From NCBI GenBank assembly GCA_031213475.1, contig JARUPZ010000014.1:62001-126000 (forward strand): a DNA stretch of 64,000 bases. Direction: 5' to 3'. The stretch is from Nereocystis luetkeana (taxonomy: Eukaryota > Sar > Phaeophyceae > Laminariales > Laminariaceae). Below the pieces are notes generated by a model, which saw nothing but the letters and a program-made list of their open reading frames with translations, did no database searches and was not told the origin of the DNA. Both the position numbers and the translations under genes were made by a program. Shown one piece after another: positions 1 through 64,000 of the stretch; the stretch's first letter is position 1; every line of letters starts with the position of its first letter.

Positions 1-2570
1 CACAGGGGGAGGTCAATCCGTCTCTTCCCCGCACGTCGACGCTCAGTCTCCCTCCTCCCTCGTCGTCGAATCCAGCCTCCCACCGGCGCAATAGACTGTG
101 CCGTAGTGTGGCCTGTGGTGGCGCCTGCCTCCGCGCACGGACACCCCGATTGAGCATTGCTGCTCTGCCGCAGCTGCCTAAAAAAGACGCGCGAATCGTA
201 GGTCTCCGTGCCTGACGCACCACGTACGACCCAACTCTACTGCCGCCTGAGCCTCGCGGCCACAGGCAGCAGCAAGAAGGTATCACTCCTTGAGGGTGAG
301 TCCGGCCTTACACCCGCCAGAAAGACCTACCCCACTCGCTATTAGCCTGATAGGGCATGCCTCGCAGCATTCCTTGCCGAGGCAGCGAGGGGAACGGAAG
401 TAGTATTTATGCGAGTACCTATCTGTAGTGTTTTCTACCAGGAATTAATGGAGAACATGCTGCTTCTACCGGTACTCCGCATGCATGCGTAGTAGCAGTG
501 GTATTGGTGTATATAGTAGTCAACGCATGGTACCGCGTGCATGTATTAATAGTATGAATACCAGGCAGGTAGTGTACGGAATAAGTATATGTTTATTGTT
601 AAGAGGGGGGTAGAGATTTAAGCTGCTGGGAAGGGGCACAGCGATGTCGGTACTACGTAGAGAGCGCGATGCTTGTAGATGATCACGAACTTCCTATTAT
701 TCATGGCCCTCAAATGAGTTTAGAGGAAGGGAGAGAACTCAAGTGAACGATAGTGGGCTTCGCCAGGAACATCAATTAGCCAAGACGTTGAGCAAAACCA
801 AATTGTACGCAGATACCTGGTACCTGGTACACAGTTGTCTATCGGGACGTTGTCCGACACAAGACTCACAACTACATACATCAGAATGTTCTCGACAGGG
901 ACATTGTCATAAAGAAGATTCCCAGACTTAGGCTCATTCTTATCGGAGAGCGTTTTTTCCAAAAATTCCAAAGTTTGGAAAACATTGGAGATATATATCA
1001 ATATACGGAGGCGTTCTGTCACTATTCGTGAAATTCTCATGGAGCAAAAATATCAAGATCGTCAAGGGCCCATCTTTACGGGGACTGTTATTATTTCAAT
1101 TTGTTTTTTGTTTGTTTTCTAACTTAATTTGCATCTGATTGGTCGAAGAGTGCACGACCAAGAGAAGGTAAATTAGAAAAATCTAGTTTGAGTAAAAAGT
1201 CGTTTGGGACTTTTTTTGGTGTGATTTTTCGAATTCCAGTTCTGAATTTGGGAGTTCCTCGGTCTACACGTAGCATGTTCATGGTGGGTCAATACCTTCG
1301 ATGGAGTCTGGGGCGATTATTGGCCCTTGGCCACTTCGGTGACCACGATCGAGGCCAAAACACGCGAACCTCAACGAGAGGTGACCGGAGCAATAGCCGC
1401 GCCCACGCCCACAGACCATAGAACATCGTACCCCGGCGGTGGCTCCTCAAAAGTAATCATGGCGGCCGCAATGCCTATTTTTCGGCCTGCTCGATCGGCC
1501 AACAATCACGAAACCCGAGCAAACGAGCAAAAAAACGGAGGATACGCTCGAGACCTCGAGAGCTGCATCACCGCTGCTGTTCCGCACGTGGCGCTTGAGG
1601 GCTCCCTCCGCCCACCCAAGACACCCTGAGAGGGGTAGCTTCCTATTCTGTGCGACCAAAGAAAAAGAGGCTGGCGGGGACGTGCACGCGGCAGCGCAAA
1701 CCTTCGCTCTCGTCTACGCGCGTCGTTGTTTGTCGGTTGGACGTTGTGTTAAGCGGTGCGTCTATACCGTTTTTTTTTTTTGGTTGGCAACTAGTACGCT
1801 GTTCCCCGATAAGACACAAACACATTTTTTTTTCGAAATCAAATCAAAATTCATTGAAATTGAAGTTTTACTTCCAGATGGTGTTCCTCGTTAAGATGGG
1901 CCCTAACATTCCAATAATATTTTGAGGGAAAAAAACAGGAAAATATGGAAGATTGGACAATTAATTGCGCGAAACAATATCGAAAATTTGATTAAAAAAT
2001 CCCTCTCATAAAATAGACCCTTACAACATAATGTTCTGTGGGCAAAGGAGATATATATCTGAACACAGCTCTACAGAATATACGAATATAACCAAAGAGC
2101 TACGAGTATGTATAACCATATAAGATACGCCTGCAGATATGTTCCTACGTGTCTACATACAACCATATATGTCTGGTATCTGCGAAGAGCTAAGTGCAAC
2201 TATACAAGGATCCGCATAATAAGGGTGTAGGCGATCTTATACTATGGATGTGATACTCCATCACATTAGCCCACGCTGAAAAGTCGTAGATGAATATCAC
2301 ACGGTGAGAAAAGGATAATCACCATATATCTTAAAATCGGGAAGAAGGATCAAAGATGCGGCTATTCAACACAGAAATGAGGTCATAGATCTACCCCACA
2401 CCTCGTAGTCAGGCTTCGACGCCTCACTCAAGAACTAGTCGACTATCCGGAAGGGGAAAAAATATATAACGCGAGAAACCAGACAAGGCGCAAGGGATTG
2501 AAGGAAAAAGAAAGCGAAAGACGATACGGTGGCGAGAAGTAGGCCGCAGGGCTGGAAAGGGGACTAGACG
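1..2570. other. Unassigned sequence at the left edge
   Basis: No gene, RNA or mobile element is recognised. All open frames are short (at most about 100 codons) and occur on both strands without splice-site structure or familiar motifs. The part from about 1900 to 2400 is AT-rich and low in complexity. A small palindrome lies near 2249-2268 (ATGTGAT, spacer, ATCACAT). TACCTGGTA occurs twice, overlapping, at 814-829. The part next to 2570 could include terminal sequence of the neighbouring Ty3 fossil, but no terminal repeat pair was identified. Confidence 0.4.
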
Positions 2571-5500
2571 GGGTCTACATCGCGGGGCCTCGAGGCTGGC
2601 GAGCACGTGGAGGCAAGGACAAAGACGTGGGACCCGCGGCGGTCAGTTGGAAACAAACTAGCACAAGCGAGAAAGTGACGTGCTCTGTGTTTCCAAAAGA
2701 CATGCGCGCGAGCATGCTGTCCGTTCGGGAGACTCCCAAGTGGGAGGAAGCGTTGGCGTGGCAGGTGTGCAGCACCCAAGAACGCATCAACATCGGAACG
2801 TGGACGCACGGGGGTGTTGTGGAGAAGGATGTACAGTTGGTTCCGGTGCGGTGAGGCTTAAGTGGTTGTCGAACCAGGAGCACGATGTGGTCGTCTGTGT
2901 GGTTGAGTTGGCTTTTTCCCGAGAGGGCAAGCACGTCTAGAAGCGACGGGCGCCGGGACAGCTGGAAATAAGCCTGGGGGTCGGGCGGCGGGGGGGAGGG
3001 GAGTGCAAAGAAATATTGTGTATGGTAGCAGCGCAGATGGGCTCGGCGCTTTGTTAGTGCGCCCAGTCCGTTTGAGTGAGGTGCTCCTCACAGGAGAGGA
3101 GGTGGGGGTCGTCGTCGGCCAATGCCGGCAGGAAAAGCGAGGGAAACACCGGAGATCGAGGATGAGGTCGTGCTGAAGCCGGTCTTGGAATACCGTTGTT
3201 AGGCGCGACGGCAGGCTCGGGCGTGTGAGGCCTAGGTGAGGAACAAGGCGGTGCCGCAGGCGATCTTGAGCCCATGGACGCTCGCAGCGCGGGTTGCGCT
3301 AGTTGCGCGGATGACACGGCCTTGGGGTTTGTTTGGTTCGGAAGGGCGTGGTGGTCCGTTGTCTGTGAGCGCGGGTGCGTGGGGGTGGGTAGGCGCTGAC
3401 CTTGGAGGTACAGCCACTGTTACTCGGCGGCCGAAACCACAGTCGGCGGTGGAGCGGGGAATGCCAGCGGCGGCGGCGTGATGGCGAGTCAGCGAAGAGG
3501 TCAGGTCCGTAGAGTTATGGTGCTAAAGGTGGCCGGTCGAGAGACGAAGGGCGGCCTGTAAGCCAAGCCAGGAGGAGCGCCAGCATCCACGGCCCAGTTC
3601 GCGGATCTGGCAAGGGACCCGACGGCGTTGTCGTTGGTCGAAGTGGGTCCGACGAAGGTTTTGGAGGGCGAGGAAGGTCCGGAGGGACCCATGGAGGGTC
3701 CAAGGCGGCGAAAGTCGCCGTAGTCGTCGTCAGGGGGGGGGGGTGGTCAGATGACTGGGATTGGAAGGGAGGGAATTGGTATAAACCCACCCAGGCCGAT
3801 GCCTGGCATAGAGGGTTCGCAAGGCGTGAAGCCGCAGGGACGGACGAGGTAGATGCCCACGATGTCGGCGCTGGTCAGGCGGTTTGACCCCGTGCGGTCG
3901 GTTCCGGTGGCTAGCTGAGGAAGGCGGGAAAGACGGTCGGCGTTGCGGTTGGCCGTACCGTTCCGGTACTCCAGCATGTATGTGTGAGCGGAGAGGAACT
4001 CCAACCAACGCTAGGCCCAGGCGTTGGGCTCGCCTACTTTGGCGATATTCTCGAGCGCCTTGTGATCGGTGTAGATGACGACCTTCGTGGACCAAAGGTG
4101 ACCGCGTAACCATTTGGTGGCCCAGACGATGCTACCGGCTTCAAGGTTGAAGGGGCTCCAAGAACGTTCCGAGTCCAACGTGGCGCAATTGACGAACAGG
4201 ATGGGTCGGACGGAGCCGTCTGGTTGTTTCTGCTCGAGGGTGGCGCCGAAGCCGTCGCGGGTGGCGTCACAGTACAAGTGGAAAGGGCGGGAGTTATTGG
4301 CGACAGCGTCGTAGCCAGGGCAGTCCAGGATAGGAGGGGCGGCGAGCTCGCGAAGGATCTCGCGGGCGGTTGCTTCCATGACCGGGGTAAAAATATTTTT
4401 TCCCTCTTGCTTGAGCAGGGCTGTGTTGATGAGGCGTGTGCAGGGGTTCCCGAAGAATCTGTGGCAGTAGTCAATTCCGCCAATGAGCGCGCGGGTTTGC
4501 TTCACATTCGACGGCATCGGCATCTCGGTCAAAGCGGCGATCTTGTCGGCGTTAAGGATAATGCTGGCTGGGGAGATCGCATGTCCCAGGGAATCGGCCT
4601 CGGTGGCTTCAATTATTACCTCGGTGACGGGGAGCTTGAGGTTGTGGAGGCAAATGTGTTGGAAGAGGGCTCGGGTGTTGGCGGTGTGAGCCGCTGCGTC
4701 CGGATGGTAGACAATGGTATCGTCAAGGTAGGCCATGACGCGTTCCAGACCTTGTTCCTTTACTACCTCGATGATCGCCATGACGAAACAGCCAGAAGCG
4801 GCGCTGCTCAGGTTAGGCCTTCGTTAGCCACAGGAATGTTGCCGTGGAGGGCTTGGGCATTAGGGGCGGAAAGGGACGGAGGGGGTTCGAGGAAAAGGTC
4901 GGCAAGGGTGGAAATTGGCACTTGCACCAATGGAAAAGAAGAGGTCCGAGGGACATCCCCTGGTTCAAGCACGGTGGAAACGGAGGACGGTATGGTCGGG
5001 TGCCCATCGGAGACAAAGTCGCCGTGTCCGAAGCATGAAGGTCGCGGAGGAGCATGATGACACGTTGACCATGTAATTCCCGGTGAATACTGGAGCGCCG
5101 GACTGGCGCAAACAGGTTGGCCTCAGCGAAACCCAGACAGGCTGGAGTTGTCGAAACCGAGATCGTTCGGGTGAAGGTGGTAAACGGTAGTCGGGAATGA
5201 TCGAGGCGGCTCGGTAGAGGTCGTGGTGGAAAAGGAGGGGGGGGCAAGATCCTGGCGCACGGTCCTCGGCACTCGCCTCAGAATGTTAGAGCCTTTTCAG
5301 AGTGAAGGATCGTAGGCCCGTGGTTCGTCGGTCGTGAAACCTCTGCCCCAGATGATGTCACAAGGACTGCCTTCAGCCAGGATTGTGTTTTCCGTCTCCA
5401 AGGGAGGTCTGCGCAAATCCTAATTTCGCCCGAATGCGCTCACGTCCTCTTGACGAACGATGGAGAGGCGGTGCCTGACCTGTTCGTCGTCGGCGATCCC

Positions 5501-5740
5501 AAACACGGCGCGTCCGATGGATTTCTGTTAAGCCGGGTCGGACGAGGCCAAGATTTGATGGTGGCCCGTAGTGTCCCAAGCCTGTGCGGCCTTTCGCGCC
5601 ATGACGAACTGGTAGGCGTAGGTGTAGTCGGTGCTGTCGTGCACGAAGTCGGACAGGTATCAATCCAATACTTACTGGTTGGCGTAGGTGTAGTTGGTGC
5701 TGTCGTGTACGAAGTCCGATAGGTATCAATTCAATACTTA
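2570..5740 (-). mobile_element. Ty3/gypsy LTR-retrotransposon fossil
   Basis: This is an old, broken Ty3/gypsy element read on the minus strand. The clearest part, about 4011-4781, shows the end of a reverse transcriptase with the YLDD active-site motif, followed by an RNase H domain (motifs LYCDA and YTDHKAL). The tail of RNase H, with the NADRLSRL motif typical of Ty3, lies at about 3900-4010. An integrase zinc-binding-like stretch (HxxxxHLG pattern) is visible near 2600-2830. The part from 5250 to 5740 may be gag-side sequence. It contains a 66-bp direct duplication (5608-5673 and 5674-5739). Terminal repeats were not located, so the ends are approximate. The element carries many breaks and looks old. 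Family assignment rests on the order RT, RNase H, integrase and on the motifs named. Confidence 0.8.
5608..5739. repeat. 66-bp tandem duplication
   Basis: Two head-to-tail copies of a 66-bp unit (starting ACTGGT, containing GGCGTAGGTGTAGT and ending AATACTTA) differ at only a few positions. They sit at the gag-side end of the Ty3 fossil and are probably part of it. The unit length is a multiple of three. Confidence 0.85.
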
Positions 5741-5994
5741 AATTAAATTATCCACGGTAGAGAGACAGAATACAACCGAAAATAGACGATTTCTGGCACC
5801 TAATTCAACTATTATTGTTTTTTCATATATATATCGTTTCTGATCAAAATAGCCCTTGGAGTGGAGCACCTACTCGACCAAACAGTGGTAAAAATTGAAG
5901 ATGGTGTCATTGAGTGAGAAATACGATTTTCCCTTAACAACAACACAAAATGTGTCAGGTTTGCTGACAGGGACTCTGAAACAATTACTACCTG

Positions 5995-6655
5995 TTGCAT
6001 GCTCAAGGCAAATACTGTGCGCAACGCTGAATGCGCAGCTACTCCACACGGTTAGACTGTCCAGTTCAACTCGTATGTACCTTCTCTGCCTTCTTAATAC
6101 GTCATCAGGCCGCTAGGGGGAAGAGGGGGCATAGTGGAGCACTCTACTAGATATGGGCGCGGGGGGCGTGGCGGCGCAGAGTAAAGCAGGATACTACTGA
6201 TAAGGTACAAATTATCTGACATACCAGAAGCATACAATAATCTTTTTTTAGAGTTGAGTCGGATTGGAGCGTTCATGTTTAAAATTACGGTGCAATGTGG
6301 CCTGGTAAAAAAATAAATGTTGATACAGGACAGGACACCCTATTAATATCAAGAAACATCAATACGGGATCAGGGTGGGTGTCGTAGTTGTTCCCTTTTC
6401 TGAGCCTCTTTATTATTTTCCCCGGTCAGAAATCTAGCTACTGTAATTATCATTTTGGGATTGGAAAGTTGAAAAGGTGTCTCCTCTTACTCACGAAGCG
6501 AATGCCGTTGTTGACCGCCGTTGTTGGCTGTACGTCCATCAATGATTTTGTATGGGCACATTCGTCTTCTACTTTGTTACGCATGTTATCTTGCTGGCGG
6601 GTACTGACGCCGAGGAACGGTGCTCTGCAACCGCATTGGAAAGAACTCCTCGATT
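5995..6655 (+). repeat. 665-bp dispersed repeat, copy 1
   Basis: This stretch matches 13727-14392 along its whole length in the same orientation. Shared runs include TGTGCGCAACGCTGAATGC, CTACTCCACACGGTTAGAC, GGCCGCTAGGGGGAAGAGG and GTTACGCATGTTATCTTGC. The match stops at CTCGATT, immediately before the inverted segment of the LINE at 6656. No terminal repeats, tail or coding motif is evident, so the class is unknown. It may be part of a longer transposon. Confidence 0.75.
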
Positions 6656-7747
6656 TGTCCTGAGAAGCGCGCTAGCATAGGATATAATGTGGTCTTCGCG
6701 CTTTCGTTTTCGCCACCCGATGCGTCGGAGGAGCATCTTGTGGTGGACCTCCCGTAGCCTACCGTAATCAGTCTTGCTCGTTCTATCCTATGCTAGCGCG
6801 CTTCTCAGGACAAAATCTGAAAGCGTTGAGACGACGGTACGCAGACGTAGGCTCTTGTTTGCGGGCTTTGTGACACGCATGAGAGAGGAGCGTCTGCCGA
6901 AGAGGGTGATGTTTGGGGAGATGGTTGGGGGTAAGGGTTACTCCGGAGGACAGGAGTGGGACTGGATGAGGTATCTTAAGGAGGACCTCAAGGAGTTCGG
7001 CATCAAGCTCGAAGGGTGGCGCGAGGCAGCACAGAAAGCCGGCAGATGGTTCCGACGGGTCGACGAAGGGGCGGAGGCCTTCATGCGGAAATGACATACA
7101 GATGAGAAGGAGGCATCGGCAGACAGAACGGCATAGAATAGTTGCAACAATGACCACAGCCGTTGACGCCAACGCGAGTGCGCAGAATGGCAGGGAAGAG
7201 GGGGGGGGCGAAAGGGGGACGAGGGGGAATGGGGGAGAATGGGGGGGGAGGCGGTCTGCCCAACAGACTGAAGCCTGGTTATGGCCATCATCGTCATGAT
7301 GCACTCCCTTCTTTGGGACCCAAGTAACTAGCATGGTGCCATCTGGGCAACGTTGCGTGTCTGTATGCTCCAGTGCCTTCCTTTCGTATTTTCTTTCCCC
7401 CCCGCCCGTGGGTATCGCTTTTTCTTTCATTCCCGTTTGTACCTCTTTGTGTCTTTGTTAGTATGGTCCGTTTTGCCTTTTTTTTTGCTTTTTGCTATCT
7501 GCTTCTGTTTTTGTTTTGTTTTGTTTTTTTGCTTCGCTTCATCTTCTTTTTCAGGTTTTTGTCTGCTGTTAATAGTCTCCTTTTTGCTTCCTTGGTGTCC
7601 GCAGTGGTGGAGTGCGTATGCTCGTTTTTTGTGTTTGCCTCTGTTTTACTTGAGGTATTTCTTCCACTCCAGAGTTTTTGGAGCCTGTCCTGCGACCACG
7701 GACTGCATTGTATTGTGAGTTAGTGCGAGAACAACAACAGCAACAAC
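6656..7747 (+). mobile_element. LINE (non-LTR retrotransposon) 3' end with inverted 5' segment
   Basis: Bases 6780-7094 (+) encode the C-terminal tail of a LINE ORF2-type protein. It runs from about SYASALLRT through RRRRLLFAGFVTRM, RLPKRVMFGE and GGQEWDWM to a stop at 7092-7094. This is the conserved region after the reverse transcriptase in many endonuclease-RT proteins. The preceding 6657-6784 encodes the adjoining upstream part (LREVHHKMLLRRIGW) on the opposite strand. The two parts overlap in a perfect 28-bp inverted repeat (6657-6684 and 6784-6811). A 3' UTR rich in G runs and then T runs follows to about 7729. The copy ends in an AAC-type tail (7730-7747). The copy is 5'-truncated and cannot be autonomous. 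The structure fits twin priming at insertion. Confidence 0.85.
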
Positions 7748-8433
7748 GTGGTCTCGAATGCAACAAGGATGAGAAACCAGTCTAACCAAACAGGGGGGGG
7801 GGGACGGAAGAATGGCGACGAAGTTGTTGTACAAATGAATCATTAATGAAATCGACTTTCACTCCAATTTTCAGTTCGGAAAAACTGTTGTTCTTGAAAT
7901 CCTCGATCTAACCTCACCTCACAAGCGTCATTTCCATGATCGATCGTAGAAACCTAGAAAGATAGGACTGAAAACTACCTAACAGTATGAAACCATCCAA
8001 ACAAACAAGGATGCCAGAGCTTTGTAACATGTTATCGTTGCCGTGCTTCGGGGTTGGCCTTGCCGCACCCTCCCCACACTACCGTCCTCGTCACTCTCGA
8101 AAGCTGCAGAGCCCGTCCCTGCATACGGCTGGTTGTGGCACCGTCGTTCATTGTGACACGTGAGAGGAATTCCGCCCGAGTGCATAGTACACATTTCGCG
8201 GTATTCGTAAGACAATAACATACTACCACAGCAGCATCGCTGAGCGTTTCAGCATCGCCCGCGAGTTGTTTGTATCTTAATGTATGCCTGGTTCCCAATG
8301 CTAGTATTACAGCAGTAATTAGTAATAGTGAGGCGCTACGTCAGTAGTACTTGTAGTACCTGCGATAATAGTTACCAGGTATATACGTACCTGGTGGCCA
8401 TCATGCTGGCCGAAAACGGTATACCTGGTACCT
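7748..8433. other. Unassigned spacer
   Basis: No coding or repeat signature is recognised apart from a G run near 7793-7803. Overlapping short minus-strand frames at 7979-8298 show no known motif. Confidence 0.4.
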
Positions 8434-8535
8434 GGTTGTTGTTGTTGTTGTTGTTGTTGTTGTTCTCACATTAATAACTCTCTGACGTAGGAGTCGGAGG
8501 TCACACAAAAAGTGCTGGAGCCCTAGGAATATCCG
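8434..8535 (-). mobile_element. LINE 3' terminus with AAC tail, minus strand
   Basis: A (GTT)n run at about 8434-8462 is followed by CTCACATTAA. The reverse complement reads TTAATGTGAGAACAACAAC, the same 3' end and tail found at 11250-11270. Sequence further into this copy is only loosely similar to the other two, so it is a truncated or diverged relative of the same LINE. The inner boundary is approximate. Confidence 0.5.
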
Positions 8536-8549
8536 AAAACCTGTACCTC

Positions 8550-8866
8550 GAATAGGTTTAGCAGGTTGGGAAAAGGGATCTTTAGGGATGTTTTTTACTT
8601 GAAAAATGTGTAGCGTGGTCTGCACTTCGGAATCGTCGTCCGCAACTGAGAAATTTCCTGGTTCGATGCAAACTCGGCGCAGCCGCGTTTTTGGCGAGTT
8701 TTGGCCCGTTTTGGCTGCGGTTTGGGGTCAGGGTTAGGGTTAGGGATATGTTTAGAGTCAGGGGTGGGGTTGAGTCTCCGCCCGTGCCTTGATCCCAACA
8801 GGAACCAAAACACCCGAACAGCCTACCAACCTAAAGATCCCTTCTCCCAGATTGTTAAAGGTCCTC
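8550..8866 (-). mobile_element. hAT-like MITE with telomere-like core, copy A
   Basis: This 317-bp non-autonomous DNA element matches the copies at 11341 and 11877 in reverse orientation. Its terminal inverted repeats (about 37 bp) begin GAATAGGTTTAGCAG on the left and end GTTAAAGGTCCTC on the right. Both arms contain the GGATCTTTAGG core or its complement. The core includes a short TTAGGG tract (near 8735-8752). No exact target-site duplication is visible here. With its divergence, that suggests it is the oldest of the three copies. Confidence 0.8.
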
Positions 8867-9036
8867 ACCTGGTATAGAATACTGGTACCAGGTACCTGGT
8901 ATTCTGTTTCGTGCTGAACCCACATGAAGAAACTTCTACCAGGTACGTACTACGAGTACGCGGTCGTATATATGTATCCGTGACCACGTTGTTGTGACGT
9001 GCGGGTTCTTCATTTTTGAGAAACAAAAAAAAACGT

Positions 9037-9041
9037 CAGCA

Positions 9042-9074
<33 letters not shown>

Positions 9075-9133
9075 GCACGAGCGGCGGCGGCAGCTATAGC
9101 AGCAGGAGCAGGAGCAGCAGCAGCAGCAGCAGG
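9037..9133. repeat. CAG trinucleotide tract
   Basis: A nearly pure (CAG)n run is interrupted by GAAG, CGAGCGGCGG and AGGAG variants. In one frame it would encode polyalanine on both strands, but there is no supporting gene structure, so it is read as a microsatellite. Confidence 0.9.
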
Positions 9134-9290
9134 GCACAATCAAGCCTCAAGCGAGCAGTGCAGTGCGTCCGAGCCAACCTGATACGTGGTTGCCTTCATT
9201 CATTGCAAATCCTTCGTGCCCATTCCCTGATGGACACCATCATTCTTTCATTCCTGCCGCTCCAACAGCCAGTAGTCAGCCATTCGTATA

Positions 9291-9370
9291 GCCGGTCGCC
9301 CCGGTGGTTCAAGTGGTTAACCTCGAATTCTACTTGTTTGAGTCCTGGGTTCAAGCCCCAGGTGGGTCGG
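9291..9370 (+). repeat. tRNA-like sequence, possible SINE head
   Basis: The segment has a perfect 5-bp T-arm (CTGGG, loop TTCAAGC, CCCAG) at about 9345-9361, with a good B-box. There is an A-box-like TGGTTCAAGTGGTTA near 9305 and a weak anticodon-like stem. The acceptor stem does not pair convincingly and the anticodon loop is too long, so it is not a functional tRNA. A tRNA-derived SINE head or tRNA pseudogene fits. An A-rich stretch follows at 9386-9400. Confidence 0.4.
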
Positions 9371-9410
9371 ACTTTGACTTTATTTGCAAAAATAAAAAAG
9401 GATTCAATTG

Positions 9411-9507
9411 TTAACCCTTTTAGAACCGCAGTCCTGTTCTGGGGACAAACCAGTCAATTTTCAAGTAGTTTTGTCCCCAAACGGGACTGCGGTTCTAAAG
9501 GGGTTAA
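9411..9507. mobile_element. 97-bp foldback element (MITE) bounded by TTAA
   Basis: Two inverted arms of about 39 bp, TTAACCCTTTTAGAACCGCA and so on against its near-perfect complement ending GGTTCTAAAGGGGTTAA, enclose a loop of about 20 bases. Both ends read TTAA, the target used by piggyBac-type elements, but as TTAA is itself palindromic the class is uncertain. A decayed half copy lies at about 28863-28905. Confidence 0.75.
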
Positions 9508-9840
9508 GAGCGCCTTGCAGCGTGGGTAGGCACAATTCGATGCGAGTCGACGAGGGAAGAAAAGGCTGAAATCTTCTCGCGATAAAAATGAAGGCACGTA
9601 CCGTAGCGGGAAGGGGGGAGAAGAGCCTGCTATGTGACCCCGGATCTGAGTTACGAGTTGGAAGGAGAGAAAGAAGAAGATGTGCGACGATAACAAATGG
9701 AAGGAGAAGAAACAAGAAAAAAAAACCCAGATTTTTCAGTTCAGTTTTCGGGGCGATAGTTGGTCTGAAGCACCGCCATCCAGCCGAAGAGGCCTAAGTG
9801 TGACTGCCGTGTAGAGTTGCACCCCGGTCGCAAAATTTGG

Positions 9841-10200
9841 AACCGGGTACCCCCCCGGGTGGGAGGCGGTTGAGGCGGAACCCGAACCGGGTACCCCCCC
9901 GGGTGGGAGGCGGTTGAGGCGGAACCCGAACCGGGTACCCGAGTCCCGGGCAGACACGTGTACCCGGGTTACCATACACTATTCGCTCCCCTTCTAGCGT
10001 TTGAGCAGCGGCGGGTAATGCGGACACGGGTATACAGGTACCCGGGTACCCGGGTATCCGGGTTGCATTGCATTTTTTGCACTTTTTTTGCACTTGAGCG
10101 GCGGCGTGGTAAAGCGAGGGCACGGGTTCCTGGGTACCCGGGCTACCATACACTAGTTGCTCCCCTCATAGCCTTTGAGTGGCGGGGTGGTAAATGGCGA
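9841..10200. repeat. GGGTACCC-rich tandem repeat cluster
   Basis: Bases 9841-9941 hold 2.3 copies of a 44-bp unit (9841-9884 and 9885-9928 are identical), built around ACCGGGTACCC and GGAGGCGGTTGAGGCGG. From 9961 to 10200 three diverged copies of a longer unit share ACCATACACTA, GCTCCCCT, TTTGAG and GGCGG. Several self-complementary CGGGTACCCG sites occur. Confidence 0.75.
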
Positions 10201-10668
10201 AACGTGGGAAAGCATGACTTTTCATTTCGCCGCTCTGGATGAATTATGCCAAAGAAAGAAGGCTGAAGGCAAGTAGGTATATAGGGTGCATTCTCTGTGG
10301 GATCGAGTAGAGGGGTGGGGAGTGACAGAAACTGGGGAATTAGTTCAAGTAAAAGCATGAAATGTAATCTTCCTCATACCCTTGTCGCGCTCGTCAAGTC
10401 ATCAGGAATATCCTGCGAATATAATTGGCTGGATCAAAAACAATATTCTACGAAACCCACACACTGCACACACTCCCAGCAACAACGAAGAAAGGAGTAA
10501 GAAATGCCGGGGAAACCATCGCCCATACTGCTGCAACAAAAAACACAACATCAATACCTTACACAAGTATTTTTACATGTAATGTAAAAAAAATCCACAA
10601 TAATATAAGAAACCACAGACCGATATCCTTCCAATCATCTCGTCCAATACCCAACACCCAATATATCA

Positions 10669-11272
10669 CGACCACAGCCGTTGGCGCCAACACGAGTGCG
10701 CAGAATGGCAGGGAAGAGGGGGGGGGCGAAGGGGGGACGAGGGGGAATGGGGGAGAATGGGGGGGGAGGCGGTCTGCCCAACAGACTGAAGCCTGGTTAT
10801 GGCCATCATCGTCATGATGCACTCCCTTTTTGGGACCCAAGTAACTAGCATGGTGCCACCTGGGCAACTTTGCGTGTCTGTATGCTCCAGTGCCTACCTT
10901 TCGTATTTTCTTTCCCCCCCGCCCGTGATTATCGCTTTTGGTCCCTTCTTTTTTCATTTTTCTTTCATTCCCGTTAGTGCCTCTTTGTGTCTTTGTTAGT
11001 ATGGTCCGTTTTGCCTTTTTTGCGTTTTGCTATCTGCTTCTGTTTTTATTTTGTTTTGTTTTTTTTCTTCGCTTCATCTTCTTTTTTAGGTTTTTGTCTG
11101 CTATTATCTATTTCGCTTCCCTGGTGTCCGCAGTGGTGGAGTGCGTATGCTTGTTTTTTGTTTTTGCCTCTGTTTTACTTGAGGTATTTCTTCCACTCCA
11201 GAGTTTTTGGAGCCTGTCCTGCGACCACGGACTGCATTGTATTGTGAGTTAATGTGAGAACAACAACAACAA
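10669..11272 (+). mobile_element. 5'-truncated LINE copy (3' UTR only)
   Basis: This segment is nearly identical to 7142-7747, starting at GACCACAGCCGTTG and ending in the AAC tail at about 11260-11272. It has no coding part left. ATATCA on each side (10663-10668 and 11273-11278) may be a short target-site duplication. Several apparent open frames inside are only T-rich UTR sequence. Confidence 0.85.
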
Positions 11273-11340
11273 ATATCAACCTCGTGCGGAAACCGTTCAT
11301 TGTGTGCGATCTCTCGTTGCAGCAAGCACACCAACCAGTC

Positions 11341-11673
11341 GAGGACCTTTAACAATCTGGGAGAAGGGATCTTTAGGTTGGTAGGCTATTCGGATGTTTT
11401 GGTTCCTGTTAGGATCAAGGCACGGGCGGAGACCCAACCCAACCCCTGACTCTAACCCTAACCCTAACCCTAACCCAAACCCTGATCCCAAACCGCAGCC
11501 GAAACGGGCCAAAACTCGCCATAAACGAGGCTACGCCGAGTTTGCATCGAACCAGGAACTTTCTCAGATAGATATAGATGCGGACGACGATTCCGAAGTG
11601 CAGACCACGCTACACATTTTTCAAGTGAAAAACACCCCTAAAGATCCCTTCTCCCAGACTGCTAAACCTACTC
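11341..11673 (+). mobile_element. hAT-like MITE with telomere-like core, copy B
   Basis: This 333-bp element has ends GAGGACCTTTAACAATCTGG and, inverted, GAGTAGGTTTAGCAGTCTGG. The arms share GGGAGAAGGGATCTTTAGG. An exact 8-bp target duplication AACCAGTC flanks it (11333-11340 and 11674-11681), which points to the hAT group among TIR transposons with 8-bp duplications. The core has four CCCTAA units near 11450-11476. No transposase is present. A short open frame through the core is not recognised. Confidence 0.9.
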
Positions 11674-11876
11674 AACCAGTCAGCGAACAGCAACAAACAT
11701 CGATAGGTTTGGACGTATTTGACATGACAGATGATGGTTCATGGTAGATAAAGTAAAAGGCCGGTATCGTCGGTAGGGGTAGCGTGTGTGTACGTGTTGT
11801 GCGTTAGTAGGGAAAGTTTTTATTCTCGGTCTGCAGTCTGCAGGGGCGACAGGCAAGAAAAGTCTAGAGGCACAGG

Positions 11877-12193
11877 GAGGACCTTTAACAATCTGGGAGA
11901 AGGGATCTTTAGGTTGGTAGGCTGTTCGGATGTTTTGGTTCCTGTTGGGATCAAGGCACGGGCGAAGACCCAACCCAACCCCTGACTCTGACCCTAACCC
12001 TAACCCTACCCCTGACCCCAAACCGCAGCCGAAACGGGCCAAAACTCGCCATAAACGAGGCTACGCCAAGTTTGCATCGAACCAGGAACGTTCTCAGATG
12101 CGGACGACGATTCCGAAGTGCAGACCACGCTACACATTTTTCGAGTAAAAAACATCCCTAAAGATCCCTTCTCCCAGACTGCTAAACCTACTC
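11877..12193 (+). mobile_element. hAT-like MITE with telomere-like core, copy C
   Basis: This 317-bp element has the same termini and arms as copy B. It is flanked by the exact 8-bp duplication GGCACAGG (11869-11876 and 12194-12201). The CCCTAA core (about 11991-12010) is shorter than in copy B. Copies B and C lie in the same orientation only about 200 bp apart but have different target duplications, so they are independent insertions and not a tandem duplication. Confidence 0.9.
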
Positions 12194-12201
12194 GGCACAG
12201 G

Positions 12202-13726
12202 CGCTGCAGTGTATGAACGTATAAATGGACGTTTAAACTTGGTCTTGGGGCTCCGTAAACAACACTCTTTTGAGGCGTTCTCGAAGGAGAGTTCAAGGAC
12301 GTACGTGAGAGAAGGATCTTCGATCTTTACAAGGCTTATCACGGTAATTCGGATGGACGGTAAGGGCAGTAACGGCGGGACGGGTCGGGACGATAAAACC
12401 GCCGTCAAAATGGTTTGAGCAAATGACGGGTACCCAGGGTAAAAGTACCGATTCCGTGAGTTGGACCGGGACGGTTCCGGATCCGACGGTTCCGGGTACC
12501 CGGTTCTCAGTTCGACGGGGTTCAACTCTACTGCTGTGAGAACTGGAAAGCAAAACATACAGGGGTTGCTTAGAAATGCGCACTGACTCTTTTTTTAGGG
12601 GACCGGGGAGGCTCCGTCATCCCTTAATTCCGTAATACGACGTCCGTGCAAAGGAGCGGGGGTTCCAATGTCTTTATAGTGTATCTCAGATTATTTAGGA
12701 TACCGTCGCACTAACTAACACAAGTGCAAGGCCCGGGTTCGAAACCTGCTGGCTTTCTGCAACACCAACATATTATTTACACCCTCAACCTCCCCACCAC
12801 CTCCGCGATATTTTGTGTCTAGCCACACGTCTAGGTATAATCGTATACAGAGCAGAGGCATGTTCCTGACAAATTATTTAGTCTGCACAGTTGTAGAGCC
12901 GGCTCCCCATAATAACCCTATTGGAGTGGAACATACCACACCGGGGCGCACGCAGACTGGAATATCATACACCTAACCCCCTTCCCCCCGAAGCGGCCAA
13001 TTTGTTTTTTTGATCCGTTTTTTTTTCTTCCAGGATGACTTGTGTCGCAGTACTTCTGAGGTACTGAAGAGGCGTACGTACTCCCCCACTCGTACATTGG
13101 CGTCGCTTCCCCTACTCGATAACCTGGTACAAAATGCCAGGTACCCGGTTTATACGATACAATTATTACACCTGATCTTGATGTGTTCTGTTTCGATGCT
13201 TGGTTGTCCACTGCGTCATCGTGTGGTTTAACGGGCATCAATAACTGACACGCACGTGTAATTCAGCGTAATCTTTCCGTTCTACGGCCAAGCGAGACGT
13301 GCCATCATGATTATCTGAGTGTCCAGGAGATACTTTCCGGCTTTTTTCGACAGTGACGTACACGACAGTGACGCAGGTAGGCAGGCGAGGTGCATTGACA
13401 CCAGACGCGGTTAGCGGTTCGTTTCGAAGATGGATTGTGGCTGGTGAGGTATACACAGGTGCGGAAGACACCTGGTACTTGTCGAACTATTTATCCAGAC
13501 ATATCCTTTATATAATCTGATCCATCTGCGAATGAAGGAACCATGTTTTCATTATTATCCCAAGTTCATCTCCCTCACACAATGTGCCGACTGGTGCCCA
13601 CGAAAGCAAAAAACGCACTCGGCACTTCATGCGGCTTATTGTTCAGTTTCAGCCTATAATAGTCACACCCACGCAGCTGACGACGCATCCCATAGATTTC
13701 ATCGTACATACCGAACCCCGTGCCTC
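12202..13726. other. Unassigned spacer
   Basis: No gene is recognised. GGGTACCC-like sites recur near 12428-12505, and a B-box-like GGTTCGAAACC lies near 12729 without a tRNA fold. Longest frames are about 140 codons and lack motifs. Confidence 0.4.
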
Positions 13727-14392
13727 TTGCATGGTTAAAACAAATAATGTGCGCAACGCTGAATGCTGAGCTACTCCACACGGTTAGACAGTTCCACTCG
13801 TACTCGTATGTACCTGCTCTACCTTTCTACTAGATTCGCCAGGCCGCTAGGGGGAAGAGGGAACATAGTAGTGTAGCACTGTACAAGATATGGGGCGCGG
13901 GGGGCGTGGTGAGGCAGAGTACAGCAGGAGACTACTGATAACGTACAAACAATCTGACATACCCAAAACACACATAAATCATATTCTAGAATCGAGTCGG
14001 AGTGGAACATATATATATGTATATATTTACGGTACATTGTGGGGTGATAAAAAAACGAGCATACAGGACATGATACCTATTATTATTATCAAGGAACAGC
14101 AATGCGGGATCAGGATGGGTTTCGTAATTGTTCCCTTTTCTGAGCCTCTTTATTTTTTCCCCGGTCAGAAATCTAGCTACTACTGCAGTTATCATTTTGG
14201 GATTGGAAAGTTGAAAAGGTGTCTACTCTTACCCACGAATGCCGTTGTTGACCGCTGTTGATGACGGTACGTCAATCAATGATTGCGTATGAGCACATTC
14301 ATGGTCTACTTTGTTACGCATGTTATCTTGCTGGCGGGCACTGATGCCGAGGGAAGATGCTCTGCAGCTGTATTGGAAAGAACCCCTCGATT
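13727..14392 (+). repeat. 665-bp dispersed repeat, copy 2
   Basis: This is the second copy of the repeat at 5995-6655, same orientation and same endpoint (CTCGATT). It is diverged by substitutions and small indels. A short AT stretch (14010-14028) is specific to this copy. It lies 1.3 kb upstream of the main gene's start codon. Confidence 0.75.
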
Positions 14393-15719
14393 CAGTGTTT
14401 ACAAGGTCCGGCTTGGCTCTTACTGGGTGGAAAGCTATCCTGTGATCACCTGACAGTCCTCGCGACGTAAAACGCACAGAGCACGGTCCACGGGGCCTGG
14501 TCGGGTCCCAAGCTTGGACCGTGGTGAACATGCGGGACACCTGCGTGGCCCGCTGTGGAGTAGGAGCGAATTGACATCCGACAACATGTGAAACGGTTTC
14601 CGCATTATGAAATACCTGAATTTGGGCAAACCCATTGACCTACCTGTGAGCTACCTATAACTTGTTATTTTTCCCGTCGTACAGGCTCGGTTACGATATC
14701 CTGGGTTCTTCGGCTAGAGGCATGTTTGTTTTACTTGCTGTTTGTCTTGGTCTTCCATTCGTGACCAAGAGGCCTTGGATGTCGTTTCTATTGAATCACG
14801 ATAACCACTCCACAGAGGAACAGAACTTAACCTAAACACTTACTTTTTGCAGAGGATATTCGTGTCCTCTGAGCACCGAATAATACACATTTCTCGGATG
14901 ACCTACCCTACATCGATGAAGAATTCAATGTGACCACTGATTTAGACTACAGCCTATATTATTGGATGCCCCGATCTCGTGATGAAGACATGATACTTTG
15001 GTGTACCTTGCAGGCGTCTGGCGTACCGGAATTATGTTGCCGAAGAGTGTTGTGCTAGAATTACCCTACATTTTGGCTCCGCTGCATTGCAAAGACATTT
15101 TGAACTGTTGACAGTCAAACTCAACTCGGTCAATTAATTATCCTCCATGTTTCGGAATGGTCCCCCCTGTACGTTTCGGCTCCCGTTGTGCCAGTGCTTT
15201 CAGGAAGTTACAACAAGGGCAGATGATATATATATATATATGCGAAAGCATTACACAGCAACATACCAGCAACTTCGGTCTATGCGTACCCAGGTTGTTA
15301 TTGACATCTCAGAGACTGCGCAATGAACCGAGGATTGGCCGTTGATCGAAGCAACATGTACGCCCGAAGTGTCTGGAATGCGGTTCTACGTGGAACTAAA
15401 CGTTTCTATGTACCATATATATCGTCTAAATATTAATTTTGAGATAATTTCCATCATCATGCTGCGTACATTGCCTCATCTTGTACGGGGGGGGCATTTT
15501 CGACACTCCAAGATTGTGAACAAGTAAGTGCGATAGACCACATATAGGGTTGTGGTTTGCCGTCTATCCCGTACGACAATCATCTCGCGACAACATAAAT
15601 CAACGATGTGCGATTCACACGATGATACAGTCATTCGAAGGGCGGCCCAACCTTGGTTTTAGCAATGCAACTTATGAACGCGAACTTGACACTTTGCTTG
15701 CGTGCAATATTCGTACAGG
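14393..15719. other. Upstream flank of the beta-helix gene
   Basis: This is presumably promoter and 5' UTR for the gene starting at 15720. A TA run (15227-15241) lies about 480 bp upstream of the start codon, but no defined core promoter can be argued. No other gene is seen. Confidence 0.35.
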
Positions 15720-16203
15720 ATGGCGTTTGATCGCGCGGTGATGATAGTGATTGGCTTGGCCATCTGCTTTATGTCCGGAGCGGAATCAATGCCGTGTCCA
15801 TCGGGCACGGTTGCCGTCAACATCACTTCCACGGCCGACGTCCGCAATCTCACTGACGTGTTAGCTTGCACGGGGGGAGGATCGTTTGACATCACGCTGT
15901 ATTCCAGCGTCATCATCGCCCAGAGGATCGAGGTGGCCAATATGAAGAGCGTGTCTGTCACTGGGGCCGGTTTTCCTAGCATCCGTGGCGCGCCGGCCGA
16001 CGATGACGGCGCGGCTGGTGCGATCGGCAATGATGGATCTGGTCATGGCATATTTCATGTCGCTAACGGCTCCACCCTCCGCCTGAACAACTTGGTGCTA
16101 GAGGGTGGGAATGCAGAAGATGGCGGCGCTGTGAACCTGGTGGCTTCCAGCTCCCTGTTTGTACTTGATTGCACCTTTACCAACAACAACGCTTCGAACG
16201 GAG
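15720..16203 (+). CDS. Exon 1: signal peptide and N-cap of the beta-helix
   Basis: The ATG at 15720 gives MAFDRAVMIVIGLAICFMSG, a clear signal peptide with likely cleavage after AES. An in-frame GTG 18 bases upstream was rejected because it only lengthens the signal peptide's N-region. The mature part shows a typical beta-helix N-terminal region (VSVTGAGFPSIRG, STLRLNNLVLEGG) and the first FTNNNAS coil. The exon ends GGAG before GTGAGC, splitting a Gly codon in phase 1. Confidence 0.85.
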
Positions 16204-19200
16204 GTGAGCCCACATGTTTGCGATACGACTTGCACAGAGGTGGAGACCACCATTTGGTCAAGCACTTTAAGCCGCCAGGCCGGACGCCCCAACATGACTC
16301 GAGTCAGAGCTGCGCCGTGGCGACTGGACACAGTATATTGATTTCCCATATTGTACTACTTGTACGAATACCGGATCAATTAATTTGTGAACGACCAGAT
16401 AACGAGACACCCTTGTGGAACGGTACCCATCCGATGATCGCCAGTACCGCTTGCGATATTCACACGTGCCACGGTCTCCTCGTCATATATATTGGCACAC
16501 AGTTAGTGATTTTAAGTCAACCTCACCCAAGTAGCAGCGCCATCGAAATTATCAATGCCCCCCACACCCAGAAGAAGCACTATCATGTTGTCCAGTTGAC
16601 TGCTGTTCGATTTTGACAGGGTGGCCCGGTTTCGGTCATTACCTGGTATGTGTTCCTTATGTTTGGTGCCTTTAACGTGTTGGCGTAAAGTAGTCTCAAC
16701 GCACTTGATTGTTCTACAAGGCCTTTGTCGTGTCTTAACGTCGGTTGCTTATAGTGATACAAGCAAGTATTTATGTCGTGGGTCCTGTTGCCGATGCGTG
16801 CGGCCACGTTAAACTCGCAGACGATCCCCCAATATGCCTGCAACCAGGTGCCATATCCGCCACCACGTCGGGAATCTACGTCGCCGGCAACACATCGTTT
16901 GATGGCAACTCAGCCCAAGTCGGAGGTCAGATGTGCTCATGCAGATTCCATGCGTCGCTCAGTGATTCAGTATCTGATGAACGGTAGAAAATGTCTTTCA
17001 AGACGCATGGGTGCGTCCATTTTCGGTTCGTTGCCACCGCATGTGCGCACATGATCGAGCCACAAGAGGAGGATTATTAAAGTGTGCATTGGGGAACTCG
17101 AGCAACCACGGCCTTTTGAGGGATTTGCTTTCCACGCTGGTGGTCAATCGACAGTCCCCAAAACCATCTTTATAGAGAGAAAATATGTAAAACCTCTGTA
17201 ATAATCCGTAGTTTGCTGACAACAAGAATACCTCAAATATGGTGTAAAACAGTCCATATGACCCGCTAAAGGGCACACACCGTTTGATGGAGAGTTGCCA
17301 GAGGTTGGCTTGTCACTAGCCCTCTACGTGTTCCGGCTCAAAATAATTATCCGTTATCGTGGGAACACACGGTACTGTCGAACGACTCACGAGTTGACTC
17401 CCATTCAGTGATGTCTGTAGTTGTCTAGTACAGAACGAAAACTGGATACATGTCATTTGTGAGCTCGTATCGGTCTGGAATTCTACGTCAATCCGCGCGC
17501 GTATTCCCTTGCATCGGGGACTTTTTTTATCATATGGTAGTGACCACATCAGCCTTCGGAACCTTCGAAATGACTGGTCCGAGTCTTGTCTACGGTATCC
17601 TCTCTTGCTTGTGTGATGATGTGTAGAGGGTTAGGGTTAGTGTGTAGTCCAGGTGGCAGAGGCGTACCTATTCCGTGGGCCCCATGGAATGGCCCGATAA
17701 TCCGTCCGTCCAACTTTCCGGACCCTCAGGTGGAATACATCTGCACGGTAACTCCTCTCTACAAATGGAAGGCAACACTTACTTTATCGAGAACCATGTC
17801 GATGGGAACGGAGGTAGGAGGCGTCTTGAAATATTTATACCCTAAATATTAAGGCAGGAGCAGTACCTCCTCCGTTCTTTGGCTGTAGCACGATCGAGTA
17901 CGGTGGGTGTCGACGGTGGCAGTAACACCGACATCAGCATAAACTAACGCTGCTTCCCACTTGTTCCAGGCGACCATGTACTTACCTGTCTTCATGCAAC
18001 ATGTGCAAATCAGTTTACGGGGATGGGCATTAATAGCGCGCTCGTCACAGATTATTTGGATTCGGGTAGATGAAAACTGGAGTTGGAAATAAATATCGAT
18101 GTTTCCCTTTCAAGATGTTTTCCGATTATTTACGCCAAGCGAGCGCTACGTCAGACCACTATCGATACCTCGATGATTTCGTCGTGGGTCATCTGTACTA
18201 CTAGTAGGACTCTCCCAACCACGTATTTTGACATCAACGCCTACCAGATTCGATGGGTGGGGTAATCGTCTTGAAGTAGAACGTTTTCTGCCTGTTTCTG
18301 TTCTAGTGGCGTCCATAATAATACCTTACGAGTTCTATTGGAGGCGGTGATAACAAGGACGTTCTCAGGTTCGTAACTGTCTTTTCCATAGCACCCTCAG
18401 CAGCAAGGTTCGTCGGGAGAGAAGCCAGCGCGTACGCCAACGTCGGTGTTTGTTTCTGCAACAAACAATGCCTGAGCCCCGTCAGCAACAGTTAACTCTC
18501 GTATTCACTGCCCTGACTTTATTATTCCAGTTTCTTGTTTGTTCTGGTCGACGAGACGTTCGCGGATCGTCACCATCTTGCTCCATCGAGTAGGTTGCAC
18601 ACGTCAACCCCAAAACATTACGATACCCACCCACAGGTGCTATACATCTATATGGTAACTCCTCAATGCAAATCGACGGCAGCACATCATTTATGAACAA
18701 CTCAGCAGCGGGTGACGGAGGTAAGAACAATATCAGAAACTGACTTGGTACCCTCCAGGTTGATCGGACCTCTCATGTGTCTCACAGGTCACCAAAGCAA
18801 ATGTGTCTCCCTTCGGTGGGTTTGGTGTGGCGAAGTACCGAAAGCCGCGGTACCGATGTCGCTCCTTAACAACAACTGGTATATTGCGACAAACACTCTA
18901 TATAGTAGTAGACTATGTATCGCTATTGGCAGGTGCCCCTTGGCAACTGCTACACCCCTTGAAGGTCGTATCCGGCATTAAAAGGCTGCGGCTCGACGGT
19001 GTGGATAGCACTTGCCGTTTGGTAAATAATGGTCGTTGAAAAATATCAGTAGTGATATATTTCGTTCTGAATTATTGAAGCTGATAAAATTGCCCCGTAC
19101 CCTTCACGTATCAAGCAGCCGATACCATGAGTACCGGTCAAACCTTGAATACAAAGATGGGTGCCTTTTGACTATTGACTATTCACGCTAGAAGGGCCAA

Positions 19201-22200
19201 TACGACGCATGTTTTGGGGTCTGTAGTTTTGTCTGAAGGCGACCTAGTATCACCAGACGCACAGGCGCTGGAGAAGCGCAGGAGTTGCGTTCGTTTTTTT
19301 CCGTAGTAGGCCGAAAGCACCGACAATTACAATAATCTGCCTTGGGTACGTGTATGAAGGTAAACCTGAACAGCGATGGTGAACCCTGTCTCGTCAAAAC
19401 ACTCGCCAAGGAAGGGAGGTTGGAGGCCAAACGAGAAGCACCTTCGAAACGCTTGCTTTGTCTTCACGCTGCGTAAGCTCGATAGCTTATACATTTTCAG
19501 GCAACATTTCGTAGGTGCCCTGTCGCACGTCAAAACATCGTTCGTAATGCCAGCGCCCATGGCAGAAACAACGACAACTACTATCCCGCGTCCATGGACT
19601 TGAAACAATCGAGTACTGTATGTATTCGGATACTACGGGTCGGCAGTTTGAAACTGGTGCCGCGCATTCGCATTGTTAACGAATTAATACCCTCGTTAAT
19701 ACCCTCGTTTCACACACAGAACCCGTGTAAACGCAAAACCCGTGTCAACACGAGTTTGTCACGATTCTGTGAATCGTCTGCAGCGCGTAGGCGGGCAGTA
19801 TCATATAACGTTCGGAACAGTTGCGGTCATGTGTAAAACACCGGACGACGTGAACTTGGCTTCGTAGAAGAGCGCGGACTGTAACCGTTGCTTTCGTTTA
19901 TATGCTACAGTACCACTCGCAACAACCGGTTTCTATCTTCAGGTGCCCTGTATGGTTCTACTAGTTGCTCAATCAACTTCAACGGTGACAGCCTTTTTAA
20001 AGACAACCTTGCCCGCGCCAACGGAGGTGAGAACCATTTGGGTGATACGTGTTGTCAGGTACCAGGTGCTGCGTTTTCCGTGTTTCTCGTCGCTACGTAC
20101 CACGCAAAATCGCTTGTGCATTGCGTGCATTGCAGTTCAGCCATGGTCAATGAGAACGTTGCCATACTAGCCCCGTCTACACAATTCGGGGTTATGCCTT
20201 AAACCATAATCCGTTTCCCTATGTCTAATTTATAAAAAACCTGGACTACAGCAGCAGAATTACTCGAAAATACTTCGTACGATGAGCAGTACCTGAACCA
20301 TCAGCTTGAGGAAAGGGATGTATTCATTCTTCTAACGGGTGGTAACGTCAATACGTACAATAGACCTGCGCGTGATTGCCCACATTACATCCCGTGTAAC
20401 AAGGAATTTGCCACAAAGAGACGTTGCGGGAGGCTGGGCTTTGAAGAGGACGAAACATAGCATGTGTGGGCGGGAAGGGAACTGTACGAGTAAACGCTGT
20501 GAAATACCATATATATGTTGAGTTAGGTTTGTGTATGATTGCGAATACAGCGCACAAAACATATTCCGGCACCCCATACGCCAACGACGCCCCCCCGGGT
20601 AAACAAGGTTGGCACCCTACCGGCCATTCAGGGGTTCGCCGTTGTATCGCTCGACTGATTGGGTTGGGTGTAACCCGCCCCTGCGGGCTGTTTATGATCT
20701 GCTCGGCAGTCACTCGTTGTGTTCCATGTCGTGGCAATATGTGGCTACTCGAGATCGTTCTCGAGGCGGCGCCGTTGTGTACGATGTATTGCCGTGAACT
20801 CGCCTCCGACTGTTAATGTGATGTTCACGTTACCTACCCGCAGGTGCTATACAAATTTCGACGAATGTTTATTTGAAAATCGAAGGAAGCACATCCTTTG
20901 TGAACAACATTGCACAACTTGACGGAGGTAAGGGGCGTCCCGAGCTACTGCTGTTGAGGAGTAAAGCACGAAGTGCGGTTCGTAGTATCTCTCGACTGAT
21001 ACCATTGTGCTGTTGCGGGTTCGACTGTTGCCAAACCTGCCGGTCACCGGGGCTCTGACATTTGTCAGATAATAATTAAAAGGCACGAGTCCAAGCAAAC
21101 GTTTTGACGATGTCGAAGCGTCTGCATATGCGAGGGTGCTATGTAGGCGATTGTGCAGGCATAAAAAAACTAGATGGCTCAGTTACACTGCAGGGGTGGC
21201 ATTTTTTGTTGTGAGCAGATACCAAAACAATATGTTTTGTACGGTTCGCTTGCGCGTGTGAAACGGCCCACAATCTACACAGGCATCAGGACGCTGTGAA
21301 CAGATCTTGCGTATCTGGTGACTCCACACGGCGAAGACTGGTATCGTTTTCAAAAATGAACGGAGAACGGTTTAATCTGTAGACAGCACACTCTATACCT
21401 CTATCAGAAACTGCACAACTCTACGCTCATAAACCATATTGTTCTAGCCGTGTAAAGTTGGAACATCCAAGCTACGTAAACGATACGTCCGGCTTTACCA
21501 GATAGGCATCTTTGTTTGAGTTATGCCCCAAGCACTCTAACATAGGTAACCCTGCCAGCTATTACAAACATACATGTGTCTCGGCATGTTTACATGGGCT
21601 AGAAAAACTTGGGTGAGAACACTTACAACTGCTACTGCCCATCTGCAGGTGCCATTCGTGCGTATGTCGATGCGGCCGTCATCATCGGCGGCGAAGCCTA
21701 TTTTGTCGATAACATAGCGTGGGGACACGGAGGTAAGAATCCCATTGAAAATGGCGGCCTGTATGCTGGGTTTTGGTATCACTTTGTTTGGGCCAACTAG
21801 ACAGAATACAAATAACTTCGATGGTTTTCTGTCACGCGTCCGAACACCACCTAACGCGACGGCACCCGCGCCACGGGCTGAACTACCGAACACATCATGT
21901 CCATTACAAAGAGAAGCCATCGTCGCTACTATGGGGGTATTTGTACTTTGGGCATCAGATTCTATGGGTTGAAAATCAGTTCCTTTGGGTGGGAATAGTC
22001 CTTTCATTCCGAGAGGATTTTGATAGTTCAGTTTGACTGAACGTCTCTAGTGCTACGTTCCGATGCTGAATACAGTGATGTGAGTTGACAATGTTGTCAG
22101 TATTTCCCCGTCAACGCCCTACAATACCTTGGTCAGTGTGCCATGCTAATGTCTCTTCTGTGGGCACGCCTCGCGAGTGACACGTTATACGGCTCTCGCC

Positions 22201-25200
22201 TTCATTGTTGTTTACTGTAGAGTAATTAATACATAATAGGTCCATTGCGGGGAAGCTGGTTTCGGAATAATTAATAGCGTACAGACCGTCGTCGTGCTAC
22301 CCCGCACTGAAATATCCATTGCCTATCGCCAGGTGCCCTGTCCGCTTTCAAGGGAGCCTCCTTCGACTTCGACGGTGACAGCATTTTCGAAAGTAACTTT
22401 GCCAACTCTGGCGGAGGTGCGACACGGCTTGATATCCAACGTTTACGCCTGTTTCTTTTCAATTGGCCTTTTCATAATGTATCACGATAGGCAAATGAAG
22501 AGTTGATAATGAGAACGACGTTTCCGAAGCTCATTGCCCACAAACAAATGTGCCCGAAGTTTTTATCGGAGTCAGTCTGCGGTTGGGTGACGAACTATAG
22601 ATCGTAAGTAGTACCATGCAAATATGCACCGTCTTGCACTTTCCACTACAAAATCGGTGTTAGGCGGTGTCTAGGGTAACTCCATGGCTGAGGGGAGTTG
22701 CTGAATGACTCTATTGTGGCCATGCCTTGGCCTATTGACACACACACCCCAACTTCAGTGTCAATTCTACTTAGTTATATGTACCGCACCAGAATTGAAG
22801 GTCTTGGAAACATTATATTCAATGTCCGATCCGAAACATGTAAACTTACAGCATCAACACAATGACGGTCATATATATGCCAAACCTCTTCCGGTTCAGG
22901 TGTGAACCCTTGTAGAGCATAGCGTACCTGCAAGTCATGTCCAATAGTGAAGTGTTGCATTGGCCACCGTTCTCGTGTTCCGTCAGTGTACCAAATACCC
23001 TATTCATTATGTTTCCGACCTGCAGGTGCTATAGACTTGTATGACACCTGCGCTTTCCATGTCAACGGCAGCCTGACTCTGGTCGACAACAATGCCGGCA
23101 CCTTCGGAGGTAAGACGCGGTTCGGAATAGGAGATGTTGCAGCCGTATTGTTGGAACGCTAGAATACCACAAACAAACGTCAACAAAGCGCGTATACCTC
23201 TCGCTGGTTGGTTTCTGGCCTAACGAGCGTTAGAATACAGACAAAATCAGCGACGATCGCGGCGTCGACGTGAAACAGCGATATCAAAGTTCGGATGAAA
23301 TTCGAGTAACCATGTAAAGGGTTAGGGTTACGGGATACTGCGATGTCGTGTCCAAGAAGGCGTCCGGCATCCGCAGTATTCATGACGACAAATGCTCCCT
23401 TCATTTAGGCGTACTAGCAGTGTGGCCACGGTTTCGTCCGTGGTAATAATATGTATACATGTGTTGTGCATTGTATTATATGCAAGGCGTGTGGTATGAC
23501 GCTTTTGATATAAGGAGTGATGTTGGCAGACATCGCAGGATGGTAGTGTGCTGTGATGAAGTACGGTATGGAATGAAAATCGTGGGATCTACGCTCCCTA
23601 GGGTCTCCCCAAGAGCGGGCCAAGTTGCCGTCCGGCATGTGAGAGTATCCAAAGCTCAATCCAATTCTTGAAAATGGGGGCATTTTCTACCTGGGGGTGG
23701 AAGCTATTGACGTCCACGTGTTCCGGAGAAAGGAGGAAGAAAGTATAGTGCTGTGCCGCACGCCGCCCAACACCTTTGAGACCCGTATTCAGCCGACGAA
23801 AGAAGCGGGGACAGCATCAATGCTTGGGTATTCGGCCAACCCCAAATCTTCTGGAAACACTGACCTTAGATTCCCGGTGTTGTTTCGTGCCGCAGCAAGC
23901 TGAGACCGAAACTGAACCTTCCAATACTGACAATCGGTAAACACTGCTCTCTACAAACAACGATTTCATAATTTTATAAAAACAACTACATAATGACTCA
24001 AAATATCATATATATTTTATAGATGAATAAAATCTATGACTTCAAGAAAGAAGACAGCACCAACGCTGGGTTTCCTGCCTCTCTGCTTATATTCCGTGGA
24101 TACTGACCACACGTTCTGGAAAAGGCAGGTATATTGCTGACGTAACATTGCGGCCTAGGGCGTTTCTTCTATAATTTTTTGCCAGTGAGGCCTCCCGGTG
24201 CGACCAACCGGAGGCCCTCACCCAGAGATACTTGCCGGGCAATCAACGCGGCACCGCGTCGCAGAGAGTAGATACCCCGGTAAATAGAACACTAACAAAA
24301 CAGATATCGCTGTCGACGGTACACCTCGCTACCAACGATGGGCGAGGGGGGTGGTCTGTTGTTTCCTAGCCTCTCTTTACTTTGTCGTGCTGTTGTAGAG
24401 CTGCGATATCGCTCACCGAGGGATAATCAATCACTCTCCCCAAGGCCATACAACAATTGAGGCTTTCCCGAAAAGAGATCCACCCTGCTGGCGTACCCTC
24501 TTTGCTGTTGCTGATTATTGTTGCAACATCGCGCCGTAGGTTCGTACCAGTCTGGCTCTAGATAGAAGGTAGTTTCACTTGTAGCATACGGGTATAATTG
24601 AGTCCTACCTGGCATGTTTTATGCGTCGGGGGTTGGATTCCATGCATGAGAACGTTTGGCCCTCTTTTTCCCGTTTTTTATGTCGTGGAACACGGAAAAG
24701 TACTTTTTCCGCCAGTAATACCTCCCAAGGCATACTACGAGTTCATGGCCGTTAAAGGTGGTAGGCACATTTTTGAGAGGCCAGGAGGCTACTAAAAAAC
24801 GTAACAAAGCTACGATATAACAAACTCATTATTCATGTTGTAAAGCGACTTTTAAAATAACCAGATTTCCTTCCTCGGAAAAAACGAAAAATTATTCCGA
24901 GCATCTGGGGGGGGGATGATACCGATCCACCCCCGTGTTTTTCCATCCCCTCGCTTCACATATATATATCCTATTGAAGCATATGGAAGCATATTGAAAC
25001 GACTTTAGGTGTTTTTGATGCGCAAGTCATGCACGGTCATTCACAGTATCAAACTACCTTATATGTAGAGACTTCCTAAGCTACCTTGTATTTAGAGACA
25101 GACTGGTGCCTAACCCTATATAAATTGCGATCAATGAGGCCTCTCTAATGTGGCATGAGATCACACCCGTATTTGTTGTCCCTGAACTTGTCTTGATGTC

Positions 25201-27257
25201 GTCGCTTTTTGATGCGTATCCTTTCTGCGGTTTCCTTCTCTTCCGTATTGTCGCCAGCTTGTAGCCTAGCTGTTTAGGGGTTCTACTACCGTTGGTTGTC
25301 CTGTGGGAACGTCGTGTGCGTTTTTCCAACCCCTCGGACAGTGGCAAAGCGCTGAATATTGTATTGCGGTATGAGGCATCCAGGAAATATATTACTTGGT
25401 AATCGGTACGCAGCCTTTCGCGGAGTGTCTCAATCCGGTTTTCTCGGGTCTAACATATGTATGCATTGCTCACGTCGTGCTCGAGGGGCGATACACGCGG
25501 AGCTTTTTTGTGGTGGGTCTCCCAACTATTATACCACACCTCTTAAGACTTCCCAGATACCGCAACATACCGTTGTTGACATACGATTTCGCGTAGAAAA
25601 TCACGCATACGTCCGCCACAGTCGGCGTGTTCTCTACGTTTCACTTGGTCCTCGCTGCCTCATCCCATTCGTTCCTCGGCGTTCATAATTATTCAAGATG
25701 GGAACGAAATCCTACTTCTCGGTGCCTCCCTGTCAGGGTCCCGGGCCATACCCTAACCACGCTTGATACGGCACGGTGTACAAATGTAGTTGTTATAGCA
25801 AGCTATTACTACTGGTACCTGAGTTGCGGCGCACTAGTCAATACCGTGTGTCGCTATGTAGTAGAAGCTATCGCACTTTCGATCCGACTGTGACCAGACG
25901 CAGCCGCCGAGAGACATATGGTGGACATAAAGGCAATCGATTGCAACGACGCTTCGGCTTGACAGTCTATAATATATTATTGTTTTACGTATTCCATGAG
26001 CTAGGCTGGGAAGTAGAAGTGATGTAAAAAACAATACATATATATATATATATAGCTTCGACCACGTGGATATGTGAAACGGCCATAGATTATTGTGACA
26101 TAGGCTTGACTGGTCAAACCTCAAAGCAGTGCCATGCATGCAAATGGTACTGGTTCATGTTGACGAAACGGGCGCTTGTTGTTTGTCTGCGCGTGTTGGT
26201 CAACGTGTTCGCGAGTACGCTCGAGAACTCGCATGTATACGACATGTAGTTATTATGTACTCGTATTTTGTTTTTCCATTAGATGCCGATATGTATATTT
26301 CAATCGTATATACAAAAGTGGGATAATGCCTCGACGCTCGCACGTCTCGTCATAGGAGTCGCCAGGTTCGTCGGCCGTGCACGTTGCCCCCTTGAGATAC
26401 CCCCCAACACCATATGCTCCCGCTGTCCCAGTTACCGTTTCCCACGTCGTTTGTTGTGGCCCGAACGCTGGCGTGCTCCTGCCTTTAATTCGCCAGCGAC
26501 GTCGCGCACAGGCCACAGTGCGTAGCCCAGCCCTCCGTTACGCCTGTGCTACCGTTCATCATAGGGTGCATCCCCGTCTCTATTTCTAACGGCCACCGGC
26601 GGCTATGCCCCGCTTAAAATACGTGTCGTGCGATTAAAAGTCAGCCGCTGAGCGACTATCCTTGCCTTATGGTCGGCCGCCCTCCGTTGTCGTCGCTCTC
26701 CATCCTCTCGTGCGCCGAAAGGTCGCCGTCCCCTGGTAGTGTCGTCTTTACCGCTCTCGTGGATGCTTCGACCACTAACCCTAACCCTCTGTCCTCGCTC
26801 TCTGCAACCGTGATATGTTACTCGAACTACCCGTCGTTTTGAGGAAGGCCTTCTTTCCATCGATAGTACTCTTCTTTTGTTTCTCGCGATTCTCGCACCC
26901 TTTTCTTTATAAAACGTCGGGTCCAAGGGTGCCGATGGCCGCCGCCATACGAAGACCAGGGAGCGTGCTCCCCTTGGAGATATGGCACGGGAATAGTGAC
27001 CACAAACGTCTGGAAACGTCACATACATGGCCGTTCCGCACAAACCTGAACTTCTGAAAATATTATTCGACCGTCCGGAAAAGGCCTCAACACCTGCGTG
27101 ACTGCCTATAATTATCAATAGTTTGAACTCGACCGACTTTCTTGCTGCTACTAACATACGACTTGTACTAACCCTAACCCTTTTTCTTATCTACTAAGAG
27201 AGGCCTTTCTTTGAAACAATCATATCGTCTCCAACAAGGGGCACGAGCTACAGTATA

Positions 27258-27297
<40 letters not shown>

Positions 27298-30200
27298 TAT
27301 GTTTGCTGCCATGAGCTGGTGTTCATATATATGTTGCAATTTTGTTTACCGAAGCTGACCATTGTATGCCTTGTCACGAATCGAACCAATGGCTGTTCAA
27401 ACCCTGATCCGAGCTATGTGTTATTAGCCCGTCGACACTCCACGCCATACGGGTGATAAGCCAGACAAATTCCGGTAGTTTTATACCAGGTATTTATTTG
27501 CGTAACTCATGCCACAAAACAAAAAAACACGGACCAAGGAGGCCAAGAACACCCGGAAAATCCTATTTTCCCACACGCAGGTGCATTGAAGGCGGATATG
27601 GATGTGTCCATCAGCGTTGACGGCAACGCCTCCTTTGTCAATAACTTCGCCATCAAAGCTGGAGGTGAGCATCTCCGCGGAGTATGCGTTGTTTACAATT
27701 CGCTGGCTGTTATCACACAGGGCATCGAGTACCAGGTATACAGACTTGTCGTCACCGTTGTTCTGTATTACTCTGACGCTGGTGTGTAGTGCCGACGCTT
27801 GAGGCACAGACCATAAATGAACTTTTATGGTGGCATTTGTAATATTTACACGAGATTTCGAACATTCCGCGTCACATTGTTTAAGATGCTGTCTGATACT
27901 GGCAGGTTTGGTATAATATGTGTCACGTGCAGTTTTACTTGCTATTTTAGTGGAGTGACTTCACATTTGTTTCCCGATGAGGTGTAGGTTCTAGGAGTTT
28001 TGCTCAGCGAAATATATCCAGAACCAGGGCCCGAGAGGTAACTACCTCTCGTTCATAAAACCCCTTTCAACACGCAAGAGTTCTCGCGATGCCATTGTGA
28101 TTTCCCGTACTGAGTTTATGCACTGCGTGCGTTCAGTGTATCGCGCCGGATTCGGTTCACTTAGTTTCAGGGAAGCGTACAGGCCGTCGTCGGGCAAAAT
28201 TCAAGTCGATGATTTCGCGTAATAATAGGCGTTCTACGATAGAGGTATCACATTTGGGACATAAACCTTTCTGAACCACAACGAACGCCGTCCTTACCGG
28301 AGGGCAGTTCAAGGAAGGATGAGCATGTAACTCGTGCCCTACATTGTTGGACACAATGAGTACGTACGCATGCGAGGTGCGTGTAGCATCAGTCGTATTC
28401 ATATGGGTGTCCTCGTCGCGTTCAGCATTATACATTGGGGGGACATAGGAGCCTCAGACAAATTAGGTTGGGCCTCTATCGTAGAACGCCTCGTAACGCA
28501 TACCTGCTCTGATTCTGTTTTGCAGGTGCCGTGTACGCTTCTGTGCTTACCAGTATCAACGTTGTCGGCAACAGCGTTTTCGACAACAACGTGGCCGACG
28601 GCTTCGGAGGTGCGGAACGTGCAAAGACAGACGCGTTAATTCTGCAGGCCGTCGCTCACGATACCAATAATCTGTTATGGCATTCAGTGCTAACATCATG
28701 ATATCGAGGGCATTGTCACAAGCGTTCGAGCTTTTCATGTTTTATCAGAGTCAGGATCCCGCTCGAAAAGCATCATAACATAGTGTGACGCACAATACAA
28801 GAACTATGTACCTCAGTGTTGGTTCTCTGCTAAACAATCCTGGATACTCCTCGCAACACAGGTGAACCCCTTTAGGGCAGCACTTCCATTCTGGGGACAA
28901 ACCAGTTGGAATTATAGTCAAGTTTAGGTATTTGTACAGTAACAATAGCCCTAAGTTAACGATGCACCTATGGCAAGAAGATATCCTGGCTAGACTTGGT
29001 GACCGCATCATTGTCTGAGGTATGCGAGTGCTAATGCATCCATATTCGAATCTAGATGTAACGGGCAAATAGCCGAGCTAACATTCCGCATTTTGTGGTG
29101 CAATGCGTGTTGGGTACCGGAATGGTTGAAATATGGGATACCAAAAACTGTCTGGGGAGTTGGTCATGAATTATGCGGACCACTGCTTTATGGCACCACG
29201 AGGAATGAATACGCGCTTCAGGTCGTCTCGCTACCCCCCCCTTTAAGCACTCACTTAGGTTTCGTGTTCCGTTTTGGTTTCTCCCCGACTGGATACTTGT
29301 TACTTTGGTTCACATCTGCACCGTCTGCTTCATGGCTGCACGGGCATCGGCATACTCCTCCTCCTGTCATCGAGACACCACCTTGCATAAATGTATTCAA
29401 TGAAGCTATCGTATAAACCTCAGAATCTCCCCATTGCAATCCCATTCTTTAATTTACGTCACGAGTGCGGTCTTGTGACGGTATGTGACATTGCTCTGAA
29501 CTAAGACGCTCATGCTCTTCTCTCTGTCAGCACTGCAACTGCAGATTAATCGCCTTTACGCTAGTATGGAAGACTAGAAATCTCTCGTTCAGAGCCCGGT
29601 CTGAAACGTGTCTATATGTATGTGAACATCCACAGTGCACGTCATACGTCAGACCTGTTTCGGTACCGCTGGTGATGCCTTAATTGTGAGGTATCAGTAT
29701 CTGCGCAGCCCTGGTAGAACACTAGAACACCTGCCGCCATTTTCCTGTTGCGTCGCGTTCGCTGATGATCCTCGTGACTGGCATTACCTACCCGCAGGTG
29801 CTGTGTATATGTATGGAGGCTCCTCTTTGCACACGATTGGCAGCACCTCATTATTGCATAACCGTGCCGAACAAAGTGGAGGTGAGCAGAGCTTGCGTAA
29901 CAGTTGCCTAACAGTTGCCGAGATCCTAATGCATGTTTAGCCGCGTGTCAACCGCCCCCCCCTCTGGTCCACGTACCCTCTCTTCCAAATATCACGTGTT
30001 CCTGTTTTTCCATGACGAGGTGATGTACGATAGAAGTTCATTCTGAACTATTTGAGCTCCATACTACTAGTAAGCCACCCGAGCACTGACAGCAGCAAAA
30101 ACTAAATTGCCTCCCGATGAGTAATCCCATGACCTAAGTATACCAAAACGTCATATTTCGAAATACGATTGGCATTCAGACGAGAGTGGGTTAAGGAACT

Positions 30201-33200
30201 TTGTCACTCAGAAGTTTTTTTAGCGGAAATGTGCTACCTCTATCATAGGACGCGTCTGATCGGTAATGGGGTTGAAAAAAAGCAACGTATTTTCTAGACA
30301 TCTTCCTCTCACCCATCGCGGATTATCCACGGTGCAATTGAAGCAACTTGTTCGCCTCGTGATAGCGACAGGGCCTCGATAAACAGCAATCAGCTAAACA
30401 CGCATCTAGAACCGTGCTAAATAGGAAGGCTTGCTTCGTGCTTAAAGTAGGCCACGTGCATTCGTACGTAGGAATGAATACGTCTTAAAGATATGGTATG
30501 TATATTTCTAAGATGTATATTGTCAGGACGTGAAACACGAGGATATCTCCGCGACCTATTATTTGAAAACCCCACGATTATAACCAGGAGAAAGCTTCAC
30601 CACGCGGGCGGCAACACCGTCACCACAGCCAACTCTAGATAGCTCGTGATGAACGCAAGCTCCACCAGCTAACGCCAGTGCATCCGGTTTTATTCACACC
30701 GGGTTGGTTTAAACCAAGTTTCTACAGCTCCTTCAATCAACGATGGCAAACGCGGATAAACAGACACTAAACAGGCGGGCAGAAGGACTAATGATTCTAC
30801 CCTGTACGCACTACGCCACCGGACAAGCGACCGCGGATAACTCAATGCGACTTGCGACGAAACAAGTGTCGCGCAGCACACGTTTGGTCGCTCCTGTAGC
30901 TGCCTGGGCTGTGGAAGTCGATCATTTACAGTTATCTCGGAGTCATTTTCATAGCCGTGCCACATATATATAGTACGCAACACGCAAATCCAGATATATT
31001 CAACTTCAAGACCAAAAACCCGTACGCACCCCGCACCGAGGCCCCCTATTAATACTAGCCCGAAGGAAACAAGCGTACTCAATGTACAAATGAAGCAAGG
31101 CTGCCAGGTAAATCGCGGTCGGTCACGCGTGTTCGACGAGAAATACCGAAACGAATGCCGCCAGATTAAAAACTCACAGAAGCAAGGCCCCGCTAACTAC
31201 AGCAACCCTAACCCCCGCAGTCAACTCGAGACGGCTTGTGGCGAAAGGCATTCCGCGCAATAGCCCACGCACACTCGCTTATATTATGGAAACGCACTCT
31301 TTTTCGTAAATAGATCACATACAAAACGGCTGTCGCCACTCACGGTACAAGCACACGACACACGGTACACCACAGAGAGAGGCGCGAAAGCAAAAGACAG
31401 ACTAACACAATATTACTTGTAGGCCGTACGCACGCCGCGATGAAGTGCTTGTTGGCCCTCAAGGAACGAACGGACGGACCCGTGCTCCGTCTGAGGGGTG
31501 CCTCAGTTCTGGTAGAAAGGTGCATGTTGTACTGGTAGAAAGGTGCATGCTGCTGTAGAGCTGCAGTACCTCATAATACAAGAACTCGGTACGTGTTCGA
31601 GGCACATACGACGGAAACAAATCAAGATCCCGCCGCAATTAGAAGGCGCAGTCACCAGAACCCCACGAGCACAGCGACCGCGGCCATATTGAAACGATCC
31701 GCGACGAACCAGGGCCAAGGCGTTTTCACAAGATTTCCTGTTCCTATACACGCGGGATCTGTGAAAGCCGGTCACGTACAACTCTCTCAGGCAAAGATGC
31801 CAAAACGCTACAGAAAGTACACATCAGACATGTGACCAAACAAGCCGGCAGACTAACTAAACAATGGAAATCTGTACGCATGCGGTATCGAAGGAGCTTG
31901 TTGAACAAAGGAAATAAACAACTTCGCTCTTCGTGCTCGGTCGCGAGTAATTTCGGCTTTGGAATTCGCGCTTATTCTCGAATAATTATTTCCGATGGTC
32001 ACGGGCTACTGGTACCGTACTTGTAAGGTAGACGGCAAACCCCTTGACAACAAAGTATGCAAATATACGTCGATGATGCCACCGGCCCGACCATTTTTTT
32101 TTATCAATACCGTCGTGGTTTCAGACGCTGGGAAGATCGAAATTATTTCCAGTATTCAGCGCCTTCCCCGTTTTTTCAGGGCAGCACATTATGCGAATCG
32201 CCGATGATGCCGACGTCCGCTGTACCGACTAGGAGGACACCATCCAGCGGCCATGTGTTTTGGTATATGTTTTCCTTTTGGAGTGGTGGCCTTGAATATT
32301 CGGCGTGAAACGGTTGGAGCCAGTTTCTAGAGTTGAGAGCAATTCGGAGTTATGCCTCGTGCACGAGAAGCACCTGTCCTCACATACCTAGAAGCTCCGC
32401 ACGCAATGCAATTCAATGTCCTGAGTTGAACGTTGTATGCCAACGCAAGACAAGCAGCACGCTATTCACTCCCGCCACGTATACACAGCGGAATGCAGAT
32501 ACTGGCGCGCAGTAGTCTGTGAATGAGATCGGGAAACATTACAGCGCGAGATAGTCAAGCACGATGCCCGACGCCAGCGCTGAGAGTATAAATGCTTCCC
32601 GTCCAAAGCCCAACCGGACTCATGACGGCGTGCGTGCTTGAATACTCCCCACCATTGTATTGTTCGTCGTCTATCCGCAGGTTCTATGCATATTATTGTG
32701 AATAGCTCCATCAACTTTGACGGCGACAATCTAATGTACGGCAACTCGGCCGGGGGACAAGGAGGTAAGGTAGTGGCAGTGGACCACGGTGCGTGTTTCA
32801 CATTGCAAAGTCCTACGGTGCGTTGCGGTACGGATTCTTGCAGCATTTGACGAACATACGTTACGGTTTGGTGCGGATTTTGGTTTCGGGCGTTCATACT
32901 GTGCGGTGAGGTTTGGAGTCGTGTTGCATATACCGGTCAAGACCGCAACGTAGCAACGTACTTGATTGTGAATACCCCAAGTCCTTCTCACGGTTGTATA
33001 GGTTTGGAGCAGTCGAACTGTGCGGCTCAGTGCGGCGCGGATTGTTGCTTGAGATTTCTACCAATCATACGGTGGGGTGGGAGGACCAACCGCGCCACGA
33101 AAATCCGCCTAGTGTGTTTCCTGTTTAGGGCAACTGCCAGCGCTGAACATCACAAACCCCATGACGTTGATGACGATGATATCGCCGATGATCGATCGCA

Positions 33201-36200
33201 AATTGAACTTTTATCACGATATAGCTCCTGATTCACCAGAAATCGACCCCGCATCGCCCATCGGCCTTGGCACCTCGTTGGCCGATATATAGAGCAAACA
33301 TACTTCGCAGAGTGTGATATGTCAGGTTTCTGCAATATTGGTGTCGATACTTTAATTGTCACAGAAATGAAGTGTTCTATGATAAGAGGTAAACCCTAAC
33401 ATTTCAAATTTCTGAGGGTCCTCACTCGAAGAGCTCCATAGCTCACCCGAGAACTGACTTCAGCAAAACACAAATTGCATCCCGATGAATAATGTTATGC
33501 CCCAAGTATACGAAAACGTCATTTCTCGTAACAGGGCTGGCATTTCGACGATTTCGAGTTAAGGAGCCCTGCCATTCCGAAAACGTATTAGCGTCAATGT
33601 GCTACGACGTACCTCTCTCCCAGAACGCGTCATGATCAGGCATTGTAGAGAACAGCATTTATTTCCCGTTGCACCGACCGGGAAAACAAATATGTTAGTC
33701 ACATAAATACCTGCGCATTCAAAATATGTTTTCTTCGAATATTCGACAAGGGCATTCATGGCAGTGGCAGCTTAGACAGTTGATGCTACCTTTAGTATGA
33801 CATCCATTTGCTCATATGTGGCCATGTATAGAGTCATGCTATGTATCCGTCAGGTTTGAAGATCGATTGGCACACGGTTCCGCCGCACTCGAAACCGAAA
33901 TGATAAAACTGACTACGCACAGCTCGACGATTTTGCGTACATACGAAGTACGTGCTGTACAGTAAGCACCCACGCAGTCAGAAGCGCCTTATGTCAGTAC
34001 TCGCGATGAAACAGTTGTTGCCGGTGAATATACCAGATCAGCAAGTGAGGCGCGCCTCAAAGTTCACCTTGTGGCCGGCATTCTGGTAACTAACTATGTG
34101 AAAGCATAAACGCTCATCCCCCAAACATACTTGCAGTAACTGTAGCCAACTAACTTTCCCTAAGTCAGGTTCCTTTGGTATGTATGTGGGGATAGTGGCA
34201 GCAACGTGGTCGTCTGCTGCACCGACTGCGAGATAGAAATGGAGTGTGCATTCAGACCGCTGACCGGCTATTTTGATTCCTGGATGTTCATGTCTGGGGC
34301 CAAACATTATTGATGCGGTGTCCAGCATTGACATGATGAGCGTGGATTTCGATATGCAAAATTATCCGACTGGTTTCGATATACCTGGTACCTAGTATTT
34401 GTTGAGCTGTCTATCGCGCTAAATATTTCCAAAGGTAGAACATGCATGAAGGAGCGGCTGCTGAAATCCCGATTGTATTTCTACTCCTATTGGGAGCGAA
34501 ATTGAGTGGAGAAAATGCATTTTGATTCATGATTGGCGGTAAATGTTTCACGTAGCGCGCTAGCCAATGTTACTCAAAACGGTCAGAAATTGTTCAAGCG
34601 TTTGAGAAGAGCAGCCGACTCTCGAAGTCTTGATCCCAACCACTGCGAATATACGTGACCAAATCGGCACGTATCCAGTAAAAAAGGTGCGAATAAATAC
34701 GTCGTCGGGAGAACGGAAAACATGTACCAGGTATCGAGCAGCAAGGGGAAATGGCCTAAGGGTAGACATCAGTGTCACATACCGACAGACATGGACCTAG
34801 CTCACGACTACTGCTATGCAGGTGGTTTATTGCTTGATTCTGGGTCGCTCACAAGAGATCGATAGTATGTTGCTGGGATGCGGAGGTTGTTTGGTCTGTG
34901 TTGCTTGCTTCGCCCGGTTGCCTTCTGGCAGAAAACGAAGAATGTGTTCCTAAGTTATGGAGGCGTGGCATATTGAGGGGATGATCGTGATCACCACGCG
35001 TAACGCCGCTAGAGGGCAAACGTTCACACGAACACACTTTTAACGACCTGTAGATACTATCTGCTCCAACCCCAACTTCAATCATGCAGGCAGGCAGTAT
35101 TGATGGCATGCGAATCATACGCCAGCATGCATGCATCAAAGTGATTGGTCGTTCGTCTATATACAAGGGAGTTGGCGGTCAAAATTGTGGAGCTGTGGTA
35201 ATTACTGACCGGTCGAATACCGAAAACAGTGTTAAGAGTATGTGATTAGTCTTCTGACGAATTGATGAGGTCGAGTCAAAGTCAGTGACAATACTGAACC
35301 TCTCGGGACAAATTCGAAGATGTTCACAGGCGGGGGGACGGGTGTACACCTGTGATCACAGCTACATCAGAAACACGACGAATGCAAAGCCTGCGCAAGA
35401 TTGACTATAGATGAAACGTGATTACGAGCAGGACAAATCAATGTAACAGTACATCAATGTCATAAGGGTAGACTCTAGAGGTAGCTCACGGGTCATCGTT
35501 CTTTGCGATCATTTGGGCAAGCAAGTTGACAACACGCACAATTTCATTCGGCAACCCGCAGGTTGCCTGGTAATCAGTGGGTATTGTACCGGGAACATCA
35601 ACGGCAACACCTTGATTCACGGCAATTCAGCCAGGAGTTCCGGAGGTGAGAACAAACGTGCTGTGCAGACGATCTTCCCGCCGTCACTGCGTATGTATGC
35701 CGTAAACTGTTTCGTTGTTCGTACGCCCGTGTTATGAGGCCCTCGGCTTCCCTCAAAAACAGCACGTTAACAGGAGTACCCTCCAATGTCAACGCGACAG
35801 GCGCCCCCCGTAGATACACAGCTACCTTCGAGAATGATGTCCTGTCACTAGGTGCGCAGATGCCTGCGATGGATGCGCCAGTCATTACAAGGAAGTGTTC
35901 ACCTACGGAAAAATAACTCAAGTTAGTCACAGCACCTTGAAACATTCCTCTACTACGACCAATTGTCATGTCACGGAAGGTATGGTTTTCCTTGTGGTGT
36001 ACCTCGTATGCATCAAACATTGCAGAGGCGCTTCCCACTAGTTCTTCAACGCATCCCTCTCGATGTTGCGTATTCAAGACTTGCCATTCGGGCTTGCTGT
36101 CATCAAATTGACGGCGGTCGTTGCGTTGTGGTCCCTCGATATAGTCACCCATGTATTTGGTATCCCGTCGCTGTAAGAAACGGAAGTGACACAACACAAT

Positions 36201-39200
36201 TTTCAAAGGGTTCCTTGGTGGTACGACGAGTTTCTGACAGGGGCCACACAGACGGCCACGCAACACGGCCATGGTGACTGTGTGAAACGTCTCGGGGCAC
36301 AAGACACCTCGGCGTCACGAAACTTGTAAAACATAGACAAAAGGTTACGAACGGCGTTAAGCTTTATTTGAATGTGGTCGGAAATGATGCGCCGCTGCAG
36401 ACCTTGGTCGAATGTCAAGCATGGTGGTAACGACGAGAATGTTGCTTTAAAGCACACGTGGCACGACGGAAAAATGGAAGAAAACGCGGCAGGATGGCTT
36501 CTTTACGAGAGATACAGTATATGGTGATTTTGGCAGTACTGTGGCAGTATTTGAGATATGAAGCCACGCCTTACGATGTCAGAGCTAAGCGCCGGTCTTA
36601 GCGGCGATACAACGACGACTGCGGTAGCTCATTAAGTACTACCTGGTGCATTCGTCTTTACGCTGTGAGATCCATGTGTACCGAAACAAACCAAAGGCGA
36701 GGGCGACCTTATCAAGCGAAACAAAGAGCTTGCACCGGTACAAGTAGCATCATGCTGCACGCACCTGGCTCAGCTCAATGCATTCAAGTTCGAACACCGT
36801 CGTTATCTCGCCAGATTGGGCCGGTTCGTATTCAGGATCTGGAATCGTTATTCGCTTTGAGTTTATTTCCCCTCTGAAGCCCCACATGGTCCAACTTGGA
36901 TGCAAACCACTCTGAAGATGAACTGTAGCATGTGTCTACAGCCTCAATGAGGTTCTACCTCCACTTCCGCTGCCGTCGTATATTGAACATTGAATATTTT
37001 GCTGGATACACCGCCTTTGTGCTTAAAGTTTGTATCTGCCAACCTAGCAAAGTATAGCGAGCTGTGGTGTCTCTCATCCAATAAACGCGTTTCCAGAACA
37101 GGCGCTTGGTATGTTGACCCTATAAAATCCAATAACGCCCCCGGTGGGGTCCTCGCTATGCCGGAAAAAGATCAAGCTGAACGAGTTCGATCAATGACTG
37201 ACACCTGTACCTCTACTGTCCTCTACTAGTGTCATCATTGAACTAGGGTTAGCTGCGGCGTCTCGTCTCCCCGCCTCAGCATTATTTCTTGTGCAAGCCC
37301 CCCAGAGACCTAACGTAGATACTGGCTCAGACATGCGTTCAGACATGCCTCAGTCTTTCTTTGCTTGGATTTGGAGCATTTGCGGGAGGGTAAGGGCAAC
37401 TTATCGCATACAACACAGAATGGAGCTCGCCTCCGCCGGGGGCACTTGTCAGCACGGCCCTTGAGCGCCTCAGCATTATGACACCCTCGAATTAAGAGTC
37501 ACTATTAATAGTTCATATACGATGTATGTGTCAAACCATGGGTCGTGCATCTTTCGTGTGCATCGGTCGCTTGCTCGTCGTGGTCTATTCTAAAGTCGCT
37601 GAGTACTTCTAAAGGGGGATTCTACGACCTCGACGTCTTACTGAACTTTATTGATTTCTGTTGATCTTCACTCCTCCCGGTACATGTGTTTGTTCTTTGA
37701 TTCTTCTTGTCTGCTTACGAGTAACAATCAATCGCAAGATGTCAGCCTGTTCTCGGCTTTGGATGTATTCGTCTGTGCTGGTTGGCTGCCAGCACGGGTG
37801 ACAATAGATGTAAGGGGGCTGTAGTCCGTAGCCCTAGGACTCGCGGCTGTGCGCAGGCGACGGAGCCTGCAGAGTCTTCTCCTTCCAATACCACGAATTC
37901 TCCACCATTCCCCGCGTATTTCGTGCTTTGTCGAAGGCGGCTGCAATTTCCGCACACTCCGCACAGCTCCTGCTTGTGGTTGGGGCGGTATGCTTGCCTT
38001 TGCTTCGCCCTTAACTAAGCTCGTAATCACGTAGCTGAGATATCCTGGCGCCCTAAATAGGTTGCTTATTGGACTAGGCAATGCTCTCACGACTCCTTGC
38101 CCGATTTATTCTCATCTGGACCTGTGTATAAAGTCAGTCGGTATTGCGACATTTTGTGGCCGTTCGCACACAGTTTCTGTGGATAAAACGACCGCCGATG
38201 ATGAAGAGGTTCTGCCTCTCAAAGCTATGTGGTTTAGCTTAGTACAAAAATGCGCCTTTTATTGGCGTGTGTTCGTGATATCTGTTATGTGCAATGAAAT
38301 GTATAGTTTGGGTCTCTGTCGACCAGTTTGCGTCTTCCTGTGGACGATCTAAATAATAGTGCTTGGTGTTCGCTTCTTATGCGTTAACCTGATCTTCTTA
38401 TTATACCAGGTGCAATCTACGTTTCTGGAGCGAGCCTTAATATCAACGGCGACACCTCAGTAACTTACAACGCAGCCAACTCGCCCGGAGGTGAGAAGTT
38501 GCAACACGTATGGTGCGGATTAGGCCACTATCTAGGAGGGCGTAGACGTGTTCATTGCGCGTGCAGTAAGTATAGTCGGGCAGGCATGAAATGCCATGAG
38601 AACATCGACCCATGTAGACAAACGTGCTTCCACCAGTGATGTGTTTATATTGACAGACGACGTACATCGCTCCCCGAAGATAAATCGTGCAGGCCGACCC
38701 GAACCACACGCGTAGACGGTCATCCGTGCTCGAGCCCTGGAGGTCGTCGCGTAGAATGCCGTGTAGATAACAGACCTACAAGATAAAAGAGCCCGACATG
38801 CATGGAGCGTGCAGTGCAGCGATGGCTCCAATTGTTTAATAAAAGCATAGCTCGTACATTATACAATCGTCAGTTGCAGGGGGGTGTCTATGGGAGGAAC
38901 CACGCGAACGGAGAGAAATTCAAAATGGTTTGAGTCCAACGCTGGCAGCGTGAGCTATTCAGAACACAGAAGCGTTTAGGAGTTTGGTTTGTCTCGGCGT
39001 TCTTTCGTCCGTTCGCAGTTTTGACCTGAAACAAACAACGTTTTTCAGTACGGAACAAACACACCGAAAACACATAAGGACGGCAGCGCAAACGGGCTAT
39101 ATCCCGACACCAACCAAACAGTCCCATCCGGCGCTGCCCACGCCGCAAATCCATGCCGAGTTGGGCGAGCGAGACGTGGTGAGTCAATATCTACCTGGGT

Positions 39201-42200
39201 TCGTTATACGATATCTACGAGAGGAGTACCGATAATGATATGATCTCCCCATACCTGAAGTGGCAGTTGAGAGGCATACTATTAATATTGACCGCTGCAA
39301 GTACATAACCTAGACGAAGTGCGACTGCGGACCAATAGGCGAGGACACTATCCTCTTTCATGGTCGGGGGCACAGATTTCTTAGGCCCGTGTGTGTGGTG
39401 CTATGTGGGTGTTCGCGGCTTAAGATATGGGTCGATGACTTGAACCGGTGATCCCAACCAAAGTAAGTCCACGGAAGCATTCCACACCAATGGATCCAAA
39501 AGTCTTGCCGGCGAGGACAAACAAGCAGGATGCACAATCCACACCTCAGCGGGGCTCGATCCACGAGGGTAGGGCTCGTGGCCATCATTGTGACGTTTTA
39601 TATATTCGGTCGTCACACATTGTCATGGGGTTTGACCTCGATGTCAAATTTGCGCACTCACAACTTTTAATCACGGTTATTCCCTGCGGGGTTCTTGCTA
39701 GAAGGTGTTCCGGGGCCTGAAGTCGTCGACGTTACACCGTCGGTTTCTTGCTTGCAGGGGGTCCTGGATTTGAATACCGTCGATTCCACAGGAACACTAT
39801 TAATAGGAGTGGCCGTGCTGCTGTTGTTGTTGGTGCTGTGAGTTGTTGGAGCTGTTTCTTTAGATGGTGCACTTCAGGTGCGGAGCTATGTACACTGTAT
39901 ATGATTCAACCCCCCAAGCTCGATTATGTCTACCTCTTGCAGGTGGTGCCCTTTACGCCTTCCAGTCGTACATCAATATTGACGGAGATACCTATATCTC
40001 GCACAACACAGGCTACGATGGAGGTGAGAATGCACTTCAACGCGCGCATTAGTGATAGGGCATTGACACGATTAACAGCAAGCCATAAGGAACAGTAGTA
40101 GTTAGTTTCGAAAACTGCAGACTATGCTGCAAGCGACTGACTGTGTAACTTTGGTCAATCCCTCCGTCCCCGCAGATTCCGGTAATAATGCACAATATTT
40201 GAAGTTTGAGGTGGTCGTCGCACAATGGCCCTTCGTGGTAATGCCATGCGTCTTTGGGGCGGTGTCATGCGATTGCCCTTGTGATGCTACGGCACGCACC
40301 AGGGTACGCCCAATGGCACCGCCATAGCACGCTCCAAGTGGGCACGCTCATGGGGCGGCGTGACTGTGGTGACATTACGATAGGTTCACTGATTCCCGTG
40401 CTTTAGAATGGAATTTATCACTAGGCCACTGGACACCGGTATGCGCGCCTGAATACGATCGTGGCAGGTGCATGGCAGTGTCATGAGACCCCCCTTTTCG
40501 AACGGCATGAAACATATTCGTGGTAGTGTCGTGATATTGTTCAAAGCATATCACTGACGATCCAATTTCCTAGTATGCCCCAGTACTCGAAGCGGTAGGG
40601 GTTTGGCCATATTCGTACTCCCAGTGCCAAGCGCCAATGCATTTTTGAATGTCCAATGCTCATGACAGCAAGCCACAAAAATACTGCGAATAGTCGCAGT
40701 GTCTCATCTCGCAAATTCAGCGTAGCAGGAACAATCCAAAGCTCGCACGTTTTAACTTCGAAGTCGCTTCTCATATACCCGTAGCCCAGTATGGTGTATT
40801 GAGCAGGAGGACTGAGTGCGAGCCCCCAGGTTTATATATGTCGTCAGCCCCAACGATTTGGGCTTCTCAGAAAGATGCATAGGAAGGCTCTCATCCAGAG
40901 CCTTCGAACGCGTCTATGTGCGCGACAGGCAACTAAGTACAGCACAAGTAGTATCGTGTTACTCCCTCCGGGGGGCACTTCGCTGGTTAGAATATAACAA
41001 TTTATTGGAAACCACGGCGGTGCCCCCAACAATAAAGCTAGGTAGCCACCCGACCCCCCGCGTGCACACGAGCGAGCCATGCCGACCCCACATATCAGCC
41101 CTCGGTGACCCCGGCGAGGGAATGGGCCACGCCGCCCAACTTGGCGAGTGGGGGGCGTGGAAGGTTGCCGTCCCGGCCTTAGGGAAACCCAGCCTGGGTT
41201 TGTGTTTGACCCAGTGGTACGGCGTTCGGTTTGAGATGGCAGAAAAGTGAGTTTAAAGCCCACCCTGATATTTTCGCTCAAACAGAGTGCACTAACTGTA
41301 TGCCCGGTAGTGCTGTGAAATATCTGGTGCCGTAAAAACTTTCATGGGCATTCAAAAAGACGTACACATGGTAATAACATACTTCGTACACCATCCGCAT
41401 GGCGTGGAAATAGACCGTTTCGCTTCGTTAATAGGAAGAGTCCATAAGGAATACATATAAGCGTTAGTGTGGATGGGAGTGATTTATTTTGATAACTTGA
41501 ACTACTAATAGTGTGGATCGAATAGTGTTTCCCAAAAGAGAGACACAGTATCGAAAGCTACTGATCAGGCCCATTACATTGGTTGTTAACGACCCCAAAT
41601 TATTTAGGTCACGTATGGTAGACAGTAGTATATCTAGAGGCGGCATGACTTTTTCTTGGTCCATGATTCCATCCCTTTCATGTTCACTGATTTTCTCCTT
41701 TTTGGCACATTCATAACTTACTTGGGTAGTTCTCAATATTCTGGTCAATGCATTGCATTTTTATGATGTCCTCGACGAAAATAACTACCAGGTACCAGGC
41801 ACTAACTCGATCTGAGACGTTCTTTGCTAAATTTTCTTTAGTTCCTAATTTCCTCTTGCTCATCGAACGTTTTTTTTCCCACCGCCCTAGACATAAACGC
41901 GAAGAAAACTCAAATTTCAAACAACAGCTAGAATTGAAAACCTGTCTAGAAAACTAGAGTGGCCTTTGTCGAGGGATATCACCATCGTGCGCGACATGTC
42001 ATAGAGAAATATGTTAAGAAGTGACGAAGTTATGGCTGTGTCAATACACTCAGTCTTATTCTTATTGCTGAAACTCTTGCAAAGTACACTAGCGAAACAC
42101 AAACGTCGAAAATACTGCGTACTCGCAGTATGATGGCCTGAATTTACGCCGTATAGTGGTAGAGCCTATTATTGGAAAAATACTCGAGCTGCATCACAAA

Positions 42201-45200
42201 TAGACGGACGGGGAGTAGTAGAGGCGTCGTACCCGCGGGGAGTCTTGAAGTAAAACCCAAACAATTAGTGTGTTGAGGCTGAAACCGTCCGCTCGTTCAA
42301 ATTTAGTCCAGGGCCTCGACATTATACCCCGGGGGCATTGGGGTGATATTTGTGGACAAACCGTAGATACACGAAGTACTGCTAGACATGATTGGAAAAG
42401 CAAGTTAATTGCCGATCGTTGATCACGTATTGGATGTATGTACTGGTATTACGTAATCCCATAATAAGACGTATCAGGTATCTTGCTAACGTTTACTGGC
42501 GACGAAATCAGCAATGAACCCCAAACAAAACACGCGGCAGAACCGAGCACTACACTGCGTGTTCGTACCATGTCATGTGTTGATACTCCAGTATCTACGT
42601 CCACATGATGGACGGTGTGTGCTCCTTCCTCACAGTCAGCCAGCGATGGCAGCACGCTGGTGAAGCCTACTTCCCACAACTAATGTTTTTAGTCGGTGCA
42701 TTTAGTTCCTGTATTGTTGCTACTGCTGGTTGCTTCTACTTGCGAAGTCTTGTAGAGTATATGACGAGTGAACCGGGAGGGCCTCGTGTGCGCCCTGCGA
42801 GCCATCTCATCGTGTTGTTCTTCTTGGCCCGTTTCGCCCACGAGTACGTAACAGTATACTGTGAATGTTCTATTACGGGGGGGCATAGTGAATAGGACCA
42901 ACTATTGTCAGTGAAAATAGCTAAATATATAGGTGTTTGGGTGTACCGTAGGTCCTATTTAATATGGTTCCCCGTAATAGATCATGTTTGATCATCGTGC
43001 CGTATCATGCGGAACGCCCTTTGTCTGACTGTACTGTAGGCATATAAATTTTCTCCGAGAACAAGTTCGTCCTGGAGGATTATCATCATAGGCACCGTTT
43101 CGCATGAAACGGATACCGATAACAGTTATCTACGAATCTATTAACTCTGTAACTCTGTCCAGTTGTATTTCTGCCATTGTAAGGTAGTGCCGCTGTTATC
43201 AGCGCTAGAACCCTTTCAAAGCAGACGTTTGACACTCCCACTTGTAATTTGAAACCGTTCTGATTCAATACCGACAACCTATCGACCTCCGGGTATGTCG
43301 CAGTCCCACTTCAGCACAACATCGATGCGGAGTACTTGCAACGATGTATACTCAGGCCTAACCCTATCTCAAACGTATTGCTTGCGAACCGAACCCATCA
43401 ATTAGTTCCACCATATCGGGTACTTCATAGCTATACTTCTGCTGTATTCCCCTTGAATATTTACTCAATTCCACCCTCTCCCGTGTTTGCTGAAACGTGA
43501 TACTAATTTCAGGACCGCATAGAGGTGTCCCTTGAAACATGTAGTCTGCAAGGCTTCGGTCATTAGGCCGGTTTGTTGTTCCACGCGAGACCCCCAACCG
43601 CCTCTCGGTACGGCTTCGACCTCATCAGGTCTTCTTGTCGATCCGGAGTCAAAGTCTTCTTGATCAACGTGAAACCTGCCACGACATTCATAAGGCACTC
43701 ATGTTGGCCTAACGCGAGAGTTCTCTTGGTCCGGTTACGATTGATGCGGCAACCCGTTCAGACACTTACTTGCCTCGCCAAGGTCGTTGGTGGAGAACTT
43801 TGTCCCCAACTACCCCGTGAGCAGCGCCGATGGTCCTTTTCTGAAGACACCTGCCAGCAAAGATGTACTACCAGCGTCCCCTCATGTTCCTCGTTGTTTA
43901 TGTTGAGCAGAAGTCACGGGTCTGCCATCGAGTGCCCGAATCCGATGTCTACCAACGCCTCCGTCAGCTTGGAGCTCCAGTTTCAGCAGGCCTACACTAG
44001 CCCGCACCATAAATGCCTTCGTTCGCCCACAGCTCCCCATAATTAGTTATATATCTCCGCTAGTTCGATGCAGACATCCTCCTCGACGGCCGCTCGAATG
44101 AAGGTATGCTCCACGTCCAAGTGGTGTACTGACGTTCTATGTTAGAAAACGCCACACGCACCAATAATAACACGCCGGTGGTGGCGGCAACGTCTTGGTG
44201 TACTAAACCTTTGCGCCGCGAAGCTTTCTTCGCGCTTTGTCGCTCGCGTCCACCTTCCGTTCGAACAACACTTTGGTGCCGGTAGCATTAATATTGGTGG
44301 GGCTCTAAACTTGATGCCAGACATTGTTCTAGTTAGCATCTCCATACATTGCTGTATCGGAAAAATGGGAACGAAGCCTAAAATGAGAACCAAGCCGTAT
44401 CTCCAGAACCATGTGGTGTATCAGAGAACCAAAATGATCCTGCGAGACCCCTTGGCCAGCCCTGTGAGAGGAGCTCGTCAGAACGGTCATGCTCCATCTC
44501 GTGCCTTCGGGTGGGCGCAAAAAGCGATATACGCTGGCTCTATTGTGATTTCTCTAGATGCTGGCTACCGCGGCGATGCCGAGGACTTCCAGCCTGAGCG
44601 ACAGCTCATTCGAAGGCTGCTGTACAGCCCCACAGGACTGTCAACTTTTTTTCTTGGAGTTGTACACAATTGGTTTGCTTTCTGAAAAAAAGCGTCCGTT
44701 CTCATTTTTGGCTTCGTTCCCATTTTTCCGATTTATCTGTAATGTTGTCACTTCTTCGATCCCGGCGGAAGCCATTGCTTGAGAAAACGTGTTGGGTCCT
44801 GGTTAGGGATGTCCTTTTGGCGTTGAAGAGCCTGCATTATTACCGGAATCATCTACAGGTCCATCGCTTCCTCGGTAGCTACTTGTATATATAATACGTA
44901 CCAGGTATACCCTGGTATCATTATATATCACAGATACGAGTACCAGATGATCATGAGCACAACGTACACCATACAGCGATAGTAGCCTTATCACACGATC
45001 AACTAACTGCTGTTGGATAAAGCAGTATACGAGCCCCCAACGACCCAGTACCCAACTTATAGGCCTCGCCCCCCCGGACGTGGCGTAGGGTGTCGCTGGC
45101 AGCCATAGAGGTTGTGAAGCCGAGGTAACAGAGATGAAGAGGGCACTAGCGGCACGTCTGAGGGTGAGACACAAGAACAGCAGCATCTCGACCCCCCCAA

Positions 45201-48200
45201 GGGATACCATCGTCGACTTCCATCGTCAACGATCCCGAGTATGCCACTGCGGTGATGCTTACGCATATGGCGCAGACAAGGTACACGCTGGCGAGGCCGG
45301 CCGATATCTCGTCGATCGTCTACTGTACCACGGGGGAAGCACGGAAGTACTGCGAGGGCATCCGTTGTATGCAAGCACAGATATCCATATTTCGAGTTTT
45401 ACCGAAGTCGCACCTGGAATGCAGTACGCGTACGTGTCAAGGTTCAAACTTGCCCGAGCGCATAGATAGGCTACTACAGTGTTACTGGGTATAGGGCATG
45501 GTCTGAGTCTGCTGGATTACTTCCAGTAAGAGCTGAGGTTCGCAGTATTCCCAGTATCACCGAGTACAATAATGCTGGGTATGACTCAGTACTCGCAGTA
45601 TTAACACCGAAACGTCAAAAAACATGTGGTATGGTTTATTAACTTGCCTGGACGCATAGACAAACGCCCTTGAATCACATTCCCAGGTTCCAGCTCAAAA
45701 CTGCGCAGCAAAAACATATCTAGTGCGTCCCATGGTATTGTTAAGTAGGCTGATTTATGCTTACGCGGGAGACTTTGACAGAGTCGGGACAACAAAATAA
45801 TCAATGGTGAGGGCATTGATTGATCTATTCCCCAGGCCAAAGAAACGCCCACACCGAGTACTAGCGACATCCGCAGCACACCCTTTTTCGAAGCTCCATA
45901 CTGGCTTTCAGTATCAAGCATATATTCGTACGAGATGGGATGTTATCGAGGTTTCTCGATACAAACAACTCGGATTCCAGCACGCTTAACGTCCCCAAAC
46001 GCGCTACCACCCCAGGCCCACTGCTGCCAAACATGCGGCCGTCATACTGCCAAACGGACTCGAAACTCGACAAATAAGTTCAACTTTGTTCTTTGGCTGG
46101 ACCAACTCGTACTTGTAGACCAGAGCCTCCTATATATTACTTCACATAACCGGCGCTGGTATTGGCTGGTTTGCTACAGCCGAGAGAACTTTGTTTGACC
46201 CACGTGTCGAATCGCTTACCTTAGGGCATATTCGTCACTTAGTAGAGGCACGAAACCCATCTTCGTACCTGCCCTCTTAGTCACAGCCATACGCTAAGTG
46301 CTACAGTAGATAACAGGTTACCAGCACAGCCAGGCCAGGCTGGTGATGATAAGAAGCAGTTAGCAGCCATTGCATCAAGTGCATCAATCCAAAAATATCG
46401 ATTTGATGCAAACGGAATGCCGGGGCGGTCCAGTCGTCCGCTCCGCCCGGTAAATAATGCTGGCATGGTGCACCCTTGCCACCTTCTGGACGGGGCTGAA
46501 TGATGGCCGGGTGTTAAGTCGACTTCGGCACTCATGATGACCAACACATATTTCGCAACTACTTCTCTGTCAAAAGTGATAACCTCAATTAATATTTTAT
46601 ATTATCGGGTGTTCGTTTATTGTGTTGGTTTCACGCCTGCCGAATAACAACGACACCATGCGGGGAAAACGACACAAATCCATCCCCCAGACGTCGGCAT
46701 TATTACTTAACCAGGTGGTCAAATAGGTAGGCTTCCAATACGTAAAACGCTGCAGTCACCGTTGTGTTAGATGTTCTTGGCCTGCGAAGATGTGCCATTC
46801 ATACTCTTAAGTGCGATTTGGACAACGAGGGAACCGGGAAAAAGCTCGATAAGCCAACGATTATCCTCAAAACCATCCCATGCAATAGTATCTGATACAT
46901 ACGGTAGTGGTAAATCAAACCCGTCAGAAGTGGTTTTTACTGTGTAGGTCGAAATCAGAATTGAAGCAAATAAGTGGGTGGCGAGCGTTTTGTGGTAAGT
47001 ACAGTGCTCTGGTGTGTTGAAGGATGGTAATAAAACTGTCGTATCGCCACACGGACGCTCATGATCGTTGCAGAGGTACCAGGTACTATTTAGTAGTCCC
47101 TATTGTTTTACTTGATCAGAGTCCATCTGAGGAATGTTACTGTGTTGCTTCTGCCGGATACGTGAAAATATGGTGGCAATAGCATAGCGGTTGGGACCTG
47201 GTCGTGCTAGAGGCCGCCGCTGCACATGACCGATGGGCTAAACCAACATGGGCAGACGCGAGTGGAAATCCTGTGGCGGAAGGAGTGCGCTGACGGGTTC
47301 GAGATAGCTCAAACTTGCGCAGCGCTGATACCTTGGATGCATACGTAAATCCTCCCACAATATACTGGCAGGTTTGTTAGTTCATGGCCGCAGCTTCAGG
47401 GTGAAACTGATTGACAACGGTTGCTTGCCGTGACTCAGGGCATGAGCTGACACTGTCAGCGTATGGACGTTGACATCCATATATATTGTGATGTGTGTGC
47501 AGTCACTTCACACGAGCTTACTAAAGAGAGTATCTTATTATAGATGCGGAGAAATACGATATATATGCGGCGGAACTTGAGTTAGTTTGTTCTTTCTTGC
47601 CGACGTACTGTATTCAACTTATCTCTATCATACTGATCGTAACGCAGGGTAGGTAGTCTACCACAATAGGTAGCAGGTAACGTTACATAGAACGTTACGA
47701 GTACGCTACATAGAACGTTGCAGAGACGTTGCTAGGGACGGTTCACGGAACCTTGACGGGCTGCTGTAGATTAAACCTGCCCGTAGCATGGGCATTGTCT
47801 CGTGATCAGGTGATGGCATGCCCCACCTTGCTCACTCTTCCATTCCATTTACTCTTCCATTCCTTTCCTTTCCTCCCTTCTTCTCCTTTCCTCTTGATCT
47901 CTGAGATCAAGATTCCTTCTATAATGGCCAATTAAGCGCCAATTTCAAACCATCTTCTTTCTTCATCACAAGTGATCTTCACAGACAATTCGGTGCCGCC
48001 TCTGCATCTCTTCTCATAGAAGACAGAGCCTCAACATGCATTATTCCTTCAGGTCATGACCCTCGAGGTTATGAGCCTTCCTTCAGACACGTGGTCGCTT
48101 TACGGCATAGTATGCAGATTGTTGTAGTGAGTTAGAAACATGTGTTAAAATTCAATGTAGTCGTAACGTCTGCAGGCTCTTGCGTGTCTGTTACATTGTC

Positions 48201-51200
48201 AGTTCTGGTCTCGGCAAGTCGTATGCAGATGTGGCGAAGAGTCCCGGAAAATGTTTCACACAGGGTGATCATGATTGGCTTGACGAACCGCAGGTGCTAT
48301 CCTGGCGGAGGACGCCGCGATCTACGTCACCGGTAACGCGACATTTGCCTATAATGAAGCCTATCGAGACGGAGGTGAGATACGACCCAAACCACTATCT
48401 GTGAGGTGATCTAGATTACATGCGGTGAGGCATGTATGTGGCAGGATCCTCGTGGCTTTCTCTGCGGGGGAGATGGGGAGTCAGTCGGTCAGGCGGCCGG
48501 GACGCTGTTGATGGTGTAAATATATTATTCACCTTAACCTGCCCTTCCTGAGTCCGCGAAAGGCTAGTTAGTGCCAAAGTCTTCAAAACAATGCTCTACA
48601 CTGTAAACAACGAGCAAGAGTTTCCAGATATGTCCCGTCAAATGCTCAATCCATGAGCCCAGGCCCACGTCACAGGCAATATATTCCCGTAACCACCTGT
48701 GAAAGCATACATGTACGCATAATTGTGTGGTAGACTTGGCATGTGCACGGCGGACGCATGGCGAAACGAACATGGTTTTACCGCAAATGCAGTTGTTAAA
48801 ACGTCTGAGTGATCGACACATTGGTACTGCTGCCGGACATCACTGGCAACTGGCATGCTTTCAGCGGGTAGGTCAACGAGTGTGATCGATACTTGTTTTT
48901 GCGATCTCAGCGGCATCTCGGTCGCCCATCATTTCTAAGGCCGTGGAGGTTTCTGCCTCGGACGTAGGTCGGCAGGACGAAACACGTGTGAAGAAATGAA
49001 GCGGAGCGTGGTGTACACGTACTCGTTCGCAGTGTGTCACCCTTTATGAAGACCTATTTGACACATGATTGGTCGATGTGTGAGACGTAGCGATGAGCTA
49101 TATTTGGACTGATTTAAACATAATTGACCACTGAAAGGCCGCAACAAAAGTAATCAGAATCCAATACTGTGATCACGGGCTAAGCAAATTCCAGTTCGTT
49201 TCGAAAGACAACGTTAGTCATGGTGTCAGATATTGGCAAACCCTTTTCGTTCCCTTGTGCGCTATTTCGGGGGGCCATAATAAATGGGACTAAATTTTGT
49301 TCGTAAAAGTAGGTAAATGTATACCAGGTAGGTTTTTGTGTCTGCCATAGGTCCTATTCAATACGGTCCCCCGTGATAGTGGCGCACCACGATATTGACC
49401 ACGTTGTACGCGGTCACTTGCCGCTGACCAACCCAATTACGGCCCGACAAATCGTTCGGTACGTTGTACGGGGCATGCTTCCGGAAAAACGAGAGGTTCC
49501 TTTCTTGCTGACGCCAAATCGATAATTGGGTATTATAGTGTGTGTTTCACATTGTACCCTTCTTTCGATCCGTCGACATTTAGCACATCCAGTGTCCGCA
49601 CCGCTGCTTCGTCCTAGATCGATCCATAATATGTACAAATCGGAGGGGCTGCTACGCTGCTACACGAAAGATCCAAGGTGTCGAGCGAGAAACTTGCAGC
49701 GATAAGGGTAAAGGAAAGTGCGTCTCCTTTGTATTTTGGCGGTAATTACGGAGTACTGCTGTCGCGCTCCCCCGAGAGGGCGTGAAACAGGCAACACGAT
49801 CCAAACAAACAAGCTAACAAATACAACGCAAAGCACCACAAGCAGCAGGCTCGTCTCCAGGAACAAAACACAAATCACGCTAAAAAACAATCCACACACG
49901 GCATTTTCAGTTGAGGCATATATAGTGTCCACCCACTAGCCAACGTGGCGCTGTCCTACTATCCCATCTCCTTAGCGATTTCCTGCACCACGGTTTTCCT
50001 ACCGCCTTTATTACCCCGAACGCCGCATATGGCCGTTGTGTAGAGCAATATGTTATTTTTCGCCATGTATGTCCGCATGCCTTAATAATTATGGCTATGT
50101 AGCGTCCGGCGTGTTCGAGGGCTTATCGGTATTGTCTGCTAACCTTGTTTGCTACAGAGACCCGTCGGACAGTCTAGACTCCGGTTACCAAGGCACTATG
50201 TTCCGTGCACCGCTCGGTGTCTCGAAACGCTTTAAGGTAGTCAAATAAATGTAGTAGTCGCCTGTGATAGGTCTTCGGCGATCCGCGAGTTTTCGGCTAT
50301 TCCATGCCGCCCATCGTCGACACCATCACCCGGCTGGAATACCGCCGCTCGTTTGCCTCGCTACGGTGTGTGTGAAGAAAAAAAGCCTCAGTTTACTGAG
50401 TGTTGATGGATGATTTGATGCGTTGTCCCAGAATCAGTGCCTGTCGATAATGCTGATGCGAGACTTTTGTCTTTGTTTAGTTGATCAAACGTTGTGGCTT
50501 CTGAAGCTATTTATTCTACGAGCTGGAGTGGGTCCGCCCCAATTCACCGACCAATATAGGATGGGACAGTCACCGGAACACCGCAATTAGTGTGCGGCCA
50601 TGCAATGAATGGGGAAAAAGACGAAAGATGGCCGATTTAGTAGACGAAGTCGGTACATTACGTGATCCAAAACCAGGGAAGTTGAACCGATATTCGTGCG
50701 TATATTTCGTTCGACGTTTTGTTGGATGTGAAGGCTGCAATTACTTGAGCTTGTCGTAGCAGGGTGGAAGAAGTATCATCGCGAAATCGGACTCCCGCCA
50801 TGGGTCTGTCTGTCAGCCTTAGCCGAGGAAAAATATGTTCGGAAACCGATGGGACGTATGTATGCGCGTGATAAGGGTACACAGAAAAAAAGTACGACGT
50901 TTTTACGGAAGAGTATTGAATCGCCATAATTACAGAATGAAAGATATATATATATTATATTATATCCTGCATGAGGACGTATGTCAGGCGTAGTACGCGC
51001 GATGAAGTGGTATACCCAACTTACTTGCACGGGTGAGTAGTTTCGACCTAATCCTCTGCCTCTTTCACAGATAGATGTTGTTTGTAATATTTCAAACTGT
51101 ATATATATATTGTATACATCAAGTTTGATGCATAGTTCGTATGTGTTCGCTACATCCAACCTTTGTGCGGGTGACGGGCCCGCTCTTGTTGCGTTCTAAC

Positions 51201-54200
51201 TGTGGCACGTTTTGGGCAAACAGTGGTTGTGACTGAATGAGCGGGGCTCCTCTACGCATGAACTATTTCAGTACCTATTATCGCCGGAACAATATTAAAA
51301 AAAAAAATCGATAAATAGCTCGGCAATAACCTTGTTCAACGGGTTGCGCTTCCACTTTCCTCAGGGCAGGTTGTCGGTGCGCGTATGTATGTTCTTCACA
51401 TTAAACCGCTATTACTATTGCTACCAGTCGGCATCCAGCACAATCAATGTCCGTGCCGGCTATTCAATCCTAGAGAGATAAAAGCTATGTAGTCACGAAC
51501 CTACGACACAGAGACAATACGTTGTTATGCAAAAAGTAGAGTAGACAATCAATGCAATGCCATGTCATCGTACTGGATATGTCAGGCACTACATACACAG
51601 GTTGTATGTATGAACGAGAGAAAAATTGCAAGAAGCAGAGGAAAAAAAAGAAGTCACAAAAAAACAAAAAAGTGGCGTGGCAACCCTAAGCTAAGGGGAT
51701 GTGGTCGACAACACGAAAACAAGCAAAGGGAACAATACCACCTGGTCCACATCTATCTAAACAGAGTAAGGCTGAGAACCTGAGGAAAGAACAGGCTAAC
51801 CAAAGCACGACAAGAAAACAAAACTTCAAACACCCTCCAGGCAGCCGAAGCAGTTTGAGGTACGAGTCGCACACAAATATTCTCGCTACTTCTGTGATTG
51901 GTCTGGTACCTTGCTGCATACCCTAACCTTAATAATCCTGTTCACAGGTTGTTGGGGGGTCAAGAGATGAAAACTGATGGATGATGAATGATCCAATCAG
52001 TAACATAGTCAAGTGAAAACCCCCACGAATATATTGTTAATGTTAGGTGCTCCTCTATAGGCATGGCAAACACGCATCGTTTCGATGAGGCTGGTTCTAC
52101 TCGAAGCATGCACATACATGCACAAAGAGCGCCAAGACTTGAGCCGTATGGCGCATTCATATATATATGCTCAGAGTATCATCTCCCACGCCCAGACGTG
52201 TACGAGCTGGGACAGCCGGAAAATGGGAAAACCATCCGAAGGTCATATCTCGTGAACCACTGCGAATTTTGAGTCGAAATTTAAAGGCACTGACCCTGAC
52301 ACTACACTGCACGCACAGAAAAAAAAGTGCATCACAATCAAGACTTTTATATATTTACCGACGACTTAATGTCGACGAGTTGTCGGTGGAAACTCGAAAA
52401 CGCCAATTTTTCAGCACAAATATCGCAGCAAAATCGTCGTTCCCGATCGAGGCGAAAAAACGGTGGATGCGTAGCTGGAGACCCTAGGTGAATATCGCTA
52501 TTGCTTGCATTGCCCATTTCGCCACCCATCAAGCAATGGATATTGCCGAAACACGAATTTTATACATGGAACAAGTGAATACGAGAAAAGTGGGGTTTTT
52601 TGCGATGTCCCGCTCAATTTTGCGAGTTTCGATCCAAAACTTAAACCTCATATTTACAACGCATGTATGTGCATACAAACGGAGAACACGTTTTGTTTTG
52701 TTTTTTCCAGACAAGTTATGGCCGTTTTTGTATTTTTCGGATCGTTGTATGGGTCATATACCTCAAACAAATCTTGAAAAATAAAAAGGCGACTTTTCCT
52801 TTGGTTGGTTGGTGCATGATCAACACAGCAGAGTAAAAAAATCACATCTCAATATTTAATATTGAGCGGGGCATCGCCGATCAACCGAAAAATCAGCACT
52901 TCGGCTGGCCCAGCTCGTAGGACACGTGTAGTGAAGGGTTGAGTGAAAATACGCATATGTACTCCCAAAAATATCGGAGACTGGATATCTATCCATCGTA
53001 TCTACCGTTTAACCCTAACCCTAACCTACGTTGCTTTCACAGGAGCAATCAAGACCACCGACGCCAGCCTCACCATCGAAGCCGGGGTGCAAGAGGCGAA
53101 GCTTTCAGGGACCAGTAGCATTGCCCCAGGTAAGACAACAGGCCTATTCATAGGCAAATGGTCAATAGGCGGGATATTTGAAATATATCTTGAAATAGGA
53201 AATACGAGTGGGGAAGTATTCGGACATATGCCTGTTTTATTTGTTGTAGTTCTGAATGCCTGGTAAAACTACTGGTCGCTGATATATGTGTAAAGTTCAC
53301 TCGCCTAGTCGGGGATGCCGCCTAGGGCCTAACCCTACCATGAAACTAATGGGGGTGCCCGAATGCACGGCAGTGGCTCGATCTTCTTCTCGCTTAACGA
53401 AGGTACTAAGCGCTAGATCGCCGGTTGCTTCAGCGTTGACGGCGCAGCTTCAATGCTGCGGTATGAGCTTCATCGAATATTGGGCGGGTGCGCGAGTATG
53501 CCGGTGCTCCGATAGGTCGGCAGTACCCCGCAGTCATATACACTGTTCAATGTTGCAGTGCAAGCGCCAGCAAGCTTGCAGCTATTTGCATACAACTGCC
53601 ATGCAATTTCAGGCAAAGTGCATGTAAGGCTTTTGGTAGAACAATATTTTCTTCACCAGCTACTATAGAGTACCAGGTATTTGATTCCAAGAGATCTCAA
53701 GTATTGGCAAGCATAGGGGCCTACAAACTGGTTCCAAGAACAGCGGCTTAGTTTTTTTCAAACTACAACCTGGAGTACTTCCGAGCACGGATAAGCCGAA
53801 AACTTCCAAACGCAATGACCTAGAGTGTTTCCAGGCGCATGGCCACCTAAAGTGTTTCTGAGCACCCCGACCTAGTGTTTTTATGGGAAAGGTGGCCTAG
53901 AGCTTGCTTCAAGCGACCTAGAGTTAGTAGAATATTTCAAAGCACCGCAACGAAGCAGCCCCCTCGGGTTGAGAGTTGGTGTTACGGTTTGGGCTAGCGT
54001 TCCGTGTGGGGGGGGGTCAGAGCTGCGGCCGACGTGTGCCGGCCACAATAATCGAGTACAGCAGAAAGAAGCAAATTCAAATCATGAATCGCCACTGTGA
54101 TAATTGGGCCCAATCGGTCGTCTGCCAAAATGTGCTTCGCTATTTGTTTATGTTACAAAAGACGCATCCTGTCAAAGATGTATGCGAGTTTGTAGCCAAC

Positions 54201-57200
54201 GTGCGTGGATCTCGAATGTATTAAATTGCATTAAATTGCATTAAATTGCATGCAGTTAGTTGCCTGCAGTTGCATGCCACCTTGAACAGGGTTGCAAGCT
54301 AGCTGCAAGCGTGAAAGCAATTCCATGCAATAATAGTGCATGCACTTGCGCGCTCTTGCATGCAAACGTTCAAGCAGCATGCAAGTTGCGTGCAAGTTGC
54401 ATGGACGTGTGAAACATCATGCCACTTGCGTGCAATTTGCACGAACTTCATGCAACCGTATGCAATCCCCTGAAAACTTGCATGCCACTGACATAATACT
54501 AGTATGGAAGACCCGTCTCGCGTCAGACGAGTACTGTTACAACATCGGGATTTCCCACTTGAACTTCGCTCGGCGCTCTCGTCTGCTCTGGTGAGGTTCA
54601 GGTGTCGCCACGTCCGCCCAGCAATTGGGAATAGGGCTTTTCACCGACCGGATATCCTTCATTGAGAATAGAGCCTTTGCCTACGGAGGAGCTATATCAA
54701 TCGGGGACCCGTTCAAGCTCGACATCAGCGACGTGTCGTTTGCATTGAATACAGCCGAGTCTGGAGGAGCTGTTAGTCTGACGTCAATAACCTCGGCAAC
54801 AGCGAAATTTGGGTACTGTCATTTTGATACCAACAAGGGTATACGGGGGGGCGCCTTGTATTTGAGCGGCACGGGGCAGAAGTTCCTTCAGGATTCCTCC
54901 TTTCGTCTCAACGTTGCTGGTGAGTTTTTGTGTAGAACGCCTACATTTTGTCTTCCTCGGCGAGAAAGCGAGACACAACAAAGAGTAGTGGTTTACAACT
55001 TTCTTTTCAGGAACAATATTCACGGCCGACGATCTAGATTGGCTCGCTTGGAGTGGGTTTTGATTACGTGTCCACCAAGTACTACAGTAGCTACCATACG
55101 TTTGCCCATATTTTTCTGGAGATGGGCAGTGTGACGTCAACCATCGCAGTTTAAGTACCTCGAAGGCCAGCAACATATAGCGTTAGGGTTAAAAACACAA
55201 AAGGATCTGATCTGGAGGAACCTGTAGAATCACAAAAGAAACTGACCTGAAGGAACCCGGACAACGCTTGTTCAGCCGAGCAGATATGCTGTGCTGAATG
55301 TGCACACAAGCAGTGTAGAACCACCACATTGAGCACCAGCAACACTATTTCTACTACTACTGTGTGCGGAATGCCTACCGGTCACGCAGAAGAAACGGGC
55401 GGAGCACTTTTCAACTCCGGCATATTGGAAATAAAAAATACAGTTTTCGCAGAAAACACAGCCGCTGGCGGACTGGCAATACAAACTGTGCAGCCTTCTG
55501 TGGTGCTATTGAACGTGACATTCGACGCCAACGTACTGAGCTGTCCCTCTCAAACGTACAACTACACCCAACATGTGAGTACATACTGCTATTTACACCG
55601 CCGGCGTCCGTTCCGCAACTATGTTTGCCGCCGGAATATTTAGCCTATGTGTCGTACGTACAATATATGTGTCTGCTATGACGGGCTGTACTGTGATGGC
55701 AACGTGTTGCTCTATGTGTACCCTTGGATGCGTGGAAACCCTGCGGTATCCAACGAAAGCTTGATACGCAAAGAATGCATCGAATTACTGGCATTATTCA
55801 TCTCGTTTGGGGTTTCCTGCAAGCGCAGTCATCCGAGCTGTCAAATGCACCGCTGACCGGTAGACTCCAGGTTCCAATGAGTTCTCATTTTTCATTCTAT
55901 ACCATGAATAGGCTTGGCAAATGGGCATATTCCAGCCCATTTCCGCCACTCTAGTCAGTGTTTATGTGCCTTTTTCACCGAATTAGGCTGCGTAATTTAG
56001 GGTTCGGGCTTCCCCTCCGGTTGCCCTCCACAGGCGTCTCCCGAACGCTGCCGCCTCGATCTGGCATGCGCCCAATGTCTTGAGGAGTGTACAAGTGACC
56101 TGAACAACGTGATAGTCAACAGAGACACGCTTCCCACCTGCGAGCCGATACCGGTGGGCGTGTGGCCCTCGCCGAACTCCACCACTCTCCAAACGTTTGA
56201 CATCCAGGAGGGTTACTATCGTGTTTCCGCCGAGAGCCCGGTCGTTCTTGAGTGCTACGAAACGGATGCCTGTGTTGGGGGTGTCGATCCTAGAAACTAC
56301 TGCGCCATCGGCTACTCTGGTCCATGTAAGTCCACGCAGGCAAATAGCTGGAAGCAGCGAGTCCAAAAAGGATGCTGCGATTTTTGCTAACGGGAAGTCG
56401 CTCGGAACGATCCATGTGGGCATGGAAGCCCGCCTGCGAGGAGGGGTCTGGTGTCGCCCCTGGTACCTAAAGATGTTATCGTAGTGGAACACGGCCACGG
56501 TGTGAGTGTCGGCGGAGGCGTGCTTCTTACACGAGTTACCTTGCTACCACATGTCTTCAATCGGCAACCTAGCCTCTATATAACTACCTGGCGTTCTCGC
56601 TCCCGTATATCGCCCGTTTTGCAGACTGTGCCGTCTGCAACGAGGGCTACGCGCCAGGGTCAGGTAGACGCTGCCATCCGTGCTCGGAAGAGAACGCGGG
56701 ATTTGCATTGGGGGTTTCAACCACCGTGCTGCTTCTAGTGGTGTTCGTTGTAGTGTCGGTCGTTTCATACCTTCTGCAAATGGTGGGAGATGGGCCCCAC
56801 GATGCGCTGGACCAACCACGACGATGGTGGCGGGGGAAACGGTGCTTCGTCCGCCGCCCGCTGGTGGAATCGCTCCCTCTGTCCACCATTAGGATCGTCG
56901 TCGTCGTGCTGCAGATTGTGATCCAGGTGAGTAATATCGAGGATAGCCTCAAGCTGACAAGACTCCGGTATATAGCCAAACATTTCCAACGCATTCGGTG
57001 TAGATATATTGGTGTTTTGGTCTGTACACATTCGGCGTGAAAACATACGATCGAAAACATGACGTATATATGCTGCTCTAGTACGAAGTAGCGTACGTAG
57101 TAGTCAATGGTGTTCCATGTCTATTAATACCTCAGTCCGCCAAAACCAGAACAAGTGTCCGACGTAAACAGTCAAGACGATACTTTAAGGTGGGGGCTCT

Positions 57201-58651
57201 TCAAACACAGAAACGCGCGCACACTCTTAGAAGGCTCAATGCTCGCTCAGCTCGAAGCCTGGCTCCGACATATTATCTCGCATATGAACATCATCTTTAA
57301 TTAATTAACAAATGTACCCCAAATCGATCCCCGACTAACCCGACCCTGCCAACGCCATAAACTATTTTTCAAACGTGGAGATCGCTGCTCAAGCGTACGG
57401 CGAATCTGTTTTATAGTATACAGATAGCTCGATAGATACCCGGTACAATTTGACGGTGTCATTGTGTGATACAATCCGACTGCGGGCAAAGCCGTGTTCA
57501 AGTTTTCGTCACACGCTACAGCATCCGCGCCCCCCCTCCTGGGCAACCCGCGAATCAACCGCCGATGTCCCCTGACTCATCTACCCCCTCGTTGGTTTTC
57601 CCTCGCGTTTTTTATTTCCCGTCTGCAGTTCTCTGATATCGCTGGGGCGGTGTACCCAGACGAGTATGAGAATTTTCTTTCGGCAATGGCGCTTGTCAAT
57701 TTCGACATCGGATTTATCTTGTCAAGTTCCTGCTTAATGGCAACGGACTTCTATGACAGGCTTGTTCTTGTAACTGTGGCACCGATGGTTGTACTGCTCG
57801 TTTGTGCTGGCACGTTTGTTATAGCCAAGAACAGGAACTCCAACTCGGCGGGGCCTATTGTGAAGCACAAGCACGTGTCGGTAGTCCTGTTTATGGCGTT
57901 TTTCGTGTATTCGTCCGTCTCCTTCACAATATTCCAGACCTTCGTCTGTGATTCTCTGGACGATGGTATGGCTTACCTTCGTGCGGATTACAGCATTACC
58001 TGTGGCACGGAAAGGCACACAGCCTACCTAGTATACGCTAGTGTGATGGTGTGCGTCTACCCAGTCGGTATTCCTGCCTTCTTCGCGTTCTGGTTGGTGC
58101 GCCATCGTCGGCAATTGAAAAAAACTGACAGGGAAACAGTGTCAGACCTCAAGTCATATCGTTGTCTCTGGGTCGCATACAAACCATCGCGTTACTACTA
58201 CGAGGTTGTGGAGTGCGGGCGCCGGATCATTCTCACCGGAGCAGCGGTCTTCTTTCTGCCGGGTAGTGGTGAACAGATAGCTTTCGTGCTGTTTTTCGCG
58301 GTGGTTTTCATGTTTGTTTCCGAAACCCTTTCCCCCTTTTATTCGAAGACCGACATGTGGCTATACCGTTGGGGTAACGGCATTGTTCTCGCCAGCATGT
58401 ACGTTGCCCTCCTTATCAAAGTTGACCTCGCAAGCGAGGACGGCCGGAGTTCATCGACGATAGCAGTTATGCTTGTCGCGGCACATGCGTTCATGATGCT
58501 TACGGTAGCTGTGCAGATGTTCCTAATAATGAGACGTGTATGTGCATCGAAGACAGAGCGAAGTACGATCCCTAACCCCTTGTCGCCCGTGACAGGATGG
58601 AGTAGCCCCGGCCTTGAGGCATCGATGAACATGCAGACTGTTGAGCTATGA
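15720..58651 (+). CDS. Secreted/membrane beta-helix (Pmp-like repeat) protein with ephrin-receptor-like Cys module and multi-pass C-terminus, 24 exons
   Basis: Proposed exons: 15720-16203, 16848-16925, 17730-17813, 18637-18720, 19943-20026, 20844-20927, 21649-21732, 22333-22416, 23026-23109, 27581-27664, 28526-28609, 29798-29881, 32681-32764, 35562-35645, 38410-38490, 39943-40023, 48294-48374, 53043-53129, 54602-54919, 55011-55052, 55276-55574, 56034-56325, 56625-56926, 57629-58651. All use GT-AG and join into one open frame of 1,391 codons plus TGA. Domain order: signal peptide (1-23), beta-helix coils (about 100-740) with Pmp-type GGA[I/L/V] and FxxN motifs, Cys-rich region (about 754-970) ending in a GCC2/GCC3 or ephrin-receptor-like C-x2-C pattern, then nine to ten hydrophobic segments (980 to about 1365). 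Known relatives are large surface proteins of stramenopiles and alveolates. A role in adhesion or sensing is inferred. The exon 20/21 boundaries are the least certain. Confidence 0.85.
23110..27580. other. Intron 9 (4.5 kb)
   Basis: No exon matching the array pattern was found inside. It holds telomere-like tracts near 23318, 26777 and 27168, a GC-rich imperfect hairpin near 24186-24220 and a (TA)n run at 27263-27294. A 184-codon minus-strand frame at 26603-27157 has no recognisable motif. Confidence 0.6.
27263..27294. repeat. (TA)n microsatellite
   Basis: An uninterrupted TA run of about 16 units lies in intron 9. Confidence 0.95.
28228..28490. repeat. 18-bp perfect inverted repeat pair in intron 10
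   Basis: GGCGTTCTACGATAGAGG (28228-28245) and its exact complement (28473-28490) face each other across about 230 bp. The same sequence in degraded form ends the intron 12 and 13 repeats at about 30232 and 33611, so a small dispersed element is likely. No target duplication was identified. Confidence 0.6.
28863..28905. repeat. Decayed half copy of the 97-bp foldback element
   Basis: AACCCCTTTAG followed by a diverged middle and then TTCTGGGGACAAACCAGT resembles the left arm and loop edge at 9413-9454. The second arm is missing. Confidence 0.55.
30054..30264 (+). repeat. Intron repeat, copy in intron 12
   Basis: About 210 bp aligns with 33431-33642 in the same orientation. Shared runs include GAGCTCCATA, TCCCGATGA, AAGTATAC and AAAACGTCAT. 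The class is unknown. Introns 12, 13 and 14 have nearly equal lengths (2,799, 2,797 and 2,764 nt), but the repeat sits at different offsets, so the introns are not simple copies of one another. Confidence 0.65.
33431..33642 (+). repeat. Intron repeat, copy in intron 13
   Basis: This is the second copy of the repeat at 30054-30264. The two are diverged at roughly a quarter of positions by eye, with small indels. Confidence 0.65.
35598..36302 (-). other. 234-codon open frame antisense to exon 14 and intron 14
   Basis: This is the longest unexplained open frame of the window. It starts at an ATG at 36302 and runs to 35598, overlapping exon 14 (35562-35645) on the other strand. No domain, signal peptide or membrane segment is recognised. 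A frame of this length could arise by chance a little less than once in a window this size. It may be an intronic antisense gene, a transposon remnant or chance. The plus strand of 35734-35916 is also open. Confidence 0.2.
42873..42977. mobile_element. Mariner-like MITE, copy 1
   Basis: This 105-bp element is flanked by TA dinucleotides. Its inverted ends read TTACGGGGGGG-CATAGTGAATAGGACC and the complement of GGTCCTATTTAATATGGTTCCCCGTAA. It shares ends and length with 49265-49376. TA flanks and short TIRs fit the Tc1/mariner group, but no transposase is present. Confidence 0.75.
43380..44290 (-). mobile_element. Ty1/copia retrotransposon fossil (reverse transcriptase region)
   Basis: Remnants of a copia-type reverse transcriptase are read on the minus strand within intron 16. 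In order along the element there are short stretches typical of the family: the fingers region with VHHLDVEHTFI, the segment around NWSSKLTEALVDIGF, the DLGE region and a VSRFSK stretch before the RNase H part. Terminal repeats, gag and integrase were not found. The element carries many breaks and looks old. It lies antisense to the host gene. Confidence 0.7.
44357..44731. mobile_element. 375-bp inverted-repeat element
   Basis: The arms TCGGAAAAATGGGAACGAAG (44357 onward, 34 bp) and their near-exact complement (44698-44731) enclose about 300 bp without recognised coding sequence. A non-autonomous DNA transposon is likely. No clear target-site duplication was seen. It abuts the RT end of the copia fossil. 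Confidence 0.7.
49265..49376. mobile_element. Mariner-like MITE, copy 2
   Basis: This 112-bp relative of 42873-42977 has TA on both sides (49263-49264 and 49377-49378). Its ends are TTTCGGGGGGCCATAATAAA and, inverted, TCACGGGGGACCGTATTGAA. One TACCAGGTA motif lies inside (49322-49330). Confidence 0.75.
52196..52926. mobile_element. 731-bp inverted-repeat element in intron 17
   Basis: The left end ACGTGTACGAGCTGGGACAG and the complement of the right end (ACGTGTCCTACGAGCTGGGC) form terminal inverted repeats of about 25 bp with one small indel. The AT-rich interior has only short frames and a CAATATTTAATATTG palindrome (52848-52862). A non-autonomous DNA transposon is likely. Its superfamily is unresolved because no target duplication is obvious. 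Confidence 0.65.
53043..53129 (+). CDS. Exon 18: atypical transition coil
   Basis: This 87-nt phase-1 exon starts GA (not GT) after CACAG and ends CCAG before GTAAGA. The peptide (GAIKTTDASLTIEAG, then VQEAKLSGTSSIAPG) keeps the GAI start but lacks the FxxN motif and the final GG pair. It appears to mark the boundary between the one-coil exon array and the multi-coil exon 19. Confidence 0.75.
53530..54490. repeat. TGCA-rich low-complexity tracts in intron 18
   Basis: Two stretches (about 53545-53625 and 54215-54485) are packed with TGCA, TTGCATGCAA and GCAAGTTGC. They include three exact copies of TTAAATTGCA at 54221-54250. Between them, 53765-53930 holds a degenerate repeat of CCTAGAGTGTTTC. 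No protein is implied. Confidence 0.7.
54602..54919 (+). CDS. Exon 19: four beta-helix coils in one exon
   Basis: This 318-nt phase-1 exon encodes residues about 634-739. Four repeats are visible, with junctions FAYGGAIS, ESGGAVS and RGGALYL and FxxN-type motifs FIENRA, FALNTA and FDTNKG. Compared with exons 2-17 the introns between coils are absent, either lost here or never gained. Confidence 0.88.
55011..55052 (+). CDS. Exon 20: short linker exon (tentative)
   Basis: This exon runs from TTTTCAG at 55010 to a weak donor GTGGGT at 55053. It encodes GTIFTADDLDWLAW in phase 1-1. The donor was chosen because the frame closes a few codons later and because this choice matches the phase of the next acceptor at 55275. 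Confidence 0.5.
55276..55574 (+). CDS. Exon 21: Cys-rich start and last helix coils
   Basis: It encodes a CCAEC-x3-KQC cluster followed by ETGGALFNSGILEIKNTVF, a GGA-type coil, and VLLNVTFDAN. It ends in phase 0 at CAACAT before GTGAGT. The 5' boundary (TTCAG at 55275) is inferred from phase. Other AGs nearby would also be open. Confidence 0.65.
56034..56325 (+). CDS. Exon 22: Cys-rich juxtamembrane domain
   Basis: It starts in phase 0 after CCACAG and ends CCAT before GTAAGT (phase 1). It encodes a CRLDLACAQCLEEC motif, EGYYRVSAESPVVLECYET, then ACVGG and CAIGYSGP. This order is typical of the stramenopile membrane proteins annotated with ephrin-receptor-like or GCC2/GCC3 repeats. Confidence 0.85.
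56625..56926 (+). CDS. Exon 23: ephrin-receptor-like Cys motif and first membrane segments
   Basis: Joined to exon 22 it reads GPYCAVCNEGYAPGSGRRCH, then PC, the GCC2/GCC3-type pattern. A strong membrane helix follows (VLLLVVFVVVSVVSYLL, residues about 980-1001), then a basic loop and the start of a second helix (IRIVVVVLQIVIQ). It ends in phase 0 at ATCCAG before GTGAGT. Confidence 0.88.
57629..58651 (+). CDS. Exon 24: multi-pass membrane C-terminus
   Basis: It starts in phase 0 after GTCTGCAG and ends at the TGA 58649-58651 (340 residues). The conserved opening FSDIAGAVYPDEYENFL, then NFD and SSCL, is followed by about eight hydrophobic segments, among them LVTVAPMVVLLVCAGTFVIA, VVLFMAFFVYSSVSFTIF, ASVMVCVYPVGIPAFFAF, IAFVLFFAVVFMFV and AVMLVAAHAFMMLTVAVQMF. 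The cytoplasmic tail is short and Ser/Thr-rich. The fold may be receptor-like or channel-like, but no catalytic motif identifies a function. Confidence 0.9.
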   Translation, partial: FSDIAGAVYPDEYENFLSAMALVNFDIGFILSSSCLMATDFYDRLVLVTVAPMVVLLVCAGTFVIAKNRNSNSAGPIVKHKHVSVVLFMAFFVYSSVSFTIFQTFVCDSLDDGMAYLRADYSITCGTERHTAYLVYASVMVCVYPVGIPAFFAFWLVRHRRQLKKTDRETVSDLKSYRCLWVAYKPSRYYYEVVECGRRIILTGAAVFFLPGSGEQIAFVLFFAVVFMFVSETLSPFYSKTDMWLYRWGNGIVLASMYVALLIKVDLASEDGRSSSTIAVMLVAAHAFMMLTVAVQMFLIMRRVCASKTERSTIPNPLSPVTGWSSPGLEASMNMQTVEL

Positions 58652-59120
58652 TGTTTCTATGAACATCCCCCGTGGTTGAATACACTACGTCTTGGCAGTG
58701 TATCTGATACGTAGTAAGGTTTAGTGAGAGGTGTGCTACCGTCTGACCGTTTGATGGTACACACGTGCGTGCATTCGCCGAACAGGGTAGCTAGCGTTGG
58801 CACTGGTTCGCCACATAGTTACCCGTGACTGTTGAAGACGTATGGTAGCGGCAGTTATGCTTGTGTGCTCAAATACATAGAGTATCAGCTGTAGAAGATG
58901 CGTATGCTGAAGGTTCAACTGGGCGGGCGGCGGTTCTGAGTCACCTGGAATCAGCCCAGGCTCCAACTGCCTATATGCATAAGTATCTATACTTGAGCGA
59001 GACAGGGTTAGGGTGATATGTGCATTGCAATGGGCATTCTACTACGCCCTCAGCAAGTAACTTCCGGGTTTTGAATCAATTCAGAGTTGTGCACTTTCGT
59101 AATGAACCGTTTTGGGCCGA
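58652..59120. other. 3' flank of the main gene
   Basis: This is presumably the 3' UTR and spacer up to the satellite array. A telomere-like GGGTTAGGGTG lies near 59005. No gene is seen. Confidence 0.4.
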
Positions 59121-61797
59121 TGATAGGTACGATAAAATCGTCTTCGGCGCCACAGTCCATGGGTCCTTTCTCGTAGACTGAAGGGAGGAACCCTTAAGAT
59201 GTGTTGAAGATGTTAAATTGAGGCATAGCAGTCTAGATCCCAGGATGAGTCTGGGTTGGTGGTGCGATAAAATCGTCTTCGGCGCCACAGTCCATGGGTC
59301 CTTTCTCGTAGACTGAAGAGAGGCACCCTTAAGATGTGTTGAAGCTGTTAAATTGAGGCATAGCAGTCTAGATCCCAGGATGAGTCTGGGTTGGTGGTAC
59401 GATAAAATCGTCTTCGGCGCCACAGTCCATGGGTCCTTTCTCGTAGACTGAAGAGAGGCACCCTTAAGATGTGTTGAAGATGTTAAATTGAGGCATAGCA
59501 GTCTAGATCCCAGGATGAGTCTGGGTTGGTGGTACCATAAAATCGTCTTCGGCGCCACAGTCCATGGGTCCTTTCTCGTAGACTGAAGGAAGGCACCCTT
59601 AAGATGTGTTGAAGCTGTTAAATTGAGGCATAGCAGTCTAGATCCCAGGATGAGTCTGGGTTGGTGGTACCATAAAATCGTCTTCGGCGCCACAGTCCAT
59701 GGGTCCTTTCTCGTAGACTGAAGAGAGGCACCCTTAAGATGTGTTGAAGATGTTAAATTGAGGCATGGCAGTCTAGATCCCAGGATGAGTCTGGGTTGGT
59801 GGTGCGATAAAATCGTCTTCGGCGCCACAGTCCATGGGTCTTTTCTCGTAGACTGAAGGGAGGAACCCTTAAGATGTGTTGAAGATGTTAAATTGAGGCA
59901 TGGCAGTCTAGATCCCAGGATGAGTCTGGGTTGGTGGTGCGATAAAATCGTCTTCGGCGCCACAGTCCATGGGTCCTTTCTCGTAGACTGAAGGGAGGAA
60001 CCCTTAAGATGTGTTGAAGCTGTTAAATTGAGGCATAGCAGTCTAGATCCCAGGATGAGTCTGGGTTGGTGGTACCATAAAATCGTCTTCGGCGCCACAG
60101 TCCATGGGTCCTTTCTCGTAGACTGAAGAGAGGCACCCTTAAGATGTGTTGAAGATGTTAAATTGAGGCATGGCAGTCTAGATCCCAGGATGAGTCTGGG
60201 TTGGTGGTGCGATAAAATCGTCTTCGGCGCCACAGTCCATGGGTCCTTTCTCGTAGACTGAAGGGAGGAACCCTTAAGATGTGTTGAAGATGTTAAATTG
60301 AGGCATAGCAGTCTAGATCCCAGGATGAGTCTGGGTTGGTGGTACCATAAAATCGTCTTCGGCGCCACAGTCCATGGGTCCTTTCTCGTAGACTGAAGGG
60401 AGGAACCCTTAAGATGTGTTGAAGCTGTTAAATTGAGGCATAGCAGTCTAGATCCCAGGATGAGTCTGGGTTGGTGGTGCGATAAAATCGTCTTCGGCGC
60501 CACAGTCCATGGGTCCTTTCTCGTAGACTGAAGAGAGGCACCCTTAAGATGTGTTGAAGATGTTAAATTGAGGCATGGCAGTCTAGATCCCAGGATGAGT
60601 CTGGGTTGGTGGTGCGATAAAATCGTCTTCGGCGCCACAGTCCATGGGTCTTTTCTCGTAGACTGAAGGGAGGAACCCTTAAGATGTGTTGAAGATGTTA
60701 AATTGAGGCATGGCAGTCTAGATCCCAGGATGAGTCTGGGTTGGTGGTACCATAAAATCGTCTTCGGCGCCACAGTCCATGGGTCCTTTCTCGTAGACTG
60801 AAGGAAGGCACCCTTAAGATGTGTTGAAGCTGTTAAATTGAGGCATAGCAGTCTAGATCCCAGGATGAGTCTGGGTTGGTGGTGCGATAAAATCGTCTTC
60901 GGCGCCACAGTCCATGGGTCCTTTCTCGTAGACTGAAGAGAGGCACCCTTAAGATGTGTTGAAGCTGTTAAATTGAGGCATGGCAGTCTAGATCCCAGGA
61001 TGAGTCTGGGTTGGTGGTGCGATAAAATCGTCTTCGGCGCCACAGTCCATGGGTCCTTTCTCGTAGACTGAAGGGAGGCACCCTTAAGATGTGTTGAAGA
61101 TGTTAAATTGAGGCATAGCAGTCTAGATCCCAGGATGAGTCTGGGTTGGTGGTGCGATAAAATCGTCTTCGGCGCCACAGTCCATGGGTCCTTTCTCGTA
61201 GACTGAAGGGAGGAACCCTTAAGATGTGTTGAAGATGTTAAATTGAGGCATAGCAGTCTAGATCCCAGGATGAGTCTGGGTTGGTGATACGATAAAATCG
61301 TCTTCGGCGCCACAGTCCATGGGTCCTTTCTCGTAGACTGAAGGGAGGAACCCTTAAGATGTGTTGAAGATGTTAAATTGAGGCATAGCAGTCTAGATCC
61401 CAGGATGAGTCTGGGTTGGTGATACGATAAAATCGTCTTCGGCGCCACAGTCCATGGGTCCTTTGTCGTAGACTGAAGAGAGGCACCCTTAAGATGTGTT
61501 GAAGATGTTAAATTGAGGCATAGCAGTCTAGATCCCAGGATGAGTCTGGGTTGGTGGTACGATAAAATCGTCTTCGGCGCCACAGTCCATGGGTCCTTTG
61601 TCGTAGACTGAAGAGAGGCACCCTTAAGATGTGTTGAAGCTGTTGAATTGAGGCATAGCAGTCTAGATCCCAGGATGAGTCTGGGTTGGCGGTACCATAA
61701 AATCGTCTTCGGCGCCACAGTCCATGGGTCCTTTCTCGTAGACTGAAGAGAGGCACCCTTAAGATATGTTGAAGCTGTTAAATTGAGGCATAGCAGA
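59121..61797. repeat. 135-bp tandem array, 20 copies
   Basis: The marker TCCATGGG occurs every 135 bp, 20 times, from 59156 to 61721. Copies are nearly identical and differ at a handful of recurring sites. As 135 is a multiple of three, the minus strand stays open for 941 codons (59076-61901), giving a 45-residue repeat (LNLTASTHLKGASLQSTRKD, then PWTVAPKTIL and so on). Almost all recurring differences change the amino acid in that frame (Ala/Ser, Leu/Pro, Ser/Trp, Tyr/His, Arg/Thr), with one synonymous exception. There is no purifying pattern, no signal peptide and no known motif. A minisatellite is the best reading. Confidence 0.9.
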
Positions 61798-62115
61798 CTT
61801 GCCTCCGAAAATACTCTAACATTGATGTATAGAGTTTGCGTGAAGTATGGATTTTGCGTGAAGCGATGTATATCCCTAACCCCAACCCTAACCCGATTCA
61901 CAAGTCATGAGTTTGGATACCGGGATGGGTCTGCACTGGTAACAGGGTAAAGGCGCCTTCGGCGCCACAATCCATGAGCCCTTCTCGTAAACTGGACCAG
62001 AGAGACCATAAGATGTTGTCAGGATAATAACATGAGCCGTATAGTAAGCTGGCTTCTAAAATAATCCTGACTTGAATATATGGATTTTGCGCGAAGCGAT
62101 GTACAACCCTAACCC
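61798..62115. repeat. Diverged end units of the satellite with telomere-like tracts
   Basis: TATGGATTTTGCG(T/C)GAAGCGATGTA occurs at 61846-61870 and 62079-62103, 233 bp apart, each followed by CCCTAA-type repeats. Between them 61950-62010 is a diverged 135-bp core with the hairpin GGCGCCTTCGGCGCC. Confidence 0.75.
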
Positions 62116-62129
62116 TACGTCCTATGCAC

Positions 62130-64000
62130 ACGTCCTTTACACATATTCTTCTCCCCACCAACCCCTCTTGGCTGCCACGTTCTATTTCCGTCAGCATCCC
62201 TCACGTTAGCGTTCTCCTCCCTCGTGTTTTACAAATTTCCACATGCGGCTTTTTTATCCCTTGCCTCACCGCCTTCACACATAGGCAAGGACAATCCCGC
62301 CCACTGTTCATGATAGAAGTTGACCGCTGCCAGTTTCCTTGTCACTGCCCTCTCTTCATTTCGCTTCGCCGTGCAGCAAAACGCCATACTATGTACCAGC
62401 TCTTCGTCCCCCATATCCGCATTCAATCAGATCCTCTTGTCTGCGCACGTCCTCCAGCTCACCCACATCCTCCGAATCGCCTCGGAGGCCATCCTAGTCG
62501 AAGCCGCAACCCATCCAAAGGCGTTTGCTCTCGCAAAGTCTCCGAACATTCCGCTGCTCTTCCGCTCTCGGCGTTCGCACCTGCCAAACAGTTTGGGGAG
62601 TCTCTTTTCTCAAAATATGTTGGATGTCCTTCCCCTTCCTCCTAGTTATTATGTAGGTTAATGTGTTATCTACCCCCCTCAAATGTTTCGCCTGCCAACA
62701 CCATCCTCCTTGCGTTCCCACTACCCCCAGTATCCTGATTGGTCCCCATGTTCTGACTTCCCCCTTCCCCCCTCTTTTGCAGCTAGTCGCCCACCGCATC
62801 GCCGATACATTTTACCTCCTCATCAACACCCCCCCCGTCTTCGGCATGTTTCCCCTCATCACTACCATCACGGACCACCAGCGCCGTCAGCTCTAAGAGG
62901 GTAATTGAGATCCAACCACCTTTCCTCCGCGTGCTCCGTGTCGTCCTCGTTTTGACCTCCTATTTCAGCTCGTGCATCCCCGTCCTCTGCACACTAAACC
63001 CCTCGATAGCCTCCTATGATGCGTCTGAGAAGAACGTCCTCTCCAGTGCCTGCTTTACGAAACCAATAAAACGGAGCTGCGACCCTGTCTCTTTTCTTGA
63101 CGCCCTGTTGCTCTACGTACCGCTTCCACCACCCCACGTCGGCCATAAACTCTGCCGTCAGCCTCAATACTCTGTTCGCCTCCCCCCTCTCCCGACGTCT
63201 TCCCCGACCCCCACCCCCACCTCCCTGCCTTGTCATCCCCCTTAAGATGCAGCTTACAGCTGCGGACGCCTTCGCACGAAATACCGCCCGGGCCTGACTA
63301 CAAATCCCGCGTTGTGGCGTCCCAGCCGAAACCAACGCCTCCCTCGCCGTCGCCATCTCATTCGTTGCTTGACACTTCCCCTAACCCTAACCCTAACCCT
63401 CTCCTTCTGGTGGCACAGCTTCCTCAATGATAATACGATTGTCGTCGCCTCCGTATCCAACGTAACCCCCTATACTTCCTGCGGCGGTTCCCAGTCCATC
63501 ACCTTGTGATACGATAACAAGGGCTCCCCCCCCACTCCCCGTTCCCCCATGGCCTTAAACTGTATCGAAGCCAACGATTTCGACAGGTCTAAGCATCCCC
63601 CCCCGTCGTCTTCCCACTGCGCCTTCGCCGAAATATCATCATCCATGAAGAACTACACCTTCACCCTGTCCTCTACCCCCCACCCCACCCCTCTAGTTTT
63701 GGCGCTTCACAACCCATCGGCAACGGCTCCATCTTCTTCCCTGTCATATGTGCATTTTTTACACGCGGTGGTGCTCTGGCCTTGACCTCCGTAATCACAT
63801 CTGTCGCTCGCATATTTCTTCGGCTGCGCGTCCTGCATCGCGCTCGTCACCACCCCTGACCACCCTGGGCTTCCCCCCTACCCGAACTGCAGCCGCATAT
63901 TCACTACGACGTGACCTACCACCACGTACCCGAACGCCGCTGCCCCTACCGGGTCTACTCCAATTTGCCGAAATGCACTCTTGCCGTCCATCCTTTGCAA
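62130..64000 (-). mobile_element. DIRS-like (tyrosine-recombinase) retrotransposon fossil
   Basis: Minus-strand remnants run off the right edge. In element order there is a reverse-transcriptase start (MDGKSAFRQIGVDP, near 63960-63990), the LDTEATTIVLSLRKL motif near 63440, a WW-containing RNase H approach region (VGWWKRYV, about 63120-63150), a KHLRGVDNT motif near 62690 and a tyrosine-recombinase N-terminal-like stretch (KLAAVNFYHE, near 62310-62340). This order of RT, RNase H and recombinase is that of DIRS/Ngaro-type elements, which are LTR-retroelement kin. It carries many breaks and looks old. A CCCTAA tract sits at about 63380-63400. The left end is approximate and the 5' part is outside the window. 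Confidence 0.65.

Follow-up and report, generated by a model that had tools for sequence, protein, structure and literature searches.

A Nereocystis luetkeana gene in which sixteen phase-1 exons each encode one Pmp-type coil of a putative membrane-anchored beta-helix

Insect Dscam genes contain arrays of mutually exclusive alternative exons, and chlamydial Pmp genes are intronless. Repeat-per-exon arrays are already published for LRR proteins of brown algae and Tetrahymena (PMC11378527, PMC6564038). In the brown-algal ROCO (LRR-ROC-COR) genes, each LRR occupies one exon, and alternative splicing is reported (PMC11378527). The LRR genes of Tetrahymena comprise nearly 50,000 exons of 90 bp, more than 96% of them with phase 2 introns between, an organization attributed to exon shuffling (PMC6564038). 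The chlamydial Pmps are built on a different repeat: each coil of their predicted beta-helix carries one FxxN/GGA pair, the motif side chains are predicted to lie inside the helix, and variable loops are predicted to exit one face, between FxxN and the next GGA (PMC11166332, PMC10715098). One of these papers places the predicted exit of the Omega-loops at the FxxN/turn face (PMC10715098).

We modelled one 22-exon gene on the plus strand of a window of 64,000 nucleotides from Nereocystis luetkeana, the window being the whole stretch of DNA analysed (Table 1). The gene extends from 15720 to 58651, with a coding sequence of 3933 nt and a product of 1310 residues, in which a hydrophobic N-terminus is followed by a predicted beta-helix ectodomain, a Cys-rich stalk (E19-E21) and hydrophobic segments (E21-E22). 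The splice sites of E18 to E22 are putative, having been picked by eye and checked for open frame and phase only. The exon structure of the coil array is directly supported. Exons E2 to E17 (16848-48374) each encode one Pmp-type coil of 26-28 residues and lie where an earlier note on this DNA had placed them; that note counted exons 1 to 19, and its coil exons are correct, while this model has 22 exons in all. Twelve of the sixteen are 84 nt long, three are 81 nt and one is 78 nt, and all sixteen are entered and left in phase 1, as had also been claimed.

The boundaries of these modules are equally plain. All 17 junctions from E1|E2 through E17|E18 read GGAG|GT, and the codon split there (G|GT) encodes the second of two consecutive Gly residues. 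The free joinability announced in the earlier note is real: each of the 289 ordered joins of E1-E17 to E2-E18 yields GGT. Four alignment columns are invariant in all sixteen coils, namely three Gly and the Asn of FxxN.

Table 1. Exons of the modelled gene, in coordinates of the window.
Exon	Coordinates	Strand	Description
E1	15720..16203	+	ATG, hydrophobic signal-peptide-like N-terminus, N-terminal cap, first coil; 3' end GGAG|GT, phase 1
E2	16848..16925	+	coil, 78 nt; donor GTCAG, weak-looking
E3	17730..17813	+	coil, 84 nt; donor GTAGG
E4	18637..18720	+	coil, 84 nt
E5	19943..20026	+	coil, 84 nt
E6	20844..20927	+	coil, 84 nt
E7	21649..21732	+	coil, 84 nt
E8	22333..22416	+	coil, 84 nt; donor GTGCG, weak-looking
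E9	23026..23109	+	coil, 84 nt
E10	27581..27664	+	coil, 84 nt
E11	28526..28609	+	coil, 84 nt; donor GTGCG, weak-looking
E12	29798..29881	+	coil, 84 nt
E13	32681..32764	+	coil, 84 nt
E14	35562..35645	+	coil, 84 nt
E15	38410..38490	+	coil, 81 nt
E16	39943..40023	+	coil, 81 nt; as aligned, one extra residue at start
E17	48294..48374	+	coil, 81 nt
E18	54602..54919	+	318 nt, several coils without introns, phase 1-1; NCBIfam POMP_repeat 2.8e-07; sites picked by eye
E19	55390..55574	+	final coils, then Cys-rich stalk begins; sites picked by eye
E20	56034..56325	+	Cys-rich stalk; sites picked by eye
E21	56625..56926	+	Cys-rich part ends, first hydrophobic segments; sites picked by eye
E22	57629..58651	+	remaining multi-pass membrane region, tail, stop; acceptor picked by eye

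The 16 coil exons thus form a repeat-per-exon, single-phase array, in which repeat equals exon and length and phase are uniform. Like the ROCO genes, the locus equates the structural repeat with the exon, keeps one length and a single phase and leaves its exons freely joinable, whereas the ROCO genes combine 72-nt, phase 2 LRR exons with a GTPase, and here the exons are of 84 nt and phase 1, encode beta-helix coils and belong to a protein that is probably membrane-anchored (PMC11378527). The Tetrahymena genes likewise have exons of one length and one intron phase; in contrast, they have phase 2 LRR exons in a very large family, and the present array consists of old Pmp-coil exons in one gene (PMC6564038). 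With the chlamydial Pmps the product shares the motifs FxxN and GGA(I,L,V), which occur as one pair in each coil of the predicted beta-helix (PMC11166332, PMC10715098). Those proteins are bacterial and anchored by a beta-barrel, whereas here the gene is split, the membrane region is predicted to be multi-pass and the gap between FxxN and GGA in the exon-coded coils is of 4-5 residues. The resemblance to Dscam lies in the idea of isoform diversity drawn from exon arrays; here, however, dissimilar coils stand in single file and can all co-occur, and no cluster of similar exons is present. Among the open-literature matches listed (titles and abstract openings), no paper describes the Pmp coil as a eukaryotic exon module, and the Pmp beta-helix coil as an exon module of a membrane protein is likewise absent.

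Database profiles place the repeat in the Pmp family, as the earlier note had proposed. The joined protein matched Pfam Chlam_PMP (PF02415) with an E-value of 3.6e-27 and 91.9 bits (cut-off 20.6), and E18 matched NCBIfam TIGR01376 with 30 bits (cut-off 15). Taken singly, only 2 of the 16 coils reached E<=1 with Pfam and 3 of the 16 with NCBIfam, mostly under the family cut-offs, because each intron cuts the FxxN-to-GGA motif within GGA and joining restores it. The best Chlam_PMP stretch, residues 231-248, spans the E4|E5 join (residue 244). The strong match of the spliced product, set against the weak single coils, supports the splice model. Arrays assembled in silico also matched Chlam_PMP, at 1e-15 with alternate coils removed and at 5.7e-29 in reversed order. 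Four Pfam families reached E<=1 in the 1310-residue product; neither the beta-barrel autotransporter nor the Pmp middle domain is one of them, and none of the LRR-ROC-COR domains appears among these matches.

Both the sequence family and the literature suggest that the ectodomain adopts a parallel beta-helix fold. AlphaFold predictions made without relatives had mean pLDDT values of 33.3 for E18 alone and 44.0 for E22, and a PDB sequence search returned no credible match (the lowest E-values were 0.11, with the ectodomain, and 0.66, with E22). As the gap from FxxN to GGA is of 4-5 residues in the exon-coded coils, these have no long Omega-loops. The most variable positions are columns 20, 23, 25 and 27 in an alignment of 29 columns numbered from 0, with entropies of 3.1-3.4 bits, and they fall within FxxN and the gap; by analogy with the chlamydial proteins, the exposed turn after FxxN may be the variable face. 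The view that the product is a surface protein also seems sound: the hydrophobic N-terminus, the 14 sequons for N-glycosylation within residues 1-780, the Cys-rich stalk and about eight distinct hydrophobic segments past residue 890 (Kyte-Doolittle, window 19, overlapping rows merged) all point to a likely surface location.

The sixteen-exon coil pattern is not due to chance. Leave-one-out profile searches of the six frames of the window recovered all 16 coils, with held-out E-values of 2.7e-11 to 2.3e-3. No segment beyond the sixteen scored better than E 0.97 in these searches, and in 11 of the 16 runs the top outsider came from E18/E19, a region that itself bears coils. The exact exon pattern matched 9 of the 16 exons and nothing in 100 shuffles. 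A profile search of reading frames of at least 15 residues, which badly broken copies could escape, found no extra coil exon. Beyond the window, the exon pattern matched at least 103 stretches in viral contigs and at least 118 in prokaryote contigs, and none of the 221 loci among the matches listed contained a coil by profile at E<=1; we took these loci to be chance or unrelated matches, one sequence being repeated in at least 20 of them. For the E22 protein, three stretches of viral contigs matched by pattern, and tblastn showed none of the three to be a relative. The coil alignment offered no stretch conserved enough for a pattern search.

On balance, we lean towards a coil array of ancient duplicates, now stable and mostly constitutive, in a surface receptor or adhesin that tolerates some skipping. 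The single 22-exon gene would encode a protein that crosses the membrane several times and exposes a long parallel beta-helix of the Pmp type, about 20 coils in length. A single phase-1 module of about 84 nt, bounded by introns, would have given rise to the sixteen coil exons through ancient duplication, and this shared ancestry would explain why every boundary shows the same Gly|Gly split and why the exons join freely. The array would now be spliced mostly constitutively, which would give an ectodomain of fixed length serving as a surface receptor or adhesin, and some coil skipping may be tolerated since every join restores the frame, the Gly and the FxxN/GGA pair.

The age of the exons is apparent from their divergence, which is directly observed. 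Pairwise nucleotide identity averages 51.7% and does not exceed 69.0%, third positions are 45% identical, and the closest pairs are E3/E4 (69.0%), followed by E4/E6 and E5/E8 (both 66.7%). Adjacent coil exons do not resemble each other more closely than pairs drawn at random (p=0.47 from 5000 permutations). Duplication of a three-coil block was considered and rejected: a separation of 3 has the top identity but not significantly so (z 1.56, p 0.066). The introns are largely unrelated, the sequence common to them being limited to a 194-bp pair (introns 12/13), a 118-bp pair (introns 16/17) and matches of at most 44 nt with E-values of 6e-4 or worse. Thus, with divergent exons, dissimilar neighbours, unrelated introns and no spare coil exon, there is no sign of recent exon duplication or shuffling within this gene, and the suggestion in the earlier note that long introns favour exon duplication finds no recent trace here.

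The two intron pairs can be described further. The copies of the 194-bp pair (30076-30261 and 33444-33637) are 72.7% identical and lie at unequal distances from the exons; they represent either a dispersed repeat or a relic of duplication. The other pair (42870-42980 and 49262-49379, 74.6% identical) is MITE-like, with inverted ends, which in the first copy (42870-42980) read CTATTACGGGG ... CCCCGTAATAG.

The array might instead serve as a combinatorial ectodomain, in which regulated or stochastic exon skipping generates many receptor forms that differ in length and face, a reading that we consider possible and rather unlikely. The sequence permits coil skipping; alternative splicing itself is a possibility. 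The 289 in-frame joins, all restoring Gly, speak in its favour, but because a duplicated phase-1 module leaves frame-neutral joins anyway, they argue only weakly for a system of splicing. The shortened and reordered arrays keep their family match, and the four most variable columns fall on the face that corresponds to the predicted exit of the Omega-loops in chlamydial Pmps (PMC10715098). Moreover, ROCO variants with different sets of 72-nt, phase-2 LRR exons are reported (PMC11378527), and by analogy they argue for more variation than a stable array assumes. Against this, the exons seem too divergent and too evenly kept for interchangeable variants, and the splicing signals are largely ordinary. 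U1 pairing at 14 of the 17 coil donors (-9.3 to -10.1 kcal/mol) is inside the range of the four downstream donors (-5.8 to -14.1 kcal/mol), and k-mers of 7-9 in the intron flanks (250 nt) never rose above the shuffle maximum. Pairing is weak at the donors of E2, E8 and E11 (-5.4 to -5.8 kcal/mol), and judging from these signals the three exons could be skipped; the E20 donor, presumed constitutive, is just as weak (-5.8 kcal/mol). Constitutive splicing is as much a proposal as alternative splicing. That splicing selects the coils, and hence the outward row of turns, in a cell-surface parallel to the LRR/ROCO system of brown algae strikes us as doubtful; if true, coil selection would allow, by arithmetic, up to 2^16 = 65,536 in-frame forms from one gene with its DNA unchanged.

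Elements common to the introns were also sought over their whole lengths. TACCAGGTAT occurs in 5 of the 17 introns (maximum in 20 shuffles, 4) and the AT-rich CATATATAT in 7 of the 17 (shuffle maximum, 5), and both were discarded as too weak to rely on. Complementarity of at least 15 nt between introns amounted to five matches, all involving the telomere-like repeat found in introns 2 and 9; 10 shuffles gave 0-3.

The introns could also be younger than the coils, if an intronless coil array had gained them in parallel at Gly-Gly codons reading GGAG|GT, acting as proto-splice sites; we regard this as improbable. Such a history agrees with the uniform GGAG|GT at the 17 intron sites. Within E1, E18 and E19, by comparison, at least six more coils meet at Gly-Gly with no intron between them, and the six joins examined are GGCGGC, GGAGGA, GGAGGA, GGGGGC, GGCGGA and GGCGGA. 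The near absence of common sequence in the intron bodies is also in line with it. The intron flanks, however, resemble one another. Identity at acceptor positions -16 to -4 of the 16 coil exons is 0.421 versus 0.277 in row shuffles (0/5000), although this likeness may partly be the general acceptor signal of the genome, the comparison set numbering only five (E18-E22). An A is present at acceptor position -8 in 12 of the 16 coil exons versus one of the five other acceptors (E18-E22), the one being that of coil-bearing E18. The likeness fades outward, as the value for -40 to -21 was reached in 67 of 5000 shuffles and -60 to -41 shows none. On the donor side, identity at +6 to +12 is 0.297 versus 0.254 when shuffled (15/5000), and a T at +6 is found in none of the 17 coil introns versus all four downstream (E18-E21). 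The alike acceptor flanks with A at -8 and the non-T donor +6 fit copied flanks better, and such signals would favour an old duplication of an intron-bounded module, as in the reading we prefer, over parallel intron gain.

Finally, that the coil exons and the membrane part are two genes, or that the array is a decaying remnant, is hardly credible: introns 16 and 17 are long and contain repeats (8270 and 6227 nt), but phase 1 and GGAG|GT persist from E17 to E18, E18 opens in frame inside a coil, and all 16 coil frames are open and flanked by intact AG and GT. A toy simulation with 0.3 changes per site and no selection put the chance of all 16 remaining intact at about 10^-14.5.

Downstream of the gene, a 135-bp unit is repeated 19.8 times at 59126-61796 with 97% matches; one minus-strand frame has no stops (a 941-residue ORF, 59076-61901), the other five frames have 19-98 stops, and the region has no Pfam match at E<=0.1. 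Upstream, the minus strand at 4011-4781 encodes the RNase H part of a retroelement reverse transcriptase (PF17917, 1.5e-20). Long repeats occupy 5991-14392, pairing 5991-6655 with 13723-14392 (82%) and 7152-7743 with 10670-11272 (91%), and an inverted repeat links 8549-8871 to 11873-12194 (93%). Degenerate, internal CCCTAA telomere-like stretches occur at 11431-12018 and in introns 2 and 9. Rfam gave no match at gathering scores within the window.

Even if the array is constitutive, it is a clean case in which the exon border is the border of a structural turn, the intron falling within the GG|A turn, and it can help to decide whether exon modularity came before repeat expansion or after it. 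If coil skipping were common, the combinatorial repeat idea would carry over from LRR proteins to a beta-helix anchored in the membrane, and this would be one gene whose isoform choice is directly readable from cDNA.
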